This document shows positions 1-64,000 of a stretch of 64,000 nucleotides of DNA, one piece after another. The stretch comes from a virus, in the IMG/VR virus record IMGVR_UViG_3300027848_000009, positions 91,888 to 155,887 of that record, one strand, 5' to 3'. Position numbers and translations under genes: made by a program. How positions within the stretch are numbered: the first letter of the stretch is position 1; each line of letters begins with the position of its first letter. Below the pieces are notes generated by a model that was not told the DNA's origin, ran no database searches, and saw only the letters and a program-made list of their open reading frames with translations.

Positions 1-180
1 TTCGTCATCGCAAATTCAAGTCAAAACCCTGTTGAACTCTGCGGCGGTGGCCATAGCGCCGCACCCGGTGACATTTGGCTGATTTTTAAAGACGACTACG
101 TATCTGGGGTTTCGAGTTCGAACTCGAAGGTGAAGGTTTTAGCAAAATTTGGCGCAAAATCCCAATTGCTCAAGTCCTAG
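1..180 (+). CDS. C-terminal part of an unrecognised protein (5' end outside window)
   Basis: Frame 1 is open from the first base to a TAG at 178-180, giving the last 59 residues of a protein whose start is upstream of the window. The sequence is hydrophilic and contains a small Gly/Ser/Asn-rich patch. It resembles no family I know. It runs in the same direction as the tail genes and ends 17 bp before the next start, so a head or head-tail joining gene is plausible from synteny only. Confidence 0.6.
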   Translation, partial: FVIANSSQNPVELCGGGHSAAPGDIWLIFKDDYVSGVSSSNSKVKVLAKFGAKSQLLKS

Positions 181-185
181 TACGG

Positions 186-197
186 TACAATAAATAG
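186..197 (+). promoter_or_regulatory. Promoter-like -10 motif TACAATAAATAG
   Basis: An AT-rich 12-mer lies directly before the ATG at 198, with no convincing -35 hexamer. The identical 12-mer occurs on the minus strand at 30092-30103, and a one-base variant at 15920-15931. All three are upstream of gene starts. A -10-only phage late promoter would look like this, but that is inference. Confidence 0.35.
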
Positions 198-545
198 ATG
201 GCGAAAAATATTTTCAAACAGGTCTCTAAAGCTGAGTGCCTTGCAGCAGCAGCAGAGGGAAATATTGGTATCTGCAATTTGACGTCACAAAAAGTCGAAA
301 TCGACGATGAAGGCCATTTCGTCGAGGCGCGAGGTCACGCAATCGTTGGCAAAACGAACCCGATGATTGAAGTTCTTTCCGCTAGGGGAACCATCGCAGT
401 CAACGAAAAGAAGGCCGAGGATTCGAAAAAAGTCTTCAAGTCTTCCAAGCGGACTGATACAAAGGAATTGGAAGTAGAAAGTGCGGTTGAAGACGATCCC
501 GCAATTTCCGAGGAAGAAGTATCGTCAAAGATCGATAACGTCTGA
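198..545 (+). CDS. Small hypothetical protein upstream of the tail sheath
   Basis: 115 residues. The N-terminal half looks like a compact beta-rich domain. The last ~45 residues are a charged Lys/Glu/Asp/Ser-rich tail that is probably disordered. I do not recognise the family. It precedes the sheath gene by 85 bp on the same strand, a place where contractile phages often encode head-completion or connector proteins, but no motif confirms such a role. Confidence 0.7.
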   Translation: MAKNIFKQVSKAECLAAAAEGNIGICNLTSQKVEIDDEGHFVEARGHAIVGKTNPMIEVLSARGTIAVNEKKAEDSKKVFKSSKRTDTKELEVESAVEDDPAISEEEVSSKIDNV

Positions 546-630
546 TAATCTATAAGTGACAGTTCAGTTTCAGAGCATAAAGTTCTGAAACTTAAATCAG
601 TCGCCAGCAAACGGAAGAAAAGGAAGCCCT

Positions 631-2106
631 ATGCCGGGAGTCGTAATCAGCACAGCAGTCCGCACGGGTCCCGCCGGGAACACCGTTCGGGAAACATCGC
701 AGGCCTTCTTCGTCGGCTTGTCCGATCGTGGATCCTCGACGCGGGCGGTGAAAGTAACCAGCACCGAGGAATTTCAGAACGTCTATGGCGGATATGTCAG
801 TTATGCATATCTCCATGACACTGTTCAGACTTTCTTCGAAGAGGGCGGAACACAGTGCTACATCGGTCGCGCTGTCGGCCCTGGTGCCACTACCGGCTTC
901 CTGACGCTCGAAGACGACGCGCAGACAGATTCCCTCACCATCACCGCAAATGGTGCTGGTGCATGGAGCGCCAATGTCAGGGTGGCCGTCATCGCTGGCC
1001 TCGCCGCTGGATCCCGTCAGCTTCAGTTGACCTACGCCAACGTCATCATCTTCAACACTGGCGATATTCTCACCGTTGCGGAAATGGCCGGAAAGATCAA
1101 CCGAGACACGACCGCGTCCCACTACATCACAGCAGAAGTCGTCGGTGCAAACCTTCCCGCAATTCTCACGGCCACGGCGATTTCGACCGGCGATGATGAT
1201 CGCGCGAATGTGACACACGCCGAGTACAACAGCGCGCTCACGCTTTTCCTTGACTCATACGGCGCTGGCGTTGTAGCCAACCCTGAGAGCACGGTCGATC
1301 AGGTCAAGGCCGGATTGATTACGCACGCGAATTCATACAACCGAATCTGCTACATCCACCTCCCGGCCGGAACGCCGGTCGCGGACGACGGGGCAGACAA
1401 TGTCGCAGATGTGGCGCGTTCGCTGACGGCTTCGACGGAAAACGCCGAGCATGCTCAGCTGATTTTCCCTTGGGTATACAAGCCGACAGACATCGCTGGC
1501 GTCAACCGTATGATCCCGCCGGTCGGCTATGCCGCCGGTTGTCGGTCACGGGCACACAACCAGATTGGTGCCCAGCAGGCCGGTGCAGGAATCATTTCAA
1601 GCGCCCGCTACATCAACGGACTTGAGTATGACCTCGACAAGGCGAATGGCGATCGACTCGATAGCGCAAACGTTGTCGCTATCCGCCGAATCAACAATGC
1701 GATTCGCATCTACGGGGCTCGCACACTGTCTTCCGACACGTCGAACTTCCGGTACATCACCGGACAAGACTTGGTCAACCATGTGGTCGTTGAGGCCAAC
1801 CGTTCGCTTGAGGATCTCCTGTTCAGTGTGATCGACGGGCGGAACAACATTTTTGCCAGCGTCGAAGCCAAGATGATCGCAATTCTTGAGCCTCTTCGTC
1901 TCGCTGGAGCACTGTATGAGGCGTTCGACCTCTACGGGAAGCGGATCGACTACGGATACACCGTCAAGTGTGACAAATCCCTGAACCCAGTCACCCAGTT
2001 GGCTGATGGTCTCGTTAAAGCTAAGGTCGGAATCCGCGTGTCAAGCGTCGGAGACAAGATCGAGGTCGACATCGTCAAGAGCAACTTGACGGCGTCGGTC
2101 GTCTAA
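631..2106 (+). CDS. Contractile tail sheath protein
   Basis: 491 residues, the usual size for the phage sheath family. The N-terminus (MPGVVISTAVRTGP, then SQAFFVGLSDRGS at about 25-37) matches the typical sheath opening, where the protomer strand is followed by the first domain. A VYGGYVSYAYLHDTVQTFF segment at about residues 50-68 and a C-terminal region ending in DKIEVDIVKSNL also fit the family. The sheath polymerises around the tail tube and contracts to drive it through the envelope. An AAGGAAG ribosome-binding site precedes the ATG. The tube gene follows after 15 bp, the standard order for myoviruses. Confidence 0.9.
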   Translation: MPGVVISTAVRTGPAGNTVRETSQAFFVGLSDRGSSTRAVKVTSTEEFQNVYGGYVSYAYLHDTVQTFFEEGGTQCYIGRAVGPGATTGFLTLEDDAQTDSLTITANGAGAWSANVRVAVIAGLAAGSRQLQLTYANVIIFNTGDILTVAEMAGKINRDTTASHYITAEVVGANLPAILTATAISTGDDDRANVTHAEYNSALTLFLDSYGAGVVANPESTVDQVKAGLITHANSYNRICYIHLPAGTPVADDGADNVADVARSLTASTENAEHAQLIFPWVYKPTDIAGVNRMIPPVGYAAGCRSRAHNQIGAQQAGAGIISSARYINGLEYDLDKANGDRLDSANVVAIRRINNAIRIYGARTLSSDTSNFRYITGQDLVNHVVVEANRSLEDLLFSVIDGRNNIFASVEAKMIAILEPLRLAGALYEAFDLYGKRIDYGYTVKCDKSLNPVTQLADGLVKAKVGIRVSSVGDKIEVDIVKSNLTASVV

Positions 2107-2121
2107 TCGGAGGAATAACAA

Positions 2122-2586
2122 ATGTCTAAGACTTCACAGCGACAGATTCTCGCCGACATCGCGCCGGTGGACAGCAATCATCCCAAGTGGGAGGGCTTCC
2201 GCTTCGCTCAAGTTTCGGGTGGAGAGATCACCGCTTCAGTTGAGAAGATCTATGAGGGGGGTGCGAAGTTCCCATCCGTGCTTTGCGCGCCTTTCGAGAT
2301 TGGTGACATCACGCTGACGGCTCACTTCGACGACGATTACACTGAGAGCGACGGAGCCAGCGGAATTGCCAGAAAGTTGGCTTCGCTCCGCCCTCTCGTT
2401 GGTCAGGCGTACTACAACGTCAACATCAAGACGTACGACTGCGACATCGAGGTGCTTGGCACCGACCGGGTGTACACCAGCGCCCTGCTTGTTGGGCTCA
2501 CCGAGCCAGAAGGTGACTCGTCCTCTGGGGCGCCAGCGACATTCGCGCTGACGTTTGCAATCCAGAGCGTCAACTCCACCACCTGA
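2122..2586 (+). CDS. Tail tube protein
   Basis: 154 residues, the right size and place (directly after the sheath) for the T4 gp19/P2 FII-type inner tube. It begins with a hydrophilic stretch, then FRFAQVSGGEITASVEKIYEGG, a beta-rich core typical of tube proteins. It would stack as hexameric rings inside the sheath and form the DNA channel. A strong GGAGG lies 10 bp before the ATG. A factor-independent terminator follows, so sheath and tube may be transcribed more strongly than downstream genes. Confidence 0.85.
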   Translation: MSKTSQRQILADIAPVDSNHPKWEGFRFAQVSGGEITASVEKIYEGGAKFPSVLCAPFEIGDITLTAHFDDDYTESDGASGIARKLASLRPLVGQAYYNVNIKTYDCDIEVLGTDRVYTSALLVGLTEPEGDSSSGAPATFALTFAIQSVNSTT

Positions 2587-2618
2587 TTTATCCGCGTCTG
2601 GCTTCGGCCTAGCACTTT

Positions 2619-2660
2619 AGAGACCCTTTTCCTTCGCTGGAGAGGGGTCTCTTTATTTTA
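2619..2660 (+). terminator. Rho-independent terminator after the tail tube gene
   Basis: AGAGACCC (2619-2626) pairs with GGGTCTCT (2645-2652). The 18-base loop can add a short TCC/GGA inner stem, and a T-rich tail (TTATTTTA) follows. It lies 33 bp after the tube stop codon. Confidence 0.8.
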
Positions 2661-2705
2661 TGAGGAGTTCCGTTCGGGGTAACTCCGATGTGCTAATTTT
2701 TCAGC

Positions 2706-3224
2706 ATGACCGAAAGCCTTTACATCGAAGAAAATGAGCCCTCCGCTGAGCCCGCAAAGGCCTCAAAAGCGAAGGCTTCCATCGTTTCCCCTCTCTCCCG
2801 TTTGAAGGAAACCATTTCAAAGAAGGTGGAGCGATCAGTGATCCACCTTGAGGTGCCGGACCGCAAGGGGGTTTACCTCATTATCAGCCCCAACGTAGCG
2901 CAGAATCAGATGAAGAGCTGGCGGCGCAACGCTGGCGAAGATTCCAAAAAGGGCATGGATCCAACGAAGTTTGCCGCTTACGTCGTTGGCCATACGACCA
3001 CCGGAATCATTATGGATGGCGAGGAAGTGTTTGATGCGGACGGCAATTCTCTGAACTTTGCATCCAAAGACGTTTTGGAGTCGACGGACACAACGAGGCC
3101 TGTACCTGACGCCGTTTTGGCATTTTTCAATCTTGACCCACACGTCGAGCAGGGTGCTCTAGCGATTCTGGAGGCAGCTGGCTACGGTGACACCGTTGAA
3201 GCGGTGGACCCTACGAAGGACTGA
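2706..3224 (+). CDS. Tail assembly chaperone, short form
   Basis: 172 residues between tube and tape measure genes, the place of the gpG-type tail assembly chaperone. The N-terminal ~40 residues are low-complexity (Ser/Ala/Lys/Glu). A folded domain follows, ending near AILEAAGYGD. Such proteins bind the tape measure and recruit tube subunits during assembly; they are absent from the virion. The -1 reading frame continues past this stop as a coherent chaperone-like extension, so the gene probably makes two products by programmed frameshifting. Confidence 0.75.
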   Translation: MTESLYIEENEPSAEPAKASKAKASIVSPLSRLKETISKKVERSVIHLEVPDRKGVYLIISPNVAQNQMKSWRRNAGEDSKKGMDPTKFAAYVVGHTTTGIIMDGEEVFDADGNSLNFASKDVLESTDTTRPVPDAVLAFFNLDPHVEQGALAILEAAGYGDTVEAVDPTKD

Positions 3225-3409
3225 TTGACGATTTAGCCGATGATGGCTACGTAATCAGTGCTGCGCGACTAGCGGAATTGTGGGGAACTAGCCCTATCGA
3301 CTTGTTATCTGTAGATGATGACGAATGGTTGGTACTTATGGCATGTGCTAAAGTGGTAGAGCGCGATCGTGAAGAATCGGAGCGTAAGCGCAAGCATAAT
3401 AATCGCTAA
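3200..3409 (+). CDS. Frameshift-dependent extension of the tail assembly chaperone
   Basis: The -1 frame relative to the upstream gene is open from 3200 (after a TGA at 3197-3199) to a TAA at 3407-3409. It encodes about 65 residues with an ARLAELWGTSPIDLLSVDD segment and a very charged, basic tail. It has no good start codon or ribosome-binding site of its own before an internal ATG. It is therefore best read as the gpGT-type extension reached by a ribosomal shift within about 3200-3224. I see no perfect X-XXY-YYZ heptamer there, so the exact slip site is unresolved. Confidence 0.65.
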   Translation, partial: SGGPYEGLIDDLADDGYVISAARLAELWGTSPIDLLSVDDDEWLVLMACAKVVERDREESERKRKHNNR

Positions 3410-3426
3410 CCTGAGGGTTGAGACCT

Positions 3427-6400
3427 ATGGCTGATGCAAGTCTAGTAATCAAGATTAGTGCGACTGGTGAACGCAACCTCAAGTCGATCCGTAGAGACCT
3501 TGACAGGATTAGCGCCTCCGCTGTAACTACTTCTGCAGCCCTGCAGGCTTTCGCCCGGAGTTACAACGACGCTTGGGACAAACACCTCAAGAACGTCGAA
3601 AAGAACTTCACACGGCACTTCGACGACCTCGATCGGATGGTCTCAATGGCCGGTGGCACGCTGCTGAAAGGGCTCGGCTTGGCGCTCAAGGCAACCGCTG
3701 CCGAGTTTGTCCTAATGGGCGCATCAATGCTTGGTGTTCACGCACTGTTTGCTACCGGCAACTGGTTGATGAAGGGTTACCGGGGGGCAATGGCCCTGTT
3801 GGCTGGAGCGGCAGCGTCGACTGCCGTGGCTCTTGCTTCTGTGGCGGCCGCAATCCGCGAACAGAGCGCCGCAATGTACGCTTACAAGGCGACCGGATAC
3901 AAGCAGTTTGGAGACAACCTGAATCGCGTCCGTGTAGTTATGCGCGGTCTAGAAACAGATACCCGTTTCGCTTCCGTTGGGGTGGAGAACTTAAACGCAG
4001 CGTACGCAGCAGTCTCCCAGAGGTCGACGTTCACGGCAGGTTCTCAGGGCCTACTGAGTGGTCTTATGGACTTTGCTTCAGCAGGTCAGCCATTAGAGCA
4101 AGGGGTCAAGGCCGCTGGCCAATTGATCGGCATTCTCCAAGATCCAAAAGCATCGTTTAGCGAGATAACCAAATCCGCTGAAGCGCTTGGTCCAGCCATG
4201 CAGAAGGCGATGAAGGAAGCTGAGAAGCAAGGCATCAACACCGCAACTGAACTGAAGAAAGCAATCAACGACGGCACGCTCGTTTCGATGGGTGGCGTTG
4301 AAGGCCAGTTCGATGCAGTAAACGGAACTCTCGTGAGCATCATGAAGGGCGGCTTCAACCAAATTCGCTCAATGTTTGCTGATATGGGTCAACCTTTCCT
4401 CAAGCCGTTGAAGGAGGCTGCTGACGAGATCCTTGTCATCTTCAAGCGCACGTTCATGCGGCTACGGGGTGACCTTGGCAAGTTCGGCACGGGATCGTTT
4501 ATCACCTCGCTTGTGAGTATGTCCGAGAAACTCGAAAATGTGTTCGTGAAGTTGATCCGTGATTACTTGCCTCAGGTTATCGGAATGTTCGGCAGGTGGT
4601 CCGATAAGTGGGATTCTTTCACAAATGGATGGAACAGGCTTCTCGACGGGATGCGGCCACTTATAGATGGGGCGAAAGTTCTTGAAGGTGTTCTAAAGAA
4701 CATCTTCGGTCCTGTCTGGACCCAAATTAAAGAAAAGTTTGGCTCTTTCAACGACCAGCTTAAGGAGAACGAACCTCAACTTTTATCATTCGGTACTGCT
4801 CTGGGTGACATGCTTGTCTCCTTTAGCAAAGTGACCGACAAGATGCGCGAGCTTTTCTTCACGGCGCTTCCATTCATCACCAAAATGCTTGAAGGCGTCA
4901 AGCAGATCACGGATCTCCTCGGCACGATGCTCGGTTCTATGGGGAAAATTTTTGGTGGTAAGGGTGACGGTTTTGGTGCTTTTGGAATGTTGATGGGCCT
5001 CGGCCTTATCGGCCGTTCAATGAAAAACACTAAAGGCGGATTTGTTCAGAAATCGATGGTTTCGAGCATGAACGTTCAAGCAAATCAAGTTACCGTCACG
5101 GGCGCAACTGCAGGTGGGCAAATGTATCCGGGTGCAGCAACATCTCAGCAAGCGTTTAATACACCCTATGGTCCGGGTCGCACTGTTGGCGGGCTGGGTG
5201 GTGGTGCTGGATCTGGATTTTTGTCCGCAAGAAATGGTCCGACATCTAATTATTACCCACCCGGATCTTTAGGTGGACCTATTAGTCACCGCGCTGGAGT
5301 GGCTCAGGGTATGTCCTCGGGGCAAGTTGCTGCCTATAACAAAGGTACCCGTGCGGCAGCGGCGGCACAGGCTCCGATGACCTCTTCCGGCATGACGGGT
5401 TTGCCAAGCCGATTGCAACAGTTCAGTGGCTCTAGAGGCCCCCGGGCCATGCGCAACAACTCTAAAATGTACGGCAATTTTAGTAAATACAATAACTCTG
5501 CAAGTGGAAAAATGGGAACGATGGTTGGTCTCGGCCTGCTCAGTTCCGTAATGCCGGAAGAGACACAAGGCGCAATGTCCTTAGGGGCCAGTCTTGCAGT
5601 GATCAATCCTGCCCTCGGTCTTGGCGTTGCAGGCATCGGTACCGCCATGACTTCAAAGAATGCAGCTGTCGGCGTCGGCGGCGGTGTTGTTGGTGGAGCA
5701 GCATTGGGGATGATGGTCGCTGGCCCTGTGGGTGCTGCTGTTGGTGGAATTCTTGGTGGAGTACTCGGCGGGATTAAGGCCAACAGCAACAAGCACAATG
5801 CTATGAGGGAAGAGGCTCGCGAACAGGGTCGTAGCGCAAGTAAGCAAATTCTTGAAGGGCTGATGACGGGTATAAGCGATGCGTCTAAAAACGACGACAT
5901 CAAAGCGTTCACATCGGAAAATTTGGGCGAGACGCTCGGTTTGAATCTGCTGGATGATGCGGTGAAGGATTCGTTCGACTTCCAGAAGCAGAATGGTTTG
6001 AGATCGCATGAGCAGCGTCAGGCTCTTGTTGAAAAACTTTACGCGCAACGCGACGTTCTCGGATTCGAGATGTCTGAAGAAGAAAAGAAAAAAGCACTTG
6101 AGAAGCCAAACGAATTTTTGGAAACGATCAATAAAGAGTTGGCTCCGACGTTTGAAGCGGCAACTGAAATCACCAACAAATTCGAGTCACGAATGGACTT
6201 GTTCACGTCTTCTCTTCGCATGACAGAAGAGGAAGTGATGAGGCTTGCTCAGACCACTGGCGTGAACCTTTACGATGCCGCACAAAATACCGGAGACATG
6301 ATAAAGCAACTTGCTGACGGGCTGATTACTTCAAAAGAAAAGATGGATCAAGCGATGGCAGATATCGGCGCCAGAGGGATGTCGAAGCTATCTGTAGAGA

Positions 6401-7542
6401 AGAGGCGCCTTGAAGCCCCACATGTCATGGACGAAGCAGCCCAAAACATCTTGGATATGTCACGATCTGGAAACTTCGATACCGCTAATGCGGTTGGGCT
6501 GACGGAGGACATCTATGGAGGCCTAATTGACTTTTACGAAGGTGACACTACGAAGGCGATGCTCACTTTTCTGGATCAGTTTGCGGATGGTAAAGCGTTC
6601 GAAGAGGGGAACACGCTGTCAGCCATGAAACCTGCAGACATAGCAACTTTTCTGGCGGCTATTCAACCTGCATTGGACGAGATGCAAAGCGGTAGGGATA
6701 AAATAGGTTTCGATCTGTTCTCTGGCATTTTTGCTGACTCTGGACTTTCTGTCGTACTCAAAGACCCTGAATACTTTTCTAAACTGACTGACAAGCAACT
6801 TATCGCATTTGGCGATAAATTTACAGCTGAAAACATTAAGGACAAGTCAGGCATCGAACTGAAAGATATGTTGGCAGAATTGTTCCCAGATATGCAAGCG
6901 AAGTTTGAAGTGGTGGAGGACATCATTGCGGGGGCGGCGCTAGATCTAGAAACAAAGTCCGCTGAGTTCGTGGCAGCATTGACCGGCATGATTACCGCAC
7001 TGAGCAATGGTTTGAGCAATCTCAATATCCCGGATCCGCCAGCACCGGTTCCCGACACCGGCGTCGATCCCGATACGTCGACTCCTCGTGGGGACACGCT
7101 TTCATCGAGATACTCGCGAACAATGTCAGCGCACAGTCAACTAGATTCGATGGCGTCGGGTAAACGATTTGTTACTTCCGGCTGGCGTAACTTCGATCTT
7201 GGCAGCCCAAGTTCAGACCACGTCAATGGCCGCGCATATGATTTGACCGGACAGAATCTTGGTGCGTACAAGTCCCTCGTTGACGCCAGCGGAGGGTTTG
7301 GGGAGTTCCATGGTTCCGCTGGAAGCCGCCATCTTCACGTTGTTCCTAATACGTCTGGTGGGGCGCCGATGGGCGATTCATCGTCACCTGCGACACTCGG
7401 TGGTGGCGGCGGCGGCGGGATGACCAACAATAATAACTACACGATAAATATTAACGGATCTGATCAGTCGCCGGAACAAATTGCTGAGGCTGTAATGCAA
7501 CGGATAAAGAGCGACGAGATGTCAATGAGTGAGCGTCGCTGA
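3427..7542 (+). CDS. Tail tape measure protein with C-terminal M15-type peptidase motif
   Basis: 1371 residues from the ATG at 3427 (an in-frame TTG lies three codons upstream; GAGGG fits the ATG). It is the longest gene here and follows the chaperone. It has long helical stretches, a hydrophobic segment at about residues 75-145, Gly/Ala-rich membrane-like runs at about 700-790, and flexible Gly/Ser/Asn linkers. By family rule its length sets tail length. Near the C-terminus is SDHVNGRAYD followed by RHLHV: His1265-x6-Asp1272 and His1302-x-His1304, the zinc-site pattern of M15 D-Ala-D-Ala peptidases. This suggests a peptidoglycan-cutting module delivered with the tail tip. A Gly-rich linker and a short end domain follow. 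Confidence 0.88.
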   Translation: MADASLVIKISATGERNLKSIRRDLDRISASAVTTSAALQAFARSYNDAWDKHLKNVEKNFTRHFDDLDRMVSMAGGTLLKGLGLALKATAAEFVLMGASMLGVHALFATGNWLMKGYRGAMALLAGAAASTAVALASVAAAIREQSAAMYAYKATGYKQFGDNLNRVRVVMRGLETDTRFASVGVENLNAAYAAVSQRSTFTAGSQGLLSGLMDFASAGQPLEQGVKAAGQLIGILQDPKASFSEITKSAEALGPAMQKAMKEAEKQGINTATELKKAINDGTLVSMGGVEGQFDAVNGTLVSIMKGGFNQIRSMFADMGQPFLKPLKEAADEILVIFKRTFMRLRGDLGKFGTGSFITSLVSMSEKLENVFVKLIRDYLPQVIGMFGRWSDKWDSFTNGWNRLLDGMRPLIDGAKVLEGVLKNIFGPVWTQIKEKFGSFNDQLKENEPQLLSFGTALGDMLVSFSKVTDKMRELFFTALPFITKMLEGVKQITDLLGTMLGSMGKIFGGKGDGFGAFGMLMGLGLIGRSMKNTKGGFVQKSMVSSMNVQANQVTVTGATAGGQMYPGAATSQQAFNTPYGPGRTVGGLGGGAGSGFLSARNGPTSNYYPPGSLGGPISHRAGVAQGMSSGQVAAYNKGTRAAAAAQAPMTSSGMTGLPSRLQQFSGSRGPRAMRNNSKMYGNFSKYNNSASGKMGTMVGLGLLSSVMPEETQGAMSLGASLAVINPALGLGVAGIGTAMTSKNAAVGVGGGVVGGAALGMMVAGPVGAAVGGILGGVLGGIKANSNKHNAMREEAREQGRSASKQILEGLMTGISDASKNDDIKAFTSENLGETLGLNLLDDAVKDSFDFQKQNGLRSHEQRQALVEKLYAQRDVLGFEMSEEEKKKALEKPNEFLETINKELAPTFEAATEITNKFESRMDLFTSSLRMTEEEVMRLAQTTGVNLYDAAQNTGDMIKQLADGLITSKEKMDQAMADIGARGMSKLSVEKRRLEAPHVMDEAAQNILDMSRSGNFDTANAVGLTEDIYGGLIDFYEGDTTKAMLTFLDQFADGKAFEEGNTLSAMKPADIATFLAAIQPALDEMQSGRDKIGFDLFSGIFADSGLSVVLKDPEYFSKLTDKQLIAFGDKFTAENIKDKSGIELKDMLAELFPDMQAKFEVVEDIIAGAALDLETKSAEFVAALTGMITALSNGLSNLNIPDPPAPVPDTGVDPDTSTPRGDTLSSRYSRTMSAHSQLDSMASGKRFVTSGWRNFDLGSPSSDHVNGRAYDLTGQNLGAYKSLVDASGGFGEFHGSAGSRHLHVVPNTSGGAPMGDSSSPATLGGGGGGGMTNNNNYTININGSDQSPEQIAEAVMQRIKSDEMSMSERR

Positions 7543-8990
7543 TGGCTGTTGGCGACTGGCCAAGTTTCAGCGGGGGCGCAGATATTTCTTTTGTCGACCG
7601 CACGCCGCCCGGAACAATCGTCACAGCAGCGGGCGGCCCTGGGAGACGCTCTGGTGTCAAGTATATGGCGACCACCCGATTTGGACTCATCAAGATAAAC
7701 GCCTTCAAGTATCAGATTGTTACAGCTTACGTCAGAGAGTCGCAGTCATTTAACGGAGCAAAAGAAAAACTTTATGACTGGCTCCCCCTTCGGGGAGGTT
7801 GTTACTTGACTGTTGCCCGACCTATCACTGGGATACATTATTATGGAACAAACTTTGGTACTGCTTCTCGTGATCGGAATTCTTATCATTTTTTAGATGG
7901 GTCAAAAAGTAGTGGCGGAGTAAGTTGCGTGAAAGAATCAGACGGGTCGTACTTATACGCCGTTAAAGCTCCGCAAGCAAAATGGATTTCGGGCACTTAT
8001 TACTACCGTCAGAATGTAGGTGTGTACATGCCCCTTTTTTCTTTTGCTACCAAAGAAGGCTCGGAGGCAAGCGGTTGGGCGTTTACGAACAGGCCGCAGG
8101 GGGGCACCCCCAACGCAGTTGCTCCGTTGGGTCCCAATGTCGGCCCCTTGCTGCCGTTTATGCCAGCCCCACAAACAAAACTACCGTCAAGTGGCGGAGG
8201 CGGAGGCGGAGGCGGTGGAGGAGGCGGTGGAGGAGGCGGTGGCGGACAGCCATCTGCAAACGTCGCCCCAACCCCAGCAGAAACCAAAGTTGTTGTTCGC
8301 GTCCCATACGGATACACCAAACCACCAACCAAAGGAATCGAGAACCGTCCTCGAATCGTCCAAAACTACGTCGAATACATCAAAGACTCTTCCACCAAAC
8401 TCGGATACAAACAGATCACCGGTCAAGAAACGTTCCACTTCCCGTACGTCCCCAACAACATCTCATATTCCGGTCTAGGTTCAGAGTGGACCAATATTGA
8501 TAGGCAAGGAAATTATCCCCTTGTCGAATGGTCGAAGTGGCAATTGATGAGGGTCGAGATGGAATTCTTGTTGGCCGAAGACCGTGCTGTCGGTGGGGGA
8601 ATTTTAGTTCCTGACGGCATTTTTGTTAGCGTTAAGAACCGGATCAATACCCTGCGGAAGATGGCTCAAAGGCAGGCACCAGTTTCTGTTTTCAATCTCG
8701 ATGATCTTTTCCGGATTCAGGTGCGACGTGCGGCAGCAACCAGAAAGCCGATGCAGTTTGTGATTGCGGACATTAACGTCTCTTCAAGTAGAAGGTCGAT
8801 GGACTCGAACGAGAAGGAGATTACAGCAGCGACAGTCAAACTGACGTTGCAGGAAATCTTGATCGAGAATGTCACTATCGTAAAAATGTCACCTCCGCAG
8901 TTTTCGGAACCAATTTTGGCGAATCGGAGAGGGTCGGATACGACTTCTAGCGATGGTTTCAATGATCCCCTGTTCCATTGGGGCTTCTGA
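7542..8990 (+). CDS. Baseplate/tail-tube-initiator-like protein with polyglycine linker
   Basis: 482 residues; the ATG overlaps the tape measure stop by one base (TGATG). The N-terminal half (1-210) has no recognised family. Residues about 218-236 are an unbroken glycine run. The C-terminal half starts near FHFPYVPNNISYSG and continues with a W..I.RQG..PLVEW pattern, which resembles contractile-system tube-initiator or gp53/gpU-like proteins placed between tape measure and hub. The assignment rests on this pattern and on position. The glycine run is encoded by mixed GGC/GGA/GGT codons. Confidence 0.55.
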   Translation: MAVGDWPSFSGGADISFVDRTPPGTIVTAAGGPGRRSGVKYMATTRFGLIKINAFKYQIVTAYVRESQSFNGAKEKLYDWLPLRGGCYLTVARPITGIHYYGTNFGTASRDRNSYHFLDGSKSSGGVSCVKESDGSYLYAVKAPQAKWISGTYYYRQNVGVYMPLFSFATKEGSEASGWAFTNRPQGGTPNAVAPLGPNVGPLLPFMPAPQTKLPSSGGGGGGGGGGGGGGGGGGQPSANVAPTPAETKVVVRVPYGYTKPPTKGIENRPRIVQNYVEYIKDSSTKLGYKQITGQETFHFPYVPNNISYSGLGSEWTNIDRQGNYPLVEWSKWQLMRVEMEFLLAEDRAVGGGILVPDGIFVSVKNRINTLRKMAQRQAPVSVFNLDDLFRIQVRRAAATRKPMQFVIADINVSSSRRSMDSNEKEITAATVKLTLQEILIENVTIVKMSPPQFSEPILANRRGSDTTSSDGFNDPLFHWGF

Positions 8991-10042
8991 TGGCTGCCGA
9001 AACAAATTCGGCTCCGCTCAACGAGCGCAGGAAATACATTGTTTTTGATGATCCATCACTACTCGGTGCCGAAACAGACATAACAAATAGTTTAATATCT
9101 GCAAAATTTAGTTCAGGAATTGATCTTGCCACACAGCTAACTTTAGAAATAGTTGACCCAAATTTTAGTTTTGCAAGATCAAATTACTTCTCCATAACGA
9201 GAGATGTTTACTTTAAAAGCAACTCTCTCGGATCAATCAACGAGTCATTGAAAGTATCAGGACAAATTGCGTTAGAACGACTCAAATATCACCATCTTGA
9301 GGTGTCTGCAGTTACCTGCAGTGGAGGACCGGGAACTTCTCCAATTTGGACAATAGAATGCAGAACTAAAGCGATCCAACAGATGAGACGGGATCGCAAC
9401 CCCGGAGCAATTGAGGGCGCCTCTCAGAACTATGTGATCACGGCTGGCCGAAAGTACGGAATGAACACAGTTGCCGAAACGACGTCGAAATCGAAGAATA
9501 TCAACAAGGCATCAAACGACAGGCGCTCCGACTCCGCATGGGATGTCGTCAAGAGCCTCGCTAGTGAGGCCAAATTTATAACGTTCGAATCGGATGGGAT
9601 TCTATTTTTTGCTTCACAAAAATGGATGCTTGGCCTATGGGGTTCAACTCGGACCAATTTTGATGCGGATTTGATTACACGTTACGGCGGACTTCTCCGA
9701 AATGGGTACAACGTCATTCCTGTTCGCTACCCCTCAAAAGAATCCGACATTATTAGGGTTCATCAAATGCCTCAGATGAGAAGATCCGATAACAATCCGC
9801 TGCTTGTTGAGGGTTCAATGGTGGTTGACTCTATTGCCGGGTCGATTCTCAGGCCGGGAATGACCATTCAACTCACCAACTACCCAACATTTGAGGGCCT
9901 GTACCTAATAAGTCAGGTTGACTACAATGTTCTTACCAACGATCCAGCGACAATCACTTTCCGCTCACCAGAACGCGAAGATAAAGACATCATAGACTAC
10001 GTAGTCGGCGCAACGAGTCCTTCGACGGCCTACTCAAACTGA
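8990..10042 (+). CDS. Baseplate hub protein (gpD/gp27-like)
   Basis: 350 residues from the ATG at 8990, which overlaps the upstream stop (TGATGG); a TTG four codons upstream is less likely. It has beta-rich segments and an SDSAWDVVKSLASEAKFITFESDGILFFASQKW stretch in the middle, which in late-control-D-type hubs separates two tube-like barrels. The end (PGMTIQLTNYPTFEGLYLISQVDYNV) resembles the closing barrel of hub proteins. It would form the trimeric hub between tube and spike. The spike gene follows directly. Confidence 0.7.
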   Translation: MAAETNSAPLNERRKYIVFDDPSLLGAETDITNSLISAKFSSGIDLATQLTLEIVDPNFSFARSNYFSITRDVYFKSNSLGSINESLKVSGQIALERLKYHHLEVSAVTCSGGPGTSPIWTIECRTKAIQQMRRDRNPGAIEGASQNYVITAGRKYGMNTVAETTSKSKNINKASNDRRSDSAWDVVKSLASEAKFITFESDGILFFASQKWMLGLWGSTRTNFDADLITRYGGLLRNGYNVIPVRYPSKESDIIRVHQMPQMRRSDNNPLLVEGSMVVDSIAGSILRPGMTIQLTNYPTFEGLYLISQVDYNVLTNDPATITFRSPEREDKDIIDYVVGATSPSTAYSN

Positions 10043-10056
10043 GAGGATGAGTACTG

Positions 10057-10437
10057 ATGGCTGGACAATCATATTCTACTGTCGTTGGCGGTTCGTCGAA
10101 TCCTGAACCGGGCGGACTACTCTATTTCGCCACAGTTCATTCGATTTCCAACGGAAAACTTCGAGTAAATGTGCCAATGCTTGGTTTCATTAGCAGTCCG
10201 TGCGATCACCTAAATTCCTATGGGAACGACAGGTATGCAGTCGGCGATCGGGTCGTTGTCGGTTTTCTTGAAGGCGGAAAACAGTATCTGGTGCTGTTCG
10301 GTCGCGTGAACCACACTCGGACCGCTTTCCCCACATACGGACAGTACTTGGCACTTGCCGGTCGAGTTTCTGCACTCGAATCTACCGTAGCAACACTACA
10401 AGCTGCCGTCACGGCACTCCAAGGACACACCCATTAA
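10057..10437 (+). CDS. Baseplate spike protein (OB-fold, gpV/gp5-like)
   Basis: 126 residues. Residues about 20-90 form a beta-barrel pattern (GKLRVNVPMLGFISSP ... YAVGDRVVVGFLEGGKQYLVLFGRV) typical of the gp5/gpV OB domain that docks the spike to the hub. Residues about 100-122 are heptad-like (LAGRVSALESTVATLQAAVTAL), so a short trimeric coiled coil. The C-terminus is Gly-His-Thr-His; clustered histidines at a spike tip can bind metal. It is small compared with full spikes, so an additional tip protein may exist. Confidence 0.72.
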   Translation: MAGQSYSTVVGGSSNPEPGGLLYFATVHSISNGKLRVNVPMLGFISSPCDHLNSYGNDRYAVGDRVVVGFLEGGKQYLVLFGRVNHTRTAFPTYGQYLALAGRVSALESTVATLQAAVTALQGHTH

Positions 10438-10487
10438 TAAGAGCACATGCTAACGTCGTGTAAACTGGAGTTTGTAAGGAGATCAAC

Positions 10488-10784
10488 ATGGACGCAATCA
10501 AATTTCCGCTAAAATTCAGCAAGGCCGGTATCGACCGCTTAACAGACGGAACAACCGACTACTACAAGCAACTACTCGCTCTTTCCATAATCACCGAACC
10601 CCACTCACTCCCAATCACACCAGATTTTGGGATTTGGGACCCAACATTCAACACCGTGGAAAAAGGTCAATTTGTCCTGCACGCGGCAAGATTTGTGCCG
10701 GAGGTCGAGATCGGTGAGATCGACTCCAGCGTTGACGACAGCGGACAGAACATCGTATCTTTCTCATTCACGGTTAGGGGCTAA
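10488..10784 (+). CDS. Baseplate wedge protein (gp25-like)
   Basis: 98 residues with an AAGGAG ribosome-binding site. Size, beta/alpha pattern and position directly before baseplate J match the gp25/gpW-type wedge subunit, which joins the sheath's first ring to the baseplate. Family members are often annotated as lysozyme-like, but no catalytic role is expected. Confidence 0.7.
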   Translation: MDAIKFPLKFSKAGIDRLTDGTTDYYKQLLALSIITEPHSLPITPDFGIWDPTFNTVEKGQFVLHAARFVPEVEIGEIDSSVDDSGQNIVSFSFTVRG

Positions 10785-10789
10785 TCGCC

Positions 10790-12019
10790 ATGCCTGCAGA
10801 TTTTTCTCAGTACGTCGATCTGATACCATACGATCTATCCCCGACCGACGTTTATCTGGGGGCGATCGAGTTGGGTCGTGTCGTCCTGCCTGAATTCGAG
10901 ATCCGCCAAGGAACACCAGACGACGCGATGTTGCAAGCGTTCTCCTATATTACGGCACTCAACGTTGGAGCAATCAACCGGATACCACCAAGACTCATGG
11001 AGGGAATCGCCGCCCTGATGGGGGTGCCGCGGAACTATGGCCAAAAGGCTACGGTTTCGGCGACGATAACACTAAACGACTATGAGTCTTTCGTGTTGCC
11101 TATAGGGACTATTTTTATTCACTCGACTTCGACAGTCGTTGGGGTGATGACGACTCAATACGAAACGACAGAGGCGGTGAGCGTTGACCAGTCTGACGCG
11201 GAAGATGGCTCGGGAAACCCAAATCCTGTCCCAACCGTAGATGTTCAGTTGGCGGCTTCCTACGTTGGAATCAGCCCACACATTAATGCCGGAGACAATC
11301 TTCAGGTGGAAACGATCCTCCCTCAAATTGCGTCCACCATTTATTTAGGAGACTTTTTGAATGGAAGCAATCCGGAGGACGGTTCTTATTACCTGTCACG
11401 GGCAAGAACCTATCTTGAAAGCCTGTCGTCCAATACGGCAACCGCACGACAGGTGGAAGCGCACGTTCTGACAACTTTCAATTACGCTACGCGTTGCAAG
11501 GTGTACGATCTGACCGATAGTGATAGTTCGGTTTTGTTCACCGCAACCGACGCTCCGGGTAATGCAGCGATATTTGTTTGGGGTGTTGAGGCCGCCGTCA
11601 CCTCAAGTCGTCTTTACGATATTCTCGTTTCCGTCACAACCAAATCAACCGCAGGCCTGTACTTTACGGCTTCCAACTTTACAACGGTGAATGTGGGAGT
11701 TCAGGCCAGTGTCGCCTACAACTCTTCTTACGTTGCTGCAGATGTTGAAGATGCCATTACTGTTGCGTTGCTAGGGTTCCTGTCCCCCAATGGGTTCACT
11801 AGCAAGGCCGAGAAGATCAAAGTGACTGAACTTCAATCAATCGTTTCCAGTGTTGATGGTGTCGATTTTGTCGACAGTTTGACAATTTCCGATGCCAGCA
11901 ACCTTCCTAGCGGCATTATTCAGCTGAATGCAAATGGGGACATTGAATTCTTGAGGAAAGGCCTTCTCGCCACGAGTAATGAGTTAAACATTTCAATTTC
12001 ATTGTTCAGTCAATCATGA
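10790..12019 (+). CDS. Baseplate J-like wedge protein (gp6/gpJ-like)
   Basis: 409 residues directly downstream of the gp25-like gene. The segment ATVSATITLNDYESFVLPIGTIFIHS near residues 85-110 is the characteristic baseplate-J opening strand region. A central region with SLSSNTATARQVEAHVLTTF and a C-terminal part with KIKVTELQSIVSSVDGVDFVDSL also match the family layout. It forms the baseplate ring that opens on contraction. Its stop overlaps the next start by four bases (ATGA). Confidence 0.82.
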   Translation: MPADFSQYVDLIPYDLSPTDVYLGAIELGRVVLPEFEIRQGTPDDAMLQAFSYITALNVGAINRIPPRLMEGIAALMGVPRNYGQKATVSATITLNDYESFVLPIGTIFIHSTSTVVGVMTTQYETTEAVSVDQSDAEDGSGNPNPVPTVDVQLAASYVGISPHINAGDNLQVETILPQIASTIYLGDFLNGSNPEDGSYYLSRARTYLESLSSNTATARQVEAHVLTTFNYATRCKVYDLTDSDSSVLFTATDAPGNAAIFVWGVEAAVTSSRLYDILVSVTTKSTAGLYFTASNFTTVNVGVQASVAYNSSYVAADVEDAITVALLGFLSPNGFTSKAEKIKVTELQSIVSSVDGVDFVDSLTISDASNLPSGIIQLNANGDIEFLRKGLLATSNELNISISLFSQS

Positions 12020-15000
12020 CAGTCGAAGACGCAAACCTCTTAAACGGGTATGATGCCCTTGAGGCGTTCCGACGTACCGACTTGAGTGTTCGACCGGTTT
12101 CTGAAGTGACTTCGAATCACACTTGGACCAGTAACAATGCGTCGATGGTTGTTTCAGAGGAGGAGTCGCAGCGGTACGTTGCTAACTATTTTTCACTTGC
12201 GGTTACCCCTAATAACACAAACACTGTAACCGTGTCGCTGCCGAGTATTGCACTTCCGGCTGATAGACCCAAAAATTTTGTTTCAGAGTTGCATATTTCG
12301 GTGTACAGCAATTCCAGCATGTCAGTTTCTGCTCGCATCGCCCCAAGCGGCGAAAGCCTCCCAAGTTGGGGAGCCACAACAACGCGTCCGACGGCATGGG
12401 AGGTTGTTCGGTCAAATACATTCAGCGTGCCGACAGATGCTGGTTACACGCACGCGAAGACTTCCATTACGTTCTCCGGACATGACGGGCAACCTTTTTA
12501 CATAACAATGCCGGTTTTTAGCAATGACCTCTTTTTCCGCGAAAGCGGTTTTGTGAATGTGGCTCGCCGGTTCATGCCTTCATACTACTGGGACATCGAC
12601 TCTCAGCAGGAAAATCCCAGCAACCCGATGTACCGTTTGTTCGATATTTTCACTCGCCACGCGAACGAAACATCTGTGACGTACGAAAAGTACTTCAGCT
12701 TTGAGCCAGACGAGCGTTTAGCCACCGACGTCGACGGCGAACTTACACTCAGCACTTTGGTGAACCCAAGTGTGATCGATCCGGCAAACCGGTCTTGGCT
12801 GTCCCAGTTCACGGGGGCGGCGTTGCGCTCCAACGCTGATGCAATCAACTTCGAATACGATGTGTTCACGAAAGAAACCAACGTTTCCGGCAATTCTGTA
12901 AACGCAGGTGCCCTCTGGTCTGTTGTTGACTTGCATGCCGATATGGGCGAACTTGCTACAAACGGAATTTCATCAGATGACACTCTAAGGGACATCGTTG
13001 ACCAGTTCGTCACAAGTGGATCTGCTGTTACTTGGGACATGGTAAAGGGTTCTGCCGGATCTAACAAAACTGAACTAACAACTATTACGTATACGGCGGC
13101 TACGACGTCTCCTGCATTGGCATACACTTACGAGGGTCCGTTCAGTCTGCCCGTCACTGATCCGGTCTCGTTGCGTCAATCCGATCTTCATGGCATTATC
13201 ACTGCGGCTGACGACCTTTCCAGTTCTTCGCTAACCCTGAAAAGTAGATTCTCTGACCCTGTGCTCAAAAGCAGGGTGGAAGGAAACTTTGTTTTTTCTG
13301 TAGCAAATCAATTAACCGGTGAAGACACTACGAGAATTTATGAATCATTATACGATTCTCCATCTTCGGAATTTGTCTACAGCGTGGATGCAAATTTCAG
13401 TGGCTACACAGTAGCTGGATCGACGGATGATAACTATTCAACCGACTGTGATGCTTTAGGTAAAGTGGTTGCCACCGGTCGTATTTCATATACGTCGGGA
13501 GGTTCGGACACCGGTATTTTAGAAATATTTGAAAAGCCTGACGCAGATTCTGTTTACGGTTCCCCCACAACTTTTTCGCATTCTGAAGATGCGGGCAACT
13601 CTTCTCTCGGGTTCAATCATCGCGTCAGAGTGTCCTACGACGGAACCGCCGTCGGGTCGATGCGTGGCGTCACCAATGATCTCATCCGAGTTTACGGCAA
13701 AGATCCTTCCACTGGGAACTGGGCTATTCGTGGGAGCAGCATTACTGTTGACGTATCCGATTTTTGGCTCAACTCGGATGGAACAAAATTGTTGGTCATC
13801 GGAACCAATAACACTGTCCGATTTTTTGAATTCGATATCACCGACGGATGGGCTGAAACACGCGCACAGATAACGCCAACGTGGACAGTCACTGGACCTA
13901 ATTCTTCTTCCGCCAGATGCTCCATGAATAGTGACGGATCAATAATCGCTATTTCTCACCCGTATGCAACGTTCAATGGGTTTGACGACGACGGAAACGC
14001 ACTGTCGTATGCATCCGCTGGCATTGTTGAAACTTATATGTGGTTGAATTCGGCGTGGATAGCAATAGAAACACCACAGATTGGCGTCGCATCAGATCTT
14101 TCTGGAATCGAAATTAGACTTGATAGTTACGGGAGAACGCTTGCCGTTGGAGTTCCAAACTACGACAGTGGAGTTGGATGCGTTTTCGTTCTCGAACTAT
14201 TGAAATTTGAGCCAGTTGATTCGTTTACCACACATGTGTGGAACATTAAATCGTCCATATATGATGCAAATCTTTCCAACTTTGGTCACTCGTTCGACAT
14301 GAGTGACAACGGTGAAGTTCTTTTTATTCGACATCACTTGGCGAGTACAACGAGGGCGACTGCTTATCGATACGACTCGTCCACATCGCTGTATAGCAGT
14401 TCGTTTCATATCGAAATCAGTGATGCATCCGCTAACGACTCTACCCTTCAGGTTGCATGCGCCAAGGCTGCATGTCTTTGGGACCATGAAGAAATGTCTG
14501 AAAGAGTTTTGGGATCTTCTGTTTTTGTATCGTCCGAGCAACCGGCTGACCCTTATGTCGTTGGTCAAAAAGCGGTAAGAGTTATTTTTCAAGATGCAAA
14601 TGGTGCGGTCACATCTTCATCCACCAATGCGGGTTTCGACGCTGCACTCAATTCTCTTGTAGCAGGCGACAAGATATTTATTGGAAATTCTTTAACTGAT
14701 GGGTTTGGATATTTTCTTGAATATGCCGGAACGTGGTCGTTTGGCGACCCTTGGGGTGGCGTCAACTACGGGTACGTAATTGACTACAAAGATAGGCCGA
14801 CTATCGCGTATGGCCAATCTTCCTCTTACCCGCAGACGGATACTTTTTATGACGCCACCACCAGTGTTCTTTCTGGTGAACTCGATAGCGTTGTAGGAAC
14901 ATTTTTTGCTGCACAGTCAGCTTCTTCTTTGTCTCCCGTTTTTACGTCTTTGTCTGAGCAGGATGATTACATGAGTTGGCAGTTCTCTAACAGCTATTAC

Positions 15001-15303
15001 GGTTTGAAGGCCGGTTCCAGAGAATCGATGACAGAGGCAGCAAAATTGGTTTTGTCCGCCTCTAAGGTTGTTGCCGTTTCACCAAATTACAGTGGTTTCA
15101 GAAATCGCATCCATATCAGGACGCTGACGAGTGAAACACCCAATATCGACTCAGTGACATACGCGTCGTCTGACGTATTGTCGGTTATTGCACCAACACG
15201 TCCTGTTGGGTATTACTTTACTCATGAAACAGTTGATAAACTGTTCTTTACACTCAACAATATCGGAATTGGGCGGCTAGGCATCTCCGTCCTCGGGAAC
15301 TAA
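12016..15303 (+). CDS. Large tail protein: gpI-like N-terminus with long beta-rich extension
   Basis: 1095 residues, translationally coupled to baseplate J. The region at about 175-270 (ARRFMPSYYWDIDS ... MYRLFDIFTRHANETS ... NRSWLSQFTG) resembles the gpI-type wedge protein that links the baseplate to fibres. The remainder is far longer than normal gpI and is made of beta-rich repeats with Asp/Gly/Ser/Asn turns (for example SNDGSIIAISHPYA and LDSYGRTLAVGVPNY), reminiscent of beta-propeller or FG-GAP-like blades at about 470-800. A host-binding or fibre-anchoring role is inferred. Confidence 0.6.
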   Translation: MTVEDANLLNGYDALEAFRRTDLSVRPVSEVTSNHTWTSNNASMVVSEEESQRYVANYFSLAVTPNNTNTVTVSLPSIALPADRPKNFVSELHISVYSNSSMSVSARIAPSGESLPSWGATTTRPTAWEVVRSNTFSVPTDAGYTHAKTSITFSGHDGQPFYITMPVFSNDLFFRESGFVNVARRFMPSYYWDIDSQQENPSNPMYRLFDIFTRHANETSVTYEKYFSFEPDERLATDVDGELTLSTLVNPSVIDPANRSWLSQFTGAALRSNADAINFEYDVFTKETNVSGNSVNAGALWSVVDLHADMGELATNGISSDDTLRDIVDQFVTSGSAVTWDMVKGSAGSNKTELTTITYTAATTSPALAYTYEGPFSLPVTDPVSLRQSDLHGIITAADDLSSSSLTLKSRFSDPVLKSRVEGNFVFSVANQLTGEDTTRIYESLYDSPSSEFVYSVDANFSGYTVAGSTDDNYSTDCDALGKVVATGRISYTSGGSDTGILEIFEKPDADSVYGSPTTFSHSEDAGNSSLGFNHRVRVSYDGTAVGSMRGVTNDLIRVYGKDPSTGNWAIRGSSITVDVSDFWLNSDGTKLLVIGTNNTVRFFEFDITDGWAETRAQITPTWTVTGPNSSSARCSMNSDGSIIAISHPYATFNGFDDDGNALSYASAGIVETYMWLNSAWIAIETPQIGVASDLSGIEIRLDSYGRTLAVGVPNYDSGVGCVFVLELLKFEPVDSFTTHVWNIKSSIYDANLSNFGHSFDMSDNGEVLFIRHHLASTTRATAYRYDSSTSLYSSSFHIEISDASANDSTLQVACAKAACLWDHEEMSERVLGSSVFVSSEQPADPYVVGQKAVRVIFQDANGAVTSSSTNAGFDAALNSLVAGDKIFIGNSLTDGFGYFLEYAGTWSFGDPWGGVNYGYVIDYKDRPTIAYGQSSSYPQTDTFYDATTSVLSGELDSVVGTFFAAQSASSLSPVFTSLSEQDDYMSWQFSNSYYGLKAGSRESMTEAAKLVLSASKVVAVSPNYSGFRNRIHIRTLTSETPNIDSVTYASSDVLSVIAPTRPVGYYFTHETVDKLFFTLNNIGIGRLGISVLGN

Positions 15304-15315
15304 GAGGTATTTCTA

Positions 15316-15615
15316 ATGGCTGGACTCGGATATTACGAATTTCAGGGGGAAGCCGTTCTTACGGCGTCTCAGGTAAACGGATACCTAATGCAGCAGTCAG
15401 TGATGGTTCAAACCACTGAGGCAGCTCTCAACAATGACTTGGGGGTAGTTAAGTCTGCAGGCATGATGGGCTACTTCATCGGCGGTAGCGACCTCGTTAG
15501 TAGACCTCACTTTTATGACGGGTCAGTCTGGAACAGAATCGCAACACAAGCAGAAGTTGAAGCTCAGGAAAACCGTACCGGTCAGGTGCTTTTGTACATG
15601 GAAGTTATCAATTAG
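15316..15615 (+). CDS. Small tail-associated hypothetical protein
   Basis: 99 residues between the large tail protein and the holin-like gene, with AGAGG upstream of the ATG. The C-terminal part (HFYDGSVWNRIATQ) looks like the short SGSVWxRI-type beta segment found at ends of phage fibre and tail proteins. Probably a small structural or fibre-associated protein. No firm family. Confidence 0.6.
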   Translation: MAGLGYYEFQGEAVLTASQVNGYLMQQSVMVQTTEAALNNDLGVVKSAGMMGYFIGGSDLVSRPHFYDGSVWNRIATQAEVEAQENRTGQVLLYMEVIN

Positions 15616-15633
15616 CATCTTATTTGATATAAT
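15605..15633 (+). promoter_or_regulatory. Candidate promoter before the holin-like gene
   Basis: An extended -10 (TGATATAAT; hexamer TATAAT at 15628-15633) lies 17 bp downstream of TTATCA (15605-15610), a 4/6 match to the -35 consensus. The holin-like gene starts 33 bp further on. The -35 overlaps the end of the preceding gene. Confidence 0.6.
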
Positions 15634-15666
15634 GGTCAATACTCACTCGTATTCCTTGGAGGGAAA

Positions 15667-15882
15667 ATGCACACAACATTTCTGAAAGATGCAATCGAAC
15701 GTGCAGGCAAGACGTTCGTTCAGGCTTACCTTGCCGTCTGGATGGCCACTGGAGCCAACTTTGACAGCCTGACGAGCGGTTCGAACCTGAAGGCTGGCGT
15801 CGTCGCTGTTGCCCTCTCCGTGGCCATGAGCATGGGGCTCAAGAACGTCGGGCCGAACAAGGGTTCCGCCTCAATCGTCTGA
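15667..15882 (+). CDS. Holin-like protein (r1t type)
   Basis: 71 residues with a GGAGGG ribosome-binding site. The N-terminal FLKDAIERAGKTFVQAYLAVW pattern, a middle Asn/Asp-rich turn, and a second hydrophobic helix (AGVVAVALSVAMSMGL) match r1t-type holins common in actinobacterial phages. It would oligomerise in the cytoplasmic membrane and time lysis. It sits among tail genes, about 26 kb before the endolysin. A polar tail (KNVGPNKGSASIV) ends the protein. Confidence 0.75.
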   Translation: MHTTFLKDAIERAGKTFVQAYLAVWMATGANFDSLTSGSNLKAGVVAVALSVAMSMGLKNVGPNKGSASIV

Positions 15883-15894
15883 GTCTCATCATTA

Positions 15895-15917
15895 CCCCGA
15901 GAAATTGGGGATTTTGA
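15895..15917 (+). terminator. Weak terminator-like hairpin after the holin-like gene
   Basis: CCCC (15895-15898) can pair with GGGG (15907-15910) across an 8-base loop, followed by ATTTT. The stem is only 4 bp, so activity is uncertain. Confidence 0.3.
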
Positions 15918-15919
15918 TC

Positions 15920-15931
15920 TACAATAAGTAG
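15920..15931 (+). promoter_or_regulatory. Promoter-like motif TACAATAAGTAG
   Basis: One base different from the 12-mer at 186-197. It lies 24 bp before the next ATG, with AGAGGAGG in between. Candidate late-type -10 element. Confidence 0.35.
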
Positions 15932-15955
15932 TAGGTCTGAAGAGAGGAGGCGTCC

Positions 15956-16333
15956 ATGATCGCAGGTACATACAACATCGTTTGCGAACAGGGAGCCACT
16001 CTCCTTCGGGTTATCCAAGTAAGGGTACCTGATCCCACTGACACTACTGGCACCACGTACATTGATTATGACCTAGCAGGGCACACTGCCCGCATGCAGG
16101 TTCGCCGAACTCGTGATTCTGCAACGTTTCAAGTTGAGTTGACCACGGAGAATGGCGGCATCGTCCTTGAACCCGCCAGCCAGCAGGGCATGGTTCACTT
16201 GATAATGAGTGACACCACCACTTCTGCGCTTACCACTGATGGCGTTTATGACTTAGAAATTATCTCTTCGATCGGAGTGGTAAATCGCTTAATTCAGGGA
16301 ACATTTACCCTCAATCTTGAGGTCACACGATGA
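15956..16333 (+). CDS. Small beta-rich tail/baseplate protein (BppU-like)
   Basis: 125 residues preceded by AGAGGAGG. It opens with AGTYNIVCEQGATLLRVIQV and has HTARMQVRRTRDS in the middle. This is the usual pattern of small phage structural proteins that form the N-terminal domain of upper baseplate or fibre proteins (BppU-N-like immunoglobulin-type fold). It overlaps the next gene by 4 bases (ATGA). Role inferred as fibre attachment. Confidence 0.55.
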   Translation: MIAGTYNIVCEQGATLLRVIQVRVPDPTDTTGTTYIDYDLAGHTARMQVRRTRDSATFQVELTTENGGIVLEPASQQGMVHLIMSDTTTSALTTDGVYDLEIISSIGVVNRLIQGTFTLNLEVTR

Positions 16334-16638
16334 GTGCCGCCAACAACGTCTACGTTTATCAGGATTCCCCCAATCAGGTGGTCGTGGACGAGAGTGCCCC
16401 CACGGTCATCAATGTCATGCTGACCGGCTCGGCTGGCGTTAACACCCGCAGGACCGTTCACTCTCAGGCATCCCCGTCAATCACGTGGACAGCCACCCAC
16501 GCTCTGGGCGGAAAACCGTCTGTAATGGTTGTTGATACTGCAGACACCGTAGTCGTAGGTGATGTAACATATATAAGTAGCACGGAAATAAGGATCCAGT
16601 TCACTGCTCCTTTTTCCGGATACGCATATCTCACGTAA
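16330..16638 (+). CDS. Small tail fibre-associated protein
   Basis: 102 residues, translationally coupled to the preceding gene. The C-terminal half (ITWTATHALGGKPSVMVVDTADTVV ... FSGYAYLT) resembles the C-terminal domain of the next fibre protein (LVHNFGTRDVTVQVYDATTHDTV ... SGAYRVVV). It is probably a stand-alone copy of a common fibre-tip beta domain. Confidence 0.6.
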   Translation: MSAANNVYVYQDSPNQVVVDESAPTVINVMLTGSAGVNTRRTVHSQASPSITWTATHALGGKPSVMVVDTADTVVVGDVTYISSTEIRIQFTAPFSGYAYLT

Positions 16639-16650
16639 CAGGGGTCTTCG

Positions 16651-17997
16651 ATGGCGCTAAAGTTTATAACAAATCTAGATCTAAATCAGAATCAACTTCT
16701 GAATAGCAGGTTTGAGAGCGTTGCCACCGACCCCACGGCCAACAATTTTGAAGGCCGACTTATCTACAACAGTACCGAAAAGGTACTGAAACTGTACACT
16801 GGGAACGCATGGCGGAAAGCCATTCATTCACTTGCGTCCACCACCACAGCCCTCGTAATCTCGGAGTCCAACGGTTCGGTCTCCTTCTTGATTGCCGACG
16901 CCGTACAATCTGGGGCATCCGGACTCCTAAATGGGACCGACAAGCAGGCGCTCGACAACAAGACATCGCAAAACACCGGCTCGACAATTGCCATCCGCGA
17001 TGCTGGCGGCCGAATTCAGGTCTCCGCCCCAGTCAACGATCTGGATGCAGCCAACAAATCATACGTCGATGCCGCCCGTACGGGCCTTGACGTCAAAGCC
17101 TCCGTTCGCGCCGCCACCACCGGAGCACTGAGTATCACCACCGATCTTGAAAACGGTGACACTGTCGACGGAATCGTCCTCGCTACAGGAGATCGTGTCC
17201 TTGTCAAAGATCAGACAAGCGGTGCAGAAAACGGTATTTACGTCGTTCAGGCGTCCGGCGCAGCCGTTCGTGCAACAGATGCCGACAGTGATGCTGAAGT
17301 CACCCCCGGGATGTTCACCTTCATCGAAGAGGGCACCGCCAACGCCGACGAAGGCTGGGTACTCACCAACAACGGTTCGGTAACAGTCGGTACGACAGCA
17401 CTCGACTTTGCCATCTTCTCCGTCGCTGGGGGAATCCTCGCTGGAGCAGGCCTCTCCAAGACCGGCGACACTTTTGATGCCAACGTAGCCAGCGATGGTG
17501 GCATCGAGATTGCCTCCGACAACCTGAAAATCAAGGTTGACGCAAACGTTGACGGACTGACCACCACCACCGACGGTCTCGCCCTCGCTTCGAACATCGC
17601 CGGTGCCGGTATCACGTTTACCAGTGGCGTCCTCTCCGCTGACACCATCGACCTGACCAGCAACGTCAGCGGCCTACTTCCGATTGCCAATGGCGGCACC
17701 AACGCCAGCACCGAAGCAGACGCCCGCAACACAATCGCCGCGACCTCGGCTACCGGGCTCACTACCAGCACCCCCACTCTGGCCCGCGTCTCGGCTCAGA
17801 CTGTCGGCAACGCAACTGACACCTCGTTCTCTTTAGTCCACAACTTTGGGACTCGCGACGTCACGGTCCAAGTATATGACGCGACCACCCATGACACCGT
17901 GTTCGCCGACGTCGTGCGAACAAACACCAATCAGGTTGACGTTTCATTCTCGGCTGCTCCCGCCTCGGGCGCATACCGGGTTGTCGTCAGCGGTTAA
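16651..17997 (+). CDS. Tail fibre protein
   Basis: 448 residues. It has an N-terminal attachment segment (FITNLDLNQNQLLNSRFESVATDP ... GRLIYNSTEKVLKLYTG), an AANKSYVDAARTGLDVKASVRAATTG module at about 130-155, and a GENGIYVV-type segment (GAENGIYVVQ) near 190-200. Repeating beta-helical sequence follows, including LPIANGGTNAS, a hallmark of phage fibres. A C-terminal beta domain is shared with the small upstream protein. The KSYVD module is repeated in the next gene, so the two fibres are related. Likely a trimeric host-recognition fibre. Confidence 0.8.
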   Translation: MALKFITNLDLNQNQLLNSRFESVATDPTANNFEGRLIYNSTEKVLKLYTGNAWRKAIHSLASTTTALVISESNGSVSFLIADAVQSGASGLLNGTDKQALDNKTSQNTGSTIAIRDAGGRIQVSAPVNDLDAANKSYVDAARTGLDVKASVRAATTGALSITTDLENGDTVDGIVLATGDRVLVKDQTSGAENGIYVVQASGAAVRATDADSDAEVTPGMFTFIEEGTANADEGWVLTNNGSVTVGTTALDFAIFSVAGGILAGAGLSKTGDTFDANVASDGGIEIASDNLKIKVDANVDGLTTTTDGLALASNIAGAGITFTSGVLSADTIDLTSNVSGLLPIANGGTNASTEADARNTIAATSATGLTTSTPTLARVSAQTVGNATDTSFSLVHNFGTRDVTVQVYDATTHDTVFADVVRTNTNQVDVSFSAAPASGAYRVVVSG

Positions 17998-18047
17998 CAC
18001 ATAGCCCTGAGGGGTAGCGCAAGCGAAACAGTTGAGGCTGATTCACC

Positions 18048-20588
18048 ATGACACGATTTGTAGGGACACCTGTAAAAGGTGTTGAGTTTGCGAATGCCGG
18101 AGATGAAGCGATCTCGGCACGTGTCAGTGGTGATTCAAACGCCAGAATTCGCATTGATGCGGGTGGGCGACTGACGTGGGGTGATGGGGCTACGGCCGGA
18201 GATGCCAATCTCTACCGCTCCGATGCTAATACCCTGAAAACCGACGACACGCTTTATGCCGTCAACGGAGTAATAACCCTGACGACTGTCGGAGCCCCCA
18301 CGGCGAACCTGCCCGATGGGGCGATCGCGATCGACACGTCCGCCGACAGCCTCTACCTGCGAAGCCAGAGCGCGTGGGTCAAGGCCGGAGGCGTCGAACT
18401 TTCCACTACTGCCCCAACAGCGAATGTTTCTGATGGGGACATGTGGTTCGACACCGATGACGGCTTTCTCTATGTGAGGAACAGCGGGTCGTGGGTATCG
18501 GTTACAGCGACTTTAGCGCTGAACGGTATTTCTGATGTCACGATCACGTCTGCCACAACCGGCGACTTCCTCACGTGGAACGGTACTGCGTGGGTAAACG
18601 GTGCCGGTGACGTCGCATTCAATTCCGTGACGCTTGGCTCTGCCCCAACTCAAGCCAGTCATGCAGCAACGAAGTCATATGTAGACAATCTCGCTGCCGG
18701 AATCGATTGGCACGAGGCCGCTCGACTGGGAACGACCTCGGCACTGCCCAATGCGCCGACATATGGCAATGGGAGCAGTGGCGAAGGCGCAACACTGACA
18801 GCCGGAACCCAGAACCGACTTGTTGTCGATGGCGCAAACGCCAATACTGGCGACAGAATCCTTGTCAAGACTCAAGCCGTAGGTTACGAAGATGGCGTAT
18901 ATTCGGTAACCAATCAAGGTGCATCTGGTTCTGCTGCATGGGTCCTCACCCGTGCCGACGATTTTGATGGAACCCAGCCCGGAGGAATCCAGCCCGGTGA
19001 AGCGGTGTTTGTTCTTAATGGATCGGTAAACGCAAACCAAGGCTTCGTCGTTACCTCAACAAATGATCCTCATACGGTCGGAACTGATTCGATCACGTTC
19101 ACTCAGTTTACTGGGGCGCAGGCATTCTCCGCTGGTGCTGGCTTGACAAAGACCGGCAACACCATTGACGTAGTCACAGCAGACTCTGGTCGGATTGTGG
19201 TTAGTGCCGACAGCGTCGATCTTGGGTCGGTATCGGTTGGCGCAACCTCTGGTTCGGCGACTCAGTCTTTTGTTTCCTCGGTAGCCACTGACGCGTATGG
19301 TCGAGTCACGGGTGTGGAAACGTCAAGCCTGATTCAGGGCCTCGGAACCGCCGACTCGCCGTCGTTCACCGCAGTCACCAGTGATGTAACTGGAACGGTT
19401 TCCGATATCTCGAATCACAACCTGAACGGCATTTCTGACGTCACGATCGCGTCGGCCGCAACTGGTGAATTCCTCAAGTGGAACGGAACTGCTTGGGTAA
19501 ATGCCGCGATCACTGGGGTCACTGGGATCGCTGCGCTCAACGATATTGGTGACGTGACGATCGCTTCCGCAACTTCAGGCGAAATTCTGTTTTGGAACGG
19601 CACTGCGTGGGTGAACGACACGATCGCTTCGGTAAATCAGATTGACGACGTAACCATTACAAGCGCCATCTCTGGGAACATTCTCACGCACAATGGAACC
19701 AATTGGATCAATTCACCATTCACTATCCAAAATGCCGGAGGAGTATCGGTTTCTGGAGAAACCTCTGGCGACGTCCTTCTGTTCAACGGATCGAATTATG
19801 TGAATACCGCCCACACGTTGGCGAACATCACAAATGTCACTTTGACGACCGAGGCTAATGGAGAGTTCCTCAAGTACAACGGTAGCGCTTGGATCAATGC
19901 TTCCATTCCAGAAATCAACACTTTGAACGACGTGGGGAACGTCGCAATTACCTCCGCAACTTCAGGTGATGTTCTGAAATGGAGCGGCACCCAATGGATC
20001 AATTCCGATATTTTGGCTAGTCCGGGTCTAACCGGAGTTCCGACTGCCGCGACTGCATCTACGACTACAAGCACGACCCAAATTGCGACAACCGCTTTCG
20101 TCCAGCAGGAACTTGCCGCACTGGTTGAGTCGGCGCCCGCCACACTCGACACGTTAAACGAGTTGGCTGCCGCTCTCGGTGATGACGCCAACTTCTCCAC
20201 CACTGTCACCAACTCTTTGGCGCTGAAGGCTCCGCTGGAAAGCCCGACTTTCACGGGAACGGTCACGCTTCCGGCAGGCACGAGCTTTCTTCACGACTAT
20301 GACGCGTATGGTGCAAGCCATACTCTGGTTGTGGGCAACGGAGGACAGACGCTCGAATTTTCGGCTACCGGAACTCTTACCGTACCCCCCGATGCGACCG
20401 TGAACTTCACAATCGGAACACAGGTCATGGCTATTCAGACAGGAAACGGCAATGTCACTGTCGCTGGCGGTGCCGGAGTGACCATTAACTACGCTGTGGG
20501 TCTCAAAACTCGTAAGCAGTGGTCTGCTATTGTTCTTCACAAACGTGCAGCTAATACTTGGCTCATGACTGGCGACGCAAAGGTTTGA
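18048..20588 (+). CDS. Long tail fibre protein with internal repeats
   Basis: 846 residues. Short units such as LNGISDVTITSATTGDFLTWNGTAWVN recur at least seven times between about 155 and 660, with spacers of varying length. An ATKSYVDNLAAGIDWHEAARLGTT module like that of the upstream fibre lies near 205-230. The segment TQIATTAFVQQELAALVE near 680-700 matches a common fibre motif preceding a shaft. The C-terminus (VTVAGGAGVTINY ... GLKTRKQWSAIVLHKRAANTWLMTGD) is a typical fibre head ending. It would be the main receptor-binding or shaft protein. Confidence 0.8.
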   Translation: MTRFVGTPVKGVEFANAGDEAISARVSGDSNARIRIDAGGRLTWGDGATAGDANLYRSDANTLKTDDTLYAVNGVITLTTVGAPTANLPDGAIAIDTSADSLYLRSQSAWVKAGGVELSTTAPTANVSDGDMWFDTDDGFLYVRNSGSWVSVTATLALNGISDVTITSATTGDFLTWNGTAWVNGAGDVAFNSVTLGSAPTQASHAATKSYVDNLAAGIDWHEAARLGTTSALPNAPTYGNGSSGEGATLTAGTQNRLVVDGANANTGDRILVKTQAVGYEDGVYSVTNQGASGSAAWVLTRADDFDGTQPGGIQPGEAVFVLNGSVNANQGFVVTSTNDPHTVGTDSITFTQFTGAQAFSAGAGLTKTGNTIDVVTADSGRIVVSADSVDLGSVSVGATSGSATQSFVSSVATDAYGRVTGVETSSLIQGLGTADSPSFTAVTSDVTGTVSDISNHNLNGISDVTIASAATGEFLKWNGTAWVNAAITGVTGIAALNDIGDVTIASATSGEILFWNGTAWVNDTIASVNQIDDVTITSAISGNILTHNGTNWINSPFTIQNAGGVSVSGETSGDVLLFNGSNYVNTAHTLANITNVTLTTEANGEFLKYNGSAWINASIPEINTLNDVGNVAITSATSGDVLKWSGTQWINSDILASPGLTGVPTAATASTTTSTTQIATTAFVQQELAALVESAPATLDTLNELAAALGDDANFSTTVTNSLALKAPLESPTFTGTVTLPAGTSFLHDYDAYGASHTLVVGNGGQTLEFSATGTLTVPPDATVNFTIGTQVMAIQTGNGNVTVAGGAGVTINYAVGLKTRKQWSAIVLHKRAANTWLMTGDAKV

Positions 20589-20594
20589 TGAATA

Positions 20595-21074
20595 ATGGCT
20601 CTAGATAGGTCTGGTGTTGAACTTCCGAGGAAGGGTTTCACATATCCCGATTTGGCTAACGCTTCAATCCTCGCCTCGTCGCTTGTGGGGCTTGGATTCG
20701 AGAATGCTACTGTCGCTTCAAACACTCTCAACACGACGGTGTGGTACGATGTCGGCAAGGCTCATGAAATTGTCGTAGACGGGGTCACCTCCACGGCAAC
20801 CAGTTCTTACACGGATATACCTATGGGTATTGTCATTACTGTCCGGGCAATCGGACCGTTTTTCCCGCCACATTTCCCGCCCCACTTCCCGCCGTTCTTC
20901 CCGCCCCACTTCCCGCCACATTTCCCGCCGTTCTTCCCGCCCCACTTCCCGCCACATTTCCCGCCGTTCTTCCCGCCCCACTTCCCGCCACATTTCCCGC
21001 CGTTCTTCCCGCCGTTCTTCCCGCCACATTTCCCGCCACATTTCCCGCCGTTCTTCCCGCCATCGTTTAAGTGA
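20595..21074 (+). CDS. Proline-rich FPPX-repeat tail protein
   Basis: 159 residues. Residues 1-89 form a small beta-rich domain (for example NTTVWYDVGKAHEIVVDG) like other fibre-associated proteins here. Residues 90-157 are 17 perfect tandem tetrapeptides FPP[H/F/S] in a higher-order H-H-F order, followed by Phe-Lys and the stop. 34 of these 68 residues are proline, so an extended polyproline-type helix is likely, with aromatic and histidine side chains at every fourth position. It sits 305 bp upstream of the first of six prolyl-hydroxylase-like genes. Position in the fibre cluster suggests a virion protein; the repeat is an obvious candidate substrate for these enzymes, though that is inference. 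Confidence 0.65.
   Translation: MALDRSGVELPRKGFTYPDLANASILASSLVGLGFENATVASNTLNTTVWYDVGKAHEIVVDGVTSTATSSYTDIPMGIVITVRAIGPFFPPHFPPHFPPFFPPHFPPHFPPFFPPHFPPHFPPFFPPHFPPHFPPFFPPFFPPHFPPHFPPFFPPSFK
20862..21065 (+). repeat. 17 x 12-bp tandem repeat encoding FPPX
   Basis: Units are TTCCCGCCACAT, TTCCCGCCCCAC and TTCCCGCCGTTC in a 36-bp higher-order order repeated four times, then an extra F unit and one more set, ending with a Ser unit. Every unit is a multiple of three, so length changes by slippage would keep the reading frame. Confidence 0.95.
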
Positions 21075-21080
21075 TTTCCG

Positions 21081-21356
21081 ATGATCAAGCGGTTCATAAG
21101 GTGGTATCTCAGGCCGATTGACCTAACTCGCGACGAACGAATCACCGGCGCTATTGGCTGGATGCTTCTGATAGTGGGCATTCTCGCCTACGACATTTTT
21201 GCTATTAGGACGCGGAAAATCGAAACGCTTTCTAGGTACTTTTGGCGATCCGCAGAGCGGACTGTATTTGGAAACACCCTGAGGTGCATCTGGGTCTGGC
21301 TAACATTTCATCTACTTTTTGAAACAAAAGTAAGAAAAACCCTGCACCGAAGATAA
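21081..21356 (+). CDS. Small membrane protein
   Basis: 91 residues with one clear membrane helix (GAIGWMLLIVGILAYDIFAI at about 24-43) and a second weaker one near 68-80 (CIWVWLTFHLLF), flanked by Arg/Lys-rich ends. It starts 6 bp after the FPPX gene, so it is probably co-transcribed. Function unknown. Confidence 0.6.
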   Translation: MIKRFIRWYLRPIDLTRDERITGAIGWMLLIVGILAYDIFAIRTRKIETLSRYFWRSAERTVFGNTLRCIWVWLTFHLLFETKVRKTLHRR

Positions 21357-21378
21357 CCGATCACGCTAATATACGGGC

Positions 21379-22011
21379 ATGGAAGAAACAGACGACGTCT
21401 CGTTGATCCACCCCGGACACTTTGGGGCATCAACAGACAACATCGTCCTCATCGAAGACTTTGTAGATGCAGATGATCTAATCACTCTCCAGAATTTTTT
21501 CCCCACTATCGACGAATGGGAGAATCCCCTTGAGGATGAGTTCAACGAAGACGGAACTTGCATTTACGACGCTTCATACTGGTGGGACAGGATGTGCAGC
21601 GGAGCAATCCTTCAAAGGACCGCACCAGAAATCCACGACCTGATCGACTTCTACATCAAGAAAATGAAGAACGTCCTCGATCAAAAGTTCAACGTCTCTC
21701 TGTACCAGCGACCGCCAGTGCTAATTAGATGGATGCCCGGAAACGAGCAGCAGCCACACGCCGACAAGCAACTCAATGATGGCACCCCGAACCCTTTCCC
21801 GTTGTACGACATCAACTCGATCATCTACTGGAACGACGATTTCAACGGCGGCGATTTCTACTATCCGGAATACGACATACATCTTCCAATCAAAGCCGGT
21901 ATGGCCGTCGCCCATCCGGGAGATATTCACTACCGGCATGGTGTGAAGCCAATCATTTCCGGCGAACGCTGGACAACACCTTCTTTTTACACGATCACGG
22001 AACTGAGATAA
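21379..22011 (+). CDS. 2OG-Fe(II) oxygenase, prolyl 4-hydroxylase-like (1)
   Basis: 210 residues. The double-stranded beta-helix core shows His127-x-Asp129 (PHADK), a NSIIYWNDDFNGGDFYYP strand-turn (the GG-[DE] motif of P4H-like enzymes), a distal His187 (YRHGV) and Arg197 for 2-oxoglutarate. All metal and cosubstrate ligands are therefore present. The family hydroxylates proline or other side chains using O2 and 2-oxoglutarate. It is the first gene of a plus-strand set (21379-27063) with 0-4 bp gaps, right after the fibre genes. Small-molecule or protein substrate is undetermined. Confidence 0.85.
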   Translation: MEETDDVSLIHPGHFGASTDNIVLIEDFVDADDLITLQNFFPTIDEWENPLEDEFNEDGTCIYDASYWWDRMCSGAILQRTAPEIHDLIDFYIKKMKNVLDQKFNVSLYQRPPVLIRWMPGNEQQPHADKQLNDGTPNPFPLYDINSIIYWNDDFNGGDFYYPEYDIHLPIKAGMAVAHPGDIHYRHGVKPIISGERWTTPSFYTITELR

Positions 22012-22014
22012 ATA

Positions 22015-22725
22015 ATGCGCATCGGCGGCTACCTAGGAAACCCCACTGATGGAATTCTTCTCTACAAGGACGTTTGGCCAAAGGAATCAAACTTTGTTGA
22101 ACGCTTAGAGCGTGGCCTTGAGCAAAGTTCGAGCGAATATTTTTCGTGGCAGCAGGCAACAGTCGGCGACTACGAAATAATGAAGGACTATCGAGACTGT
22201 TTTGATTTCAAACTTCGCCAAGCCGACATTCCTGTGTCCGACGAATTTGCCGACCTTGGTCGAGTCTATGAAGAGGTTATTGAGGGAGTGCGTGAATGCG
22301 TTCTCCACTACTCGTCTCTTTACAACCTGCAACTCGACTACGAGGAAGCAACAAACTTTGTGAAGTACGGAGTTGGGCAGCACTTCTCAATCCATCCAGA
22401 TTCTGGCTTTTCCTACTCGTGCGCCGTATCGTGCGTCGGATACATCAACGACGACTACGAAGGCGGTGAATATGTGATGCCGTTCAAGAACCTCAAGTTC
22501 ATCCCCGAGGCCGGAGATGTAATTGTCCACCCCAGCGACTTCATCTACGCACACGCATCTCAACCAGTCTCATCTGGAATCAAGTACTCAGCAGTGACGA
22601 TGTACGACTACAACGACCGCAATCACCAAGCCCATTCTTCCGCCAAGTCGCCGGAGCCCGCCGTGACAATAAACAGCATTCCCGTCGCAAGTAATCAAAC
22701 GTCAGCGTACAACCCCGGTCCGTAA
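22015..22725 (+). CDS. 2OG-Fe(II) oxygenase, prolyl 4-hydroxylase-like (2)
   Basis: 236 residues. His127-x-Asp129 (SIHPDSG), CVGYINDDYEGGEYVMP, distal His180 (YAHASQPV) and Lys190 in the cosubstrate position (Arg or Lys is usual). The N-terminal ~110 residues are helical and differ from paralogue 1. The last ~35 residues are Ser/Pro/Asn-rich and probably flexible. It starts 3 bp after the previous stop. Confidence 0.85.
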   Translation: MRIGGYLGNPTDGILLYKDVWPKESNFVERLERGLEQSSSEYFSWQQATVGDYEIMKDYRDCFDFKLRQADIPVSDEFADLGRVYEEVIEGVRECVLHYSSLYNLQLDYEEATNFVKYGVGQHFSIHPDSGFSYSCAVSCVGYINDDYEGGEYVMPFKNLKFIPEAGDVIVHPSDFIYAHASQPVSSGIKYSAVTMYDYNDRNHQAHSSAKSPEPAVTINSIPVASNQTSAYNPGP

Positions 22726-22728
22726 CCT

Positions 22729-23451
22729 GTGAAAGTTTCGTTAACTAGAACACATCAGAATCCGCCCGAGATCCGTCAGGCTGCAGTACGACGCGACTGG
22801 ATGGACGACACTTACAAGAAGCACGCATACAAGTGTCTGCCACTCACCGAAGCAAACGTAAACGGTTGGGACATGATCCTCCAGCAGGACGTTGTCATCC
22901 AGTGGGATGGCGGATTGACCGTGCCGAGAGTGCTCAGCGGCGAGAAAATGACGTTTGAGACAAATGGACAAACCTACGAACGCAACATCGTCATGCCGAG
23001 CATCGTTGGGATTATGTCATTCACGGTTGGATGGTCTTTTTCCACTCCGCCCGGTACCGCCACGTGGATCAGTGGATCACCAAACTATTTCGTTGACGGA
23101 GCAGTTCCTCTCACTGCCCACATCCCATCCGACTGGTGGCCGGACGAGTTCAACATGAATTGGAAAATCACCAAGATTGGAGAGCCGGTCACATTCCCGG
23201 CTGGATCTCCTTTCATGTTTTTTCAGTTCTACGACACATCCTTGATGCCAAGCGTCGAGTTCGAAGTCGAGAACTACTGGGACAAGCCAGAACTTTCTGC
23301 CGCTCGCCAGTCGTATGGCGATGCGAAAATGAAGAAACTCGAAGAGCAGCCTTGGACATGGATGGGTGGCATCAGGACTGGCCTTGACGAAAACGGAAAT
23401 CAGGTCGGTCCACGATTCGACGGGCACGTTCATTTAAAGGAACCACAGTGA
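22729..23451 (+). CDS. DUF6065-like protein
   Basis: 240 residues from a GTG. The core KCLPLTEANVNGWDMILQQDVVIQWDGG at about 35-62 matches my recollection of the DUF6065 pattern (CLPL..AN..GW...W.GG). Its C-terminal half has NMNWKITKIGEPVTFPAGSPFMFFQFYD. Function of the family is unknown to me. A second, divergent relative lies at 35896-36741, so the island carries one at each end. It sits inside the oxygenase operon, with its stop overlapping the next start. Confidence 0.6.
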   Translation: MKVSLTRTHQNPPEIRQAAVRRDWMDDTYKKHAYKCLPLTEANVNGWDMILQQDVVIQWDGGLTVPRVLSGEKMTFETNGQTYERNIVMPSIVGIMSFTVGWSFSTPPGTATWISGSPNYFVDGAVPLTAHIPSDWWPDEFNMNWKITKIGEPVTFPAGSPFMFFQFYDTSLMPSVEFEVENYWDKPELSAARQSYGDAKMKKLEEQPWTWMGGIRTGLDENGNQVGPRFDGHVHLKEPQ

Positions 23452-25022
23452 GAAAATTTGGCGGGATTGCCTTAGGGCTTAAACTTGGAAACCTTGGCTT
23501 CAAGATCAAGGGAGTTACCCCTCAACAAGTGTTTGACGACCCCTCCTACTTCAGGGAGATTTTCAAACGCAACAAGGTGATCGGCTTTATAGGCATGCAT
23601 CCCACCGACATCGAACACATGCAGTTGGTGGACTGTATCTACAAAGGTGTCAGCGATCCAGACTTTCGCACAGGACTTCTTGCCGACCAGCGACATGAAA
23701 CAATTTCGGATGTCGAGGACAAATCCGATCCTGAAGGATTCCTGAAACGAAACTGGCATGTCGATAATCCATTCATGCCAGAGCCCCCATGCCTCCTCTC
23801 TATCCATATGACCACCTACAAAGTGGATCCAGACTATGGGCACACTTTTTTTGTCAGCCTCGCCAACCTGTATGACGAATGCCCCTCCCACCTGAAAGAG
23901 CATTTGAGTGACGCTCACTTCGTGTGCCAGACGGGAGCAATCGATCAGGATATCTCGACACACCCGGCCTTGCGCACCCACCCCGACACAGGGGAAACGA
24001 TGCTGTACTGGACAGGGCCCGGAACGGCTCTTGCCGGGGGCAACACTCCATGGTTTGAAGAACTGTACGGTTGGGTGACGAAATACTGCGCAAACGAAGC
24101 GAATCGCTTCAAATGGGTTTGGTCAGAAGGAGACGTGATCATCTGGGACAATCGGGCGGTCATGCACGGCTTCTACAATGGATGGGATCGGTCGGAACGC
24201 ATCTTCCAACGCGTCGAAGTTGGACATGAGCAACCTTTCTTTGACCCCGACCATGTCGGCAACTGCGATCCGGACTTCGGTGACACCAATGAATACAAGG
24301 GTGTCGATAAAGATAAATCGAAGGGACCCAATCCGGACCACATACCCCTCGTTTTCACGAAGGGCATCTACGCCCTCGAAGGCTTGGATCATCTTTTCCA
24401 GACAGTGACGCTCTTCGTGTTCTCGAAAGACGGTTCGATACCTGACAACGTTCGCGAGTTCAAAGAATTAATTGATGAGACTGACGACCTTTCCGACGAC
24501 TTCAACGTTGTCGGAGTTCCCATCGATGAGTCCAATCGATTGTTTGCAAACTTGATGAGGTACAGCAAACACCACAATCTAGAGGACCCGGTAGAAGGAC
24601 AGATGTTCCTTTTCTCTCGCAATGGAGACACACACGGTGGCTCAATGCCCGCCAGAGAAGATCTGATGAGGACAGCCCCATACGAGGGTGGGAAGTTGAC
24701 GCCGATCGAAACAGTTCGCGCATATCTCCGCTGGCACCCAGAAATGAGGCATGCTGGCCACGCTTGGCACTATCCGGATTGGTTCCCTCATCAGCCTCTC
24801 CAGTTCAGGCCTTGGGATTTCCAGAACCTTTTCTTCATGACGTACGAGGGTTTTAGTGGAAAAAATCCGCCAGAAGATTTTCTGGTACAGTTCGCCATTG
24901 ACACGATCTTCGGTTGCTTCAACCACCTAAGAGACAATGGCGAGCGCAGGCAGATCATCGAGCGAATCAACGATTACGTCTCATACATGCTGGAGTTGGA
25001 TGAACATGAGTTCGAGCGATAA
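23448..25022 (+). CDS. TauD/TfdA-family 2OG-Fe(II) dioxygenase with C-terminal extension
   Basis: 524 residues from a GTG that overlaps the upstream stop (GTGA). Residues about 20-260 match TauD-type enzymes: NWHVDNPF gives His104-x-Asp106, and DVIIWDNRAVMHGFYNGWDRSERIFQRVEV gives distal His240 with Arg255 for 2-oxoglutarate. TauD enzymes hydroxylate small molecules such as taurine, herbicides or amino-acid-derived substrates. Residues about 265-524 form an extra domain without a family I recognise, so the protein is about 200 residues longer than usual. It lies between the DUF6065-like gene and another oxygenase. Confidence 0.82.
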   Translation: MRKFGGIALGLKLGNLGFKIKGVTPQQVFDDPSYFREIFKRNKVIGFIGMHPTDIEHMQLVDCIYKGVSDPDFRTGLLADQRHETISDVEDKSDPEGFLKRNWHVDNPFMPEPPCLLSIHMTTYKVDPDYGHTFFVSLANLYDECPSHLKEHLSDAHFVCQTGAIDQDISTHPALRTHPDTGETMLYWTGPGTALAGGNTPWFEELYGWVTKYCANEANRFKWVWSEGDVIIWDNRAVMHGFYNGWDRSERIFQRVEVGHEQPFFDPDHVGNCDPDFGDTNEYKGVDKDKSKGPNPDHIPLVFTKGIYALEGLDHLFQTVTLFVFSKDGSIPDNVREFKELIDETDDLSDDFNVVGVPIDESNRLFANLMRYSKHHNLEDPVEGQMFLFSRNGDTHGGSMPAREDLMRTAPYEGGKLTPIETVRAYLRWHPEMRHAGHAWHYPDWFPHQPLQFRPWDFQNLFFMTYEGFSGKNPPEDFLVQFAIDTIFGCFNHLRDNGERRQIIERINDYVSYMLELDEHEFER

Positions 25023-25842
25023 ACAACTTCCCGTCGGCAAACACCTTGGTGGTGGAGTAGTCCTATTCGAACAAGTGTTCGATCTTGACTGGGATTGGAT
25101 GAGAACGTACTGCAAAGATGTTTTGCAGCGCGAGCGCGCCACCATGTACGAGCCGGGCATCGACCCGATTACTGGCGACGATGGATACATCAACAGAAGT
25201 GGATACTTCTTCAAGAAAGATTCTCTCGACGAGATGCCATGGCGCGGCAGTTTTGTTCATCAAGACAGCAGGTCCGACGTTATCGAAACCCTTGATTACA
25301 TCGAAGAACGAAGAGATGCATGCCTGTTGACGTATCTCGGAATGTTCCCAATTGCGGGAAAATGTATTTGGTGGAAAATCAAGAGCCACATCGTCGCCTA
25401 CCCGATTGGTGGATTCCTCGGGATGCACGCCGACATCAGTACCGATTATGAATACGGCAAACCTCACCCCCGTGACCAACTCGCGACAAGGAACACCGTC
25501 TCAGTTGTCGCGTACCTCAACGATTCAGTTAAATCTGCGGACGAGTTGGATGGAACCAACTTTACCGGAGGGGCGCACAACTTCACCTACCTCGACATCA
25601 ATCATGAGGATATAAAGAAGGGCGACATGCTCTTCTTCCCCTCGAACTACGTAGCGGCACATGAGGTACAGCCAGTAACTGGCGGTTGGCGCTACTCCTA
25701 CTTGGGGTGGTATTGTCAGGGAACACCGAATCCGGCGGTGTGTGAAAATGTAATGGACCCGAGCGACAACCCGGAACTCGCCAAAATCTCGACGAATGTG
25801 TACATGAAACATGGCTACTCACTCCTGCCCCCAGTCGGCTAG
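25000..25842 (+). CDS. 2OG-Fe(II) oxygenase, prolyl 4-hydroxylase-like (3)
   Basis: 280 residues from the ATG at 25000 (another ATG two codons later fits the GGAG almost as well). It overlaps the TauD gene by 23 bp. His143-x-Asp145 (GMHADIS), distal His221 (VAAHEVQPVTGG) and Arg231 are present. It contains a GDMLFFPSNYVAAHEV strand shared with paralogues 4 and 5. With those it forms a subgroup that has an N-terminal ~130-residue region containing GYINRSGYFF (GTYMNRGGYVF in 4) and a conserved WW pair (CIWWKIKSH, SVWWRADPH, SVWWRMRGH). Confidence 0.83.
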   Translation: MNMSSSDKQLPVGKHLGGGVVLFEQVFDLDWDWMRTYCKDVLQRERATMYEPGIDPITGDDGYINRSGYFFKKDSLDEMPWRGSFVHQDSRSDVIETLDYIEERRDACLLTYLGMFPIAGKCIWWKIKSHIVAYPIGGFLGMHADISTDYEYGKPHPRDQLATRNTVSVVAYLNDSVKSADELDGTNFTGGAHNFTYLDINHEDIKKGDMLFFPSNYVAAHEVQPVTGGWRYSYLGWYCQGTPNPAVCENVMDPSDNPELAKISTNVYMKHGYSLLPPVG

Positions 25843-26392
25843 AACAATCGGAATTGTCCACCCCGGCAGGATGGGTGGCACTTTGGCGTACGATCTCAAG
25901 AAAAGTGGCCACATCGTCTACTGGGCATCGTCAGGTCGCTCCGAAGCAACCGAAGAGCGAGCCAACGAGTTTGATCTTGTCGACCTCGTCGACGTCGACA
26001 CCGTCCTTGCCAAAAGCGAAATCGTGTTCTGCATTGCCTTTGGTGGAGCACCACTTGAAATCGCCAAGCACGTCGCCACAGTTGGCTACGACGGTATCTA
26101 CGTCGACGCCAATGGCCTGTGGGGCGAAGAGTCGGAGAAAGAGATTGCGTCCATCATCAACGATGCTGGGATCACCTACGTCGAAGCCGGTCTGTACGGT
26201 TGGCCACACCCGGGTCGCGAAGGATACACGGACGAGCACACCCTGTACCTGTCAGGAGAGAAGGCTGATGAAATTGCCAATCTTTTCTCATCGGGGTATT
26301 GGACTACCGAAGTACACCCGACGTCAGCAAAAGAAGTAAAACGCCTGAGGAACGATCGGGAACGAGGAACAGAGTTCCCCGAACAAGAGTAA
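25811..26392 (+). CDS. NAD(P)-binding beta-hydroxyacid dehydrogenase-like protein (half-length)
   Basis: 193 residues. TIGIVHPGRMGGTLAYDLKKSGHIVYWASSGRS is a Rossmann dinucleotide-binding opening, like 6-phosphogluconate or 3-hydroxyisobutyrate dehydrogenase (G-x-x-G-M/R-G). It also has VDANGLWG where such enzymes have a substrate-binding DxSG-type loop. The all-helical second domain is missing: the protein ends soon after SAKEVKRLRND, whereas family members have about 280-300 residues. It overlaps both neighbours. It may be a remnant, or may work with a partner. Activity is uncertain. Confidence 0.65.
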   Translation: MATHSCPQSARTIGIVHPGRMGGTLAYDLKKSGHIVYWASSGRSEATEERANEFDLVDLVDVDTVLAKSEIVFCIAFGGAPLEIAKHVATVGYDGIYVDANGLWGEESEKEIASIINDAGITYVEAGLYGWPHPGREGYTDEHTLYLSGEKADEIANLFSSGYWTTEVHPTSAKEVKRLRNDRERGTEFPEQE

Positions 26393-27063
26393 TGAAAGCA
26401 ACTCACTACGGATTTGGAATCGTCGAGTACGAGAACGTAGCCGACATCGATTCCGATTATCTGGAAGGCTGGCTAGAGAGGCGACGTCTTCAAGAACCTA
26501 ACGACTACACGCTTCAGAGCGACGGCACCTACATGAACAGGGGTGGGTACGTCTTCACGGAAGATCAAGTGAACGCTTCGCCCGGTCGTCTACTCCGGTT
26601 GAAGGTCAACTGCAGTGATGAAGATCTCGCCTTCGCAGAAAAACTCGAAAATGTCACCGCACTCTGCATTTCCGAATATTTTAATATCTTCCCAGAGGCG
26701 CAACGAAGTGTCTGGTGGAGGGCGGATCCCCATGTGGCAACCTACAAGCCCGGAGGATACATGGGGTACCACCACGACAATCTTGTTGGGGCTGGATCGG
26801 AAAGCGAAAAAGCGATCTACAGCGTCCTCACTGCATCTATAATCCTGAAAGATCAATGTAGCGGCGGAGATTTAGGGTTCAAATACATTGACAAGCATTT
26901 TGCGCCCAAGGCTGGAACTGCTTTTGTTTACCCTGCGGGTTTTCTAGGAACACACGAAGTGTGTCCGGTAACTTCCGGTGAACGTATTTCTTATTTGGAG
27001 TTCTTTGGGCACGGAACGCTGATGGGAGCCAACCCTTTCACTCCTCCTCGTACGGAATCCTAG
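26392..27063 (+). CDS. 2OG-Fe(II) oxygenase, prolyl 4-hydroxylase-like (4)
   Basis: 223 residues from the ATG overlapping the upstream TAA (TAATG). His127-x-Asp129 (GYHHDN), distal His188 (GTHEVCPVTSGE) and Arg198 are present. The N-terminus and the VWW motif are shared with paralogues 3 and 5. Its 3' end overlaps by 26 bp the convergent gene on the minus strand, so this operon ends here. Confidence 0.84.
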   Translation: MKATHYGFGIVEYENVADIDSDYLEGWLERRRLQEPNDYTLQSDGTYMNRGGYVFTEDQVNASPGRLLRLKVNCSDEDLAFAEKLENVTALCISEYFNIFPEAQRSVWWRADPHVATYKPGGYMGYHHDNLVGAGSESEKAIYSVLTASIILKDQCSGGDLGFKYIDKHFAPKAGTAFVYPAGFLGTHEVCPVTSGERISYLEFFGHGTLMGANPFTPPRTES

Positions 27064-28036
27064 TTCCGCTGGGGCCACCCTCTTTGGAGCGTTGCTGCGT
27101 CTCGATTGTAGAGGCGTGGAACCCGAGAGCGGAGTCTTTTGATGTATCGAGATGCGAGTGCCCCGACTTCGAGAACTTCACATGATCTTGGTAAAGGTAA
27201 GGGACGTAAACCGGAGCAAGCCACATGTCGCTTTCTTGCGGTTCTGAAACTTCGGCCATGTGCTCGCCGCCATGGCCAAACTGGGTGAGGTAGCTGTAGC
27301 GCGGCGTTTCGCCTGTAACCTGCGTCACCCCATGAGTGCCAACGTAGTTTGCTGGGAAGAGAATCATGTCCCCAGTCTTGGGTTTGATGGTGACATCCAA
27401 ATAGGGGAAGTGCATTTCCCCACCCTCGTAATCGTCGTTAAAGTAGGCTAACCCGTTGACGACTTGGTACATGGCAATCTCACGACCGCTGTAGTAACGC
27501 TGGCCATCAACAACGAACGTGTTCGTGTCATTATCGTTGTGTAGACCGAGGTTAGCCCCCGGCATGAATTTCAGGCAGTGCCCCCTCATTCGCCACCAAA
27601 CCGAGTTGACCATGAGCGGGTAGAGATCGCAATACCGGATCAAGGCGTGGTAGAACGATTCTTCGACGTGCTCGAAAAACGCCCTCACGTCGTGCCTCGT
27701 TTCCGGGCTGACCGGTTCAGGCATTCCGTGACCACCAACTCGCATTGGCAGGGCTAGAAGGTCTTTGATGTCAACGACTCTCCCGTCAAAAGTTTCGCCA
27801 CGGATCATGTTGCCTTCTTCGTCCCTGATGATCTCAAGGCCACATGATGGGACGTAAGCCAACTCGTCGATGTGGGGGAGCACGACGCTTTGGTCTATGT
27901 CGAACACGTTATGAAAGTGAATGACGCCACCGGTGTGATGGGTGTATTCGATCTCGTTTACGCGTTTGCAGTCATTTTCGTCAAGACTGTAATATGCGTA
28001 TTTGTTGCGATCCGGAGGGCCAAGTCGTGCGGGCAT
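27038..28036 (-). CDS. 2OG-Fe(II) oxygenase, prolyl 4-hydroxylase-like (5)
   Basis: 332 residues, the longest P4H-like protein here. His166-x-Asp168 (LHNDND), AYFNDDYEGGEMHFP, distal His235 (GTHGVTQVTGE) and Arg246. The C-terminal ~75 residues (after GHGGEHMAE) are an added polar tail. It is the last gene of the minus-strand operon 27038-30059. The upstream sequence holds a TAATATAG stretch 10 bp before the ATG, which could be part of a promoter. Confidence 0.83.
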   Translation of the reverse strand: MPARLGPPDRNKYAYYSLDENDCKRVNEIEYTHHTGGVIHFHNVFDIDQSVVLPHIDELAYVPSCGLEIIRDEEGNMIRGETFDGRVVDIKDLLALPMRVGGHGMPEPVSPETRHDVRAFFEHVEESFYHALIRYCDLYPLMVNSVWWRMRGHCLKFMPGANLGLHNDNDTNTFVVDGQRYYSGREIAMYQVVNGLAYFNDDYEGGEMHFPYLDVTIKPKTGDMILFPANYVGTHGVTQVTGETPRYSYLTQFGHGGEHMAEVSEPQESDMWLAPVYVPYLYQDHVKFSKSGHSHLDTSKDSALGFHASTIETQQRSKEGGPSGTRIPYEEE

Positions 28037-28046
28037 ATCTACTATA

Positions 28047-28820
28047 TTATCTTACTTTGTAAGCAATAGCAGTGCCGATTTCGTCGTGCGCTAAGTGAAA
28101 CACGTTGAAGTCGTCGCGCTGCAAAATTCTCCTGTTGATCCGGTGCATGTGATGTTCGTGCGCCTTTAGTCCGTCCTCGTAGAGCGACCCAAACTCGGCG
28201 AGGTCATAGATCATCATGATTCCGCCAACTTTGATGGAGTCAAGTAGACGATCTACGATGTTCAAGTTTGGGGTAAGGAAGTCATGGGTGTGCAGTCGAG
28301 CGGAGTCGAAATAGTTGACAACGTTTCCGTCTTCGAAATCCTGAAGGTCGATTACGTTGTATTTGCATTCTGAATGATTTGGAACGGTTCCATTTTCGTC
28401 AAGCGTTTCTTCCATAATTCTGGTTTCAAAAGTATTGATCCAGTAATAGTCCTTGGTACCTTCAGACATGGCGGGGAAGTGAGTGTTGACTGGAAAGGAT
28501 CCGGAAATTAGAATTTTTTCCGGCGTGGTCGGATCGACGGGTTTAAGGATGCCAAAAAGCGACTTGACGGCAATGTAGTTTCGCCACGCGTATTCGAGCC
28601 AAGTATTATCCTGCTCGCCAAGCCACGTAGAGTACTTCCAGAAGTACCAGTCGCGACCCATGGCCGCTTGTCGCTTGTCAGCGTTTGCTTCCGCGATTCC
28701 GGCATCAGCAAGTCTTGAGTAGTCGCGAACAAGGCTCAGTTCGTCATCCCATGTTGCGCCAGTCTGATTAGTGGAGAGGCTTCTAGCGACAATGCCTTTA
28801 TGGAAAATGCTGCTAGACAT
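28047..28820 (-). CDS. Methyltransferase-fold-like protein (paralogue of 35178-35876)
   Basis: 257 residues. The second half has the strand-helix order of class I methyltransferases: KILISGSF, KYNVIDLQDF, then NIVDRLLDSIKVGGIMMIYDL (typical post-motif-IV helix and strand) and a closing DEIGTAIAYKVR. The glycine-rich SAM loop (GxGxG) is not standard, so SAM binding is uncertain. The plus-strand protein at 35178 shares the same order of elements. The N-terminal ~110 residues are mostly helical with WYFWKYSTWLGEQDNTWLEYAW. Function unknown; neighbours are oxygenases. Confidence 0.5.
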   Translation of the reverse strand: MSSSIFHKGIVARSLSTNQTGATWDDELSLVRDYSRLADAGIAEANADKRQAAMGRDWYFWKYSTWLGEQDNTWLEYAWRNYIAVKSLFGILKPVDPTTPEKILISGSFPVNTHFPAMSEGTKDYYWINTFETRIMEETLDENGTVPNHSECKYNVIDLQDFEDGNVVNYFDSARLHTHDFLTPNLNIVDRLLDSIKVGGIMMIYDLAEFGSLYEDGLKAHEHHMHRINRRILQRDDFNVFHLAHDEIGTAIAYKVR

Positions 28821-29148
28821 TGTTCTCTACCTCGAACGACGAAATGTGACGACGACGCCAAAACCTGCGCGATAGCAGCATCATCCAACTTTTTTGTTTA
28901 CGTCCAAACGAGAATCCGGGATCGCAGGAACGTTGCTTGTCCCCGACCGGCAGGTAGGGCTCCATTGGATGTGGTTCGAACATCCACCCACATCGATCAA
29001 TCAGATCGTCGATTGTGTACGTGTTCATGTCTTCTTCGTTCAAACCAAGAATGTAGAAGCAGGACAACAGGTGCTTGGATGACCACCCCAATTCCGAGTG
29101 CGGGCTGTAAATCTTTCCAGATGTTGGGCTTACTTGCCTAATTGTCAT
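28813..29148 (-). CDS. Hypothetical protein in the minus-strand island operon
   Basis: 111 residues. The N-terminal half is hydrophobic/aromatic (SSKHLLSCFYILGL) and the C-terminal part is very basic (KQKSWMMLLSRRFWRRRH). No family recognised. It overlaps its downstream neighbour by 8 bp and its upstream neighbour by 1 bp, which supports translation as an operon. Confidence 0.55.
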   Translation of the reverse strand: MTIRQVSPTSGKIYSPHSELGWSSKHLLSCFYILGLNEEDMNTYTIDDLIDRCGWMFEPHPMEPYLPVGDKQRSCDPGFSFGRKQKSWMMLLSRRFWRRRHISSFEVENNV

Positions 29149-29378
29149 TACTGATCTTCTTTGAGTTTTTCACAGAGCACAAGCATCCCTTCTTCTGGGA
29201 ACTCAAGCGCTCCGATCGCCGGATTGAAGACAAGCGTTTTTTCCATTCGGTTTCCAAATGGATCGACCTCCGTTGTGACGTCCTCTAACATCGACATACC
29301 GGCCGCTGCGGCAATCTCTCGTGGATGACGATCGTCTCCACCGATTACCGAGAGAAGATGAGGTGAAGAGAATTTCAT
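29148..29378 (-). CDS. Hypothetical protein
   Basis: 76 residues, mixed alpha/beta, with ALEFPEEGMLVLCEKLKEDQ at its end. Overlaps both neighbours by 1-4 bases. No family recognised. Confidence 0.55.
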   Translation of the reverse strand: MKFSSPHLLSVIGGDDRHPREIAAAAGMSMLEDVTTEVDPFGNRMEKTLVFNPAIGALEFPEEGMLVLCEKLKEDQ

Positions 29379-29587
29379 AACAAGAGACTTTCAAGGGCCG
29401 ACAACTGCCGCTTTAGTGAAAGATAGTTGGAGTAATTGAGATCCTCCTCAGTGACAGGGATCACCATATCCGAGGATGCCGTTTCAACGTCAACTTCTAG
29501 GAAAGAGCATAAAATGTAAATGGAGTATTCCAAAAAATCTTGTGCTTCCAGTTTCGCCTGAGCAACAACTTCTGAAGTTAGTGACAT
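29375..29587 (-). CDS. Small acidic hypothetical protein
   Basis: 70 residues from the ATG at 29587, which has AGGA a few bases upstream; a TTG at 29605 overlapping the upstream stop is an alternative. Helical and acidic. Resembles in size and composition its neighbours at 29602 and 29826 and the plus-strand gene at 39425: short helical proteins containing an LxxDVD/LDVD-type turn. Confidence 0.55.
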   Translation of the reverse strand: MSLTSEVVAQAKLEAQDFLEYSIYILCSFLEVDVETASSDMVIPVTEEDLNYSNYLSLKRQLSALESLLL

Positions 29588-29601
29588 TTCTCGTCCTTGA
29601 G

Positions 29602-29823
29602 TCAAGATGCCTGAATTGTCGCAAGATATGACTTCGCGAGATTCAAGGTCTGCATTGATCGCAGAAGCTCTGCGTCGCTGGGGTCATCTGATGTGAAATC
29701 GTCCGCAACAGATGATACATCAAAACCCCTGCCGAGGCAGGCGATGAGAACGTCTTCCTCAATCGCCGTGAGTGCAGTCTCTGCGGCTTCAATTTTCTGA
29801 TCTTTGGTGATTGTGAAAATCAT
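29602..29823 (-). CDS. Small acidic hypothetical protein
   Basis: 73 residues, nearly all helical, with Ala/Glu/Asp-rich segments and a C-terminal NLAKSYLATIQ helix. Two bases separate it from the upstream gene. No family recognised. Confidence 0.55.
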   Translation of the reverse strand: MIFTITKDQKIEAAETALTAIEEDVLIACLGRGFDVSSVADDFTSDDPSDAELLRSMQTLNLAKSYLATIQAS

Positions 29824-29825
29824 CT

Positions 29826-30059
29826 TCAGAGCCTTTCGAGAGCGATTTTTAGCCGGTTGTAAGATGCCACTCGCTCAGCCAGACCGATTTCAAGAACGCC
29901 TTCGCACTCTTCTGGCGTTGGATGACTTCCCGGGTCGATGCTGTCGGGGAGAATTCCGGCATGAAGCGCGGCGGCGATCACCAATTTCTCCTGCTCTTGC
30001 AGGACATTCCCTAGATGCCGTCGCTTTGCGTCGTTGCTAACCCTGTTAAGCGCTACCAT
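29826..30059 (-). CDS. Small helical hypothetical protein, first gene of the minus operon
   Basis: 77 residues with two long amphipathic helices (NVLQEQEKLVIAAALHAGIL and IGLAERVASYNRLKIALERL). First gene of a seven-gene minus-strand operon that diverges from the GPx-like gene. The TACAATAAATAG motif at 30092-30103 lies about 30 bp upstream of its ATG. Confidence 0.55.
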   Translation of the reverse strand: MVALNRVSNDAKRRHLGNVLQEQEKLVIAAALHAGILPDSIDPGSHPTPEECEGVLEIGLAERVASYNRLKIALERL

Positions 30060-30091
30060 AATTTATCTCCAGAGACTGAGGTGACAACCAC

Positions 30092-30103
30092 TATTTATTG
30101 TAG
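30092..30103 (-). promoter_or_regulatory. Promoter-like motif TACAATAAATAG (minus strand)
   Basis: Identical to the 12-mer at 186-197, in the 88-bp divergent region between 30059 and 30148. A GGAG ribosome-binding site lies between it and the ATG at 30059. A separate TACTAT near 30135-30140 could serve the plus-strand gene. Confidence 0.4.
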
Positions 30104-30147
30104 CATGCGAAGATGTTGCAAAGGTTGTGTGATGATACTATGTAGGC

Positions 30148-30795
30148 ATGATTGATCTTGTTAAACCTTCACAAACGCTGATTGAAACATTGGTCGCCGA
30201 ACATCACCTCGGACCAACACCTGACGGAGAAAGCGTGTACGACATCCCCGTTGGATCGATCGATGGTTCCGTCTCCCGAATGCTCGAAAAGCGTAAAGAT
30301 AACGTCACAATGATGGTGAACGTCACCGGGGGGTGCGGCAACTCGATGCAGTACCCGATGCTGCAAGTTCTTGAGTACGACTACGCCGACTATGGATTCA
30401 AAATAATTTGCATCCCAACAAACGACTACTGCGAATACGGGTATGGCGACTTCAAGGACAACTCAACCAGCACAGCCCAAGAAGCACACGACTACGCCTA
30501 CTACAATTACAGGGTCAGGATGGACTTTACCGAACTCCTTATCTCCCGCCACAACCGGGAAGACGAAGATAGCAAAACCCCACACCGCCTCTACGCCAGA
30601 CTCGGAATTGACGAAGGTCCAATTAGAGGAAATTTTGAGAAGTGGATAGTCTCTAGAGACGGCAAGCGTCGCGCCCGGTTCACCAACGGCTCCCTCCTCC
30701 CTGCGAATTTTGAGAGCGGCAACGACAACTACGCACCGCAGGAAGCACTGCGACGCATCCGTGGAGCAATCGAATATTTCCTAACAGAGGACTAA
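30148..30795 (+). CDS. Glutathione-peroxidase-like thioredoxin-fold protein
   Basis: 215 residues. MMVNVTGGCGNSMQYPMLQVLEYDYADYGFKIICIPTNDY at about 55-94 follows the GPx pattern (VNV.s.CG.t.QY..L..L...Y...GF.V...P.N.F), with Cys63 at the peroxidatic position. The usual FGxQEP motif that supplies the catalytic glutamine is replaced by YCEYGYG, so peroxidase activity is doubtful. A LYARLGI segment sits where family members often have the second half of the fold. It begins the second plus-strand part of the island. It could protect oxygenases or reduce an oxidised substrate; this is inference. Confidence 0.6.
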   Translation: MIDLVKPSQTLIETLVAEHHLGPTPDGESVYDIPVGSIDGSVSRMLEKRKDNVTMMVNVTGGCGNSMQYPMLQVLEYDYADYGFKIICIPTNDYCEYGYGDFKDNSTSTAQEAHDYAYYNYRVRMDFTELLISRHNREDEDSKTPHRLYARLGIDEGPIRGNFEKWIVSRDGKRRARFTNGSLLPANFESGNDNYAPQEALRRIRGAIEYFLTED

Positions 30796-30833
30796 CATCC
30801 GACGGCACGCCAATTTGAGAGTAGTATCAAGCA

Positions 30834-30974
30834 ATGGATCCGCAACCATTCAACGCAAACGATGTCATCGCTGATCTTGCAGAACAAGTGAAGCAACTGT
30901 CACTAAACAACACAATTCTGCGGGCGATGCTCAAGAAGACACAAGAGGAACCTGAAGCAAACCAAACAAACTAA
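30834..30974 (+). CDS. Small hypothetical protein
   Basis: 46 residues (begins MDPQPFNANDVIADLAEQVK) with one helix and a Lys/Glu/Gln/Asn tail. Its TAA overlaps the next ATG by one base (TAATG), which supports it being translated. No family recognised. Confidence 0.55.
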   Translation: MDPQPFNANDVIADLAEQVKQLSLNNTILRAMLKKTQEEPEANQTN

Positions 30975-31396
30975 TGGAACGCGTAATCTACTCTCCAAGC
31001 GAAGACGAACTGGAAGAAGCACAGTCGATTGCCGAATCCAATGGACTGCTCATCCAAGTCGGCGACTCCGAAGCGACGAAAAACATGGACTTCGATCGCT
31101 CGAAAGTCCAAATAATTAGCATCCCGAGCGTTCAGGAATTGCGCCTTTCCAACACCTTTTTCAAGTTGGGTCAGCTTTTGCGCGTCGAGTACATCGACGA
31201 GTTCGACAGCGTCAACGGACTGGAAATGCGCCTGAGACACGAAACGGGCCTAGTTGAGGATTCCAACGGGAAAGTTTCACCATGCGGTTCGATCATCGTT
31301 TTTCCCATCAGGCCAGCGAACAGTGGCAAATACGCTGGCGAAATTTTCGACAACGATGGCGTCATCGCTACATTCACATGCGAGGTGAGAGCGTGA
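30974..31396 (+). CDS. Hypothetical protein in the oxygenase island
   Basis: 140 residues with an acidic helical N-terminus and a beta-rich C-terminal half (CGSIIVFPIRPANSGKYAGEIFDNDGVIATFTCEV) that resembles an immunoglobulin-like strand pattern. Coupled to both neighbours by overlapping start/stop codons. No family recognised. Confidence 0.6.
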   Translation: MERVIYSPSEDELEEAQSIAESNGLLIQVGDSEATKNMDFDRSKVQIISIPSVQELRLSNTFFKLGQLLRVEYIDEFDSVNGLEMRLRHETGLVEDSNGKVSPCGSIIVFPIRPANSGKYAGEIFDNDGVIATFTCEVRA

Positions 31397-31956
31397 AGTC
31401 CGACCACATCAACGTAAGTCACATTGACGTCGACTTTTCCAATTTCATAGAGGCTTTAGAAAACTGGTCAAAAATGCCAGACATCCCGATTGACTGGAAG
31501 AAGGCCAAGGTTGGCAATGGGGACGTGAGTGACGGGAGATCCAATAGCGTCATCGATCTTATGCCAGTCCTTGAAAATGAAACCTTTTCAGGACATCCCG
31601 TATCTGTCGAGTTCAAACGTTTACATGTACTGATAGACGAAATTGTTACCGAATACAAGGAACGATTCGGCATCCCTCTCCGCTTCGACAACGGATGGGC
31701 AGTAAATCGATACGAAATTAGTCAGGAATACGTCCCCCACTATGACTGGGCACCACTCGAAGACAGGGTGGTCAGCGTCGTCGTGATGGCTAATACCCCC
31801 ACTTCCGGCGGAGAACTAATTTTCCCCGACCACGATCTCACGGTACCTGCAGCAGCAGGCACGGTCGTCGTTTTCCCGTCGTCCTTTCCTTACAGGCATG
31901 CATCAATGCCTGTGAAAGAAGGAACGAAATACTCGATTGTTTCTTGGTTGGGTTAA
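31393..31956 (+). CDS. 2OG-Fe(II) oxygenase, prolyl 4-hydroxylase-like (6)
   Basis: 187 residues from the GTG at 31393, which overlaps the upstream TGA. His116-x-Asp118 (PHYDWA), TPTSGGELIFP, distal His169 (PYRHASMPV) and Lys179 are present, so a complete active site. It is smaller than the other copies. The next gene has the same length and a matching C-terminal layout but lacks these residues. Confidence 0.84.
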   Translation: MKSDHINVSHIDVDFSNFIEALENWSKMPDIPIDWKKAKVGNGDVSDGRSNSVIDLMPVLENETFSGHPVSVEFKRLHVLIDEIVTEYKERFGIPLRFDNGWAVNRYEISQEYVPHYDWAPLEDRVVSVVVMANTPTSGGELIFPDHDLTVPAAAGTVVVFPSSFPYRHASMPVKEGTKYSIVSWLG

Positions 31957-31958
31957 TC

Positions 31959-32522
31959 ATGTTTCCAAAAATCTACGAAGACTACATTTACGTCTACGAA
32001 AAATCCGTTGTCATTGAAGAAGGCATGGAGGACGTGATCAGGAGGGGGACTGCCTCGGATTGGTCTTTCGTGAGTTTTACGACAGTCGTGCCGGAATCAG
32101 CCGATGTCGCGCTCTCGGAGATCGCCTCTCTCAATCCACTATCGACCCAAGTCGACGACGTTTTCCTAAATTACTTGAGAGAGAAAATTACTTCAATAGA
32201 TTTTATTTCATTAGAAAATTTCCAAGATTACTGTCTATCCCATGACATTTCTGCTAAACAATTTTCTTCTTACGACATGATTAGAATTTCTTCTACAAGC
32301 AACAATGGGTTCTCTGCAATTGTAGGAGGACTGCTGCAAGACGGAATTATATCCGAGGTTGTATCTATCTCTCCGAATGATACAAAACTTGACTTTCCCC
32401 ACCTCGGAATAGAAGTACCCATTTCGCAGGGTGACACAGTTTTTATTCCGGGCGGATTCCCATACTCTTTCCGATGTTTAGCAAACCCATCCAATATCTT
32501 CCTAAAACGTTCTTGTCGGTAA
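31959..32522 (+). CDS. Oxygenase-like pseudoenzyme lacking metal ligands
   Basis: 187 residues from the ATG at 31959, the same length as the upstream oxygenase. The C-terminal layout can be aligned with paralogues 2 and 6 through GLLQDGIISEVVS, LGIEVPISQGDTVFIPGGFPYSF, where the others read DLTVPAAAGTVVVFPSSFPYRH. The HxD motif is replaced by Ser-Asn-Asn and the distal His by Phe-Arg. It therefore cannot bind Fe(II) in the usual way. Since the frame is intact and flanked by active-looking paralogues, it may be a structural partner or substrate binder rather than a decayed gene. Confidence 0.6.
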   Translation: MFPKIYEDYIYVYEKSVVIEEGMEDVIRRGTASDWSFVSFTTVVPESADVALSEIASLNPLSTQVDDVFLNYLREKITSIDFISLENFQDYCLSHDISAKQFSSYDMIRISSTSNNGFSAIVGGLLQDGIISEVVSISPNDTKLDFPHLGIEVPISQGDTVFIPGGFPYSFRCLANPSNIFLKRSCR

Positions 32523-32525
32523 AAA

Positions 32526-34010
32526 TTGGGAGTTTCAAAAATCGTCATAGTCGGATCTGGCACTGCCGGACTTGTTAACGCCCTCGTTCTTAAAAAAGTG
32601 TTGAGCAAGTTAGATGTCACCGTCGTTTCATCTGAATCAATCGGCATTATTGGTGTAGGTGAAGGAAGCACCGAGCACTGGACAACATTCGAAAAATTGA
32701 CAAATATTGATCGATCTGAGATGGTACGAGAAACCGGAGCCACCTTCAAATTTGGAATTAGATTTCTCGACTGGACAACACACACACCCGACTACTTCCA
32801 TAGCATCAGTGGCGGACAGGCCACACAGGCGACCTTCAACGGAACCTACAACTGGGCGGTCGCTCAAGAAAAGCAGTTGACTCCAACATTCGGAACACCG
32901 TCGATCATCCACAATCTGGTCAGAGAAACCGAAGAAAACATATTAGACCAAACAAACCAGTTTCATTTCGATACGTTTCTCCTGAACAAATATCTGAAAA
33001 GCAAGTGTTCAGATGCTGGTGTCAACTTCATTGAGGGAACAGTCGTAGGGATTCGCCGCGATCCAATCACTGGAGACGTTTCAGGGATACATCTTGAGGA
33101 CCGCGAAGATGTGATCGAAGCAGACTTCGTCGTTGACGCTTCAGGTTTCCGTCGTGAGGTCATTTCCAGACTAGGGGATGCAAGGTGGGAGTCATTCGAG
33201 GATTACCTCCCTACCGACAGCGCTGTCGTTTTCCAAACACCAGAAGACACCGTCAACGGCATAAAGCCTTACACGTTGGCAACCGCGATGAGTTCTGGCT
33301 GGATGTGGGAAATTCCAACTATCAGTCGCCGCGGCAATGGTTACGTTTTCTCTTCATCACATATCTCTGACGAGGATGCAGTAGATGAGGCGTCGAGAGT
33401 GAGTGGCTTCGATGTTCCAGATACCGCTCGTATCATTAGGTACAATTCTGGATACCTGAAAGAAACATGGAAGCACAACTGCGTCGCTGTCGGTCTTTCT
33501 TCCAACTTTATTGAGCCGCTTGAAGCAACATCAATTTCCGCCTCCATAAATCAGGCGATACTTTTGACGAGTTACATTCCTGCGTACTCCCCCGATGCAA
33601 GCATTATCAGGTCTGAATATTGCCGCATTTTTGATTCCATGATGGAAAACTTATTGACAATGATTTCGCTTCACTATGTTTCCAATAGGGACGATACAAG
33701 CATGTGGGCGGATCAGAAACATCGGCCACTACCGCCCACCCTTTCCACGATTATCGAGATTATGAAGTATCGCGGTCTGGAAGAACACGACATACCAGAC
33801 TGCGGATTTGATCTATTTAGATCCTTCCATTTTTGGCACGTTGCTCAGGGGCAGGGTTTGATTTCGAAAGATGTCTGCGCCAGCAATATCTCGATGCGTG
33901 GCACCAATGACCTACTCGAACGCAGCGTTTCAGATAGCATTTCCGGAAGCCGACACGGCAAATTGATCGGACACAAAGAAGCACTCATGAAAGGTTGCAG
34001 TCGTGGCTAA
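32526..34010 (+). CDS. Flavin-dependent tryptophan halogenase homologue
   Basis: 494 residues from a TTG four bases after the previous stop. It has the FAD-binding GSGTAG near residue 10, the halogenase signature W-x-W-x-I-P at 259-264 (GWMWEIP), a Lys at position 75 (GATFKFGIRF) matching the catalytic lysine, and Glu333 in EPLEATSI matching the catalytic glutamate of PrnA-type enzymes. Full length for the family. These enzymes use FADH2, O2 and chloride or bromide to halogenate tryptophan or indole compounds. No flavin reductase is visible, so host reductase would be needed. Substrate may be a peptide, free Trp or another aromatic. Confidence 0.85.
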   Translation: MGVSKIVIVGSGTAGLVNALVLKKVLSKLDVTVVSSESIGIIGVGEGSTEHWTTFEKLTNIDRSEMVRETGATFKFGIRFLDWTTHTPDYFHSISGGQATQATFNGTYNWAVAQEKQLTPTFGTPSIIHNLVRETEENILDQTNQFHFDTFLLNKYLKSKCSDAGVNFIEGTVVGIRRDPITGDVSGIHLEDREDVIEADFVVDASGFRREVISRLGDARWESFEDYLPTDSAVVFQTPEDTVNGIKPYTLATAMSSGWMWEIPTISRRGNGYVFSSSHISDEDAVDEASRVSGFDVPDTARIIRYNSGYLKETWKHNCVAVGLSSNFIEPLEATSISASINQAILLTSYIPAYSPDASIIRSEYCRIFDSMMENLLTMISLHYVSNRDDTSMWADQKHRPLPPTLSTIIEIMKYRGLEEHDIPDCGFDLFRSFHFWHVAQGQGLISKDVCASNISMRGTNDLLERSVSDSISGSRHGKLIGHKEALMKGCSRG

Positions 34011-34713
34011 GAATCCAAGTTTTCACTTTCCGACCGGAAAGATTGGTCAAATCATGTATGGGGATAACTTGATCCCAAAACGAATATGTGAAGGATTGAT
34101 AGATGAAAGCAGTCGCTACTTCGACAGGCTTTTCAAGCCCGGGATAACTATTAGTGGATCGAACCCCCTTGTCAAGTCGTCAAGTGACTTCAACTTTTCT
34201 AAAAAGATGATTGATGAGGTCGGTGTCGACTCAAGCAATTTTGCATTTTACGAGAACGAAGTTTCAGTTGGTTTGTACTCGGCTATCGCCCACTACATTC
34301 AAGAATATGAAGAATTGTGGAATTGGCCGGGCGTTCAGGATACGGGCTACCGGATGCAAAGATACTTCCGCAATCACGGTTACTACAGGGCCCACGTCGA
34401 CGGCAATCCATGGGAGTCCATATCGGGTGGCGAGAAACCACGAGTACTAGGCGTGATCATCTACCTCAATGATGTCGAAGTTGGTGGAAGTACATATTTC
34501 CCCAGCCATGACGTTCATGTCCCAGCAAAAGCAGGTCGAATCAGTGTTTTCCCAACGAATTGGACCCACCCCCACATGGGGCAGGTACCGATTACTTCAG
34601 ATAAGTGGATAATCAGTACTTTTATGACCGCCGACATTTACGATCGGACACCAGCACAAGAGCCCGAAACGTACGCCAAGGATAACGAATCCTCCGAAAC
34701 AGATGGCTCGTGA
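34003..34713 (+). CDS. 2OG-Fe(II) oxygenase, prolyl 4-hydroxylase-like (7)
   Basis: 236 residues from a GTG that overlaps the halogenase gene by 8 bp, so the two are translationally linked. His131-x-Asp133 (AHVDGN), VIIYLNDVEVGGSTYFP, distal His191 (THPHMGQVPIT; His189 is a possible alternative) and Lys201. It has the most classical P4H-type sequence of the set. An acidic Glu/Ser/Asp tail ends the protein. In the count of intact P4H-like enzymes in this window, this is the sixth with the standard small fold plus extensions (the numbering here includes paralogue 5 on the minus strand, so seven entries in total). Confidence 0.86.
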   Translation: MAKNPSFHFPTGKIGQIMYGDNLIPKRICEGLIDESSRYFDRLFKPGITISGSNPLVKSSSDFNFSKKMIDEVGVDSSNFAFYENEVSVGLYSAIAHYIQEYEELWNWPGVQDTGYRMQRYFRNHGYYRAHVDGNPWESISGGEKPRVLGVIIYLNDVEVGGSTYFPSHDVHVPAKAGRISVFPTNWTHPHMGQVPITSDKWIISTFMTADIYDRTPAQEPETYAKDNESSETDGS

Positions 34714-34716
34714 TGG

Positions 34717-34726
34717 TAAAATAAGG
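34717..34726 (+). promoter_or_regulatory. AT-rich promoter-like motif TAAAATAAGG
   Basis: Resembles the TACAATAARTAG motif and lies 20 bp before the ATG at 34746, with GGAGG in between. No -35 identified. Confidence 0.25.
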
Positions 34727-34745
34727 TTTAAGGTTGGAGGTAACC

Positions 34746-34892
34746 ATGGCTGAACCAGAGGAAGACTACGTCCCAGAAGGGTGGGACCCCGAACTTCAGA
34801 GATTTGTTCGTGACGACGGAGCAGCCGATCCCGTTGTCACCTGTTTCGTTTTTGAAAACAACCCGATTTACGAGAATGAGGAATCAGAATAA
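34746..34892 (+). CDS. Small acidic hypothetical protein
   Basis: 48 residues (MAEPEEDYVPEGWDPELQRF...), acidic. GGAGG lies 5 bp before the ATG, and the TAA overlaps the next ATG (TAATG). No family recognised. Confidence 0.6.
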   Translation: MAEPEEDYVPEGWDPELQRFVRDDGAADPVVTCFVFENNPIYENEESE

Positions 34893-35176
34893 TGGGAAAG
34901 TACGACATCGATGACGATTATGGCTTTCGCATCACACAGATCGCTCGACTCATCTCACTTTGCGGTGAAGACGAGACGCGGGCCACAGAAATTACCGTCG
35001 ACGAACTGACGGGCCTGCTGGCCGGGCACTACTACCCAAACGCGAGCCCGACGTCGCCTATGAACACAAACGCCGAGAAGGTGTTGTATCGAGTTTTCTA
35101 CAGAACAAAAGAGCAAGCAAGAACGAACTGCTATTACCGCGACATTCTGAAAGCAAGGATGTTTGGAGATGTCTAA
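34892..35176 (+). CDS. Small hypothetical protein
   Basis: 94 residues, mostly helical, with FRITQIARLISLCGEDE and ELTGLLAGHYYPNAS. It shows a similar layout to the minus-strand protein at 28813-29148 (KHLLSCFYILGLNEEDMNTYTIDDLIDRCGW), and each precedes a methyltransferase-like paralogue, so the pair may have been duplicated together. No family recognised. Confidence 0.55.
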   Translation: MGKYDIDDDYGFRITQIARLISLCGEDETRATEITVDELTGLLAGHYYPNASPTSPMNTNAEKVLYRVFYRTKEQARTNCYYRDILKARMFGDV

Positions 35177-35177
35177 C

Positions 35178-35876
35178 ATGACCCCAATCCAACTCTATTC
35201 GGTGACCGAGGCGCTTTCGAATCCCAGCCACCACACCACAGACACAATCGAAAACCGCAAGGCTTTTGGACAAGCGGTCAAAAAAGAAGAAATCCAGCTT
35301 GGCGCCCAGCAAGACAGGAACTCCACTGGATGGTCCACCGAGATCGCGCATTACGAGATGCTCTCACTGGGGTCGTTCAACTTCAACGTCATCCTCTCTG
35401 GGTATCTCACCGCCCTAGAGGGAATTATCAGGTCAGCGAACCCCAGTAAACTCTTTTGTAGCGGTGGCGCATCTCTGCGTGTCGTCAGTCAGGGCGATTT
35501 TGGAGCGGAACTTTTCGTTGAAAACTCCATCCACCTCGACTACATCGAGCGGCACATCGGCATTCCTGATGACGTCACTTATAATATAATTACGCATACA
35601 GATGTCGAGTCCGGAACATTCCCGGCTCAACTCGACTGCGCCATCCTAGATACTGTGACGGCATCAAGAAATATTCATATTCTTGACTCGTTGATTAACA
35701 ACATTCCTTCAGGGAAGACGATAATCCTGACAGTCTCTCTGGATCAAGGCTTTCTGGCCCAATACGGGGATAATCATGACTTCTGGCCAATGTTCAGAGA
35801 CCTCGCTAGTCGTGATGACATCCGAGTCCACCACATCCCCCTATCGCTTGGTCTAACTATCATCACAAAACGTTGA
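35178..35876 (+). CDS. Methyltransferase-fold-like protein (paralogue of 28047-28820)
   Basis: 232 residues from the ATG at 35178 (GGAG nine bases upstream; in-frame ATG/TTG codons further upstream are poorer). Same order of elements as the minus-strand paralogue: KLFCSGGAS, TYNIITHTDV, NIHILDSLINNIPSGKTIILTVSL, then DDIRVHHIPLSLGLTIITKR. The glycine-rich SAM loop is again unclear. Function unknown. Confidence 0.5.
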   Translation: MTPIQLYSVTEALSNPSHHTTDTIENRKAFGQAVKKEEIQLGAQQDRNSTGWSTEIAHYEMLSLGSFNFNVILSGYLTALEGIIRSANPSKLFCSGGASLRVVSQGDFGAELFVENSIHLDYIERHIGIPDDVTYNIITHTDVESGTFPAQLDCAILDTVTASRNIHILDSLINNIPSGKTIILTVSLDQGFLAQYGDNHDFWPMFRDLASRDDIRVHHIPLSLGLTIITKR

Positions 35877-35895
35877 AATAGTGTAGGCTGCAGCA

Positions 35896-36741
35896 ATGGC
35901 CGACCTGAACAGCGATAAAATTATTACCGCTCGATTTCTGGGCGATATTCCAGAGGTGAAGCCGGGCCAAATTCTGGTTGCACCGTCTAGTAATAGGATG
36001 TACGACGAGAGAATTCATCCAGTCGATAACTTTCTTAACTTCCCTCAGTGGTTCAAAGATCTGGATTCCGAGCAGCAAACGCTCAAGAGGTGTCAAGGTA
36101 CTCAAGACTATTTGACGACCGGAATGACGTTGCGCCTACCCAGTGATGTGAAAATTCGACTAGACGCTGTCGGCCAAGGCTGGGAATCCAGATATGAAGT
36201 CGCCGAAAACATTCCTCATCTGGGTGTCGAGAGCTTCTCTTACGATCAGACAGGTCCGATTCCAGCCACTGAAGGCAGGAAGATCAAGCGCGCCAACTGG
36301 ATCAAACTCCTAAACCCTTGGGAAGTAAAGACCGCACCCGGTTGGTCGTCAATGATTCTTCCCGTTCTGTGGGAGCAAAGCCGAGACTGGTCGCTAGTTC
36401 CCGGAGTGGTTCATACCGATTTCTACCATCACATGAATTGGGTCCTCAACATCTATACGGATGCGGAAGAATTAGTTATCCCAATGGGAACTCCGGTCGC
36501 ACATGTCATCACGTTTCCTCGAACAGTCAAGAGCGAGGTCGTTTATGGAGACGAAGGTGTCCATAATCTCATTTACTCCAGAGGTATGGGAAGCGTGTTC
36601 GGTGGCCACGTTGATAGCAGGGATAGAAAATACAGGATCCACCAGAGGAAGGTTGATTCCGGGTGTCCAATATTTCACGGAACCCCAGAAAAGAAGAGAG
36701 GCCGGTGGAGTAGGATTTTCCGCTCCATTTGGCGCCACTAA
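35896..36741 (+). CDS. DUF6065-like protein, divergent
   Basis: 281 residues. Middle segment KLLNPWEVKTAPGWSSMILPVLWEQ followed by WVLNIYTDAEELVIPMGTPVAHVITFPRT is a pattern I associate with phage DUF6065-like proteins (NPW...T.PG.S...P, then GTP.....PF.R). Residues 1-50 add a leading region. Function unknown. It closes the island before tail genes resume. Confidence 0.5.
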   Translation: MADLNSDKIITARFLGDIPEVKPGQILVAPSSNRMYDERIHPVDNFLNFPQWFKDLDSEQQTLKRCQGTQDYLTTGMTLRLPSDVKIRLDAVGQGWESRYEVAENIPHLGVESFSYDQTGPIPATEGRKIKRANWIKLLNPWEVKTAPGWSSMILPVLWEQSRDWSLVPGVVHTDFYHHMNWVLNIYTDAEELVIPMGTPVAHVITFPRTVKSEVVYGDEGVHNLIYSRGMGSVFGGHVDSRDRKYRIHQRKVDSGCPIFHGTPEKKRGRWSRIFRSIWRH

Positions 36742-36788
36742 TGATGGTAATATGTAAAACAGGACGCGTCGCCGAGAGGAATTAGTAA

Positions 36789-37160
36789 ATGGCCTTCTAC
36801 CAGAAACGAATCGTTGGCCCCACTACTCTGGGTACAACCGCAAGTAGCATTACCGTACCAGTATCATCATCATACGAAGTCCCCGTTGGTTCCACGGTAA
36901 TCATTAAACAAATTATCGTCACAAATATTACCGCCTCATCCAAGACGGTAACAATTTGGGTCGTTCCAGCCAACACCTCAGCGGCGGACTCACACATCAT
37001 TTTCCACGATCTCCTCATCAACGCCAACGAGACAACTCTCATCAACATGTCGCTAGTCATGTCTGAAGGGAACCCTGACGGAGACAAGCTCTACGCTAGG
37101 GCAAGTGCCGTTTCAGCGGTGAATATGACCATTAGCGCGGTGGACGAGGACGCAACCTGA
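36789..37160 (+). CDS. Small virion-like beta protein
   Basis: 123 residues of regular beta pattern (ASSITVPVSSSYEVPVGSTVIIKQIIVTNITASSKTVTIWVV) typical of small tail or fibre-associated jelly-roll/Ig-like proteins. GAGAGGAA lies 9 bp upstream of the ATG. Its stop overlaps the next ATG (TGATG), so it belongs with the following two tail proteins. Confidence 0.6.
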   Translation: MAFYQKRIVGPTTLGTTASSITVPVSSSYEVPVGSTVIIKQIIVTNITASSKTVTIWVVPANTSAADSHIIFHDLLINANETTLINMSLVMSEGNPDGDKLYARASAVSAVNMTISAVDEDAT

Positions 37161-37843
37161 TGGGCGGGATCGTAAGGGTTAACGCCCCAGATCCCCTCGC
37201 CGAGTATATAAATTCCGCTGACGAGATCTACGGAACAGGCGTAGATGGGAGCGTTCAGATAACGGCGGATGCACACCTGATCTCCGACATGTTTTACTAC
37301 AACCTCACTATTGACCCATCAATAACTTTATTTACTGATGGTTACAGGGTATTCGTCAAAAATCTTCTCACACTTGGCGACAATTCGGTTATTGGTAATC
37401 CCGGTGGTTTTTCTGGAACCGGAACTCTCCTCAGTGGTGGAAGCACGGTCGGCGAAAACGTCACCAACAGCCTTGGCGGCGACGCCGCTGCTACCTACAC
37501 TGCCACGCCTCCAACCGCAGCCAATGGTGGCAGCGTTTACTATCGGTACCCGTCGCAGGCAATATTGGGATACCAGATCACCGCTTCCTCTAGCGGGCCC
37601 GTCTATCTTCGTGGCGGCGCTTCTGCCACCGGAACTTCCGGTGGTGGCGTTGTCATCGTCGCCGCGCGTTACATCTCCTGCAACGGAACGGCTCAAGTAT
37701 CAGCCACTGGCGGAGTCAGCGCTGGCGGTGGAGTCGTCATTCTTGTCAGCACGCCAAGTGTCGCCCCCGCTGGGCTAGTTCTCAACGTTGCAGGGCAAAC
37801 TGGTGGAGCCAGTGGGACGGCCATTTATCTAGAGGTTGACTGA
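37160..37843 (+). CDS. Tail protein with common collar-type N-terminal domain
   Basis: 227 residues. The N-terminal GTGVDGSVQITADAHLISDMFYYNLTIDPSITLFTDGYRVFVKNLLTL is a recurring phage tail/collar domain (beta-helix start). Gly/Ser/Ala-rich beta repeats follow. It shares this opening with the next, longer gene, so the two are tandem paralogues. Its stop overlaps the next ATG. Confidence 0.7.
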   Translation: MGGIVRVNAPDPLAEYINSADEIYGTGVDGSVQITADAHLISDMFYYNLTIDPSITLFTDGYRVFVKNLLTLGDNSVIGNPGGFSGTGTLLSGGSTVGENVTNSLGGDAAATYTATPPTAANGGSVYYRYPSQAILGYQITASSSGPVYLRGGASATGTSGGGVVIVAARYISCNGTAQVSATGGVSAGGGVVILVSTPSVAPAGLVLNVAGQTGGASGTAIYLEVD

Positions 37844-39399
37844 TGGGCATTGTTCGAATTAAGGCAAAGCCTGACCAAAGGCTAGGAAATGATTCGATTT
37901 ACGGATCCGGGTACGATGGTTCCACGGTAATTTCGTCTACATTCATAATGAATAGAGACTATTATTGGGACAACTTGACGATCAACTCTACCGGTAACCT
38001 GTTCACCAACGGTTACCGAGTGTTTGTGCAGAACACTCTCACCATGGCACAGAATGCCACGATGGGGATGTCCGCGTCATCCAACATAACCGACGTAAAC
38101 ACCTTTGGGACGTTGATCGGCCGAGCGGACGATGCCGAGACCGGCATCACAAAGCAATACGTCCTAGGTGACAGTTCGTCCGGAACTCAGGTGCCACCAT
38201 CGATCATCCATGATCTCAATTTCTCCATCCGTGGATGGCACTACGACCCGGTGGTCGGCTTCCGTCGAGTAGAAGGTGGAGACGACGGTGGCCAAGGCGT
38301 GAATGTCGCCGGAACTGCCGGTGGCGGCAGTAACGCAGGCGCAGGCGGTGCAGGTAGCTCTGGAGGCTCTGGAGGCTCTGGAGGCTACGCTCCAGCACCG
38401 GCTAACCCCGGCAATCCGGGAAATCCGGGGACCACCGGAGCAAGCGGCAACCCGGGAAATCCGGGAAATCCCGGAAATGCTGGCGCGCAAGGTATCGGTG
38501 GTCAAGGTGGAGATGGCGGTGGCCTTGTAGTCGTTGTTGCAAAAAACATCGTTTACAGCGGCGAAAGTGGCACGGCCGTCATCGAGTCTTGGGGAAGGCC
38601 GGGATATTATGGTTCAAAAGGAAATGACGGAACTGTTGGGACTACCGGTACAGCAGGAACTGGTGGCGCAGCAGGAACGGTTGGGGCCGCAGGGAACGCA
38701 GGCAGCGGCTACCCGGCTCAATCTTACCCATCGACACAAAACCCGATCGTTCACACTGTATCAGGCCACAATCCTTCGACTCGGAACCATCATACCGCAA
38801 GCAGTCATACCGCTGCAACCGCAATTCACGCCAACGCTCATGGCGGTCGAACCATAATTAATCACGACTGCAAAGCGGATACAAACCCGGCCGCTCATCA
38901 CCACAGGAGAAGCAACCAGCACAGCAATTTCCATAACGACGGCTACAAAGGCTCGATGCATCAATTTTTACTAAGAAGCAACGCCCACCACGGCGTCCAC
39001 AACCCTGCCACCAACACGGGAAACCATCATTGCAACACCAATTACAACCCCAACCATAACCATACGTATGTTTCTGGGCACAACCCTGCCACAACAAACC
39101 ACCATCACGTTGCGGGCAGCCACAACCCTCAGACCCAAAATCATGCGGCAAGTGGAGGCACCCACAACGCTGCCGTTCACTATCCTGCGATTCCCGGTGG
39201 CGCCGAGGGAATAGGTGGAACGGCGGGGGCCGGTGGCGCAGCAGGTGCGGCGGGTGTCGGTGGCGCCAAGGGAATAGGTGGAACGGGCGGAACCGGAACG
39301 GTTGGACTTCGCGGCGGATTGCTTGTCGTGTGCGACACAATTTCGGCGTCGATTAACACAGTTAATGGCGGGCATGGAACTGTTTTACTCAACGCTTAA
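37843..39399 (+). CDS. Tail fibre with Gly-X-Y, NPG-rich and His-rich repeat regions
   Basis: 518 residues. Order: N-terminal domain shared with the upstream paralogue (1-85); a region with KQYVLGDSSSGTQVPP (~105-145); glycine-rich Gly-X-Y segment at ~155-225 with six Asn-Pro-Gly triplets; a short beta segment (GLVVVVAKNIVYSG); a second Gly-rich run (~255-290); a His/Asn-rich region of HNPxTxNHH-type repeats (~305-450); a third Gly-rich run; and a closing LLVVCDTIS beta segment. The Gly-rich runs recall collagen-like or polyglycine-II fibre tips; the HxH pairs recall the iron-binding needle of T4 gp37. Likely an exposed receptor-binding fibre. Confidence 0.75.
   Translation: MGIVRIKAKPDQRLGNDSIYGSGYDGSTVISSTFIMNRDYYWDNLTINSTGNLFTNGYRVFVQNTLTMAQNATMGMSASSNITDVNTFGTLIGRADDAETGITKQYVLGDSSSGTQVPPSIIHDLNFSIRGWHYDPVVGFRRVEGGDDGGQGVNVAGTAGGGSNAGAGGAGSSGGSGGSGGYAPAPANPGNPGNPGTTGASGNPGNPGNPGNAGAQGIGGQGGDGGGLVVVVAKNIVYSGESGTAVIESWGRPGYYGSKGNDGTVGTTGTAGTGGAAGTVGAAGNAGSGYPAQSYPSTQNPIVHTVSGHNPSTRNHHTASSHTAATAIHANAHGGRTIINHDCKADTNPAAHHHRRSNQHSNFHNDGYKGSMHQFLLRSNAHHGVHNPATNTGNHHCNTNYNPNHNHTYVSGHNPATTNHHHVAGSHNPQTQNHAASGGTHNAAVHYPAIPGGAEGIGGTAGAGGAAGAAGVGGAKGIGGTGGTGTVGLRGGLLVVCDTISASINTVNGGHGTVLLNA
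38404..38520 (+). repeat. Collagen-like Gly-X-Y codon repeats with Asn-Pro-Gly triplets
   Basis: Near-perfect 9-bp repeats such as CCGGGAAAT encode Gly-Asn-Pro triplets, with proline at the Y position before glycine. That is the standard target context of collagen prolyl 4-hydroxylases. Confidence 0.8.
38760..39190 (+). repeat. Degenerate His/Asn-rich repeats (HNPxTxNHH type)
   Basis: Units such as GHNPSTRNHHTASSH, VHNPATNTGNHH, GHNPATTNHHHVAGSH and HNPQTQNHAAS recur with varied spacing and include many H-x-H or HH pairs. Codons vary, so the repeat is older or selected at protein level. Confidence 0.75.
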
Positions 39400-39401
39400 T
39401 G

Positions 39402-39407
39402 TACAAT
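39402..39407 (+). promoter_or_regulatory. Candidate -10 element TACAAT
   Basis: Followed by TGGATAG and the ATG at 39425, resembling the TACAATAARTAG motif elsewhere. Weak on its own. Confidence 0.25.
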
Positions 39408-39424
39408 TGGATAGGTGATTTCGT

Positions 39425-39709
39425 ATGGCTACCCTAAAAATGACTCCAGAACAAAGACGCAAAGCGCTACTCGATGCTAGGCGTGACTTAGAAGCAACCA
39501 TTTACACAATGGCTGCCGCACTCGGTCTCGACGTTGACCTGCTGGATGACATCACCCAAATTGGTAGCCTTTGGCACGATCCGGAACTAGACATCCCTAC
39601 GATCGCTGCCGACGACAGGGAGTGGCCGATCTACCTCAAATTGGGGCATTTGACCGACAGGCTTGCTCTCGTTATTGATAAACTTGAGGGACCTAACCGG
39701 ATCGTCTAA
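39425..39709 (+). CDS. Small helical hypothetical protein
   Basis: 94 residues, helical at both ends, with TMAAALGLDVDLLDDITQIG. Its layout (an N-terminal helix, an LDVD turn, then an LxxLTDRLALVIDKL helix) resembles the small minus-strand proteins at 29375-30059. It ends at the base before the ATG of the secreted protein. No family recognised. Confidence 0.55.
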   Translation: MATLKMTPEQRRKALLDARRDLEATIYTMAAALGLDVDLLDDITQIGSLWHDPELDIPTIAADDREWPIYLKLGHLTDRLALVIDKLEGPNRIV

Positions 39710-41497
39710 ATGGCGGCGAGGCCGAGACCACGCAGGGGATCGTGGATATTCTTCGTAACCGCAATATTTGCGTTTCTACTACCAGCAATTCCGGCGTCGG
39801 CAACGTCTTACACGGTCACCGAGGAATCGGAGTGGACCTTCACTGTTCAGGAATCGTCCACTATATACATATATGGGAACTCGAATGAGTCCTGCCCGGT
39901 TACGACTGTCGATCCATATTTGTGGCTTTATGACTCTAGTGGAGTGTTGGTCGCTCAGGATGATGATGGAAATCATAACTCGTCCGACCAATGCGTATCA
40001 TCCAAAATTGTTGTAAATTTACAGCCTGATACTTACACTATATACGCAGGGTATTGCTGTAGTAAAAATTCATTGGGATCTCCCCCTGTTGAAAACAATG
40101 CCTTTTACGAACTAATAATTATTGATTACGAATTGTCTTCGCCGACACCCACGACATCGACAACCATATCGACATCGACAACGTTGCCGTCAACAACGAC
40201 TACAAGCACCACTACAGAGCCTGCGAGCATTGGGCCTCCAATGAATCTGACTGCATCTTTAACGGAAACGGGTGTGTTTCTTGATTGGGATTCTCCCAAT
40301 AGTGGCAATATTGACCCGGAAAGGTATGCAATATCTTGGCGCTTGCCTTCTAATCCGGGTTGGGGTGTTTCAACCGGTAATGTGGGCTCTGAAAATGCTT
40401 TAAATACTGAGTACGCTCTGTCTTATAGTCTCTTTGAGAGTACTGGTGGGATTGGTGAAACATATGTCTTCGGCATTAGATCGGACAATGACACCTTAGG
40501 TATGTACTCTGGATGGTCTAATCAAGTTGAACTTCTAGTGAATCAGCCTGTAGCCACTACTACGACTACGTTGCCGCCTACCACGACTACGACCACTTTG
40601 CCGCCAACGACCACGACGACCAGCACTACTACGACTACGACTACGACTACGTTGCCCCCTACCACGACAACCACGACCACTACGCCGCCTACCACCACTA
40701 CGACGACCACTACGACGCCGCCGCCAACAACCACGACAACATTGCCACCCACGACGACGACAACAACGACAACCACCACTACTGCGCCGCCAACAACCAC
40801 AACCACGACGCTGCCACCAACAACCACTACGACGACGCTCCCGCCAACGACAACTACGACGCCGCCGACAACCACGACTACCTTGCCGCCCACAACGACG
40901 ACAAGCACAACAACCCCACCGACGACTACAGAACCGACCACCACAACAACAGAGGTAATAGTTGGAACCACAACCGTCCCCAGACCAACCACAACGACAA
41001 CCACTAACCCGGTACGTCAACCAGAAACGATCTCCAAAGATCCGCAAAAAATCGCGAAAGCCGCAGCGGTCACAGAATCAATCGAAGACGACCAACTTGC
41101 GGGTGAAGTGTTTACGGTCATCGCCGAAGACGAGGTGACGGTAGAGGAAATCGAAAAACTCGTAAAAAACGAGAACTTTGAAACTTTGAACGACGCTCAA
41201 ATATCTTCGATAGCAGCAGCACTTTCCGACGAATCCGATGCTGTCAAAGAGGTTTTCGAGGACGAGGTAAACATTTTCGATGGTGTCACTGACGAATATG
41301 TTCCAAGTGGCTCCACTGTCACCGTGAGTGAAAGGCGTATAATTATTGCAGCTACCGCAATAGTAATGACGGTTCCGATTCCGTCGTCAAAACATGCTTC
41401 TACTCCATCTAGTGGTAGAGCGGGTGGTTCGGCGCCATCGGGTGGGGGTGGGAGTTCTTCTTCAGAGGGAGAATCTTCCAAGAAACGCAAAAAATAG
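39710..41497 (+). CDS. Sec-secreted mucin-like protein with PPC-like and Fn3 domains
   Basis: 595 residues. Residues 1-31 are a signal peptide (RPRPRRGSW, hydrophobic core, then ASA cleavage site). Residues ~35-145 resemble a bacterial pre-peptidase C-terminal (PPC) beta domain; ~170-280 a fibronectin type III domain (PMNLTASLTETGVFLDWDSP); ~283-430 are almost only Thr and Pro in TTTTLPP units. A conserved-looking helical region (DQLAGEVFTVIAEDEVTVEEIEKL) and a hydrophobic segment (RRIIIAATAIVMTVPI, ~540-555) follow, then a Gly/Ser/Lys tail. Such TTTTLPP secreted proteins are typical of aquatic Acidimicrobiia-type actinobacteria, so host origin is likely. A surface-display or decoy role is inferred. 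Confidence 0.65.
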   Translation: MAARPRPRRGSWIFFVTAIFAFLLPAIPASATSYTVTEESEWTFTVQESSTIYIYGNSNESCPVTTVDPYLWLYDSSGVLVAQDDDGNHNSSDQCVSSKIVVNLQPDTYTIYAGYCCSKNSLGSPPVENNAFYELIIIDYELSSPTPTTSTTISTSTTLPSTTTTSTTTEPASIGPPMNLTASLTETGVFLDWDSPNSGNIDPERYAISWRLPSNPGWGVSTGNVGSENALNTEYALSYSLFESTGGIGETYVFGIRSDNDTLGMYSGWSNQVELLVNQPVATTTTTLPPTTTTTTLPPTTTTTSTTTTTTTTTLPPTTTTTTTTPPTTTTTTTTTPPPTTTTTLPPTTTTTTTTTTTAPPTTTTTTLPPTTTTTTLPPTTTTTPPTTTTTLPPTTTTSTTTPPTTTEPTTTTTEVIVGTTTVPRPTTTTTTNPVRQPETISKDPQKIAKAAAVTESIEDDQLAGEVFTVIAEDEVTVEEIEKLVKNENFETLNDAQISSIAAALSDESDAVKEVFEDEVNIFDGVTDEYVPSGSTVTVSERRIIIAATAIVMTVPIPSSKHASTPSSGRAGGSAPSGGGGSSSSEGESSKKRKK

Positions 41498-41505
41498 GGG
41501 GTCGT

Positions 41506-41688
41506 ATGAACTTTTTTAGGAATTTAAGAAACGAAGTTTTTGCTTTGTCTTGGACGCTTGGCGGCACTGGTCTCGTGCTAATCACCCTGTCCGGCGAAAC
41601 GTTGAAACTTGGTGTGTGGATTAGTTCCGCAGCCTTTCTGCTGCACCTGATTGGAGCAATTTTCTTCACCAAAAGTAATGACTTGTAG
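41506..41688 (+). CDS. Small membrane protein
   Basis: 60 residues with two hydrophobic helices (VFALSWTLGGTGLVLITLSG and LGVWISSAAFLLHLIGAIFF) and a short polar end. Starts 8 bp after the secreted protein. Because it precedes the endolysin it may take part in lysis, but no holin family is clear. Confidence 0.55.
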   Translation: MNFFRNLRNEVFALSWTLGGTGLVLITLSGETLKLGVWISSAAFLLHLIGAIFFTKSNDL

Positions 41689-41690
41689 GA

Positions 41691-41696
41691 TATAAT
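41691..41696 (+). promoter_or_regulatory. Candidate -10 element TATAAT before the endolysin
   Basis: TATAAT lies 33 bp before the endolysin ATG, followed by GAGGGAG. No clear -35 hexamer at 16-18 bp upstream. Confidence 0.4.
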
Positions 41697-41728
41697 AGGG
41701 TAGTTCGTTTAGTTGAGGGAGATGCTCC

Positions 41729-42721
41729 ATGGGTCGTCCATATGTAGGCTGGGATGGAAACGCTCCCCGAAAAAGGGCTGGGACCGAGAGGTTCATCAAG
41801 CTGTTGTGTGAGCGCTTCGGTAACGGCATTTGGAATAATGGTTCATGGGGCGTTCGGAAAATGAACAACTCTCGTGTTACCGCTTGGTCGGTACATGGAA
41901 CTGGTCGAGCCTTTGACGTTTCGTGGCGCAAAATGAAAAATGGTAAAGGTTACGGCAACTACGACGAGGCTGTCAAGGTTGTCGAATTTCTCGTCGAGAA
42001 CGCCGAGCTGTTCCAAATTATGGAACTCCACGACTACTACCCTCGGCCCTACGGACGCGGATGGCGATGCGACCGTGAAGCATGGCTCACCTATAGCCGC
42101 CCCACCATTGGCTCCGCGCCCGATGGGGACTGGTTCCACGTCGAGGTCAGTCCTGCTGTAGCGGACAACGAACAATTCTTCATCGACGCCTTCGCCAGCC
42201 TCGGGGGCAGCAAGCCCGCTCCGAGTACTCCGGCCGCACCACCAGCACCTAAAGTTTCCCAGCCGTCAGTCACTGACATTTCAGCCCTCGCAGGTCTCCC
42301 TTATCCGGGAGAAACCGTGAATATCGGCGACAAGGGCATGCTCGTAAAACTGGTCCAAGGCCCGATCGGCGCAAAGCAAGATGGCGACTTCGGCCCACAA
42401 ACCAAGCAGGCTGTTATCCGATGGCAGAAATCGCACCCTGTGTGCGGACCCGCCGATGGTGTCGTTGGCTCCAAGACGTGGGCGGTCATGTTCCCAGCGG
42501 TCGACGTGAAGAAGCCCACCTATCCGGGTTCCCCGGTAAGGAAGGGCTCGAAGGGTGACGCAGCTAAAGCAGTCCAGTCAAAGATTGGCGCCTACGTTGA
42601 CGGCGACTTCGGAATGAAGAGCGAATCATCGCTCAAAGCATGGCAGAAGGCTAATTCCGTTTGTTGCGGACCGTCAGACGGTGTCGTCGGCCCCAAAACG
42701 TGGAAATGCATGTTCGGGTGA
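41729..42721 (+). CDS. Endolysin: M15-type peptidase with two peptidoglycan-binding domains
   Basis: 330 residues. SVHGTGRAFD gives His56-x6-Asp63 and DWFHVEV gives His137: the three zinc ligands of the M15 D,D/L-D peptidase family. A Pro/Ala-rich linker at ~155-185 leads to two PG_binding_1-type repeats (~190-255 and ~265-330), each with GDFGPQTK/GDFGMKSE and DGVVG.KTW motifs. It would cut peptide cross-links in the host wall at the end of infection. It lacks a signal peptide, so a holin is needed for release. Confidence 0.85.
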   Translation: MGRPYVGWDGNAPRKRAGTERFIKLLCERFGNGIWNNGSWGVRKMNNSRVTAWSVHGTGRAFDVSWRKMKNGKGYGNYDEAVKVVEFLVENAELFQIMELHDYYPRPYGRGWRCDREAWLTYSRPTIGSAPDGDWFHVEVSPAVADNEQFFIDAFASLGGSKPAPSTPAAPPAPKVSQPSVTDISALAGLPYPGETVNIGDKGMLVKLVQGPIGAKQDGDFGPQTKQAVIRWQKSHPVCGPADGVVGSKTWAVMFPAVDVKKPTYPGSPVRKGSKGDAAKAVQSKIGAYVDGDFGMKSESSLKAWQKANSVCCGPSDGVVGPKTWKCMFG

Positions 42722-42725
42722 CGCC

Positions 42726-42962
42726 ATGATTGAGGTTGTTGTAGCCGTGATAGCCGGTGTGAGTGCTGTAATCGTGACCCTCGTCGAGAAGGCGAGACGT
42801 GAGAGCAAACGTGATCACGGTTTAGTTGCCGTAAAACTCGATATTTTGGGGAAAACTCTCGGCAAATCAATCGACAGGGTCGAGAAAAACACCGTCCGGA
42901 CAGAGGGCAAACTTGACGAACACATCGCAGATCACGCTCGGGGTTCGTACAGCAGAGAATAA
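42726..42962 (+). CDS. Small membrane-anchored protein next to the endolysin (DUF2746-like)
   Basis: 78 residues: an N-terminal membrane helix (VVVAVIAGVSAVIVTLV) followed by a charged helical part with KARRESKRDHGLVAVKLDILGK and a C-terminal Asp/Glu/His/Arg end. This is the layout of the DUF2746-type proteins common next to actinophage lysins. Four bp after the endolysin stop. A lysis role is likely but not proven. Confidence 0.6.
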   Translation: MIEVVVAVIAGVSAVIVTLVEKARRESKRDHGLVAVKLDILGKTLGKSIDRVEKNTVRTEGKLDEHIADHARGSYSRE

Positions 42963-42993
42963 AATTGGGGAAATCAAAGTGGGGGCACGTCAA

Positions 42994-43227
42994 ATGAAAA
43001 ATATTATCGCTCGAATTGTTGCTGTATTTGTTGCTTCGGCATTGGGTGTTATCGGAGCCGGAGCGATCGCCGGTGTGTCGATCGTCAAGTCGATGGCAAT
43101 TGCTGGTCTCGCTGGGGTAGCTACCGTCGTTGAAGGTCTCGCTCGTGCGTTCCTCGACGACGGACATCTTGACACTGAAGATGTCAATTCCGTCTTCAAT
43201 TCGTCGCCCACCAAGAAGCCGAAGTGA
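42994..43227 (+). CDS. Second holin-like membrane protein
   Basis: 77 residues from the ATG at 42994 (GGGGG upstream). Two hydrophobic stretches (IVAVFVASALGVIGAGAIAGV and AIAGLAGVATVVEGLARAFL) and an acidic then basic tail (DDGHLDTEDVN ... KKPK). Similar layout to small actinophage holins. Together with 42726 and the r1t-type gene at 15667 the genome has several lysis-type membrane proteins. Confidence 0.6.
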   Translation: MKNIIARIVAVFVASALGVIGAGAIAGVSIVKSMAIAGLAGVATVVEGLARAFLDDGHLDTEDVNSVFNSSPTKKPK

Positions 43228-43312
43228 TTAAAAAATCTGGCCCTCCGGGATCTACTGATCGCGTCTAAAAATCACTAAATCACGAAGTCCGGAAACGAAG
43301 CAGTATCGCGCA

Positions 43313-43342
43313 TTGCGGCTAATAGGTGGTGTAGAATATATA
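43313..43342 (+). promoter_or_regulatory. Candidate promoter for 43411-43740
   Basis: TTGCGG (43313-43318) and TATATA (43337-43342) are separated by 18 bp in a 183-bp gap after the lysis genes. The following leader holds TTAGGATC just before the ATG at 43411. I see no terminator in the gap that meets stem plus T-tract criteria. Confidence 0.45.
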
Positions 43343-43410
43343 TAAGGCCCACACCAGCCGTCTGTTCAGAAAGACCTTTCGGACCTAAATCTATCTGTTA
43401 GGATCACAAC

Positions 43411-43740
43411 ATGAGCGCTCAGGCAGCGGAAATGATCTGGAACAATGACGGGCACACCCTGTGGTTGAAGATCGAAAAAACCGAACTTCAAATCATAGAA
43501 GTAAAGTGCCCTGAGGCCGAAGACTCAACCTGTGCATCAAGCAGTGGCTGCGTCGTCAAATGGTTCGTGAACCTGTATGGCTTCGACTGCAACATTGGCG
43601 CCTGCCCGCCGGAAGAGCATCTAGAAGTGTGCTGGGCGCTTGTGGGGGACCAAAACAACCTTGACATGGCGCAACTCTGGTTCGTCCCAGTCAAGGACGA
43701 AATTTTCTATGCTTGGATGCAATCCAGAGTTCAGTTATAG
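43411..43740 (+). CDS. Hypothetical protein
   Basis: 109 residues with six cysteines (VKCPEAEDSTCASSSGC and DCNIGACPPEEHLEVCW) in the middle and Trp-rich ends. Could bind a metal or form disulphides. AGGA lies 9 bp upstream of the ATG. No family recognised. It converges with the minus-strand gene at 43761. Confidence 0.6.
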   Translation: MSAQAAEMIWNNDGHTLWLKIEKTELQIIEVKCPEAEDSTCASSSGCVVKWFVNLYGFDCNIGACPPEEHLEVCWALVGDQNNLDMAQLWFVPVKDEIFYAWMQSRVQL

Positions 43741-43760
43741 CGCCTGAGGGTGGTGTCGCC

Positions 43761-44057
43761 TCAGCGCCAGTTCGACGCCGGTCGCCTCACCGTCAGCTCG
43801 TTGAGGACTCTGAGGCCTTCGCTCGTGATCTTCCAATCGTCTCTCTTGACATCTGCGATGAGTCCGAATTTCAGCAGATCTTTAACAGTCCGGTTGACCA
43901 TGTAGGGTTGTTTAAATTTTCCCAAGACATGGATCGCATCCACCAGAGTGGCGTATCCCTTTACTCTCGTCTGGCTTGCTGTCAACAGCAGCAAGTCGTG
44001 ACTTGAAGAGCCACGCTTGATTGGAAGGCGACCGGTATCTGGCCGTTTAGACGTCAT
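43761..44057 (-). CDS. Small winged-helix DNA-binding protein
   Basis: 98 residues with VDAIHVLGKFKQPYMVNRTVKDLLKFGLIADVKRDDWKITSEGLRVLNEL: helix, recognition helix and a wing ending in ITSEGLRVL, the usual phrase of PadR/ArsR-type winged helices. Probably a transcription regulator. 13 bp downstream of the next winged-helix gene on the same strand. Confidence 0.6.
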   Translation of the reverse strand: MTSKRPDTGRLPIKRGSSSHDLLLLTASQTRVKGYATLVDAIHVLGKFKQPYMVNRTVKDLLKFGLIADVKRDDWKITSEGLRVLNELTVRRPASNWR

Positions 44058-44070
44058 AGAGTAAAGCTAC

Positions 44071-44571
44071 CTAGAACGGCTCTTGATCGACAACCTCATG
44101 ACGCACAATTTGTGGCGAAGATTGCGAAGAGGCAGGTTTCTGCTGCACCTTTCCCACATTTTTGGCTTCCAACAGCTTTTCCAACAGAGAGATAGCATCA
44201 CGGAAATGACGTATATCACTGTGAGAATCGATCAAATTTGAGTTCAGCCGGTACACATTTTGTCGATTCAATTTTGTCTTTGTAATTAACCCTTTGTCTG
44301 CAAGGAGTTTTACCGACTTGTCGACCAGTGTTTCCGAGCAACCCAAGTACACAGAGATGGCCCGCTGAGTCAAAGTGGGATCCTGCATAATCGCAACCAA
44401 AACACGACCATGCGTCGACAGCAAATTGATCTCGTTGTCCTTGTGATATCGGAACAGCTTCTTCTTGTCGAGGGCGCGCATCAAATCCTCAACGACCTTG
44501 GAATTAGCGTCAACGCCAGCAGCTTCAGCTAAAGCATCTCGAAGGGACGACACTGTAAAATCTTCACTCAT
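44071..44571 (-). CDS. MarR/ArsR-like winged-helix regulator
   Basis: 166 residues. Residues ~50-110 (LSTHGRVLVAIMQDPTLTQRAISVYLGCSETLVDKSVKLLADKGLITKTKLNRQNVYRLN) form a clear winged helix. The C-terminus has a helix then a Ser/Gln/Pro-rich tail. It reads away from the plus-strand gene at 44677, so the 105-bp gap between them probably contains its operator and both promoters (a TTGACA occurs on the plus strand at 44617). Confidence 0.7.
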   Translation of the reverse strand: MSEDFTVSSLRDALAEAAGVDANSKVVEDLMRALDKKKLFRYHKDNEINLLSTHGRVLVAIMQDPTLTQRAISVYLGCSETLVDKSVKLLADKGLITKTKLNRQNVYRLNSNLIDSHSDIRHFRDAISLLEKLLEAKNVGKVQQKPASSQSSPQIVRHEVVDQEPF

Positions 44572-44676
44572 TGGACTATCCCTGCATGGGGTGATGCGGA
44601 TGGTGTACTGTGCCGATTGACATTTGCAACACTGGCCTTCGTGCTGGTGTAATTCATTATATGGAGGTTAGCACCA

Positions 44677-44937
44677 ATGCTGAAAGACTCGCTCACGATC
44701 CTAAACGATCAGGCCGAGGCAAGATCATCCTGTCGTCTGTTCGCGGTCGCCAAAGAGATGGACAAGGAAACCCGAGAAGTTTTCATTCGAACCATTACCA
44801 ACAGAAATGTTTCCGGCCGACGAATCCACACCGCCCTCAGGATTGAAGGTGTTCGCATCAGCAGAGAAAACCTGTACCTCCAGCGCGAATGCATGATCTC
44901 AGAGGCATGCGTTTGCAGATGGGACGAAATTTCATGA
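44677..44937 (+). CDS. Small HTH-like protein
   Basis: 86 residues. MDKETREVFIRTITNRNVSGRRIHTALRIEGVRISRENLYLQRECM looks like a helix-turn-helix of the type found in small phage regulators or terminase-small-like proteins. The ATG is preceded by ATATGGAGG. Its TGA overlaps the ATG of the metallophosphoesterase gene. Confidence 0.55.
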   Translation: MLKDSLTILNDQAEARSSCRLFAVAKEMDKETREVFIRTITNRNVSGRRIHTALRIEGVRISRENLYLQRECMISEACVCRWDEIS

Positions 44938-46169
44938 ACGACAACCTACGCAAACGCTTAGCCGCGATAGAAGGCCAAGCCGATCACCAAGATGCAGTCA
45001 AAACCCGAAATATGCCAAACGGGTGGGAACCCGGAGTTGTATGGGACGGCACACAAGGCGAAATCACAACCGATCCGTCATTCGATTCGACAGCCGACTG
45101 GGCCGACCTGTTAGCGGCACGGGGTCTCGACCCCGAAGTATACGAAATCGTCGGCAACAGCGTCCGATGGACATCGTTCGACGGATGGAAACGTGACGCA
45201 CCCGGCGACGAAGCGTATAGCACCATCTGTTATTCGTTCAAAGCGGAGCTGAGAAGGAAGATCCCCGAACAAGAATCAAGTTCGATTCCAGCCGATGTAT
45301 ATCAAGCCGTTCTGAAGGCCAAAAAGCCCAAGAAGCAAGCCCCATCAGGCGACACCCATTTTGTGGTTGCATTATCAGACTGGCAGACCGGCAACAGAGA
45401 CGGAGGCGGACTCGAAATCCAAGCAGAACAAATCGCCCAACTCGTACATTCGATTCCTGACCGGATCAAACACCTTCGCAACGGCGGCCACGACATCGGC
45501 CACGTCGTCATTGCCGGTCTAGGAGACCTCGTCGAAGGGACATGCGGCCACTATCCGGCACAACAGTTCCGCATCGAAGCCGACCGCCGCGAACAAGTCA
45601 AACTCGTACGACGAGGCATACGAGACATCATCATGGCCATCAGCCCCATCGTAGACAAGGTCAGCGTACTCGCCATCGGTGGCAACCACGGAGAAAATCG
45701 AGGACTATCAGGTAAAGCGTTCACGTCCACAGGAGACAACGACGACGTCGCCATCTTCGAACAACTCGCAGAAACCTTCTCGATGAACCCCGAAGTCTAC
45801 GGACACGTCGGATTCAAACTTCCCCTAGAGAAACTCACACTATCAATAAATCTATCCGGCAAAGTAGTTGCGTTCACACACGGACACCTCGCCAAATCAG
45901 CAGGAAACGCCGGACAATCAGTCTGGAACTGGTGGAGAGACCAAGCAATGGGACGAGCCCACGAAGGCATCGCCGACGCAGACATCCTCATAACAGGCCA
46001 CTACCACCACCTCAACGTCAAAGAACAAGAAGGCCGAGCCCTCCTCATCTGCCCCTCACTCACATCAGTAGGAGAATACTTCCAAGACACCTACGGAGTC
46101 AAAACACGGGCAGGAACACTCAACTTCACCGTCAACCAAAACGGCTGGAACAACCTCAACATCCTATGA
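44934..46169 (+). CDS. Calcineurin-like metallophosphoesterase
   Basis: 411 residues from the ATG at 44934 (ATGA overlap). Motifs in order: ALSDWQTGN, GLGDLVEG (GDxxE), IGGNHGENRG (GNHxE), FTHGHL, and ITGHYHHLN (GHxHH). These supply the two-metal site of the family, with the first motif having Asp-x-Gln instead of Asp-x-His. The first ~140 residues are an additional domain. Phage members may act on DNA ends, cyclic nucleotides or other phosphodiesters; the substrate is not visible from sequence. The next gene overlaps by four bases. Confidence 0.8.
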   Translation: MNDNLRKRLAAIEGQADHQDAVKTRNMPNGWEPGVVWDGTQGEITTDPSFDSTADWADLLAARGLDPEVYEIVGNSVRWTSFDGWKRDAPGDEAYSTICYSFKAELRRKIPEQESSSIPADVYQAVLKAKKPKKQAPSGDTHFVVALSDWQTGNRDGGGLEIQAEQIAQLVHSIPDRIKHLRNGGHDIGHVVIAGLGDLVEGTCGHYPAQQFRIEADRREQVKLVRRGIRDIIMAISPIVDKVSVLAIGGNHGENRGLSGKAFTSTGDNDDVAIFEQLAETFSMNPEVYGHVGFKLPLEKLTLSINLSGKVVAFTHGHLAKSAGNAGQSVWNWWRDQAMGRAHEGIADADILITGHYHHLNVKEQEGRALLICPSLTSVGEYFQDTYGVKTRAGTLNFTVNQNGWNNLNIL

Positions 46170-46780
46170 CCACAATCATCGCAATAGAAGTCGCACAAGG
46201 AGCAGCCATAGCAGCAGACGGCCGCATCTCCACCTACGACTCAACAGGACACAGCACCCAAATCGGCGAACTCCACGACACCACCAAAATCCACCACACC
46301 CCCCACTACACCATAGCAACAGCCGGAGACCTCCGCGCCATCAACATCATCAACCACGCCCTACAACCACCCCCACCCCCCAAAAACGCGACACCCGACA
46401 AACTCTACAAATACCTCATCACCAAATTCATCCCACACCTACAACAAACCTTCAACAACCACAACTACAGCATCATCCCCACCAACAGCGAACAAACCCA
46501 AAGCGCAGAACACTACTCAACGATACTCATCGCCATACAAGGCAAAGTCTTCTACATAGAGGGAGACTACTCAGTAATGAGAGACAAAGACGGCATCTAC
46601 GCCATAGGAACCGGAGCACCATACGCCCTCGGCCACCTCTACACCCAAATAAACAAACAAACAACCCTCACCCAAGCAACAACCCACGCACTCACAGCAC
46701 TCCACATAGCAGCCCACTACGACCCCCACACAGGACGCCCATACACCACACAAACAAACCCCACAACAACACCCCAATAA
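46166..46780 (+). CDS. Proteasome/HslV-like Ntn hydrolase
   Basis: 204 residues, translationally coupled to the metallophosphoesterase. After removal of Met1, Thr becomes the N-terminal residue; Asp lies at mature position 17 (AADGRIS) and Lys in DTTKI, matching the Thr1/Asp17/Lys33 pattern of proteasome beta and HslV subunits (the Lys is about seven residues later). TIATAGDLRAI and GIYAIGTGAPYALGHLY match family strand regions. Actinobacteria have proteasomes, so this may be an acquired self-compartmentalising protease. The last ~20 residues are Thr/Pro-rich. Codons are strongly A/C-biased. Confidence 0.75.
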   Translation: MTTIIAIEVAQGAAIAADGRISTYDSTGHSTQIGELHDTTKIHHTPHYTIATAGDLRAINIINHALQPPPPPKNATPDKLYKYLITKFIPHLQQTFNNHNYSIIPTNSEQTQSAEHYSTILIAIQGKVFYIEGDYSVMRDKDGIYAIGTGAPYALGHLYTQINKQTTLTQATTHALTALHIAAHYDPHTGRPYTTQTNPTTTPQ

Positions 46781-46781
46781 C

Positions 46782-47099
46782 ATGACCCAACAAAACCCCC
46801 CCAACAACCAAAACCCGACCATACACGAAACCACATGGTTCGACCACGCAAACTGCAAAAACCAAACCCACCAAATGTTCCCCAAAGAACACAAAGACAT
46901 CACCTACATCACAGGCGCACGAAACATATGCGAACACTGCACCGTCCAAACAGAATGCCTCGAATACGCCCTCACATTCCCAGCAGCCGACATGCACGGA
47001 GTATGGGCAGGCCACACCAGCCGACAACTAGCAAACGAACAAAAACGGCGCCAAACCAAACCCACACGACCAACACTCTCCCAACTATGGGGAAACTAG
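46782..47099 (+). CDS. WhiB-family Fe-S transcription factor
   Basis: 105 residues. Cys25, Cys50, Cys53 and Cys59 (C-x24-C-x2-C-x5-C) bind a [4Fe-4S] cluster in this family; MHGVWAG at ~71-77 is the WhiB turn, and a basic tail (RQLANEQKRRQTKPTR) follows. WhiB proteins are limited to actinobacteria and their phages and bind the sigma factor to alter promoter choice. This is strong host evidence. Its stop overlaps the end of a convergent minus-strand gene. Confidence 0.88.
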   Translation: MTQQNPPNNQNPTIHETTWFDHANCKNQTHQMFPKEHKDITYITGARNICEHCTVQTECLEYALTFPAADMHGVWAGHTSRQLANEQKRRQTKPTRPTLSQLWGN

Positions 47100-47434
47100 C
47101 CACACCTCACACCACACACCCCACAAAACGTGAAACCCCCAACACACAACCCCCAAAAATCGCACACCTCAACACCACACGGCTGCAACACCGACTCCCC
47201 AGCCAAATAGCCACGCAACACCTCATCCACACCCGGACGACGAACACCATCACACAGACGTGGCACACCCTCACGGCCACGCACAAAATCTTCGACAGCC
47301 AACAACACCAACTCTGACAAAGAACACCCCAAACGCTCCCCCTCATCCAACAACACGTTTTTTACTGAACCCCGAACCCTGACAGTCACATTGTATAGAC
47401 CGTCCGGATCGGAAGCCCGTGACGCCTTACGCAC
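47096..47434 (-). CDS. Ribbon-helix-helix-like protein with Cys-rich tail
   Basis: 112 residues from a GTG that overlaps the upstream stop. Residues ~14-50 (YNVTVRVRGSVKNVLLDEGERLGCSLSELVLLAVEDFVRG) follow a ribbon-helix-helix pattern: a beta strand, then two helices joined by SLSEL. The C-terminus is Gly/Cys/Val-rich and its base composition (G/T-rich coding strand) differs from its upstream neighbours, so the 3' half could be extended beyond a real shorter protein. Confidence 0.45.
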   Translation of the reverse strand: MRKASRASDPDGLYNVTVRVRGSVKNVLLDEGERLGCSLSELVLLAVEDFVRGREGVPRLCDGVRRPGVDEVLRGYLAGESVLQPCGVEVCDFWGLCVGGFTFCGVCGVRCG

Positions 47435-47594
47435 AGTCGCGGGCGACTAGTAACCGAAAATATTCGGTGATCGTCATCCCGTAGCCGTCGGCTTGTTCGA
47501 TGACGGTGCGTTTGAAGTTGGCATCAATTTTCATGGTGATTGAGCTTTTGTCGGTGTCGGGTTGTTTGGGTGGTCTTCCGGGGTTGCGTTTCAT
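47427..47594 (-). CDS. Small ribbon-helix-helix DNA-binding protein
   Basis: 55 residues from the ATG at 47594, overlapping the upstream TGA (ATGA). KSSITMKIDANFKRTVIEQADGYGMTITEYFRLLVARD is a classic ribbon-helix-helix (strand, helix, GxTITEYFR turn-helix), preceded by a Lys/Pro/Arg-rich arm (RNPGRPPKQP). Likely a repressor or a plasmid/phage copy-control-type regulator. Longer reading frames extending upstream are not needed. Confidence 0.65.
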   Translation of the reverse strand: MKRNPGRPPKQPDTDKSSITMKIDANFKRTVIEQADGYGMTITEYFRLLVARDCA

Positions 47595-48064
47595 TGGTTG
47601 GTTACTGTCGTTTGTTGTTCGATGTAGTTGGTTGTGTGGCGGGTGTAGGCTTCGAGGGCGAATTGTCGGTCGCCGTTTGTGGTGAGTGTGTGGAGTGCTG
47701 GTCCGAGTTCTTTGAGTGTTTGGGTGACGCAGGGGTGTTCTGCCGTTTTTTTCGGGCTTTCTGTTCTGGTTCCTGTGTTGGTGTTTTTTATGATGGTTTG
47801 TATGTGGGCCCACATTTGTTGGGGTGTTGGTGGCGGGTTTTTTATGCGGGTGTTTAGGTGGGTGGTTCTGATGGTGCCTGCGGATGGCAAATATTTTTCT
47901 CGTGTTACTAGGTTCTGTATTGTTTTTCTGACTTCTTTTTCGGGTAGGTCTTGGAGGAGTGCCCACCAGCCTCGTAGGACGTGGGGGCGGTCGCTTTCGA
48001 AGAGGTCTTTGTTGTACATGCCGTATGTTTCGCGTACGATTGCTTCTAGTTCCTGCTTGTTCAT
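47591..48064 (-). CDS. Possible replication (helicase-loader-like) protein
   Basis: 157 residues from the ATG at 48064, which follows the GGTGGTGGAAAGGA ribosome-binding motif. Residues 1-75 (ELEAIVRETYGMYNKDLFESDRPHVLRGWWALLQDLPEKEVRKTIQNLVTREKYLPSAGTIRTTH) resemble the helical repeats of phage replisome loaders of the G40P-loader type (acidic helices, WW, LPxAGTIR). The coding strand is very rich in A and C. Next to another replication-like gene. The assignment is tentative. Confidence 0.4.
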   Translation of the reverse strand: MNKQELEAIVRETYGMYNKDLFESDRPHVLRGWWALLQDLPEKEVRKTIQNLVTREKYLPSAGTIRTTHLNTRIKNPPPTPQQMWAHIQTIIKNTNTGTRTESPKKTAEHPCVTQTLKELGPALHTLTTNGDRQFALEAYTRHTTNYIEQQTTVTNQ

Positions 48065-48128
48065 GATTCCTTTCCACCACCGTTGCATGTTGGACTGTCC
48101 TGAGGGGGGCCTGTGTGGCCGTCTGTGG

Positions 48129-48554
48129 TCACCAATCCACTTCTCCGTCGTCGCTGCCCGTCGTGAACCCTAGGAAGCGTTCTACATGATCTTGGTCCCG
48201 CAATATGAGTTCAAGATCGTCGTACCGCTTTTTTTGCCGATTCCGTCCCATGTGGAAGTCGCTGACAGCACACCCGTCGATTGCTTTCAAACAGTCTTCG
48301 ACCCCGTAGTCGGCGATTGCTGACGCGACTTTGAGTCGGCGTTTCTCGTCGAGGGATGGGACCCGCTTTTTTCCCGGCCTCATAACAGAAACCCAATATT
48401 CGTAGACAGTCACGATTTCTGCATCAGACACCCCCACAGCCTTCCGACGCTGCTGCTGCTTCAACCGCGACTCCCCACGCGACCGCTTAATCACAGCTCC
48501 TCCATCAGGAGAGATCGGAACAGTTTCCTCGTCATCGAGTTTCAGTATATTCAC
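48129..48554 (-). CDS. Possible replication protein (phage C-terminal domain-like)
   Basis: 141 residues from a GTG. After a charged region there is VYEYWVSVMRPGKKRVPSLDEKRRLKVASAIADYGVEDCLKAIDGCAVSDFHMG, the pattern of the conserved domain at the C-terminus of phage replisome organisers (YW..........R..KI..A...Y....C..AIDG...S.FHMG). Full organisers are longer, so this may be a separate module acting with the next gene. Confidence 0.6.
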   Translation of the reverse strand: MNILKLDDEETVPISPDGGAVIKRSRGESRLKQQQRRKAVGVSDAEIVTVYEYWVSVMRPGKKRVPSLDEKRRLKVASAIADYGVEDCLKAIDGCAVSDFHMGRNRQKKRYDDLELILRDQDHVERFLGFTTGSDDGEVDW

Positions 48555-48619
48555 GTTGAGAAGGTTTCAAACATAGTTTTCCTCAAATAATAGAGTCTTG
48601 TTGTTCTCAATGGTTTTCT

Positions 48620-48874
48620 ATGGATAGAAAAACGAAGACTAGTAGAACCCTTTTGGAGGGGGTCCGGGGGAACCTTTCGATTTGCTCAAAGGTTTTTTGG
48701 GCAAGGCTTCGCCGGCACTTTGCTGTTTGGCAAGTGTTCGTAAGGTTTTTGGTTGAACCGGTTCAGGTTGTGGCGGTTACTGTAGCGGTTGGGTGGTGGT
48801 TTGCAACCTACGTTGGTGAACTTTTTTTTATTTGTGTGGCGGGCTGGGCTGGTGTGGTAGTCTTGCGGGGCTGA
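48620..48874 (+). CDS. Possible small membrane protein in a 395-bp gap
   Basis: 84 residues. Two hydrophobic stretches (VVAVTVAVGWWFATYVGELFFICVAGWAGVVVL) follow a basic N-terminus. It has no good ribosome-binding site. On the minus strand a 38-residue frame (complement of 48828-48944, GTG after a GGTGG..GGAAAG motif) competes with it. The gap 48555-48949 otherwise shows nothing I recognise. Confidence 0.3.
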   Translation: MDRKTKTSRTLLEGVRGNLSICSKVFWARLRRHFAVWQVFVRFLVEPVQVVAVTVAVGWWFATYVGELFFICVAGWAGVVVLRG

Positions 48875-48949
48875 CGTGGTCGCTGTGGAGCGGGTACGTT
48901 CGGCCTGTAGGGTTGAGTTTGAGGGAAGTGTTTGCAGGTGTCACTTCTC

Positions 48950-49165
48950 TCAAACTCCCTTGCTTTCCACCACCGTTAGAGGGTTGAGTGGGGGTTGGGT
49001 GCCTTCCGGGCTTTCTCCGTGTCCTTGGTACCAGCCGATGCTGTATGCGATTTGTTCCCAGATGTCTCCGCTGAATTTGCGGGGCTCCCGTTGGCGTCCT
49101 GCTTCGTGGGCTGCAGGATATTCTGTGATGATCCATTGACGGTTGGAGAAGTCGATTGTGTCCAT
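48950..49165 (-). CDS. Small hypothetical protein
   Basis: 71 residues with SGDIWEQIAYSIGWYQGHGES in the middle, and Trp-rich. It starts one base after the upstream gene's stop. The 3' end contains the repeated ACGGTGGTGGAAAG sequence, which is used elsewhere as a ribosome-binding motif. No family recognised. Confidence 0.6.
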   Translation of the reverse strand: MDTIDFSNRQWIITEYPAAHEAGRQREPRKFSGDIWEQIAYSIGWYQGHGESPEGTQPPLNPLTVVESKGV

Positions 49166-49166
49166 T

Positions 49167-49640
49167 TCAGTTGAGGAGTGTTTCCCAGTTGTCTGGTTCT
49201 GGTGGTGTCATGGCGTAGAGCGTCTCGGCGAGTGATTTAAGGTAGTTTTGCCATTCGGTGACGAGGAGGTCGGGGTCTTTGTATTGTTCGACCTGGTTGT
49301 ACGACAGGTCGGTCGGGCTACAGAGCCCGAGCAGCATGTCGACAATTTTGTCTGATATGAGTTCGTCGGAGACGACCCCGAGTACGACTTCTGGGTTGGC
49401 GGACAGGAGGAGCATCGGTCCGAAGTCTCCGAGGACGTCGTACGGAAAATGTAGACATTTGACGATACGGGTTCCGACGTTGCCGGCGAACAGGAGTTCT
49501 TGGGCTTCGCGTCCTCGGCCTGCTTCGAAAAGCTCGGTTTTTATTAGTTTCGCGAAAGTTGGTGTTCGTTCTTCGGCGGTGAGCGACAGTATCCAAGAGG
49601 CCAGCTCTTCGGGTAGGCCCATATCAAAATTTTCGGTCAT
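49167..49640 (-). CDS. Hypothetical acidic helical protein
   Basis: 157 residues, Leu/Glu-rich and almost all helical (ELASWILSLTAEERTPTFAKLIKTELF ... IVDMLLGLCSP). The GGTGGTGGAAAGGA motif lies 8 bases before the ATG. No family recognised. Confidence 0.65.
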   Translation of the reverse strand: MTENFDMGLPEELASWILSLTAEERTPTFAKLIKTELFEAGRGREAQELLFAGNVGTRIVKCLHFPYDVLGDFGPMLLLSANPEVVLGVVSDELISDKIVDMLLGLCSPTDLSYNQVEQYKDPDLLVTEWQNYLKSLAETLYAMTPPEPDNWETLLN

Positions 49641-49730
49641 TGCATTTTCCTTTCCACCACCGTTAATGGTTGAGGGTAACTTTTTGTTTTAGTTTGATTG
49701 GTTTTGTTATTTCGTACTACTGTAGACCCC

Positions 49731-50153
49731 ATGGATAATAGAAACAGATTTGTCATGTACATTAGGGCTCTCGTCCAGTACAGAAGTCGAGAGGGCCACC
49801 CGGACGTCCCGGCTCTTCACATCGAGATTCTTGATGGTCAAGAGGTCCGTCTTGGTGCGTGGGTTGGCTATGTCCGGCAGCGTCGCCGTGCTGGGAAGCT
49901 GAGCGAGGAGCGTGTCGAGTCGCTGTCGTATGTGATTGGCTGGAAGTGGGGGCCATTGAAGCCGGGGCCTCGGAGTGATGGGGAGAGGAACTCTGAGATT
50001 GTCTCTGATCGTTCCGCTGGTTCGAGCTTGCAGCAGATCGCCGATAAGCATGGTTTGTCGAGGCAGAGGATCCACCAGATCGTCACGTCGAGGGAGTCCC
50101 CGTTGTGGGGATACAGTAAAGAGCTTGTCGAGATTGGTGACAGTCATGTCTGA
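49731..50153 (+). CDS. Helicase-associated-domain-like protein with sigma-type HTH
   Basis: 140 residues from the ATG at 49731. Residues ~10-60 (MYIRALVQYRSREGHPDVPALHIEILDGQEVRLGAWVGYVRQRRRAGKLSEERVESL) follow the pattern of the helicase-associated domain: a W..RL..Y....G...VP, then G.WV..QR...G.L...R...L. Residues ~85-120 (SDRSAGSSLQQIADKHGLSRQRIHQIV) are a sigma-70 region-4-like helix-turn-helix. Probably a DNA-binding regulator. TTGATT and TACTGT 18 bp apart lie just upstream. Confidence 0.65.
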   Translation: MDNRNRFVMYIRALVQYRSREGHPDVPALHIEILDGQEVRLGAWVGYVRQRRRAGKLSEERVESLSYVIGWKWGPLKPGPRSDGERNSEIVSDRSAGSSLQQIADKHGLSRQRIHQIVTSRESPLWGYSKELVEIGDSHV

Positions 50154-50355
50154 GCCTGTTCGCGTTTCTGCTGTTGTTGCCGGGTTCATGTTCACGGTTC
50201 TCTTGCACACTGCCATTTTCTTTTCCATCTCGAAGGCTCTCTCTAGGGCTGGGGTAGTCCCGGATCTTTCTTGGGGCCAGTCTGGTGTGATTGCTGTCGG
50301 GTACGTTGTGTCTAGGGTTTGGATGTCGTTTGTGACGACGAGAAGCGACGACTGA
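50146..50355 (+). CDS. Small membrane protein
   Basis: 69 residues, overlapping the previous gene by 8 bp. Hydrophobic stretches VSAVVAGFMFTVLLHTAIFF and GVIAVGYVVSRVWMSF. Function unknown. It converges with the VWA gene. Confidence 0.55.
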   Translation: MSEPVRVSAVVAGFMFTVLLHTAIFFSISKALSRAGVVPDLSWGQSGVIAVGYVVSRVWMSFVTTRSDD

Positions 50356-50390
50356 TCATGCGGGAGGTTGGTCCTCCCGCACGATGAGTG

Positions 50391-51830
50391 TCACTGGCCG
50401 GATGCGTAGGAGCGGAGTCTGGGTGGGAGGGTGGTTACCGGTTTCTGTCCGGTCGCCATCTTCTTGAATAGTTCAACGGCGTCGGTCATGTGTTCGGCGC
50501 AGAGGATGCGGTTCTTGAGAACGTATTTCGCGCATTGGCGATCTAGGGTCTCGTGGAAGCCGTCGCCGATGCCGGAGACTCCACCGTCGGAGACCCATAC
50601 GATGGGTTCGTTTCGGCGGCGATTTTTGATGGCCCATTGGAGTGCTGGGAGATCCACTCCGTTACCGGCGGCGATGTTGTCTAGCTCTCTATACATTTTG
50701 CCGTTTTGTGCGAGGATCCAAGCGTTGTCGCCGCCTTGACGGTTCCACGAGTATGCGAGGACGGTTGCTCCGGGCGCATGTTTGACGATTGTGTGGATCT
50801 GGTCACGGGTGAACGACATGGAGACTGAGCAGTCGAGTACAACAATTCCGCCTCGTGCTCGAACTCGACGATCGAAGATCCGATATTCGGGGTCTGTCAG
50901 GTAGCGGTTGACTCGACGTGGGTTTCGACCCATGTTTGTTGCGACACGCTTCTTTCCCATTGTCCCTGTCGAGATTACGTCTAGTTGGACTTTCCCGAAC
51001 TTCAGTTCGCCCCATGCTGGGATGGAGTCAGATGAGGATACTGTGTCAATCGTTTTTGCTTTGAGCAGTTCACCGAATTCTTCGGGGGTGATTGCTTTTG
51101 TCGTTTCTCCGGGTTTCGTTTCTCCGGAGCCTGCGGAGTCTTCGGAGTCTTCGGAGTCCGGTTTCGGTGGCGCCTGTCCGGCGATCCGATCGATCCACTC
51201 GGCGAGTGCTTCGGTGTAGCGGAAACCTAATGGGGCGAGCCCTGTGGTTTCGTCGACGTTGGTCGAGGCTAGTACGCTTCTCGTTTCCCAGCCACGTTGC
51301 TGTTGTTCGATTTTTTTGAAGTGTTGGATGGCACGCTTCTGGATTGATGCGAGGTGGGTTCCCCAGTCGCGACGACAACGGCGGACGCCTGTCAAATATT
51401 TCTTTGACGATGCTGTGCCAGCTGTGGCGATGGCGAACATGACGGCGGAGTGCCAGTCGCCGAGCATTGCGATGCGTTCGCCGTCGGCGGTCTCACCGTC
51501 GTCAGACAGATCGTTCATCACGTCGAAACCGGCTCGGCCGACAAGGAAGTTCACTCGAAGTTCTTCGCATGCGATTAGCGCTTCTTCCGATGCGATTTCT
51601 CTAGCGACCCATTTTTTGAACTCGGCGCCGGGAGAGATTTTGGCGTGCATCATTTCGTGTGCTCGAATGACACGAGACATCGCTGATTCGTCGCCGGGGG
51701 CCACGATCTTGCGATTGATGATGTCGGTGTGGGGTAGGCCACGTTTGGGGGCGCAGACGTCGGTCTGCCAGCGGCCATGCTCGACGTCTTTGCGAGTCAG
51801 GACTTCCGGTTCTGTTCCGATGACAGTCAT
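50391..51830 (-). CDS. Metallopeptidase-like/VWA protein, partner of MoxR ATPase
   Basis: 479 residues from the ATG at 51830. RAHEMMHAK gives a zincin HExxH motif (His58-Glu59-x2-His62), and VVLDCSVSMSF gives a DxSxS MIDAS (Asp333-x-Ser335-x-Ser337) of a von Willebrand A domain. A Pro/Asp/Glu/Ser/Gly linker lies at ~220-245. This order (peptidase-like N-terminus, VWA C-terminus) is that of the DUF2201/COG3864 group, which is usually encoded with a MoxR-type ATPase; here the MoxR gene is immediately upstream. The pair may remodel or process a target protein. The target is unknown. Confidence 0.78.
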   Translation of the reverse strand: MTVIGTEPEVLTRKDVEHGRWQTDVCAPKRGLPHTDIINRKIVAPGDESAMSRVIRAHEMMHAKISPGAEFKKWVAREIASEEALIACEELRVNFLVGRAGFDVMNDLSDDGETADGERIAMLGDWHSAVMFAIATAGTASSKKYLTGVRRCRRDWGTHLASIQKRAIQHFKKIEQQQRGWETRSVLASTNVDETTGLAPLGFRYTEALAEWIDRIAGQAPPKPDSEDSEDSAGSGETKPGETTKAITPEEFGELLKAKTIDTVSSSDSIPAWGELKFGKVQLDVISTGTMGKKRVATNMGRNPRRVNRYLTDPEYRIFDRRVRARGGIVVLDCSVSMSFTRDQIHTIVKHAPGATVLAYSWNRQGGDNAWILAQNGKMYRELDNIAAGNGVDLPALQWAIKNRRRNEPIVWVSDGGVSGIGDGFHETLDRQCAKYVLKNRILCAEHMTDAVELFKKMATGQKPVTTLPPRLRSYASGQ

Positions 51831-51831
51831 G

Positions 51832-52548
51832 TCAGATCGCCTCAATTCTCATGGCATCGAGGATGCCTACCGCACGATCCTTGAAAGTGATCTTTGCTGC
51901 GTCTTCGGCACCGAGCGACTTGCGTAGCTGGTCGAATGTTTTGAATGCTCGAAGCGAGACTCGACGTGGGCCAGCGTCTGCCATGTTGCGGGCAACCGTG
52001 CGCAGGTCTGCTGAGAGAGCGAGCAGTGCGTCAGGGTGCGGTTCGTTGATCCGTATCTGTACGGGGAACCTATCGACGAGTGCGACGGGAAGGTCTTCCA
52101 TGTCTTCAATGTTCGTTGTCATGACGGACGAGAAGCCCGGGCGAGGTCTATGGGTTCGGCTAGTTTCGGGGTGCGTCCATTCTGCGGACTCTGGTGAGTC
52201 GAGGATGGAGAGCAGGGTTGCGAATACGTCGCCTCCGGCTTTGTCGATTTCGTCGACGACGAGTCGTCCTCCGTTGAGTCCGTCGCCTTCCCATGCTTTG
52301 ACTCCGGATCCGAACATCCATTGGAAGCCGTTGGGTCCGGGGAGGAAGCCGCCTGTGACGTCGAAGTTGGTCATGTCTTCGGTGCAGACGAGACGGAATG
52401 CTCCGGCGGAGACGTTTCCGTGGTGGAGTCCTGCGTAGGTTTTGCCGGTTCCGGGAGGGCCGTAGAGCAGGATGCGGTCGATGCCGGAGTCGAGGCATTG
52501 CTGGAAGTGCTTCCAGCAGGTGGGGAGGTTTTCGGTGGCAGTAGTCAT
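51832..52548 (-). CDS. MoxR-type AAA+ ATPase
   Basis: 238 residues from the ATG at 52548. Walker A GPPGTGKT at residues 30-37, Walker B RLVVDEIDKAG near 95-105, sensor-1 region VMTTNIEDMEDLPVALVDRFPVQIRI with an arginine (DRF) near 155-170. It is short compared with the usual ~300 residues and has a reduced lid domain. MoxR ATPases act as chaperones that fold or activate proteins with VWA partners. The VWA gene follows with one base between. Confidence 0.8.
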   Translation of the reverse strand: MTTATENLPTCWKHFQQCLDSGIDRILLYGPPGTGKTYAGLHHGNVSAGAFRLVCTEDMTNFDVTGGFLPGPNGFQWMFGSGVKAWEGDGLNGGRLVVDEIDKAGGDVFATLLSILDSPESAEWTHPETSRTHRPRPGFSSVMTTNIEDMEDLPVALVDRFPVQIRINEPHPDALLALSADLRTVARNMADAGPRRVSLRAFKTFDQLRKSLGAEDAAKITFKDRAVGILDAMRIEAI

Positions 52549-52725
52549 GAGGGTTCTTTCAGTAGTAGTAACTAGGTGACATGTAGTAGTGAACACCTTA
52601 TTAGCAGGATTTCCAACCTGGTGACAGATTTTTTTTACGATTCCGTAAACCGGATCCTCCACAACCACAGTCAAGACCTTATTCGAGCAAACCACAACCC
52701 GTCTGTACAGATCTATCCAAAATAC

Positions 52726-52746
52726 TTATCCCCAGCCTGTGGACAA
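52726..52746. promoter_or_regulatory. DnaA box and near-box upstream of the MoxR region
   Basis: TGTGGACAA at 52738-52746 is a perfect actinobacterial DnaA box (TTGTCCACA on the minus strand); TTATCCCCA at 52726-52734 differs by one base. They lie in the 208-bp gap 52549-52756, which otherwise contains no gene I recognise. Unlike the right-end clusters this one has no start-proximal module. Confidence 0.6.
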
Positions 52747-52756
52747 CCCGGGACCC

Positions 52757-53251
52757 CTACACAACCCTATTCTGATCCTCAAACGCCTCATACAACCCAT
52801 TCTTCACCTTCTTGTACCGAGGAGCACCCTTCACATACTTCATCACCGAAGCATACGACAGCCCCGAGATCTCCACAAGATCATCAGGGGTGGCCTGCTC
52901 CAAAGGGTGATCGAACGCCCACTGATCCAGTTCCTTGTACTTGTCAGCAATCTTTGTTTTAGGTTCAAGCGGGACTCCGGTCTCCTCAGACGAGTCGCAG
53001 TACTTCCCAATCACATACTCACGAACTTCTGTCGGTATCCCATATTGCGAGAGAACACGATCAGCCGACCCGCTGCCATCCCACTTTTCGAGAACGTACA
53101 TTGCGTGCAGCGCCTTGTCGGCAAAATTTCTTCCTTCGTTCGGCATGGGGCCACCAAAGTTGACGTTTCCCCACTTTTCACGAAGAGCATCCCAGAGCGC
53201 CTGATGCTCTTCCTTGACTACCTCGATTGTAATGTTTTGCTTCATCCCCAT
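52757..53251 (-). CDS. Hypothetical protein with C-terminal HTH-like region
   Basis: 164 residues from the ATG at 53251 (AGGAG 8 bases upstream; a GTG-like longer frame is unlikely). Residues ~110-155 (LEQATPDDLVEISGLSYASVMKYVKGAPRYKKVKNGLYEAF) look like a helix-turn-helix with a wing. The N-terminal part is helical. No family recognised. Confidence 0.6.
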   Translation of the reverse strand: MGMKQNITIEVVKEEHQALWDALREKWGNVNFGGPMPNEGRNFADKALHAMYVLEKWDGSGSADRVLSQYGIPTEVREYVIGKYCDSSEETGVPLEPKTKIADKYKELDQWAFDHPLEQATPDDLVEISGLSYASVMKYVKGAPRYKKVKNGLYEAFEDQNRVV

Positions 53252-53417
53252 CCAATTTTCTCCTTTTTTATGACATCCCTGAACGGGAGTCAAGTTTTGG
53301 TGCTTCACAAGTGTGGACTTTATTAAGCTGTTTGACAACCAGCTGTCGGTTTTTATCCCAGAAACCATAAAACCGGACTGAGCGTGATAAACTGTAACCA
53401 GCACGGAGGTGCAACAC

Positions 53418-53582
53418 ATGCGTAAAATCGACGGTCAACCAAACGAGTTCGGAACCTTTGTTCCAGCAGAGAAGCCGACAGCCCCGCCCGTGCCGGCAGT
53501 TCTCGAAGAGCCTCAAGCCGAAGAAGCCGAAGGCGACGAAGATTCAGGCTGGACCAAAAAGGGCAAGCGCAAGTCCAAGTGA
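53418..53582 (+). CDS. Small charged hypothetical protein
   Basis: 54 residues, beginning MRKIDGQPNEFGTFVPAEKP and ending with Lys/Arg. Low-complexity Pro/Glu/Asp. GGAGG lies 7 bp before the ATG. It is divergent from the gene at 52757-53251; the 166-bp gap holds both promoters (a TGATAAACTGTAA element lies just upstream of GGAGG). Followed by a strong terminator. Confidence 0.65.
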   Translation: MRKIDGQPNEFGTFVPAEKPTAPPVPAVLEEPQAEEAEGDEDSGWTKKGKRKSK

Positions 53583-53687
53583 TTCCAGAAAAGGTTTCCT
53601 CCACCGTGATGCGTTGAAGACGTATCCGTGGAGCCCCCTTGCTACCGGGGGAGGCGAACCGGGCACCGTTTATCGGGGCTCTGCAAA

Positions 53688-53730
53688 ACCCCCGGAACCC
53701 CATAGTAGGGGTCGGGGGTCTTCGCCTTTT
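53688..53730 (+). terminator. Rho-independent terminator between convergent genes
   Basis: ACCCCCGGAACCCC (53688-53701) pairs with GGGGTCGGGGGT (53708-53719) around ATAGTA with small bulges, then CTTCGCCTTTT. It lies between the ends of the 53418 (+) and 53749 (-) genes. A second smaller CCCCC/GGGGG hairpin lies at about 53634-53652. Confidence 0.8.
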
Positions 53731-53748
53731 CCGGGCCATGCAGCCGCC

Positions 53749-53919
53749 CTAGTACGCTAGTGCTTCCCAAATAGCGTCACCGATAACGCTCCAGCCTGCC
53801 TCAAGCATTTCTTGGGCCACATACTCTCCCCAAGCGTTTTGGAGATCCCGATTGGCACCATCACGTCTCGCCCACGTTGCACATCTGCGCTTATTCGGGT
53901 CAACAGCAACGTGGGGCAA
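53749..53919 (-). CDS. Small hypothetical protein
   Basis: 56 residues from a TTG at 53919 that follows GGTGGAGGAAATC, the local ribosome-binding motif. An alternative GTG start six codons upstream would put the ribosome-binding motif inside the gene. Sequence has RRCATWARRDGANRDLQNAWGEYVAQEMLEAGW. No family recognised. Confidence 0.5.
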   Translation of the reverse strand: MPHVAVDPNKRRCATWARRDGANRDLQNAWGEYVAQEMLEAGWSVIGDAIWEALAY

Positions 53920-53949
53920 AGATTTCCTCCACCCCACGCTGTCAGGTTC

Positions 53950-54384
53950 TCACTTGACTTCTACACGGTCGATGATGGACCGAACCTCTTCCGAAATTGA
54001 GCGGTACATGCGTTCAGTCTCCGACGCGTCTTCAGCCCAGAAGGATTCGCTAGGGGCGATGGCCGGTGTTGCCGGATCGTTGGCGATCACGAGGTTTTTG
54101 CGTTCAACCCAGCGTGCTCCGTCGCCGCTGACTGGTGTGACAAGGAGGTCGAGGTGCCCGAATCTGGTTCGAGCACGTTGAATGGTTGTGCGGATGGTGA
54201 GGTCGCCGACCATAAAGTCAGCGCCAGCCCCGACGTATGCGTCGAGGTCAACCTTTCCGTCCGGCTTCCGAGCCACGAGGGTTCCTTTGGGTGATGGTGT
54301 GTCTACGATGTCCATGGTGTTTTGGTTATTGCTTCCTCCGGTTGGTACCGGGTAGTAGGTAGTGGGTAATGTATCTGTTGTCAT
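53950..54384 (-). CDS. Hypothetical protein
   Basis: 144 residues from the ATG at 54384. A TTG about 30 bases upstream lies nearer to the GGTGGAGGAAAGGG motif at about 54420-54433 and is a possible alternative. The middle has GADFMVGDLTIRTTIQRARTRFGHLDLLVTPV. No family recognised. Confidence 0.6.
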   Translation of the reverse strand: MTTDTLPTTYYPVPTGGSNNQNTMDIVDTPSPKGTLVARKPDGKVDLDAYVGAGADFMVGDLTIRTTIQRARTRFGHLDLLVTPVSGDGARWVERKNLVIANDPATPAIAPSESFWAEDASETERMYRSISEEVRSIIDRVEVK

Positions 54385-54476
54385 TTGACATCGCAACCTG
54401 CGAGCCAATATTTTTTCGACGACCCTTTCCTCCACCGTAATGGGTTGGAGGGGGTTGAGCGATTCTCGGGGCTCCC

Positions 54477-54665
54477 TTACGGGGTCAGCCACTCGGTCTT
54501 GTCGACGGTTCCGGTGAGGTGGTCTTCGAGTGCCTCGGACGTTCCGCAATCTGAGCAGATCTCGGTCTTGTTGTCGGTACGAGAAAACGCCCCGGGGTAA
54601 GCCCCGGGTGTCACGTTGTTGGGAATCCAGTCGCCGCAGCGTGGGCATACCGCCGGGATTTTCAT
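54477..54665 (-). CDS. Small zinc-ribbon protein
   Basis: 62 residues. CPRCGDWIP and ICSDCGTSEALEDHLTG give two CxxC pairs about 30 residues apart, typical of a zinc ribbon, ending in a C-terminal DKTEWLTP. The ATG overlaps the stop of the upstream gene (ATGA). Common in small actinophage genes; role unknown. Confidence 0.7.
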   Translation of the reverse strand: MKIPAVCPRCGDWIPNNVTPGAYPGAFSRTDNKTEICSDCGTSEALEDHLTGTVDKTEWLTP

Positions 54666-55033
54666 GCTGTCTCTTTGGCGAGTGTCTTGCGGGCGGGGAG
54701 GTTCTTCCATGCGCCGTCCTTGTACTTGTCCACGTAGTCGGCGTTGTTGCGGGCGTAGGTGGCGAAACGGCCTGCTGATTCTTGGCCCATGAGTTCGAGG
54801 TAGAGGTCGGCAATTCCGGCGATTTCTTCGATGGTATAGAGGTATGAGGCCGAGGGGTCGGACTTGTACGTCAGGTCTACGACAATGCGGCGTCGGTCGG
54901 TGTGTCCTTCACGGATGGTGCGGTGGTCCTGCACGGAGAGTGCGTGGAGTGCGGTTGAGTCCGACACGTCGAAGACCATCTCAACGATGGGGTGCGCGTC
55001 GTCTATGGTTGTGTAGATGGCTGCTGGTTTCAT
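54662..55033 (-). CDS. Hypothetical protein
   Basis: 123 residues from the ATG at 55033. Beta-rich start (YTTIDDAHPIVEMVFDVSD) and helical C-terminal part (EEIAGIADLYLELMGQESAGRFATYAR). Divergent from the plus-strand cluster starting at 55221; the 187-bp gap contains a TTGTCACTATAGG stretch toward this gene and a TTGACT toward the plus-strand genes. Confidence 0.6.
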   Translation of the reverse strand: MKPAAIYTTIDDAHPIVEMVFDVSDSTALHALSVQDHRTIREGHTDRRRIVVDLTYKSDPSASYLYTIEEIAGIADLYLELMGQESAGRFATYARNNADYVDKYKDGAWKNLPARKTLAKETA

Positions 55034-55220
55034 GTAGGGAACGATATCGCTTATGACCTATAGTGACAACCTTGCTGTAAATAAATGTTGAGATTTATGT
55101 AAAAGTCGTGGTCAGTGGCCATGTTTGAGATTTTTTTGGTCTGAGGTTGTGAAAGGTTCCCATAAGCTATTGACTATTAGGTGAGGGGAAGTACCCCAAC
55201 TACTGACGAAGGAGAATCTA

Positions 55221-55328
55221 ATGGGAGCCGAAGATTTCACTCACGCTACTATGGGGGCCACGATGGACGCCTTCATGGCCCAGTGGCGAGCAGAGCAACG
55301 CCTAGCCGATCGTGAGGCGGCAGCATGA
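55221..55328 (+). CDS. Very small protein at the start of the right-end cluster
   Basis: 35 residues (MGAEDFTHATMGATMDAFMAQ ...), with GGAGAATCTA ribosome-binding site and a stop overlapping the next ATG (ATGA). Helical. Supported by the coupling and spacing rather than similarity. Confidence 0.55.
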   Translation: MGAEDFTHATMGATMDAFMAQWRAEQRLADREAAA

Positions 55329-55639
55329 AAAAGCGTCACCGTGACGCACTGATCGCCGCACTCCAAGTCCCACCGGACGAAGGCGGCTACGTCAAAACGG
55401 TCGGTAAGCTCGTTCGAGAGGCTGACCGAGACAACGACACCGACACATTCTGCTGTCTCGGTGTCGCTTGTGACATCTTCGGGCTTTGGGAGAAGGACGG
55501 ATACGAACAGGGCGTAGGACTCACGTTTCCGCAAAGGCAGGCGCTAGGAATGTCACCCTCCGAGCACGCACGGCTCGCCAACATCAACGACAGCAGCGAC
55601 ACGTTCGGCCCGGTCATTAAAGCATTGCGGGGCATGTGA
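55325..55639 (+). CDS. Hypothetical protein
   Basis: 104 residues. DTFCCLGVACDIFGLWEKDGYEQGVGLTFPQRQALGMSPSEHARLANINDSSDTFGPVIKAL is a pattern I associate with small hypothetical proteins in actinophages (CCLGVACD..G). Two adjacent Cys and a third nearby. Its stop overlaps the ATG of the interrupted frame that follows. Confidence 0.65.
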   Translation: MKKRHRDALIAALQVPPDEGGYVKTVGKLVREADRDNDTDTFCCLGVACDIFGLWEKDGYEQGVGLTFPQRQALGMSPSEHARLANINDSSDTFGPVIKALRGM

Positions 55640-55806
55640 TGAGCGGCACGGACGCACGCCGCCAATGCTCCTGTGGTCGCTGCTAGACAACAACCGGCCG
55701 TCGAGCCGCCGCTGCCGTCGAGGCGTACAACGACAAGTGGGGTCCGGCTATCGGCGTCGAGGTAGCGCCGGGTCACTTCGTGTTCATAGGAATCGCGAGT
55801 AGCTGA
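55639..55806 (+). pseudogene. Small frame interrupted by an in-frame TAG
   Basis: An ATG overlaps the upstream TGA (TGATG). It reads 15 codons (including QCSCGRC) to a TAG at 55684-55686 and then continues open, in the same frame, for 39 more codons (VEAYNDKWGPAIGVEVAPGHFVFIGIASS) to a TGA at 55804-55806. The downstream part has normal composition and no start of its own before the end. Either an amber mutation, read-through, or a sequencing error. Other genes here (for example WhiB) use TAG as an ordinary stop, so a recoded genetic code is not supported. Confidence 0.5.
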
Positions 55807-55834
55807 GCTACTCAATCACACAAAGGAGAATGTA

Positions 55835-56356
55835 ATGGGAATGGACGTATACGGCAAGAACGCCCAGTCGAAGGCGGGCGAATACTTTCGCAATAACGTG
55901 TGGTCGTGGCACCCCTTGTGGGACTACTGCACAGAACGTCACGACGACGTGATCGAAGACCACGAGGGACTAGGGTCATCAAACGACGGTTTCTCGCTAG
56001 ACGAGGATCAGGCTCTGACGCTCGCTAACCGCCTGTTCGACGATATCGAGAACGGCGACACCGAAAAGTATCGGATCCGATACTACGAAGATCTGAGCGA
56101 TCTCCCCCGCACCGATTGCGAGCATTGCAACGTTACCGGTATTCGTGACGACCAAGTGGGAGTGGCGCACGGTATGCCGAATCGGGAATTGGACGAGGCC
56201 ACAGCAATCCTCGTCGGTCGAACGCACGGCTGGTGCAACGCCTGTCAGGGCGTCGGCACGAGAGAGCCGTGGCAGGCCAGCTACGATTTCTCGGTCGAGA
56301 ACGTGAACGACTTCGCCGGGTTCTGTATGAACTCCGGAGGATTCGAGATTTGGTAA
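55835..56356 (+). CDS. Conserved phage protein with two CxxC zinc-knuckle pairs
   Basis: 173 residues beginning MGMDVYGKNAQSKAGEYFRNNVWSWHPLWDYC, a start I associate with a widespread phage family. CEHCNVTG and CNACQGVG are DnaJ-like CxxC knuckles. The segment between includes a helical DQALTLANRLFDDIENGD part. Preceded by AAAGGAGAATG. Coupled to the next gene (TAATG). Function unknown. Confidence 0.72.
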   Translation: MGMDVYGKNAQSKAGEYFRNNVWSWHPLWDYCTERHDDVIEDHEGLGSSNDGFSLDEDQALTLANRLFDDIENGDTEKYRIRYYEDLSDLPRTDCEHCNVTGIRDDQVGVAHGMPNRELDEATAILVGRTHGWCNACQGVGTREPWQASYDFSVENVNDFAGFCMNSGGFEIW

Positions 56357-56550
56357 TGGGCCTCTTCGGAGGAATCATCGTCTACGGCTTCGGGAAACGT
56401 CGCGGTCGCAAACAGGAAGTCCGATGTTCCCTGAAGCAAAACGTCGGGGCTGGCGACAGAGATTTCGGGCGACACGAATGTAACAACTATTATAGATTCT
56501 GTCGCGGCTACGGCTCTTGTGATGGAATGACCTGCGAGTACGGAGAATGA
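56356..56550 (+). CDS. Small Cys-rich protein
   Basis: 64 residues beginning MGLFGGIIVYGFGKRRGRK and ending with CNNYYRFCRGYGSCDGMTCEYGE: four Cys in the last 25 residues. ATG overlaps the upstream TAA and its TGA overlaps the next ATG. Short hydrophobic start and basic patch. Function unknown. Confidence 0.6.
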   Translation: MGLFGGIIVYGFGKRRGRKQEVRCSLKQNVGAGDRDFGRHECNNYYRFCRGYGSCDGMTCEYGE

Positions 56551-57032
56551 ACGAGGAAACGGGGCTCCCCTCTGATAACATTTGTCAAGTGGATACCAAT
56601 ACTGGACCCCCCGACACAACCAAGTTCTTCTCCACCCACGTGTGCGGCGACCGCATCTATTGCGAAGACGAGGAAGGCGACTGGTTTGACGAATGTCGCG
56701 GCGAATGCTTGTCCGCTCAACTGTTAGATTTCGAGGAAACGCTGCAAGGCTGGTTTGACCAAAGCAAGACGACGTGGTACGGAGTGTCGAACGTTGCCAT
56801 CGTCAACGATGACCAGACGTACGGCCGTGACTCGGGCTATCTCTCAATTCCGCGTGTGAAAGATCTGCTTGATTTTTTGGTTCACCTTGTGGGCGACTTC
56901 TCGATCCGATACGAGGTCCCGGAGTTGGGCGACAAGGAGTTCCATTTCTGGCAGGATAGTCGGAGCGATGAGGGGTGGACGGAGGATTTCAACTGGGTGC
57001 GTTGCAAGGTGTTCCACTCTGTTGCCCGGTGA
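56547..57032 (+). CDS. Hypothetical protein
   Basis: 161 residues. N-terminal region with CGDRIYCEDEEGDWFDECRGECLSAQ (four Cys), then a C-terminal alpha/beta part (SGYLSIPRVKDLLDFLVHLVGDFSIRYEVPELGDKEFHFWQDS). No family recognised. The first repeated intergenic module starts nine bp after its stop. Confidence 0.6.
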   Translation: MNEETGLPSDNICQVDTNTGPPDTTKFFSTHVCGDRIYCEDEEGDWFDECRGECLSAQLLDFEETLQGWFDQSKTTWYGVSNVAIVNDDQTYGRDSGYLSIPRVKDLLDFLVHLVGDFSIRYEVPELGDKEFHFWQDSRSDEGWTEDFNWVRCKVFHSVAR

Positions 57033-57040
57033 GAGTGAGG

Positions 57041-57123
57041 GACAACTTTCCTCACAATTATTTGCCTCGCACGTTGTGGTTGAGGCTAATAACCGGCAGA
57101 CTGTATCCATGACACAAGCAACG
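57041..57123 (+). promoter_or_regulatory. Start-associated module A (before 57109)
   Basis: GACAACTTTCCTCACAATTA at 57041, TTTGCCTCGC, GTTGTGGTTG, then CTAATAACCGGCAGACTGTA and the ATG of an MTQAT leader. Matches modules B-G in order and spacing. No perfect DnaA box here. Confidence 0.7.
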
Positions 57124-57642
57124 GCTACAATCACACCGACCGATACGTCAACACTTGTTGACGACGGCGACATTCTTGACATCACCGATTCTCGTAGGCT
57201 CGTCCTACACGTCAAGCATGACGAAGAGTCCTCGATCAACGACTATGAGGGGGATGGGCGAACACACCCGTGCGGCCGTTTGGGTCGCGCCAACCGCCCT
57301 GACGACTTCTCTGGTCGGGCACGCAAACTTCAGGTCTCTCGTTCGGAGTGGGTCTGGTGGGAGCCCTACGACGGACCAATTGGCTGGACTGACGCCAACG
57401 ATGTCTGGCAGGCCACCAAGTGGGACAACCTTCCCGAAGCTCAGCGCCAGATTCAGGTAGGGCGAGTGACTGACCTTATAGCCTTCGGCTTCCAACTGGT
57501 CGGCGTCGAACTACAGGAACGTGTTACAGACTCTCGTGGCGGCAGCCATTGGATCAGCGTAGACACAGAATGGGTCGGTGCAGTCGATGAGATCTACCCT
57601 GAGTTGGTCAGCGATCTGGCCGAGGAGGTCATGTCTTTGTGA
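57109..57642 (+). CDS. Hypothetical protein with MTQAT leader
   Basis: 177 residues from the ATG inside module A. N-terminal MTQATATITPTD is shared with four other genes downstream. Trp-rich middle (SEWVWWEPYDGPIGWTDANDVWQATKW), then a helical LPEAQRQIQVGRVTDLIAFGFQLVGVEL part. No family recognised. Confidence 0.62.
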   Translation: MTQATATITPTDTSTLVDDGDILDITDSRRLVLHVKHDEESSINDYEGDGRTHPCGRLGRANRPDDFSGRARKLQVSRSEWVWWEPYDGPIGWTDANDVWQATKWDNLPEAQRQIQVGRVTDLIAFGFQLVGVELQERVTDSRGGSHWISVDTEWVGAVDEIYPELVSDLAEEVMSL

Positions 57643-57821
57643 ACTACGCACGCCTGCACACTCAGCTACAACGTACCGCTGCCGTTCTGCTCCGCAGTCC
57701 CCCGTGCGATACGCATAGATACAACGAAGTGTCTGGTGCGGCCCGCATGTGTCTCGCAGCTAGCGAGGGTGATGCGATCGCAGGGTTCAACGCCACGAGA
57801 ATGATTCGTTCTCGATCGTGA
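57639..57821 (+). CDS. Small hypothetical protein
   Basis: 60 residues from a GTG overlapping the upstream TGA (GTGA). Helical ends and Ala/Arg-rich (SGAARMCLAASEGDAIAGFNATRM). Supported mainly by coupling. Confidence 0.45.
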   Translation: MNYARLHTQLQRTAAVLLRSPPCDTHRYNEVSGAARMCLAASEGDAIAGFNATRMIRSRS

Positions 57822-57889
57822 GTGCCGCAATCCGGTTGTAGCCCCGCCCTGCGGGTGGCATCAGCGGCCCCTTTCCGCCACCGTGTTCC

Positions 57890-57935
57890 TTTGCGTCTAT
57901 TGCGTTTATTGCGTTTATTGCGTTTATTGCGTTTG
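57890..57935 (+). repeat. Five tandem 9-bp units TTGCGTTTA/TTGCGTCTA
   Basis: A T-rich direct repeat directly after the CCTTTCCGCCACCGTG motif and before the DnaA boxes of module B. Similar single TTGCGTCTATT copies follow the same motif at 58808 and 60494. Confidence 0.9.
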
Positions 57936-57987
57936 CTGTGGTCTTGTTGGGTGGGTTTTGGGTGAACGTTGTTCGGGGCTGTTGGGC

Positions 57988-58100
57988 TGTGGATAACTTT
58001 GACTTTATCCCCACCCTGTGGATAACTTTCCCGATATTTCTTTGCCATCAGGTTGTGATTGTGTCTAATAACGGGCAGACTGTACCTATGACACAAGACA
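57988..58100 (+). promoter_or_regulatory. Module B: two DnaA boxes and start-associated element
   Basis: Perfect TGTGGATAA boxes at 57988-57996 and 58017-58025 and a one-mismatch TTATCCCCA at 58005-58013 are followed by TTTCCCGATATTTCTTTGCC, GGTTGTGATTG, CTAATAACGGGCAGACTGTA and the ATG at 58088. Confidence 0.75.
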
Positions 58101-58405
58101 CCGAAACAATCACGAACCCCGACGAGTACAACGGATGGGTCAATCGGGAGACGTGGGCGGCTGCGCTCCATCTCTCCAACGACGAGGGACTGTACCAGCA
58201 ATGCTTGGAGCTGGTCGCTGGCAAGCTGCGCTGGTCTGCCGGTGATGCCATCGAAGCGTTCGTGATGGAGCAGGTCGAGATGATCCTCTTCCCATACGAG
58301 CACGATGTGCCACCGACCGACCTGTGGCGCATGTTCATCTCAGATGTCGGCAGCATGTGGCGTGTCGATTGGCAAGCCGTAGCTGCCTCGTTCATGGAGG
58401 CGTGA
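58088..58405 (+). CDS. DUF7249-like protein
   Basis: 105 residues. NGWVNRETWAAALHLSNDEGLYQQCLELVAG is the signature of a family widespread in phages (NGW.NRETW.....SND). Ends with WRVDWQAVAASFMEA. Has the MTQDT variant of the shared leader. Function unknown. The next gene starts 2 bp downstream. Confidence 0.72.
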   Translation: MTQDTETITNPDEYNGWVNRETWAAALHLSNDEGLYQQCLELVAGKLRWSAGDAIEAFVMEQVEMILFPYEHDVPPTDLWRMFISDVGSMWRVDWQAVAASFMEA

Positions 58406-58407
58406 CA

Positions 58408-58743
58408 ATGGAAGCTGACTGGACTAGCGAACGAATCGCAACGACCCTCACAATGGCAGCCGATATACTCGATAGGGACGGGTGGCGACGAGGGAGCTTC
58501 AACACTCACCTTCGTGCGCCACACTGTCTCATCGGTGCGATCCGCACCACAAACGAGGATGAATGGGTGAGGAACTCGGCCATTGAAGCTATCCGAGCCG
58601 AACTCGGAAACAACACCGAACACACTGCCGAGCAGGCGTTGGTCCTGTGGAATGACAGCGCCAGTGACGGGTGCCGAGATGGTAGACATGCTAAGCAGGT
58701 ATTGCGTCGCACGGCGCGTAAACTGAACGCCGAAGCTGGCTGA
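58408..58743 (+). CDS. DUF6197-like protein
   Basis: 111 residues. TLTMAADILDRDGWRRGSFNTHLRAPHCLIGAIRTT followed by IRAELGNNTEHTAEQALVLWNDSAS matches the pattern I associate with DUF6197 (A...I...GW..G......G..C..GAI), common in actinobacteria and their phages. Function unknown. A strong terminator follows. Confidence 0.65.
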   Translation: MEADWTSERIATTLTMAADILDRDGWRRGSFNTHLRAPHCLIGAIRTTNEDEWVRNSAIEAIRAELGNNTEHTAEQALVLWNDSASDGCRDGRHAKQVLRRTARKLNAEAG

Positions 58744-58758
58744 CCGGGACTGACTACG

Positions 58759-58792
58759 GGGGCCGTCGGTTCCGCAACCGAACGGCCCCTTT
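58759..58792 (+). terminator. Rho-independent terminator
   Basis: GGGGCCGTCGGTT (58759-58771) and AACCGAACGGCCCC (58776-58789) form a 13-bp stem with one bulge and a 4-base loop, followed by TTTCCC. It overlaps the CCTTTCCnCCACCGT repeat. Confidence 0.8.
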
Positions 58793-58850
58793 CCCCCACC
58801 GTGTTCCTTTGCGTCTATTTCCTTCCCGCCTAGCCCCGCCGGACAGATTG

Positions 58851-59017
58851 CTGCAAGTTTTTTTGGGGGCTGGCGCCGCGGGTAGCCCTGTGGATAAGTC
58901 TAAAGTTGTCCACAGGTTGTGGATAACTATCTGTGGATAACTTTCCCGACAATTCTTTGCACGTAGGTTGTGATTGGCCCTAGTAACCGGCACACTGTAC
59001 CTATGACACAAGCAACC
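58851..59017 (+). promoter_or_regulatory. Module C: four DnaA boxes and start-associated element
   Basis: After GCAAGTTTTTTTGGGGGCTG there are four perfect boxes within 52 bp (58889-58897, 58906-58914, 58918-58926, 58932-58940; both TTGTCCACA and TTATCCACA forms, both orientations). Then TTTCCCGACAATTCTTTGCA, GGTTGTGATTG and CTAGTAACCGGCACACTGTA lead into the ATG at 59003. Confidence 0.78.
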
Positions 59018-59236
59018 ACCTACAACATTGCGGTCTGCACAGACTGCATTATGATGATCGCCAACGGCGAGGGGGGCAGCCATCTCGTTATGTCAATGAT
59101 GGCTGAGTGGCCCGACCACCTGCTCGGCTACGGCGGCGACCCTGACGATGAGGCCGATTTCTCTGGCACTCCCTGCGAGGGGTGCGGATCGCAACTGGGA
59201 GGGGCACGCCATGCGGCGCACGCTTTCGCACGGTGA
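59003..59236 (+). CDS. Small zinc-ribbon-like protein with MTQAT leader
   Basis: 77 residues. MTQATTYNIAVCTDCIMM and CEGCGSQLGG give two CxxC pairs. Gly/Asp-rich middle. The leader and first residues match 61188 (MTQATTYTATCVWC), suggesting gene duplication. Overlaps the next gene by 26 bp. Confidence 0.65.
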   Translation: MTQATTYNIAVCTDCIMMIANGEGGSHLVMSMMAEWPDHLLGYGGDPDDEADFSGTPCEGCGSQLGGARHAAHAFAR

Positions 59237-59435
59237 AGCTGTGACGGGCGGCGGCCTGTTCGTCGTGACCGGCACGATCACCGAGGTGAAGTCGGCGGCC
59301 GGGGCTCGCTTGGGGTTCGTGGTTGAACGACTGAACGGTGACTGGACTGTGATATCGCACGGCGCGTCTTGCGGGGGGACGTACACGACTCGTGATCGGG
59401 CTGTCGGTCAGCTTGCGACGTCTTGCGGTTATTGA
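59211..59435 (+). CDS. Small hypothetical protein
   Basis: 74 residues from the ATG at 59211, with GGGAGGGG upstream. Beta-rich (GLFVVTGTITEVKSAAGARLGFVVERLNGDWTVISHG). No family recognised. Confidence 0.55.
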   Translation: MRRTLSHGEAVTGGGLFVVTGTITEVKSAAGARLGFVVERLNGDWTVISHGASCGGTYTTRDRAVGQLATSCGY

Positions 59436-59517
59436 GGCGGGGGGCCTAGCCCCGGGGTGGGGGTGTTGGTTTGTGTTTGGTTTGGTTGTGTGTCGGGGCT
59501 GTCGTTGGGCTACGGCC

Positions 59518-59590
59518 TGTGGATAAGTATTCCGATATTTCTTTGCCATCAGGTTGTGATTGTGTCTAATAACGGGCACACTGTACTTAC
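59518..59590 (+). promoter_or_regulatory. Module D: one DnaA box and start-associated element
   Basis: TGTGGATAA at 59518-59526, then TATTCCGATATTTCTTTGCC, GGTTGTGATTG and CTAATAACGGGCACACTGTA. Here the element is followed by a 23-bp leader with CCAGGAG and an ATG at 59615, so start and element are separated. Confidence 0.72.
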
Positions 59591-59614
59591 AACTACCAAC
59601 CCAGGAGAAACCCA

Positions 59615-59809
59615 ATGAGCAATTTCGTTGTCGTCGCCCACCTACCGCTCGCCACGGCCGACACAGAGGCCAAGGACTTCCCTATCCTCCCCGCAGAGTG
59701 GTGCATCATGACGAGCAAGAAGTCCGCAGAGGCTAAGGCTCTCCGCTGGGCAACAGAGTATAGCCACGTAGCGGTCCACGAAATCGGTGAGCCGGTCGCT
59801 TTCGGATGA
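59615..59809 (+). CDS. Small hypothetical protein
   Basis: 64 residues with AGGAG upstream. Begins MSNFVVVAHLPLATADTEAKDFP and has SKKSAEAKALRWATEYSHVAVHE. No family recognised. Confidence 0.6.
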   Translation: MSNFVVVAHLPLATADTEAKDFPILPAEWCIMTSKKSAEAKALRWATEYSHVAVHEIGEPVAFG

Positions 59810-59871
59810 TCCTGAGAACGGCCGGGCACGCTCGCTCGGCCGTTCGATTGGACCATTGAAAGGAAACCAAC

Positions 59872-60093
59872 ATGGAAAAAATGATGACCAAGGCTCACTA
59901 CGAAGACATCGACATGGACGTGCCCGCCGACACACACTGTGTCTGGTATCACTCCGCCGGTTGTCTTCCAGACTCGGAGTACCCAGAGTTCTCCGGCGAC
60001 GAGGATGAATGCGAGGCGTGGATCCAAACGAACCACGACGATTACGACACTTCGGTGCTGTACGTTCTGTCCGTTTCTCCGGTAGATTACTGA
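59872..60093 (+). CDS. Small acidic hypothetical protein
   Basis: 73 residues, rich in Asp/Glu (SEYPEFSGDEDECEAWIQTNHDDYDTS), with three Cys, and preceded by GAAAGGA. No family recognised. Followed one bp later by the next start. Confidence 0.6.
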   Translation: MEKMMTKAHYEDIDMDVPADTHCVWYHSAGCLPDSEYPEFSGDEDECEAWIQTNHDDYDTSVLYVLSVSPVDY

Positions 60094-60094
60094 C

Positions 60095-60238
60095 ATGACG
60101 TCAGAACGTTGGACTCAGACCATTGAGGCGCACGGGACAGCCCCGCCGGGCCAGCAGGAGTTCTCAGGCGCACCCTGCCCAGACGGCGGTCTCGTGAGCC
60201 TTTACTGCGGAGGGTCGTATGGGAAGACTGTCTCGTGA
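60095..60238 (+). CDS. Very small hypothetical protein
   Basis: 47 residues beginning MTSERWTQTIEAHGTAPPGQ, Gly/Pro/Ser-rich with two Cys. Its stop overlaps the next GTG (GTGA). Confidence 0.45.
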   Translation: MTSERWTQTIEAHGTAPPGQQEFSGAPCPDGGLVSLYCGGSYGKTVS

Positions 60239-60432
60239 GTCTTTACTACTGCGAGTCGTGCGGACACACTATTCACAATACTAGAGCGGCGGGGACGGTG
60301 AGGCTGGCAGAGGTGTGGATCGCCGGGGCTGCCCTGACGTACTTTGCCATTGAGAACGAGAAGTACCGGTACCTCCACAAGACTTGTTATGAGATTGGGC
60401 GGCGTAAGGAGCATGAGGAGTCGCTTTTTTAG
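60235..60432 (+). CDS. Small zinc-finger-like protein
   Basis: 65 residues from a GTG overlapping the upstream stop. CESCGHTIHNT near the start, then a mid hydrophobic segment (VWIAGAALTYFAI) and YLHKTCYEIGRRKEHEE. The CxxC with a distal HKTC could bind zinc. No family recognised. Confidence 0.55.
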   Translation: MSLYYCESCGHTIHNTRAAGTVRLAEVWIAGAALTYFAIENEKYRYLHKTCYEIGRRKEHEESLF

Positions 60433-60446
60433 CCCCGCTGGTTGTC

Positions 60447-60474
60447 AACCGGTTGGCTGGCATTAGCCGGTTCC
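60447..60474 (+). terminator. Terminator-like hairpin
   Basis: AACC...GGCT (60447-60458) pairs with AGCCGGTT (60465-60472), with a four-base bulge, followed by CCTTTCC of the repeated motif. T-tract is weak. Confidence 0.5.
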
Positions 60475-60532
60475 TTTCCTCCACCGTGTTGGATTGCGTC
60501 TATTTCTTTTCTGTTAGCTGTGCTGGGCGGGT

Positions 60533-60692
60533 TTTTGCAAGTTTTGTGTCGGGGCTCCGCGCCGGGGTCGGGGGCCGTAGCCTGTGGATAAGTCAGAGTT
60601 GTCCACAGGTTTGTCCCCACCCTGTGGACAAGTATTCTGACAATTCTTTGCACGCAGGTTGTGATTGTGCCTAGTAACGGGCACACTGTACC
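60533..60692 (+). promoter_or_regulatory. Module E: three DnaA boxes and start-associated element
   Basis: GCAAGTTTTGTGTCGGGGCT, then perfect boxes at 60583-60591, 60599-60607 and 60623-60631 and a one-mismatch box at 60611-60619; then ATTCTGACAATTCTTTGCAC, GGTTGTGATTG and CTAGTAACGGGCACACTGTA. The gene start is about 27 bp further on. Confidence 0.78.
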
Positions 60693-60718
60693 CATACCCG
60701 CCAACAGAAAGAGGAATG

Positions 60719-60907
60719 ATGAAACTGTCACCTGACGGCGCAGGCTTCCTGCGTGGAAAGTGCGACGACTGCCGCTGCGTCCTGTCGATTTGGGCCCGCA
60801 GCGGACACGACATCGAGTGCCCCTGCGGCGCCCTGTACAATGGCTTCGGCCAACGTCTCGTGACCGCGTGGTCACGCTACGAGGAGGCGCTCGGTCTGGA
60901 CAACTGA
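60719..60907 (+). CDS. Small zinc-ribbon-like protein
   Basis: 62 residues from the second of two adjacent ATGs (60716, 60719; AGAGGA fits the second better). CDDCRCVLSIW and ECPCGALYNGFG give four ligands for a zinc ribbon. Common type in this cluster; function unknown. Sequence 60908-61081 after it shows no gene I can support. Confidence 0.62.
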   Translation: MKLSPDGAGFLRGKCDDCRCVLSIWARSGHDIECPCGALYNGFGQRLVTAWSRYEEALGLDN

Positions 60908-61045
60908 CGCACGGCGGAGTGGCCGCCCGGCGAGGGTGCGGCCCCTCTCCGGTGGCGCATGTGGGGCCCCGGGATTCGATGTCGAGTGCCGAGCGCGGCG
61001 CTGAGCCCCGCCGGGCGGCTAACGTTGGTTGGTGTTCTCCCCGTG

Positions 61046-61187
61046 CTGCAAGTTTTGTGTCGGGGCTGGCGACGGGGTGTCTGTGGATAAACCTGTGGAT
61101 AAGTCAGAGGTTATCCACAGGCAAATCTGTGGACAACTTTCCCGACAATTCGGAGGAAACGGCCCTAGTAACGGGCATACTGTACAC
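61046..61187 (+). promoter_or_regulatory. Module F: four DnaA boxes and shortened start-associated element
   Basis: GCAAGTTTTGTGTCGGGGCT, then perfect boxes at 61082-61090, 61094-61102, 61111-61119 and 61128-61136 in 55 bp. The GGTTGTGATTG part is missing: CCCGACAATTCGGAGGAAAC runs into CCTAGTAACGGGCATACTGT, and the ATG follows at 61188. Confidence 0.78.
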
Positions 61188-61382
61188 ATGACACAAGCAA
61201 CCACCTACACCGCCACCTGCGTATGGTGCGACACCCTGATCGAACAGCCCAACCGTGATATCGGTTTGATGTACTGGGCGCACCCTGATCTGTATGACGT
61301 GGACTGTGACGGCACCATGTGCCCTGAAGACGAAGACCACCCTGACTACGAGGATCACGTAGCAGAACCGGACCTGCAATGA
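61188..61382 (+). CDS. Small zinc-finger-like acidic protein with MTQAT leader
   Basis: 64 residues. MTQATTYTATCVWCDTL and VDCDGTMCPEDEDH give CxxC plus two further Cys. Closely similar start to 59003. Coupled to the next gene by ATGA. Confidence 0.62.
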   Translation: MTQATTYTATCVWCDTLIEQPNRDIGLMYWAHPDLYDVDCDGTMCPEDEDHPDYEDHVAEPDLQ

Positions 61383-61675
61383 GCGGCCCGCACGGCGACG
61401 ACGGCAGCCGCGAGCAGCACCTGCACGACCTAGCAGCGGCCCACATGGAGCATGAGGCTCCAGAGTTCGCGACCGCCAACGGCGACTACACGCTGGACAT
61501 CCCGCCGATCGTAGGAACCGTGCCAGCCCATCCGGCGAGCTGCGAGTGCAGCCCGTGCGCCGACCGTGCCGACTGGAAGCGTAAAGAAAATGCGGGGCCC
61601 GTCCGCGACTACGGTTCGGTTGCCGACTGGCAGCGAGAGACAGCCCGCGACGACATCGCAAACGGGTTCGGCTGA
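61379..61675 (+). CDS. Hypothetical protein with His/Cys pairs
   Basis: 98 residues, with REQHLHDLAAAHMEHE and CECSPCADRADWKRKE. Helical ends. Its TGA overlaps the next ATG. No family recognised. Confidence 0.6.
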   Translation: MSGPHGDDGSREQHLHDLAAAHMEHEAPEFATANGDYTLDIPPIVGTVPAHPASCECSPCADRADWKRKENAGPVRDYGSVADWQRETARDDIANGFG

Positions 61676-61824
61676 TGAACGATGCGACCGATGATCTGGA
61701 CATGCAGATCACGCAAGAAAAGCGTGCCGTCTTCGAGACGTTCAAGCTCGCGCAAGCACGAGTGGCACGTTGGGAGCCTGCGCCATGCCCACCCCGCCCT
61801 TACGCACGGAGAAGAGTCCTATGA
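61675..61824 (+). CDS. Very small hypothetical protein
   Basis: 49 residues beginning MNDATDDLDMQITQEKRAVF, with an amphipathic helix and an Arg/Pro-rich end. Supported by the TGATG coupling only. Confidence 0.45.
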   Translation: MNDATDDLDMQITQEKRAVFETFKLAQARVARWEPAPCPPRPYARRRVL

Positions 61825-61966
61825 TCGGTCGAACCCAACGAACATCAAGTTAACTTGACGCTGAAGACCGTGCGCGTCTTTAGCCCCGCATTTATAAGTT
61901 GTTTCGCCGCACACCGGGCACGGCCCCAGCATTGCTGTAAACTGTTAGTAACGGCAAGGAGCAGAG

Positions 61967-62110
61967 ATGGCCAAGCTAAACACGTTTACGGGACTCAGCG
62001 CCACGTTCGACAAACCGGCAATCAAACGCAAGGGTGTCCACTCGAAACGAGGGAAATCCAAGTCTCCCTCGTCGAAGAACTACAAGAAGGCGTACCGTGG
62101 CCAAGGGTGA
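61967..62110 (+). CDS. Small basic conserved phage protein
   Basis: 47 residues beginning MAKLNTFTGLSATFDKPAIK, with KRKGVHSKRG and ending SKNYKKAYRGQG. The KGVH.K...SKNYKK.YRGQG pattern is one I recall from small basic proteins of many actinophages. Could bind nucleic acid. AAGGAGCAG lies upstream. Confidence 0.65.
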   Translation: MAKLNTFTGLSATFDKPAIKRKGVHSKRGKSKSPSSKNYKKAYRGQG

Positions 62111-62231
62111 AGCTGAGAGCATCTCTGAGGACACCCCTCCAGCCCCGCCTGCCGGCATCAAGCAGCCTGTGCCGGTGTTTGTCAACCGGGATCTGGGTCA
62201 TCGCCCAAGATGTGCTGGTTGCCGCAACTGA
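62097..62231 (+). CDS. Possible small protein, Pro-rich with CxxC end
   Basis: 44 residues from a GTG that overlaps the previous gene by 14 bp (AAGAAGG upstream). Ends RPRCAGCRN. Coding potential is uncertain. Confidence 0.35.
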   Translation: MAKGEAESISEDTPPAPPAGIKQPVPVFVNRDLGHRPRCAGCRN

Positions 62232-62240
62232 ATGGCAGCC

Positions 62241-62312
62241 TGTGGACAACTTTCTTCACAATTATTTGCCCCGAAGGTTGTGATTGACCGTAGCAACCGG
62301 CAGACTGTACTC
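62241..62312 (+). promoter_or_regulatory. Module G: one DnaA box and start-associated element
   Basis: TGTGGACAA at 62241-62249, then CTTTCTTCACAATTATTTGCC, GGTTGTGATTG and CGTAGCAACCGGCAGACTGTA, running into the ATG at 62313 (MAQAT leader). Confidence 0.75.
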
Positions 62313-62498
62313 ATGGCACAAGCAACCGACAACGAGCTTCGCCCGCATGAATGCGACGACAACTATGACCTTTACGAGTGGGGGCACATTGACTTCCCTA
62401 ACGAGTACGTCAAAGCACCGTGCGGCATGACGATCCACGTTGATGATGCTGCTACCCACAACGGCGCTGAGCCGTGCGGCTACAACCGGTGGGTATGA
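62313..62498 (+). CDS. Small hypothetical protein with MAQAT leader
   Basis: 61 residues. MAQATDNELRPHECDD and APCGMTIHVDDAATHNGAEPCGYNRW give several Cys/His that could form a small metal site. Stop overlaps next ATG. Confidence 0.6.
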   Translation: MAQATDNELRPHECDDNYDLYEWGHIDFPNEYVKAPCGMTIHVDDAATHNGAEPCGYNRWV

Positions 62499-62689
62499 TG
62501 AGGGCTGATCGCATCCCAATGAAGTCCGGTGACGAAGTGGACGAGTTCCGCAAACTGCCGTGGTGGTTCATCACCAGCGGGCACAGCCGGGACTCGCAGC
62601 ACCGCAAGGCCCGCAAGGCAACGAAAACTGCACACAATCAGCGGGCACGCCGACTGGCGAAGCTCACGAACCGAAAGGACACACGATGA
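62495..62689 (+). CDS. Small basic hypothetical protein
   Basis: 64 residues starting with two Met. Helical, and basic in the second half (HRKARKATKTAHNQRARRLAKLTNRKD). Might bind nucleic acid. Coupled on both sides (ATGA). Confidence 0.55.
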   Translation: MMRADRIPMKSGDEVDEFRKLPWWFITSGHSRDSQHRKARKATKTAHNQRARRLAKLTNRKDTR

Positions 62690-63000
62690 CCACGACCACA
62701 CTCCGCAAGTGTTTCACCGGAAGCCCCGACTTGAAAGGTGACTGGATCGTCTCCATCTCTGACCACTCGGAATGGGGCGAATACAACATGGACGACTGGA
62801 CAGATATGGGACTCCTCCCATATTTCGGGCCGATCAGCAAATGTCCCGACATCCTCCTCGACCACGAATACAGCACAGGCTTCGGGTCGCCAGCACGTCC
62901 CTGCTACGCGGTCTGGACGACCAACTATGTCATCTCCTGCACCGAATACGACGGGTCCACCTCGTCCCACTGGGTGTCCCGCAATCCGCCGCATAGCTAA
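62686..63000 (+). CDS. Hypothetical protein
   Basis: 104 residues with SDHSEWGEYNMDDWTDMGLLPYFGP and CYAVWTTNYVISCTEYDG. Trp-rich beta-type sequence. Last plus-strand gene of the cluster, with the final repeat region after it. No family recognised. Confidence 0.6.
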   Translation: MTTTTLRKCFTGSPDLKGDWIVSISDHSEWGEYNMDDWTDMGLLPYFGPISKCPDILLDHEYSTGFGSPARPCYAVWTTNYVISCTEYDGSTSSHWVSRNPPHS

Positions 63001-63073
63001 CATCGGCTGGTCCCTTTCCGCCACCGTAATACCTTTCGTCTATTTCTTTTCTTTTAGACCTACTAAACAGGTT

Positions 63074-63170
63074 TTTGCAAGTTTTTTTCGGGGCTCTGTT
63101 TCAAAAAGTTATCCACAGGTTGTGGATAAAGTCAGAGTTATCCACAGGGTTGGGGATAACTTTCCTCATA
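63074..63170 (+). promoter_or_regulatory. Module H: three DnaA boxes, no start-associated element
   Basis: GCAAGTTTTTTTCGGGGCT, then perfect boxes at 63109-63117, 63121-63129 and 63138-63146 and a one-mismatch box at 63151-63159, then TTTCCTCATAATTATTTTCC and GGTTG. The motif then breaks off into minus-strand genes. It is at the convergence of the two gene sets. Confidence 0.75.
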
Positions 63171-63180
63171 ATTATTTTCC

Positions 63181-63288
63181 TCAGAGGTTGCCTTCCCCGA
63201 CTGTTTGGCGGGCGACGGATAGCGGGGCTTCGATCCGGTCGGCTAGTGCGAACCGCTGTGAGTGCGTCATGTCTGTTGGGTCGCTCAT
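63181..63288 (-). CDS. Very small hypothetical protein
   Basis: 35 residues (MSDPTDMTHSQRFALADRIE ...), coupled to the upstream zinc-ribbon gene by an overlapping ATGA. Amphipathic helix. No family recognised. Confidence 0.45.
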   Translation of the reverse strand: MSDPTDMTHSQRFALADRIEAPLSVARQTVGEGNL

Positions 63289-63452
63289 GCTGCAACCTTT
63301 CGGCGGTAGGTGCTGAGGTAGCAGGTGCGCGAGCACGACCGCTGCGTGTTCGCTTCGCTCTTGACGGTGAACAGCTCGCCGCAGTGGCAGCGCCGCTCGA
63401 TCATCCGTTGGTGGCGTGCTCGCGCGCCGCAGGTGTAACAGTCGTCGTTCAT
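63285..63452 (-). CDS. Small zinc-ribbon protein
   Basis: 55 residues: CYTCGARARH, CHCGELF and SCSRTC give four to six cysteines in a zinc-ribbon arrangement with a basic linker. Coupled to both neighbours by ATGA overlaps. Confidence 0.6.
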   Translation of the reverse strand: MNDDCYTCGARARHQRMIERRCHCGELFTVKSEANTQRSCSRTCYLSTYRRKVAA

Positions 63453-63949
63453 GCGAGCATCGATTCGAGTGCTTTGAGCGTGACGGCTTCGTCTACTGCG
63501 GGGGCGACATGGTTGGTGAGCTGCTCGAACATGTCGATGGCCCGTTGCGCCAGGTTGAGTCGTTGGTCTGGTGTGCTGGCGTTGGAGGCGTAGTTGGCGG
63601 CGTGGGCGGCGGCGTAGGTTGGATTATCAGCCCATGCCTCAGCAGCCAAGATCGCTGCATCAACCATCAGGTCAGCGTTTAAATGCTGCACCTGCCGCGC
63701 TTGGTCGGCAGCAATCTTCACCCAAATCACCCGACGCTCAAGATCGGTAAGGTCAAGTTTCCCGGTACCGACAGTGCGATGACCTAGAGCCAAGACAATC
63801 AGCGAGCAGGGAGCACACAACAGATCGTCGTCACGATGGTTGCAAATTGTGTCGTTGACACGTTGCACAATGCGGGTCAGCAGCGGATCAGAGCAGTCAG
63901 GGAAGTCGGTGATCTTCGTGTCACCGTTTTCCCAGCTGATTACGTTCAT
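63449..63949 (-). CDS. Hypothetical protein
   Basis: 166 residues. N-terminal part with TICNHRDDDLLCAPCSLIVLALGHR (Cys/His cluster, possible zinc site), then a long Ala-rich helical half (MVDAAILAAEAWADNPTYAAAHAANYASNAS). No family recognised. Coupled on both sides. Confidence 0.6.
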   Translation of the reverse strand: MNVISWENGDTKITDFPDCSDPLLTRIVQRVNDTICNHRDDDLLCAPCSLIVLALGHRTVGTGKLDLTDLERRVIWVKIAADQARQVQHLNADLMVDAAILAAEAWADNPTYAAAHAANYASNASTPDQRLNLAQRAIDMFEQLTNHVAPAVDEAVTLKALESMLA

Positions 63950-63999
63950 CGCGCATCCTTTGCCGCTACCGGATTCGTGAGATCCGACAGCGAGGCGGA
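63946..63999 (-). CDS. C-terminal end of an unrecognised gene (5' end outside window)
   Basis: The minus strand is open from the window edge to a TGA at 63946-63948 that overlaps the next ATG (ATGA). The 17 visible residues end SDLTNPVAAKDAR. Included because of the coupling pattern. Confidence 0.45.
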   Translation of the reverse strand, partial: SASLSDLTNPVAAKDAR

Positions 64000-64000
64000 G

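Follow-up and report, generated by a model that had tools for sequence, protein, structure and literature searches.

Linked P4H-like oxygenases and a candidate proline-rich tail substrate in uncultured aquatic phages

Comparison of viral sequences suggests that uncultured aquatic phages with a conserved block of P4H-like genes hydroxylate a proline-rich tail protein of their own, a reading to which we assign a probability of roughly 0.7. The DNA analysed is a 64,000-nt window of IMG/VR record IMGVR_UViG_3300027848_000009 (positions 91,888-155,887), in which an island of oxygenase genes sits between a gene for 17 FPP[H/F] units and a gene for a collagen-like fibre (Table 1). The protein with the FPP units, here called the aromatic-proline repeat (APR) or FPPX protein, would be the substrate. 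Linkage alone is not proof of a substrate: the data establish gene content, linkage, conservation, catalytic residues and predicted fold, from which the substrate, the residues modified, the part played by DUF6065 and the benefit to the phage are inferred.

The oxygenase island and its candidate substrates

The seven P4H-like oxygenases of the island were called with the PF13640 profile, and translations and alignment confirmed in all seven the intact HxD...H iron triad and the K/R for 2OG that the preliminary description had ascribed to them. The PF13640 cut-off is exceeded by six of these genes; P4H1 falls below it (19.8 vs 27 bits) and matches two PHROGs, both also matching other island P4Hs, at 1e-11 to 1e-12. 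The degenerate eighth paralogue has homologues in two relatives of the window (G001, G002), a diverged ORF occupies the same slot in G004, and an additional PF13640 gene lies outside the window (G000:46349-46618). Across a 37-row alignment of P4H2 orthologues, H127, D129, H180 and K190 are invariant. For P4H2 the model (pLDDT 87.6) predicts a DSBH fold that most resembles the peptidyl prolyl hydroxylases, with 3gze, 4iw3, 2jig and 5c5t as top matches; the closest folds are those of Cr-P4H with (Ser-Pro)5, P. putida P4H with EF-Tu, PBCV-1 vCPH and PHD2.

The APR protein of the window consists of a small PASTA-like N-domain and the repeat units, for which an exact count reproduced the 17 first reported. 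Its gene holds the same position in all four relatives of the window (G001-G004), where it carries 26-34 FPP units and where the order APR, P4H1, P4H2, DUF6065 is retained. Enzyme and proposed substrate are small, adjacent genes. A comparison of neighbouring units within 55 related arrays shows differences at 42% of third codon positions and at only 0.25% of first and second positions; the FPP units are conserved as protein, with third positions nearly scrambled. Because dS was saturated in the dN/dS analysis of the protein sequences, we limit the claim there to "strong protein conservation". Where a contig carries two APR proteins, repeat similarity is 0.85 within and 0.68 between them, a comparison of only seven pairs on which we do not rely. 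One APR protein (L057) carries Peptidase_S74, a fibre-tip chaperone. The fibre gene beyond the island does contain the collagen-like tract described earlier, in the form of a short Gly-Asn-Pro-Gly stretch, although its match to Pfam Collagen is sub-threshold (PF01391, 18.2 bits; cut-off 27.2), and we regard this fibre as a second candidate substrate.

Of the two proteins initially called DUF6065-like, the first is a clear Pfam match, whereas the second has none and is placed by clustering with DUF6065 proteins. The model of DUF6065 resembles dUTPases at the level of fold only; the sequence matches no family of dUTPases, Pfam returning DUF6065 alone, and our literature search turned up no paper on it. 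The TauD-like oxygenase, Trp-halogenase homologue and GPx-like protein were likewise corroborated by family matches. The halogenase, whose solved relatives include the Trp halogenases, PrnA, RebH and phage VirX1, holds the stretches IVGSGTAG, ATFKFGIRF, WMWEIP and EPLEATS, which represent the FAD-binding and WxWxIP motifs and the catalytic Lys and Glu. The two genes labelled as methyltransferases have no methyltransferase match in Pfam, PHROGs or NCBIfam.

Table 1. Features of the oxygenase island and its flanks (window coordinates).
Feature	Coordinates	Strand	Basis or remark
Tail-fibre-like gene	18048..20588	+	Directly upstream of FPPX gene; homologues near APR gene in 41/53 loci
FPPX (APR) protein, 159 aa, proposed hydroxylation substrate	20595..21074	+	17 FPP units
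Array of 17 FPP[H/F/S] units, 12-nt period	20862..21065	+	Within FPPX gene
Small putative membrane protein, weakly DUF7427-like	21081..21356	+	Kept in relatives
P4H1, 2OG-Fe(II) oxygenase	21379..22011	+	Orthologues in many APR loci
P4H2, 2OG-Fe(II) oxygenase paired with DUF6065	22015..22725	+	PF13640; P4H-like predicted fold
DUF6065 protein, core partner, predicted dUTPase-like fold	22729..23451	+	Pfam 1.3e-42
TauD-like 2OG oxygenase with C-terminal half without assigned function	23448..25022	+	4.7e-24
P4H3	25000..25842	+	PF13640; 88-89% identity in relatives
Rossmann-type NAD(P)-binding protein	25811..26392	+	Family match
P4H4	26392..27063	+	PF13640
P4H5	27038..28036	-	PF13640
Putative methyltransferase-labelled protein	28047..28820	-	No family match
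Small conserved protein	28813..29148	-	Kept in relatives
GPx/thioredoxin-fold-like protein	30148..30795	+	5.9e-9
Protein conserved in relatives	30974..31396	+	Comparison with relatives
P4H6	31393..31956	+	PF13640; nearest solved sequence B. anthracis P4H, 2.9e-5
Degenerate eighth P4H paralogue without HxD or distal His	31944..32522	+	Sequence comparison
Flavin-dependent halogenase (Trp-halogenase family, PF04820), clade-specific accessory	32526..34010	+	2.2e-101
P4H7	34003..34713	+	PF13640
Small conserved protein	34892..35176	+	Kept in relatives
Putative methyltransferase-labelled protein	35163..35876	+	No family match
Distant DUF6065-like protein (phrog_7084)	35896..36741	+	Clustering with DUF6065 proteins
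Fibre with Gly-Asn-Pro-Gly collagen-like tract and His/Asn-Pro-rich repeats	37843..39399	+	Conserved in relatives

Co-occurrence of repeat genes and P4H-like genes

Two surveys approached the association from opposite directions, each against random viral contigs that were not matched for environment. Among 50 viral contigs chosen for FPPX repeats alone, 45 contain PF13640 genes, compared with 1 of 26 random contigs (Fisher, 4e-14), and the five that lack a P4H are all fragments of 28-39 kb. The usual number in the former is 5-10 copies, and 5-8 are typical of this phage group, so the density of such genes in the window, at first thought unusual, is not. Among 36 contigs chosen by a P4H motif alone, strict FPPX repeats occur in 16, compared with none of 8 random contigs; after 17 of the remaining contigs had been read, a clear APR gene was evident in 30 of the 36, with one more containing frameshifts. 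As the motif used as seed was taken from enzymes of the window itself, this second survey samples mainly P4H2-type genes. Used as the only marker, the strict pattern FPPxFPPxFPP failed to detect half of the P4H-seeded contigs, since the repeats vary (FFPPFFPFF, FFAPPGFFAPPG, FFSPPFFPP); a composition rule replaced it and gave no match in 482 kb of random contigs. The 59 random viral stretches that make up these 482 kb contain neither an APR ORF nor a P4H ORF, which makes the association unlikely to reflect chance.

The linkage is also tight within contigs. On those of at least 45 kb, the APR gene is no more than 10 kb away from 56 of the 90 P4Hs listed, against 24 expected, a result reached in 0 of 5000 permutations, and a P4H starts within the 2 kb downstream of 57 of the 72 APR ORFs with that much sequence available (same strand in 50; gap of 142 bp at the median). 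Of 53 loci centred on an APR gene, 48 contain a member of the P4H family and 46 contain DUF6065, followed by tail-fibre genes (41) and a short phage-type ORF (21), with all remaining families in 12 or fewer. Gene orders such as P-D-P-D-P-P-P-P recur among these loci, and the P4Hs downstream of APR genes share a median pairwise identity of 31%, which indicates that the pairing is not that of one recent lineage. The core module is a fibre gene followed by the APR gene and then by P4Hs and DUF6065, usually on one strand. The preliminary description had set in advance a search for co-occurrence of FPPX-like repeats and P4H clusters; run both ways, it did not find the oxygenases mainly apart from the repeats.

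The distribution of the other genes is different. The halogenase is present in only 2 of the 50 FPPX contigs and is thereby ruled out as a core component, and the TauD, halogenase and Rossmann genes differ from clade to clade; halogenase, TauD and putative methyltransferases are best read as clade-specific extras. From the original proposal that the phage modifies its own fibres, hydroxylation of a proline-rich tail protein is retained on the strength of the two surveys, whereas halogenation and methylation within the same system are not supported. A cellular origin of the repeat protein was considered and rejected: the FPPX pattern has 19 matches in a collection of genomes from 84,980 species, and a real protein was found only in L325 and L331/L336, which are virus-like contigs in MAGs, with a P4H adjoining the repeat gene in two of the three stretches. 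No Fn3-APR protein was found among the cultured phages of the collection. The tail sheath of the window, with about 37% identity to Gordonia/Brevibacterium phages, suggests actinobacterial hosts. In pelagiphage HTVC008M a stretch of about 7 kb encodes several 2OG oxygenases, and in the regions read no APR gene stands beside the P4Hs of HTVC008M or S-SSM7.

A possible maturation module and competing explanations

We propose that the island core forms a module for protein maturation within the tail operon. The phage would produce the APR protein, DUF6065 and several prolyl-hydroxylase-like Fe(II)/2-oxoglutarate enzymes, and in the infected cell these enzymes would hydroxylate repeat prolines before the APR protein joins the virion; hydroxylation may extend to the Gly-Asn-Pro-Gly tract in the fibre encoded downstream. 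DUF6065 would work with the hydroxylases, most likely as a partner or scaffold. The probable benefit of hydroxylation would be to lend solubility, stiffness or adhesiveness to a Phe/Pro tail that is very hydrophobic. The halogenase, TauD-like oxygenase, GPx-like protein and degenerate P4H would be accessory tailoring genes in this subclade. A bolder version, which we hold only tentatively and consider rather doubtful, is a tailed-phage counterpart of collagen/extensin maturation, widespread in uncultured aquatic phages, in which each P4H paralogue has its own position or residue, DUF6065 is a dedicated subunit, the aromatic-proline tail of a virion adhesin is hydroxylated and, in some clades, the halogenase modifies Phe/His/Trp rings of the same repeats.

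The oxygenases might instead modify a host protein, such as a translation factor, or sense oxygen, their linkage to APR genes being co-inheritance within the tail operon. Among the fold matches, P. putida P4H in complex with EF-Tu ranks second, and viral P4Hs do occur without APR genes in the cyano- and pelagiphage regions, but we consider this account unlikely, as it leaves unexplained why a locus has 2-10 paralogues, why these come immediately behind the repeat gene, why nearly all P4H-seeded contigs have a repeat gene and why the pair recurs with different N-domains. Synthesis or decoration of a small molecule, a peptide or a surface polysaccharide by the island, on the lines that Iyer et al. 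2021 proposed for the S-SSM6a-type cyanophage cluster of halogenase, 2OG oxygenase and methylase genes (PMC7824862), would accommodate the halogenase, TauD, Rossmann and GPx-like genes of the window. However, the conserved core comprises only APR, P4H and DUF6065, with no carbamoyltransferase, NRPS/PKS or sugar gene, the halogenase is rare, and P4H2 resembles P4H rather than the small-molecule 2OG type, which makes this explanation quite unlikely.

Tail-fibre regions can also gather unrelated auxiliary genes as hyperplastic cargo with no functional link, and both the hypervariable cargo regions of cyanomyoviruses (PMC2984593) and the clade-to-clade variation of the TauD, halogenase and Rossmann genes fit such a view. 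It appears very improbable given the frequencies of P4H and DUF6065 relative to most other families, the recurring gene order, the within-contig permutation result and protein sequences conserved at saturated dS. We give almost no weight to nucleotide or DNA modification by a dUTPase-like DUF6065 and oxygenases acting on modified bases: DNA is a substrate of some 2OG oxygenases and the DUF6065 model matches dUTPases, but a dUTPase family match is absent, the oxygenases match prolyl hydroxylases with a marginal similarity to Tet_JBP (E 0.034) in one gene, and the genes lie in a tail operon rather than beside replication genes.

Relation to known systems

We know of no tailed phage that hydroxylates its own tail proteins, and neither this nor an APR/P4H link was found in the literature covered, which excludes most subscription journals. 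The P4H of B. anthracis (3itq, 5hv0) and Chlamydomonas P4H-1 (2jig, 3gze) are the closest solved enzymes in sequence (2.9e-5 for a single sequence, 8e-7 for a profile) or in fold; both are cellular enzymes that act on collagen-like or Ser-Pro substrates and are not known to form a linked paralogue set. The phage flavin halogenase VirX1 (6qgm), which halogenates free small molecules, belongs to the same family as the window's halogenase and is not known within an APR/P4H module. The S-SSM6a-type cluster likewise combines a halogenase with several 2OG oxygenases in a phage; unlike the window, it includes carbamoyltransferase and phosphatase genes, with metabolite production predicted (PMC7824862), and family searches of the island found neither the carbamoyltransferase nor sugar/amino-acid building families.

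PBCV-1 vCPH (5c5t) is a virus-encoded P4H that the island enzymes match by sequence and fold, and it hydroxylates proline-containing peptides in vitro (PMC7019647). It differs in being a single enzyme of a eukaryotic algal virus, without DUF6065 or described linked FPP repeats. In chloroviruses P4H is present in the virion, yet the virion proteins of PBCV-1 yielded no hydroxyproline (PMC7019647), which counts against hydroxylation of the phages' own tail.

The viral P4HA of the Baltic Sea, among the most abundant viral auxiliary metabolic genes of the water column and of a use called "cryptic", probably overlaps the island enzymes and was described without an identified substrate, operon or partner (PMC9301287). 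For viral P4H, which ranks among the most frequent enzyme genes of aquatic viruses, our survey points to a specific candidate substrate in the Phe-Pro-Pro repeat protein encoded beside it, and to DUF6065 as a near-universal partner. If the proposed reading is correct, phages hydroxylate their own tail proteins, a common but puzzling viral gene class is explained, and the label "auxiliary metabolic gene" is wrong for that large class, because its products target the virion rather than host metabolism.

Gene content of the island and its close relatives

The window comprises the final 64 kb of an uncultured virus record 155.9 kb long and encodes a tail sheath that shares 37% identity with its counterparts in Gordonia and Brevibacterium phages, both actinobacterial myophages, and has matches in 89 records overall, the majority from Arthrobacter phages. 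An island flanked on one side by tail genes and on the other by a second fibre cluster combines seven P4H-like and one TauD-like 2OG oxygenase with a flavin halogenase, a GPx-like protein, and DUF6065. The preliminary description suggested that the phage modifies its own proline-rich fibres with hydroxylases, a halogenase, and methyltransferases, and much of its inventory stands: all seven P4Hs retain the iron and 2OG residues, the gene preceding the enzymes (that of the FPPX protein) ends in exactly 17 FPP units, and family matches support the remaining named enzymes and DUF6065. The methyltransferase label is at most tentative, as neither of the two genes so described matched any family in our family searches.

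Halogenase relatives occur in five IMG/VR contigs (48-67% identity), four of which share the island order of the window, the fifth (L017) being a short piece with a partial island. In four relatives of the window (G001-G004), an FPPX protein of 26-34 FPP units (three distinct proteins) occupies the same position, followed by a small membrane gene, P4H1, P4H2, and DUF6065. P4H1, P4H2, DUF6065, TauD, and P4H3 are 83-91% identical to those of G001 and G002, and the upstream fibre only 53-68%; synonymous sites are mostly saturated in these comparisons.

Features in and around the island (window coordinates; single values are gene positions)
Feature	Position	Strand	Remarks
FPPX protein	20595-21074	+	candidate substrate
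P4H1	21379		
P4H2	22015		
DUF6065	22729-23451		directly after a P4H, as in most repeat loci
P4H3	25000		
P4H4	26392		
P4H5	27038	-	
Gap between island halves	29148-30100		about 1 kb without ORFs >80 aa; several small minus-strand ORFs apparent
P4H6	31393		intact
Degenerate P4H paralogue	31944-32522		adjoins P4H6; HxD and distal His lost in window; homologues in relatives; possibly a pseudo-enzyme partner
P4H7	34003		
Fibre	37843-39399		Gly-Asn-Pro-Gly tract; also rich in His/Asn-Pro repeats (HNPATTNHHH); conserved in relatives
Thr/Pro-linker protein	39710-41497		putative signal peptide; very long mucin-like linker
Endolysin-like gene	41729		peptidoglycan-binding; just downstream of the linker protein

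Linkage of aromatic-proline repeats to P4H genes

The preliminary description had proposed a search for genomes in which repeats and P4Hs co-occur, which we ran from both sides, with an affirmative outcome in each direction. In IMG/VR, at least 119 stretches matched a nucleotide pattern encoding FPP[FYHL] units. Read in the correct frame, the arrays are C-terminal tails of long fibre-like proteins or of proteins with Fn3- or PASTA-like N domains, in some cases followed by Peptidase_S74 or Hint-like domains. PF13640 was present in 45 of 50 contigs selected for FPPX (at least 24 kb), often in 5-10 copies, versus a single copy in 1 of 26 control contigs caught by a random 15-mer. From the other side, 36 contigs were seeded with a P4H motif blind to repeats; because this motif derives from the window's own enzymes, the survey covers mainly the P4H2-type genes among phage P4Hs. 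The strict pattern FPPxFPPxFPP occurred in 16 of these, versus 0 of 8 random contigs. Stretches from 17 of the other 20 were then read: 14 encode an aromatic-proline repeat (APR) protein with variant repeats (FFAPPG, FFPPFFPFF) near the P4Hs, in one the repeat is disrupted by what appear to be frameshifts, one is truncated by the end of its contig, and in one, with three scattered P4Hs, no APR protein was found. An APR protein is therefore present in at least 30 of the 36.

The association extends to gene position. Of 72 APR ORFs that have 2 kb of downstream sequence, 57 have a P4H starting within it, in 50 cases on the same strand (median gap 142 bp). Across 24 contigs of at least 45 kb, 56 of 90 listed P4Hs lie within 10 kb of an APR gene, versus 24 expected from random placement of the APR gene (0 of 5000 permutations); since the comparison is made within one contig at a time, the environment of sampling does not explain the proximity. 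The commonest families in 53 APR neighbourhoods were P4H (48), DUF6065 (46), and a tail-fibre family (41), followed by a short phage-type ORF (21), with all others at 12 or fewer. Gene orders such as P-D-P-D-P-P-P-P (P, P4H; D, DUF6065) recur, and DUF6065 is found in 39 of 41 FPPX contigs, nearly all picked for having P4Hs, versus 0 of 26 random contigs.

Intein-like or Hint domains apparently follow the APR tails in L306, L307, L312, L314, L318, L319, and L321 and in the FPPX loci L023, L068, L089, and L093 (Pfam matches in L314 and L321 being sub-threshold), which suggests self-processing or attachment of the C-terminal part. FPPX/PASTA proteins also occur in GTDB MAG contigs L325, L331, and L336, adjoined by a P4H in the first two; all three appear to be viral sequences that binning has assigned to MAGs of Verrucomicrobiales and Gammaproteobacteria.

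Enzymes, putative partner, and candidate substrates

H127, D129, H180, and K190 are invariant across 37 P4H2 orthologues, whose profile has B. anthracis P4H as its first match. The structures closest to the P4H2 model (pLDDT 87.6) are Chlamydomonas P4H with a (Ser-Pro)5 peptide, P. putida P4H with EF-Tu, PBCV-1 P4H, and PHD2, enzymes whose substrates are prolines in proteins. DUF6065 has a predicted dUTPase-like fold (model pLDDT 91); the family search gave no dUTPase match, and our literature search found no paper naming the family.

The repeat is retained at the level of the protein: across 55 arrays, 42% of third codon positions differ from one FPP unit to the next, versus 0.25% of first and second positions. 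This ratio is inflated because array picking favours FPP units, but the third-position difference on its own shows that recent DNA duplication does not account for the arrays. The Gly-Asn-Pro-Gly tract of the downstream fibre is a second candidate substrate, because its proline precedes glycine, the collagen P4H position.

A putative tail-protein maturation module

The simplest account of the island core is a tail-protein maturation module, in which the APR protein would be the substrate, the P4Hs the enzymes, and DUF6065 their partner. Linkage, conservation, and predicted fold come from the data; that the P4Hs act on the APR protein is what we infer. Halogenation, which the preliminary description placed in the same system, is not supported as part of it: the halogenase occurs in only 2 of 50 FPPX contigs. 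Like the TauD-like, Rossmann, and GPx-like genes, it is an accessory in the clade to which the window belongs, and these accessories may or may not act on the same protein. Several points count against the module. For a halogenase/2OG cluster in a cyanophage, Iyer et al. (PMC7824862) proposed a metabolite as the product. P4Hs are also present in HTVC008M and S-SSM7, with no APR genes in the regions read, and phage P4Hs may therefore have more than one role. In HTVC008M, an isolate, the stretch read (48775-80115) encodes a halogenase together with five 2OG oxygenases, interspersed with genes for the head and tail.

Also counting against the maturation module, PBCV-1 carries its P4H in the virion, yet hydroxyproline was not found in PBCV-1 virions (PMC7019647). 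P4H has been reported as one of the most abundant viral genes in the Baltic water column, where its use has been termed cryptic (PMC9301287), and our literature search found no paper linking a viral P4H to a phage substrate. Virus-encoded prolyl hydroxylation is already known; what we rate as new, judging from sequence, is the tailed-phage setting, the candidate repeat substrate, and the putative partner family.

Follow-up and report, generated by a model that had tools for sequence, protein, structure and literature searches.

Consensus DnaA boxes arrayed in repeated promoter-like cassettes of a large tailed phage, a possible means of capturing host DnaA

The 64,000-nucleotide stretch of viral DNA analysed here (hereafter referred to as the window) carries groups of perfect DnaA boxes that recur between small genes at a fixed place within a duplicated cassette. 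Our preferred reading, to which we assign a probability of only about 0.4, is that these groups are binding arrays for host DnaA, serving as a sink and a sensor, and that they are fused to a duplicated promoter cassette.

RESULTS

DnaA boxes are clustered in intergenic regions

A pattern count on both strands of the window revealed 19 perfect TTRTCCACA boxes, of which 18 fall within 57988-63146 and the other is at 52738; in 100 shuffles the mean was 1.12 and the maximum 4, with none exceeding 4. The 18 boxes form seven intergenic clusters, and every one lies outside the ORFs used for the region, though about 69% of the region is coding. The count and the shuffles therefore bear out the clusters and the separate box at 52738 proposed in the initial annotation. 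Nor are boxes equally frequent elsewhere: the whole 155,887-bp record holds 20, the single further one outside the window being at record position 9010, within an ORF. The 9-mer with the highest count in the region, TGTGGATAA, is absent from the rest of the window. Variation of the boxes in the arrays is almost confined to the R position, and allowing one mismatch adds three boxes inside arrays, all of them TTRTCCCCA (58005, 60611 and 63151). Several consensus 9-mers thus lie close together far above chance, with up to four perfect ones in about 55 bp of a single intergenic region. The modules that hold the boxes are in part copies of each other, so that the 18 boxes do not count as independent events; the chance estimate is too favourable as a statistic, although the clustering itself is real. 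An isolated pair, TTATCCCCA (plus strand) and TTGTCCACA (minus strand), is found at 52726-52746, in a 61-bp gap between two minus-strand genes.

Organization of the modules

A full module consists of a terminator-like sequence, GCAAGTTTT..TCGGGGCT, one to four perfect boxes and a 65-bp core ending in ACTGTA-NNN-A, in this order. Some modules have an additional, weaker TTRTCCCCA box, and the fuller ones carry, at the end of the preceding gene, a CTTTCCNCCACCGT element together with either TAGCCCCG or a GC-rich hairpin. The core (about 65 bp) is made up of the last box, TTTCCCGACAATTCTTTGC, GGTTGTGATTG, TARYAACSGGCANACTGTA, three bases and an A. The shared motifs noted earlier upstream and downstream of the boxes are present in the modules. 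Most module copies were as initially described, except that the copy at 57041 is a core without a perfect box and the copy at 63109 has boxes followed by a truncated core.

All modules are read on the plus strand. The leftmost, m57 (57041-57108), is a promoter-like core without an intact DnaA box; its ACTGTA ends at 57105, ahead of an ATG at 57109 (MTQAT...). In m58 (57850-58087) a CTTTCCGCCACCGT element and TTCGGGGCT are followed by boxes at 57988(-), 58005(+, the one-mismatch box TTATCCCCA) and 58017(-), and by a core that ends at 58084, with the ATG at 58088. Module m59 (58752-59002) has a GC-rich hairpin with CTTTCCCCCACCGT, then GCAAGTTTTTTTGGGGGCT, boxes at 58889(-), 58906(+), 58918(-) and 58932(-), and a core ending at 58999 before the ATG at 59003. 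A hairpin, TCGGGGCT, a single box at 59518(-) and a core ending at 59585 constitute m59b (59440-59614), where a leader with AGGAG precedes the ATG at 59615. Module m60 (60430-60718) comprises TAGCCCCG, a hairpin with CTTTCCTCCACCGT, GCAAGTTTTGTGTCGGGGCT, boxes at 60583(-), 60599(+), 60611(+, TTGTCCCCA) and 60623(-), a core ending at 60690, and a leader with AAGAGGA before the ATG at 60719. GCAAGTTTTGTGTCGGGGCT is also found in m61 (61000-61187), with boxes at 61082(-), 61094(-), 61111(+) and 61128(-) and a core, 11 bp shorter, that ends at 61184 ahead of the ATG at 61188 (MTQAT...). Module m62 (62241-62312) is reduced to a single box at 62241(-) and a core ending at 62309, with the ATG at 62313 (MAQAT...). 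Finally, m63 (63013-63185) contains CTTTCCGCCACCGT, an AT-rich stretch (63026-63090), GCAAGTTTTTTTCGGGGCT and boxes at 63109(+), 63121(-), 63138(+) and 63151(-, TTATCCCCA); its core is truncated at about 63185, where siphophage-like DNA begins (resuming at about 63191). With siphophage-like sequence resuming beside it, the position of m63 between convergent genes is not to be relied on.

The arrays mostly follow a minus-17-plus-12-minus arrangement, and the last box is on the minus strand in every module that has both boxes and a core. The distance from the last box to the end of ACTGTA is 63-64 bp in five of six modules (m58, m59, m59b, m60 and m62) and 52 bp in m61, where the missing 11 bp amount to about one helical turn. 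In five minus/plus box pairs taken from different modules, identity is 94% in the boxes and 37% in the spacers; part of this apparent constraint on the boxes reflects recent module duplication. The fixed spacing from box to core and the conservation of boxes but not spacers are in agreement with the initial view of the repeats as putative DnaA-box modules, several of them upstream of genes.

The promoter-like core and genes behind it

All seven cores have an A four bases past ACTGTA. In m57, m58, m59, m61 and m62 it is the A of an ATG that no Shine-Dalgarno site precedes, and the encoded proteins begin with MTQAT, MTQDT or MAQAT. In m59b and m60 the same A opens a leader with a Shine-Dalgarno sequence (AGGAG or AGAGGA) before a later ATG. 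This arrangement suggests that the A four bases past ACTGTA is a transcription start and that the five genes are leaderless, which is frequent among actinobacteria. A scan with the sigma-70 consensus found no promoter at the cores above chance, and the core, searched as an exact pattern, had no match in the viral contigs or bacterial genomes searched.

Behind m58 lies a DUF7249-family gene (58088-58405, plus strand) that over 58107-58393 has 96% DNA identity to a siphophage gene without such a module, located in the left part of the same record. Siphophage contigs also match, at roughly 71-93%, the stretches 61470-61828, 62373-62478 and 63441-64000. Judging from these identities, the genes behind the modules are recent traffic. 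Neither the promoter core nor box clusters were found in the matching siphophage stretches, and therefore the module behaves as a local expression cassette receiving genes. A protein search for contigs past the right end returned only siphophage-type contigs (50-92% protein identity).

Phage identity and relatives

The myovirus part of the record, from a large tailed phage, has genes for a tail sheath, a baseplate wedge, a major capsid protein and a ribonucleotide reductase. Its host is probably an actinobacterium, since the nearest cultured relatives by sheath infect Gordonia, Brevibacterium and Arthrobacter (32-37% identity). The first 42 kb of the record are siphophage sequence, with 99.98% identity to another contig over 8.9 kb, and so the record is probably composite; the box region is unaffected, being more than 100 kb away. 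No DNA similar to the region was detected in the sequenced phages searched.

A closer relative, the 137-kb contig G005 (73% sheath identity), is collinear with the record from 42 to 148 kb. It has three perfect boxes only, of which the two that fall in the matching region are in coding-like sequence, and no intergenic box arrays; it does carry TAGCCCCG and CCACCGT elements. Four cultured relatives sampled have 0, 0, 1 and 1 box. The arrays are, therefore, dispensable.

Two further contigs, G047 and G049 (129 and 145 kb), were picked by box pattern alone and contain 32 and 33 boxes in dispersed clusters next to replication genes. Identity of G047 to this phage is 79% for ribonucleotide reductase and 41% for sheath. 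A simple gene call places its clusters in intergenic DNA, some of them between convergent genes. The largest array has 14 perfect boxes in G047 and 11 in G049, each time within about 340 bp and a few kb away from a SNF2 helicase gene, and another array is within about 8 kb of a primase-helicase gene. Several G047 clusters end in TGTGGATAACTTT, as in this phage, and its CTTT-flanked boxes are the last boxes of clusters, as in four modules here. One 20-bp stretch there, CTGTGGATAACTTTCCCGAT, is identical in m58. Among viral contigs, the box-plus-CTTTCCCGAYA element occurs in G047 and G049 only; a slightly looser form was found in four bacterial contigs, none of which had more than two boxes in the stretch examined, and no host origin could be identified from these four. 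G047 and G049 are about 92% identical, and boxes turn over between them; their comparison was dropped as a test of box conservation, the pair being too close to give it much power. Dispersed clusters are also present in other viral contigs (G041 and G042), and the trait may have arisen more than once, in a sample chosen by box patterns that gives no frequency estimate. The occurrence of similar site clusters in distant uncultured relatives suggests that these phages capture or sense the host initiator.

Replication genes and origin signals

No match to Bac_DnaA_C was found in this record, G047, G049, G005, G041 or G042, and a phage-encoded DnaA was accordingly set aside for these six records. 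DNA polymerases of the A, B and III-alpha families were not detected in this phage and five relatives, nor was DnaB_C in the records tested, with the proviso, which extends to the DnaA domain, that divergent proteins can be missed. Since none of these polymerases was found, replication probably relies on proteins of the host. G047 encodes a primase-helicase, ThyX and a SNF2 helicase. The part of G005 that corresponds to the unassembled stretch past the right end of the window holds a primase-helicase gene at 109-111 kb, an SSB-like match at 112 kb and a SNF2 helicase gene at 118-119 kb; by this synteny the three would lie beyond the contig end, and so a main origin could lie just outside the window. 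The cultured relative Cantare, in which no perfect box was counted, has genes for DnaB, primase, DnaE and RecA; the correlation between replication genes and boxes is drawn from few genomes, with G005 an exception. GC skew, proposed earlier as a check for an origin near 58-63 kb, has no clear switch in the window and was uninformative, the record being probably composite and gene orientation dominating, and did not settle the question of an origin. The 65-bp stretch beside m63 (63026-63090) reaches 70% AT, and comparable stretches occur elsewhere in the window.

DISCUSSION

Possible roles of the arrays

The boxes match the published high-affinity sequences TTATCCACA and TTGTCCACA, the latter being used by M. 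tuberculosis and Streptomyces, and the TTRTCCCCA near-boxes contain TCCCCA, the weak DnaA W-box of Caulobacter (PMC4285127). We propose that host DnaA would be drawn onto the early/accessory gene region of the phage, next to replication genes, and that multiplying phage copies, with about 20 strong sites each, would compete with the host origin for it. The arrays are fused here to a duplicated terminator-plus-promoter cassette with a putative leaderless start, and the downstream small genes would respond to DnaA occupancy. Such capture and sensing was ranked first because it alone covers clusters with and without promoters, single-box modules and relatives devoid of arrays; the G047 clusters between convergent genes fit a binding role that is not tied to promoters.

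A DnaA-dependent origin appears somewhat unlikely. Host DnaA would open a main array, possibly beyond the contig end, the phage primase-helicase and a host polymerase would take over, and the dispersed arrays would be auxiliary parts or copies. The large G047 and G049 arrays near the SNF2 helicase gene and the one near the primase-helicase gene are consistent with this scheme, as are the lack of detectable polymerases of the three families, the box-free genome of Cantare with its DnaB, primase and DnaE, and the AT-rich stretch adjoining the m63 boxes. However, the largest array in the window has four perfect boxes, genes separate the arrays, which extend over 5 kb, the skew lacks a clear switch, and G005, with neither the searched polymerase families nor arrays, indicates that arrays are not needed for replication in this lineage. 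The preference of the initial annotation for a regulatory or titration role over an origin was only half upheld, in view of the G047 clusters between convergent genes, the origin-like array of 14 perfect boxes in 340 bp and a main origin that could lie just past the contig end.

It is unlikely that the modules are primarily DnaA-controlled promoters of accessory genes, in which DnaA at the last box (at about -67 from the inferred start) would activate or repress the core and tune it to host DnaA-ATP. Six of the seven cores do have a box in the same orientation at a fixed or one-turn-shifted distance, the invariant A is that of an ATG in five cores and opens a Shine-Dalgarno leader in two, and recently exchanged siphophage genes are placed behind cores. 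Yet m57 is a core without a box, some G047 clusters lie between convergent genes, the cores have no sigma-70 match, and the fixed spacing may come from duplication alone. Very improbable is the view that the 9-mers are sites of a phage regulator, or hairpins, that merely resemble DnaA boxes. Convergent pairs do make 21-bp near-palindromes (for example, TTATCCACAGGTTGTGGATAA), pairs in contig L321 are embedded in longer perfect stems with differing outer arms, and a hairpin resembling a terminator is formed by the decayed box of m57. Boxes are also present singly, as direct repeats and as divergent pairs, which argues that the unit is the asymmetric 9-mer, and its exact match to the published consensus, down to the A/G choice and the TCCCCA variant, would have to be a coincidence.

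If host DnaA capture is correct, it would be a natural case in which a phage with many strong sites in its early region, tied to exchangeable genes, captures the initiator whose availability sets the timing of bacterial replication start. Titration of DnaA would be testable with a cloned array of about 50 bp, and immediate, regulated expression of newly acquired phage genes would be explained. The broader idea, that an actinobacterial phage lineage builds DnaA arrays into portable terminator-promoter cassettes, by which newly captured genes would at once come under the state of host replication initiation while the sites also drain DnaA away from the origin of the host, is doubtful.

Comparison with known systems

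Clusters of DnaA boxes, regulatory cassettes of phages and dispersed phage sites are familiar as separate features. Their combination, box arrays within a repeated cassette, was not found in the open-access literature searched; no paper on DnaA-box cassettes in phages was found there, which does not imply absence. Mobile regulatory cassettes of T4-type phages, reportedly described by Arbiol et al. in 2010 (as cited in PMC4177764), are repeated terminator-promoter units between small exchangeable genes. Repeated cassettes and exchanged genes are likewise observed in our region, with a promoter part that is predicted, but the phage family and the promoter are different, and we know of no DnaA boxes reported in the T4-type cassettes. 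The stoperators of mycobacteriophage L5 are bound by the phage repressor. They too are many dispersed, short, asymmetric intergenic sites (PMC3203893); the 13-bp stoperator GGTGGMTGTCAAG gave three two-mismatch matches, equal to chance. The SAS/ESAS of cluster K mycobacteriophages are repeated intergenic elements upstream of small genes and near the start codon, in part with a longer upstream repeat, which is also similar; SAS was proposed to act in translation initiation, in passages that mention no DnaA boxes (PMC3203893). Their sequence is unrelated to that of our modules, and the 13-bp SAS GGGATAGGAGCCC gave one two-mismatch match, equal to chance.

Bacterial oriC, for example of Streptomyces and Mycobacterium, has identical high-affinity box sequences and likewise combines several boxes of both orientations in one intergenic region (PMC4285127), whereas here groups of one to four are distributed over 5 kb between small genes, and the window shows neither a clear unwinding element nor a clear switch in skew. 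E. coli datA is a compact cluster of consensus and near-consensus boxes away from the origin, where two consensus and four one-misfit boxes titrate DnaA (PMC5835720). High-affinity boxes are also clustered here outside the context of an initiator gene, and single modules reach up to four consensus boxes; unlike datA, the clusters are on a phage, in several copies, and joined to a promoter-like cassette.

Composition of the record

The record is probably a composite assembly in which a siphophage was joined to a myovirus. Record positions 1–42000 are siphophage DNA with a GC content of about 0.61, whereas the myovirus occupies positions 42000–155000 and has a GC content of about 0.52. The siphophage part (stretches L005–L007) is 99.98% identical to L234 over 8.9 kb, and record segments 634–1107 and 41755–42228 are 98.5% identical. 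A separate dispersed repeat, containing a palindrome (GGGTTGACGACCCGACTCGGGTCGGATA), is present in the siphophage part at record positions 2440, 10097, 32261 and 39804. This element is distinct from the DnaA-box modules, possibly with the same role.

At the right end of the window (63191–64000), siphophage contigs match once more, piecewise and at 71–93%. This stretch, which directly adjoins the truncated module m63, may represent a second join or else a genuine mosaic.

Other repeats and genes in the window

Five minus-strand sites of ACGGTGGNGGAAAGG lie within 48073–54428. At no fewer than two of them this start-associated sequence immediately precedes a start codon; its reverse complement, CTTTCCNCCACCGT, is found repeatedly in the DnaA-box modules. 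About four copies of the 10-bp tandem repeat TTGCGTTTAT (57890–57935) are located directly upstream of module m58. Three 2OG-Fe(II) oxygenases, a TauD-family protein, a DUF6065 protein and a tryptophan-halogenase-like gene are encoded at 22015–27063 and 32526–34010, a set mostly kept in the collinear relative G005 and in G009.

Box clusters in other viral contigs

Among contigs sampled by box patterns, G041, from a different group, carries 30 boxes in seven clusters (L361–L362; its record positions 22782–27672). Some of these clusters contain perfect convergent box pairs within longer stems whose outer arms differ. The contig also holds an array of 13 boxes with TTCATTT-type repeats after it, an arrangement that looks like an origin. 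The 120-kb contig G042, a relative of the siphophage part of our record (terminase 43%), has 19 perfect boxes inside 2 kb (L363–L364; its record positions 18900–20900).
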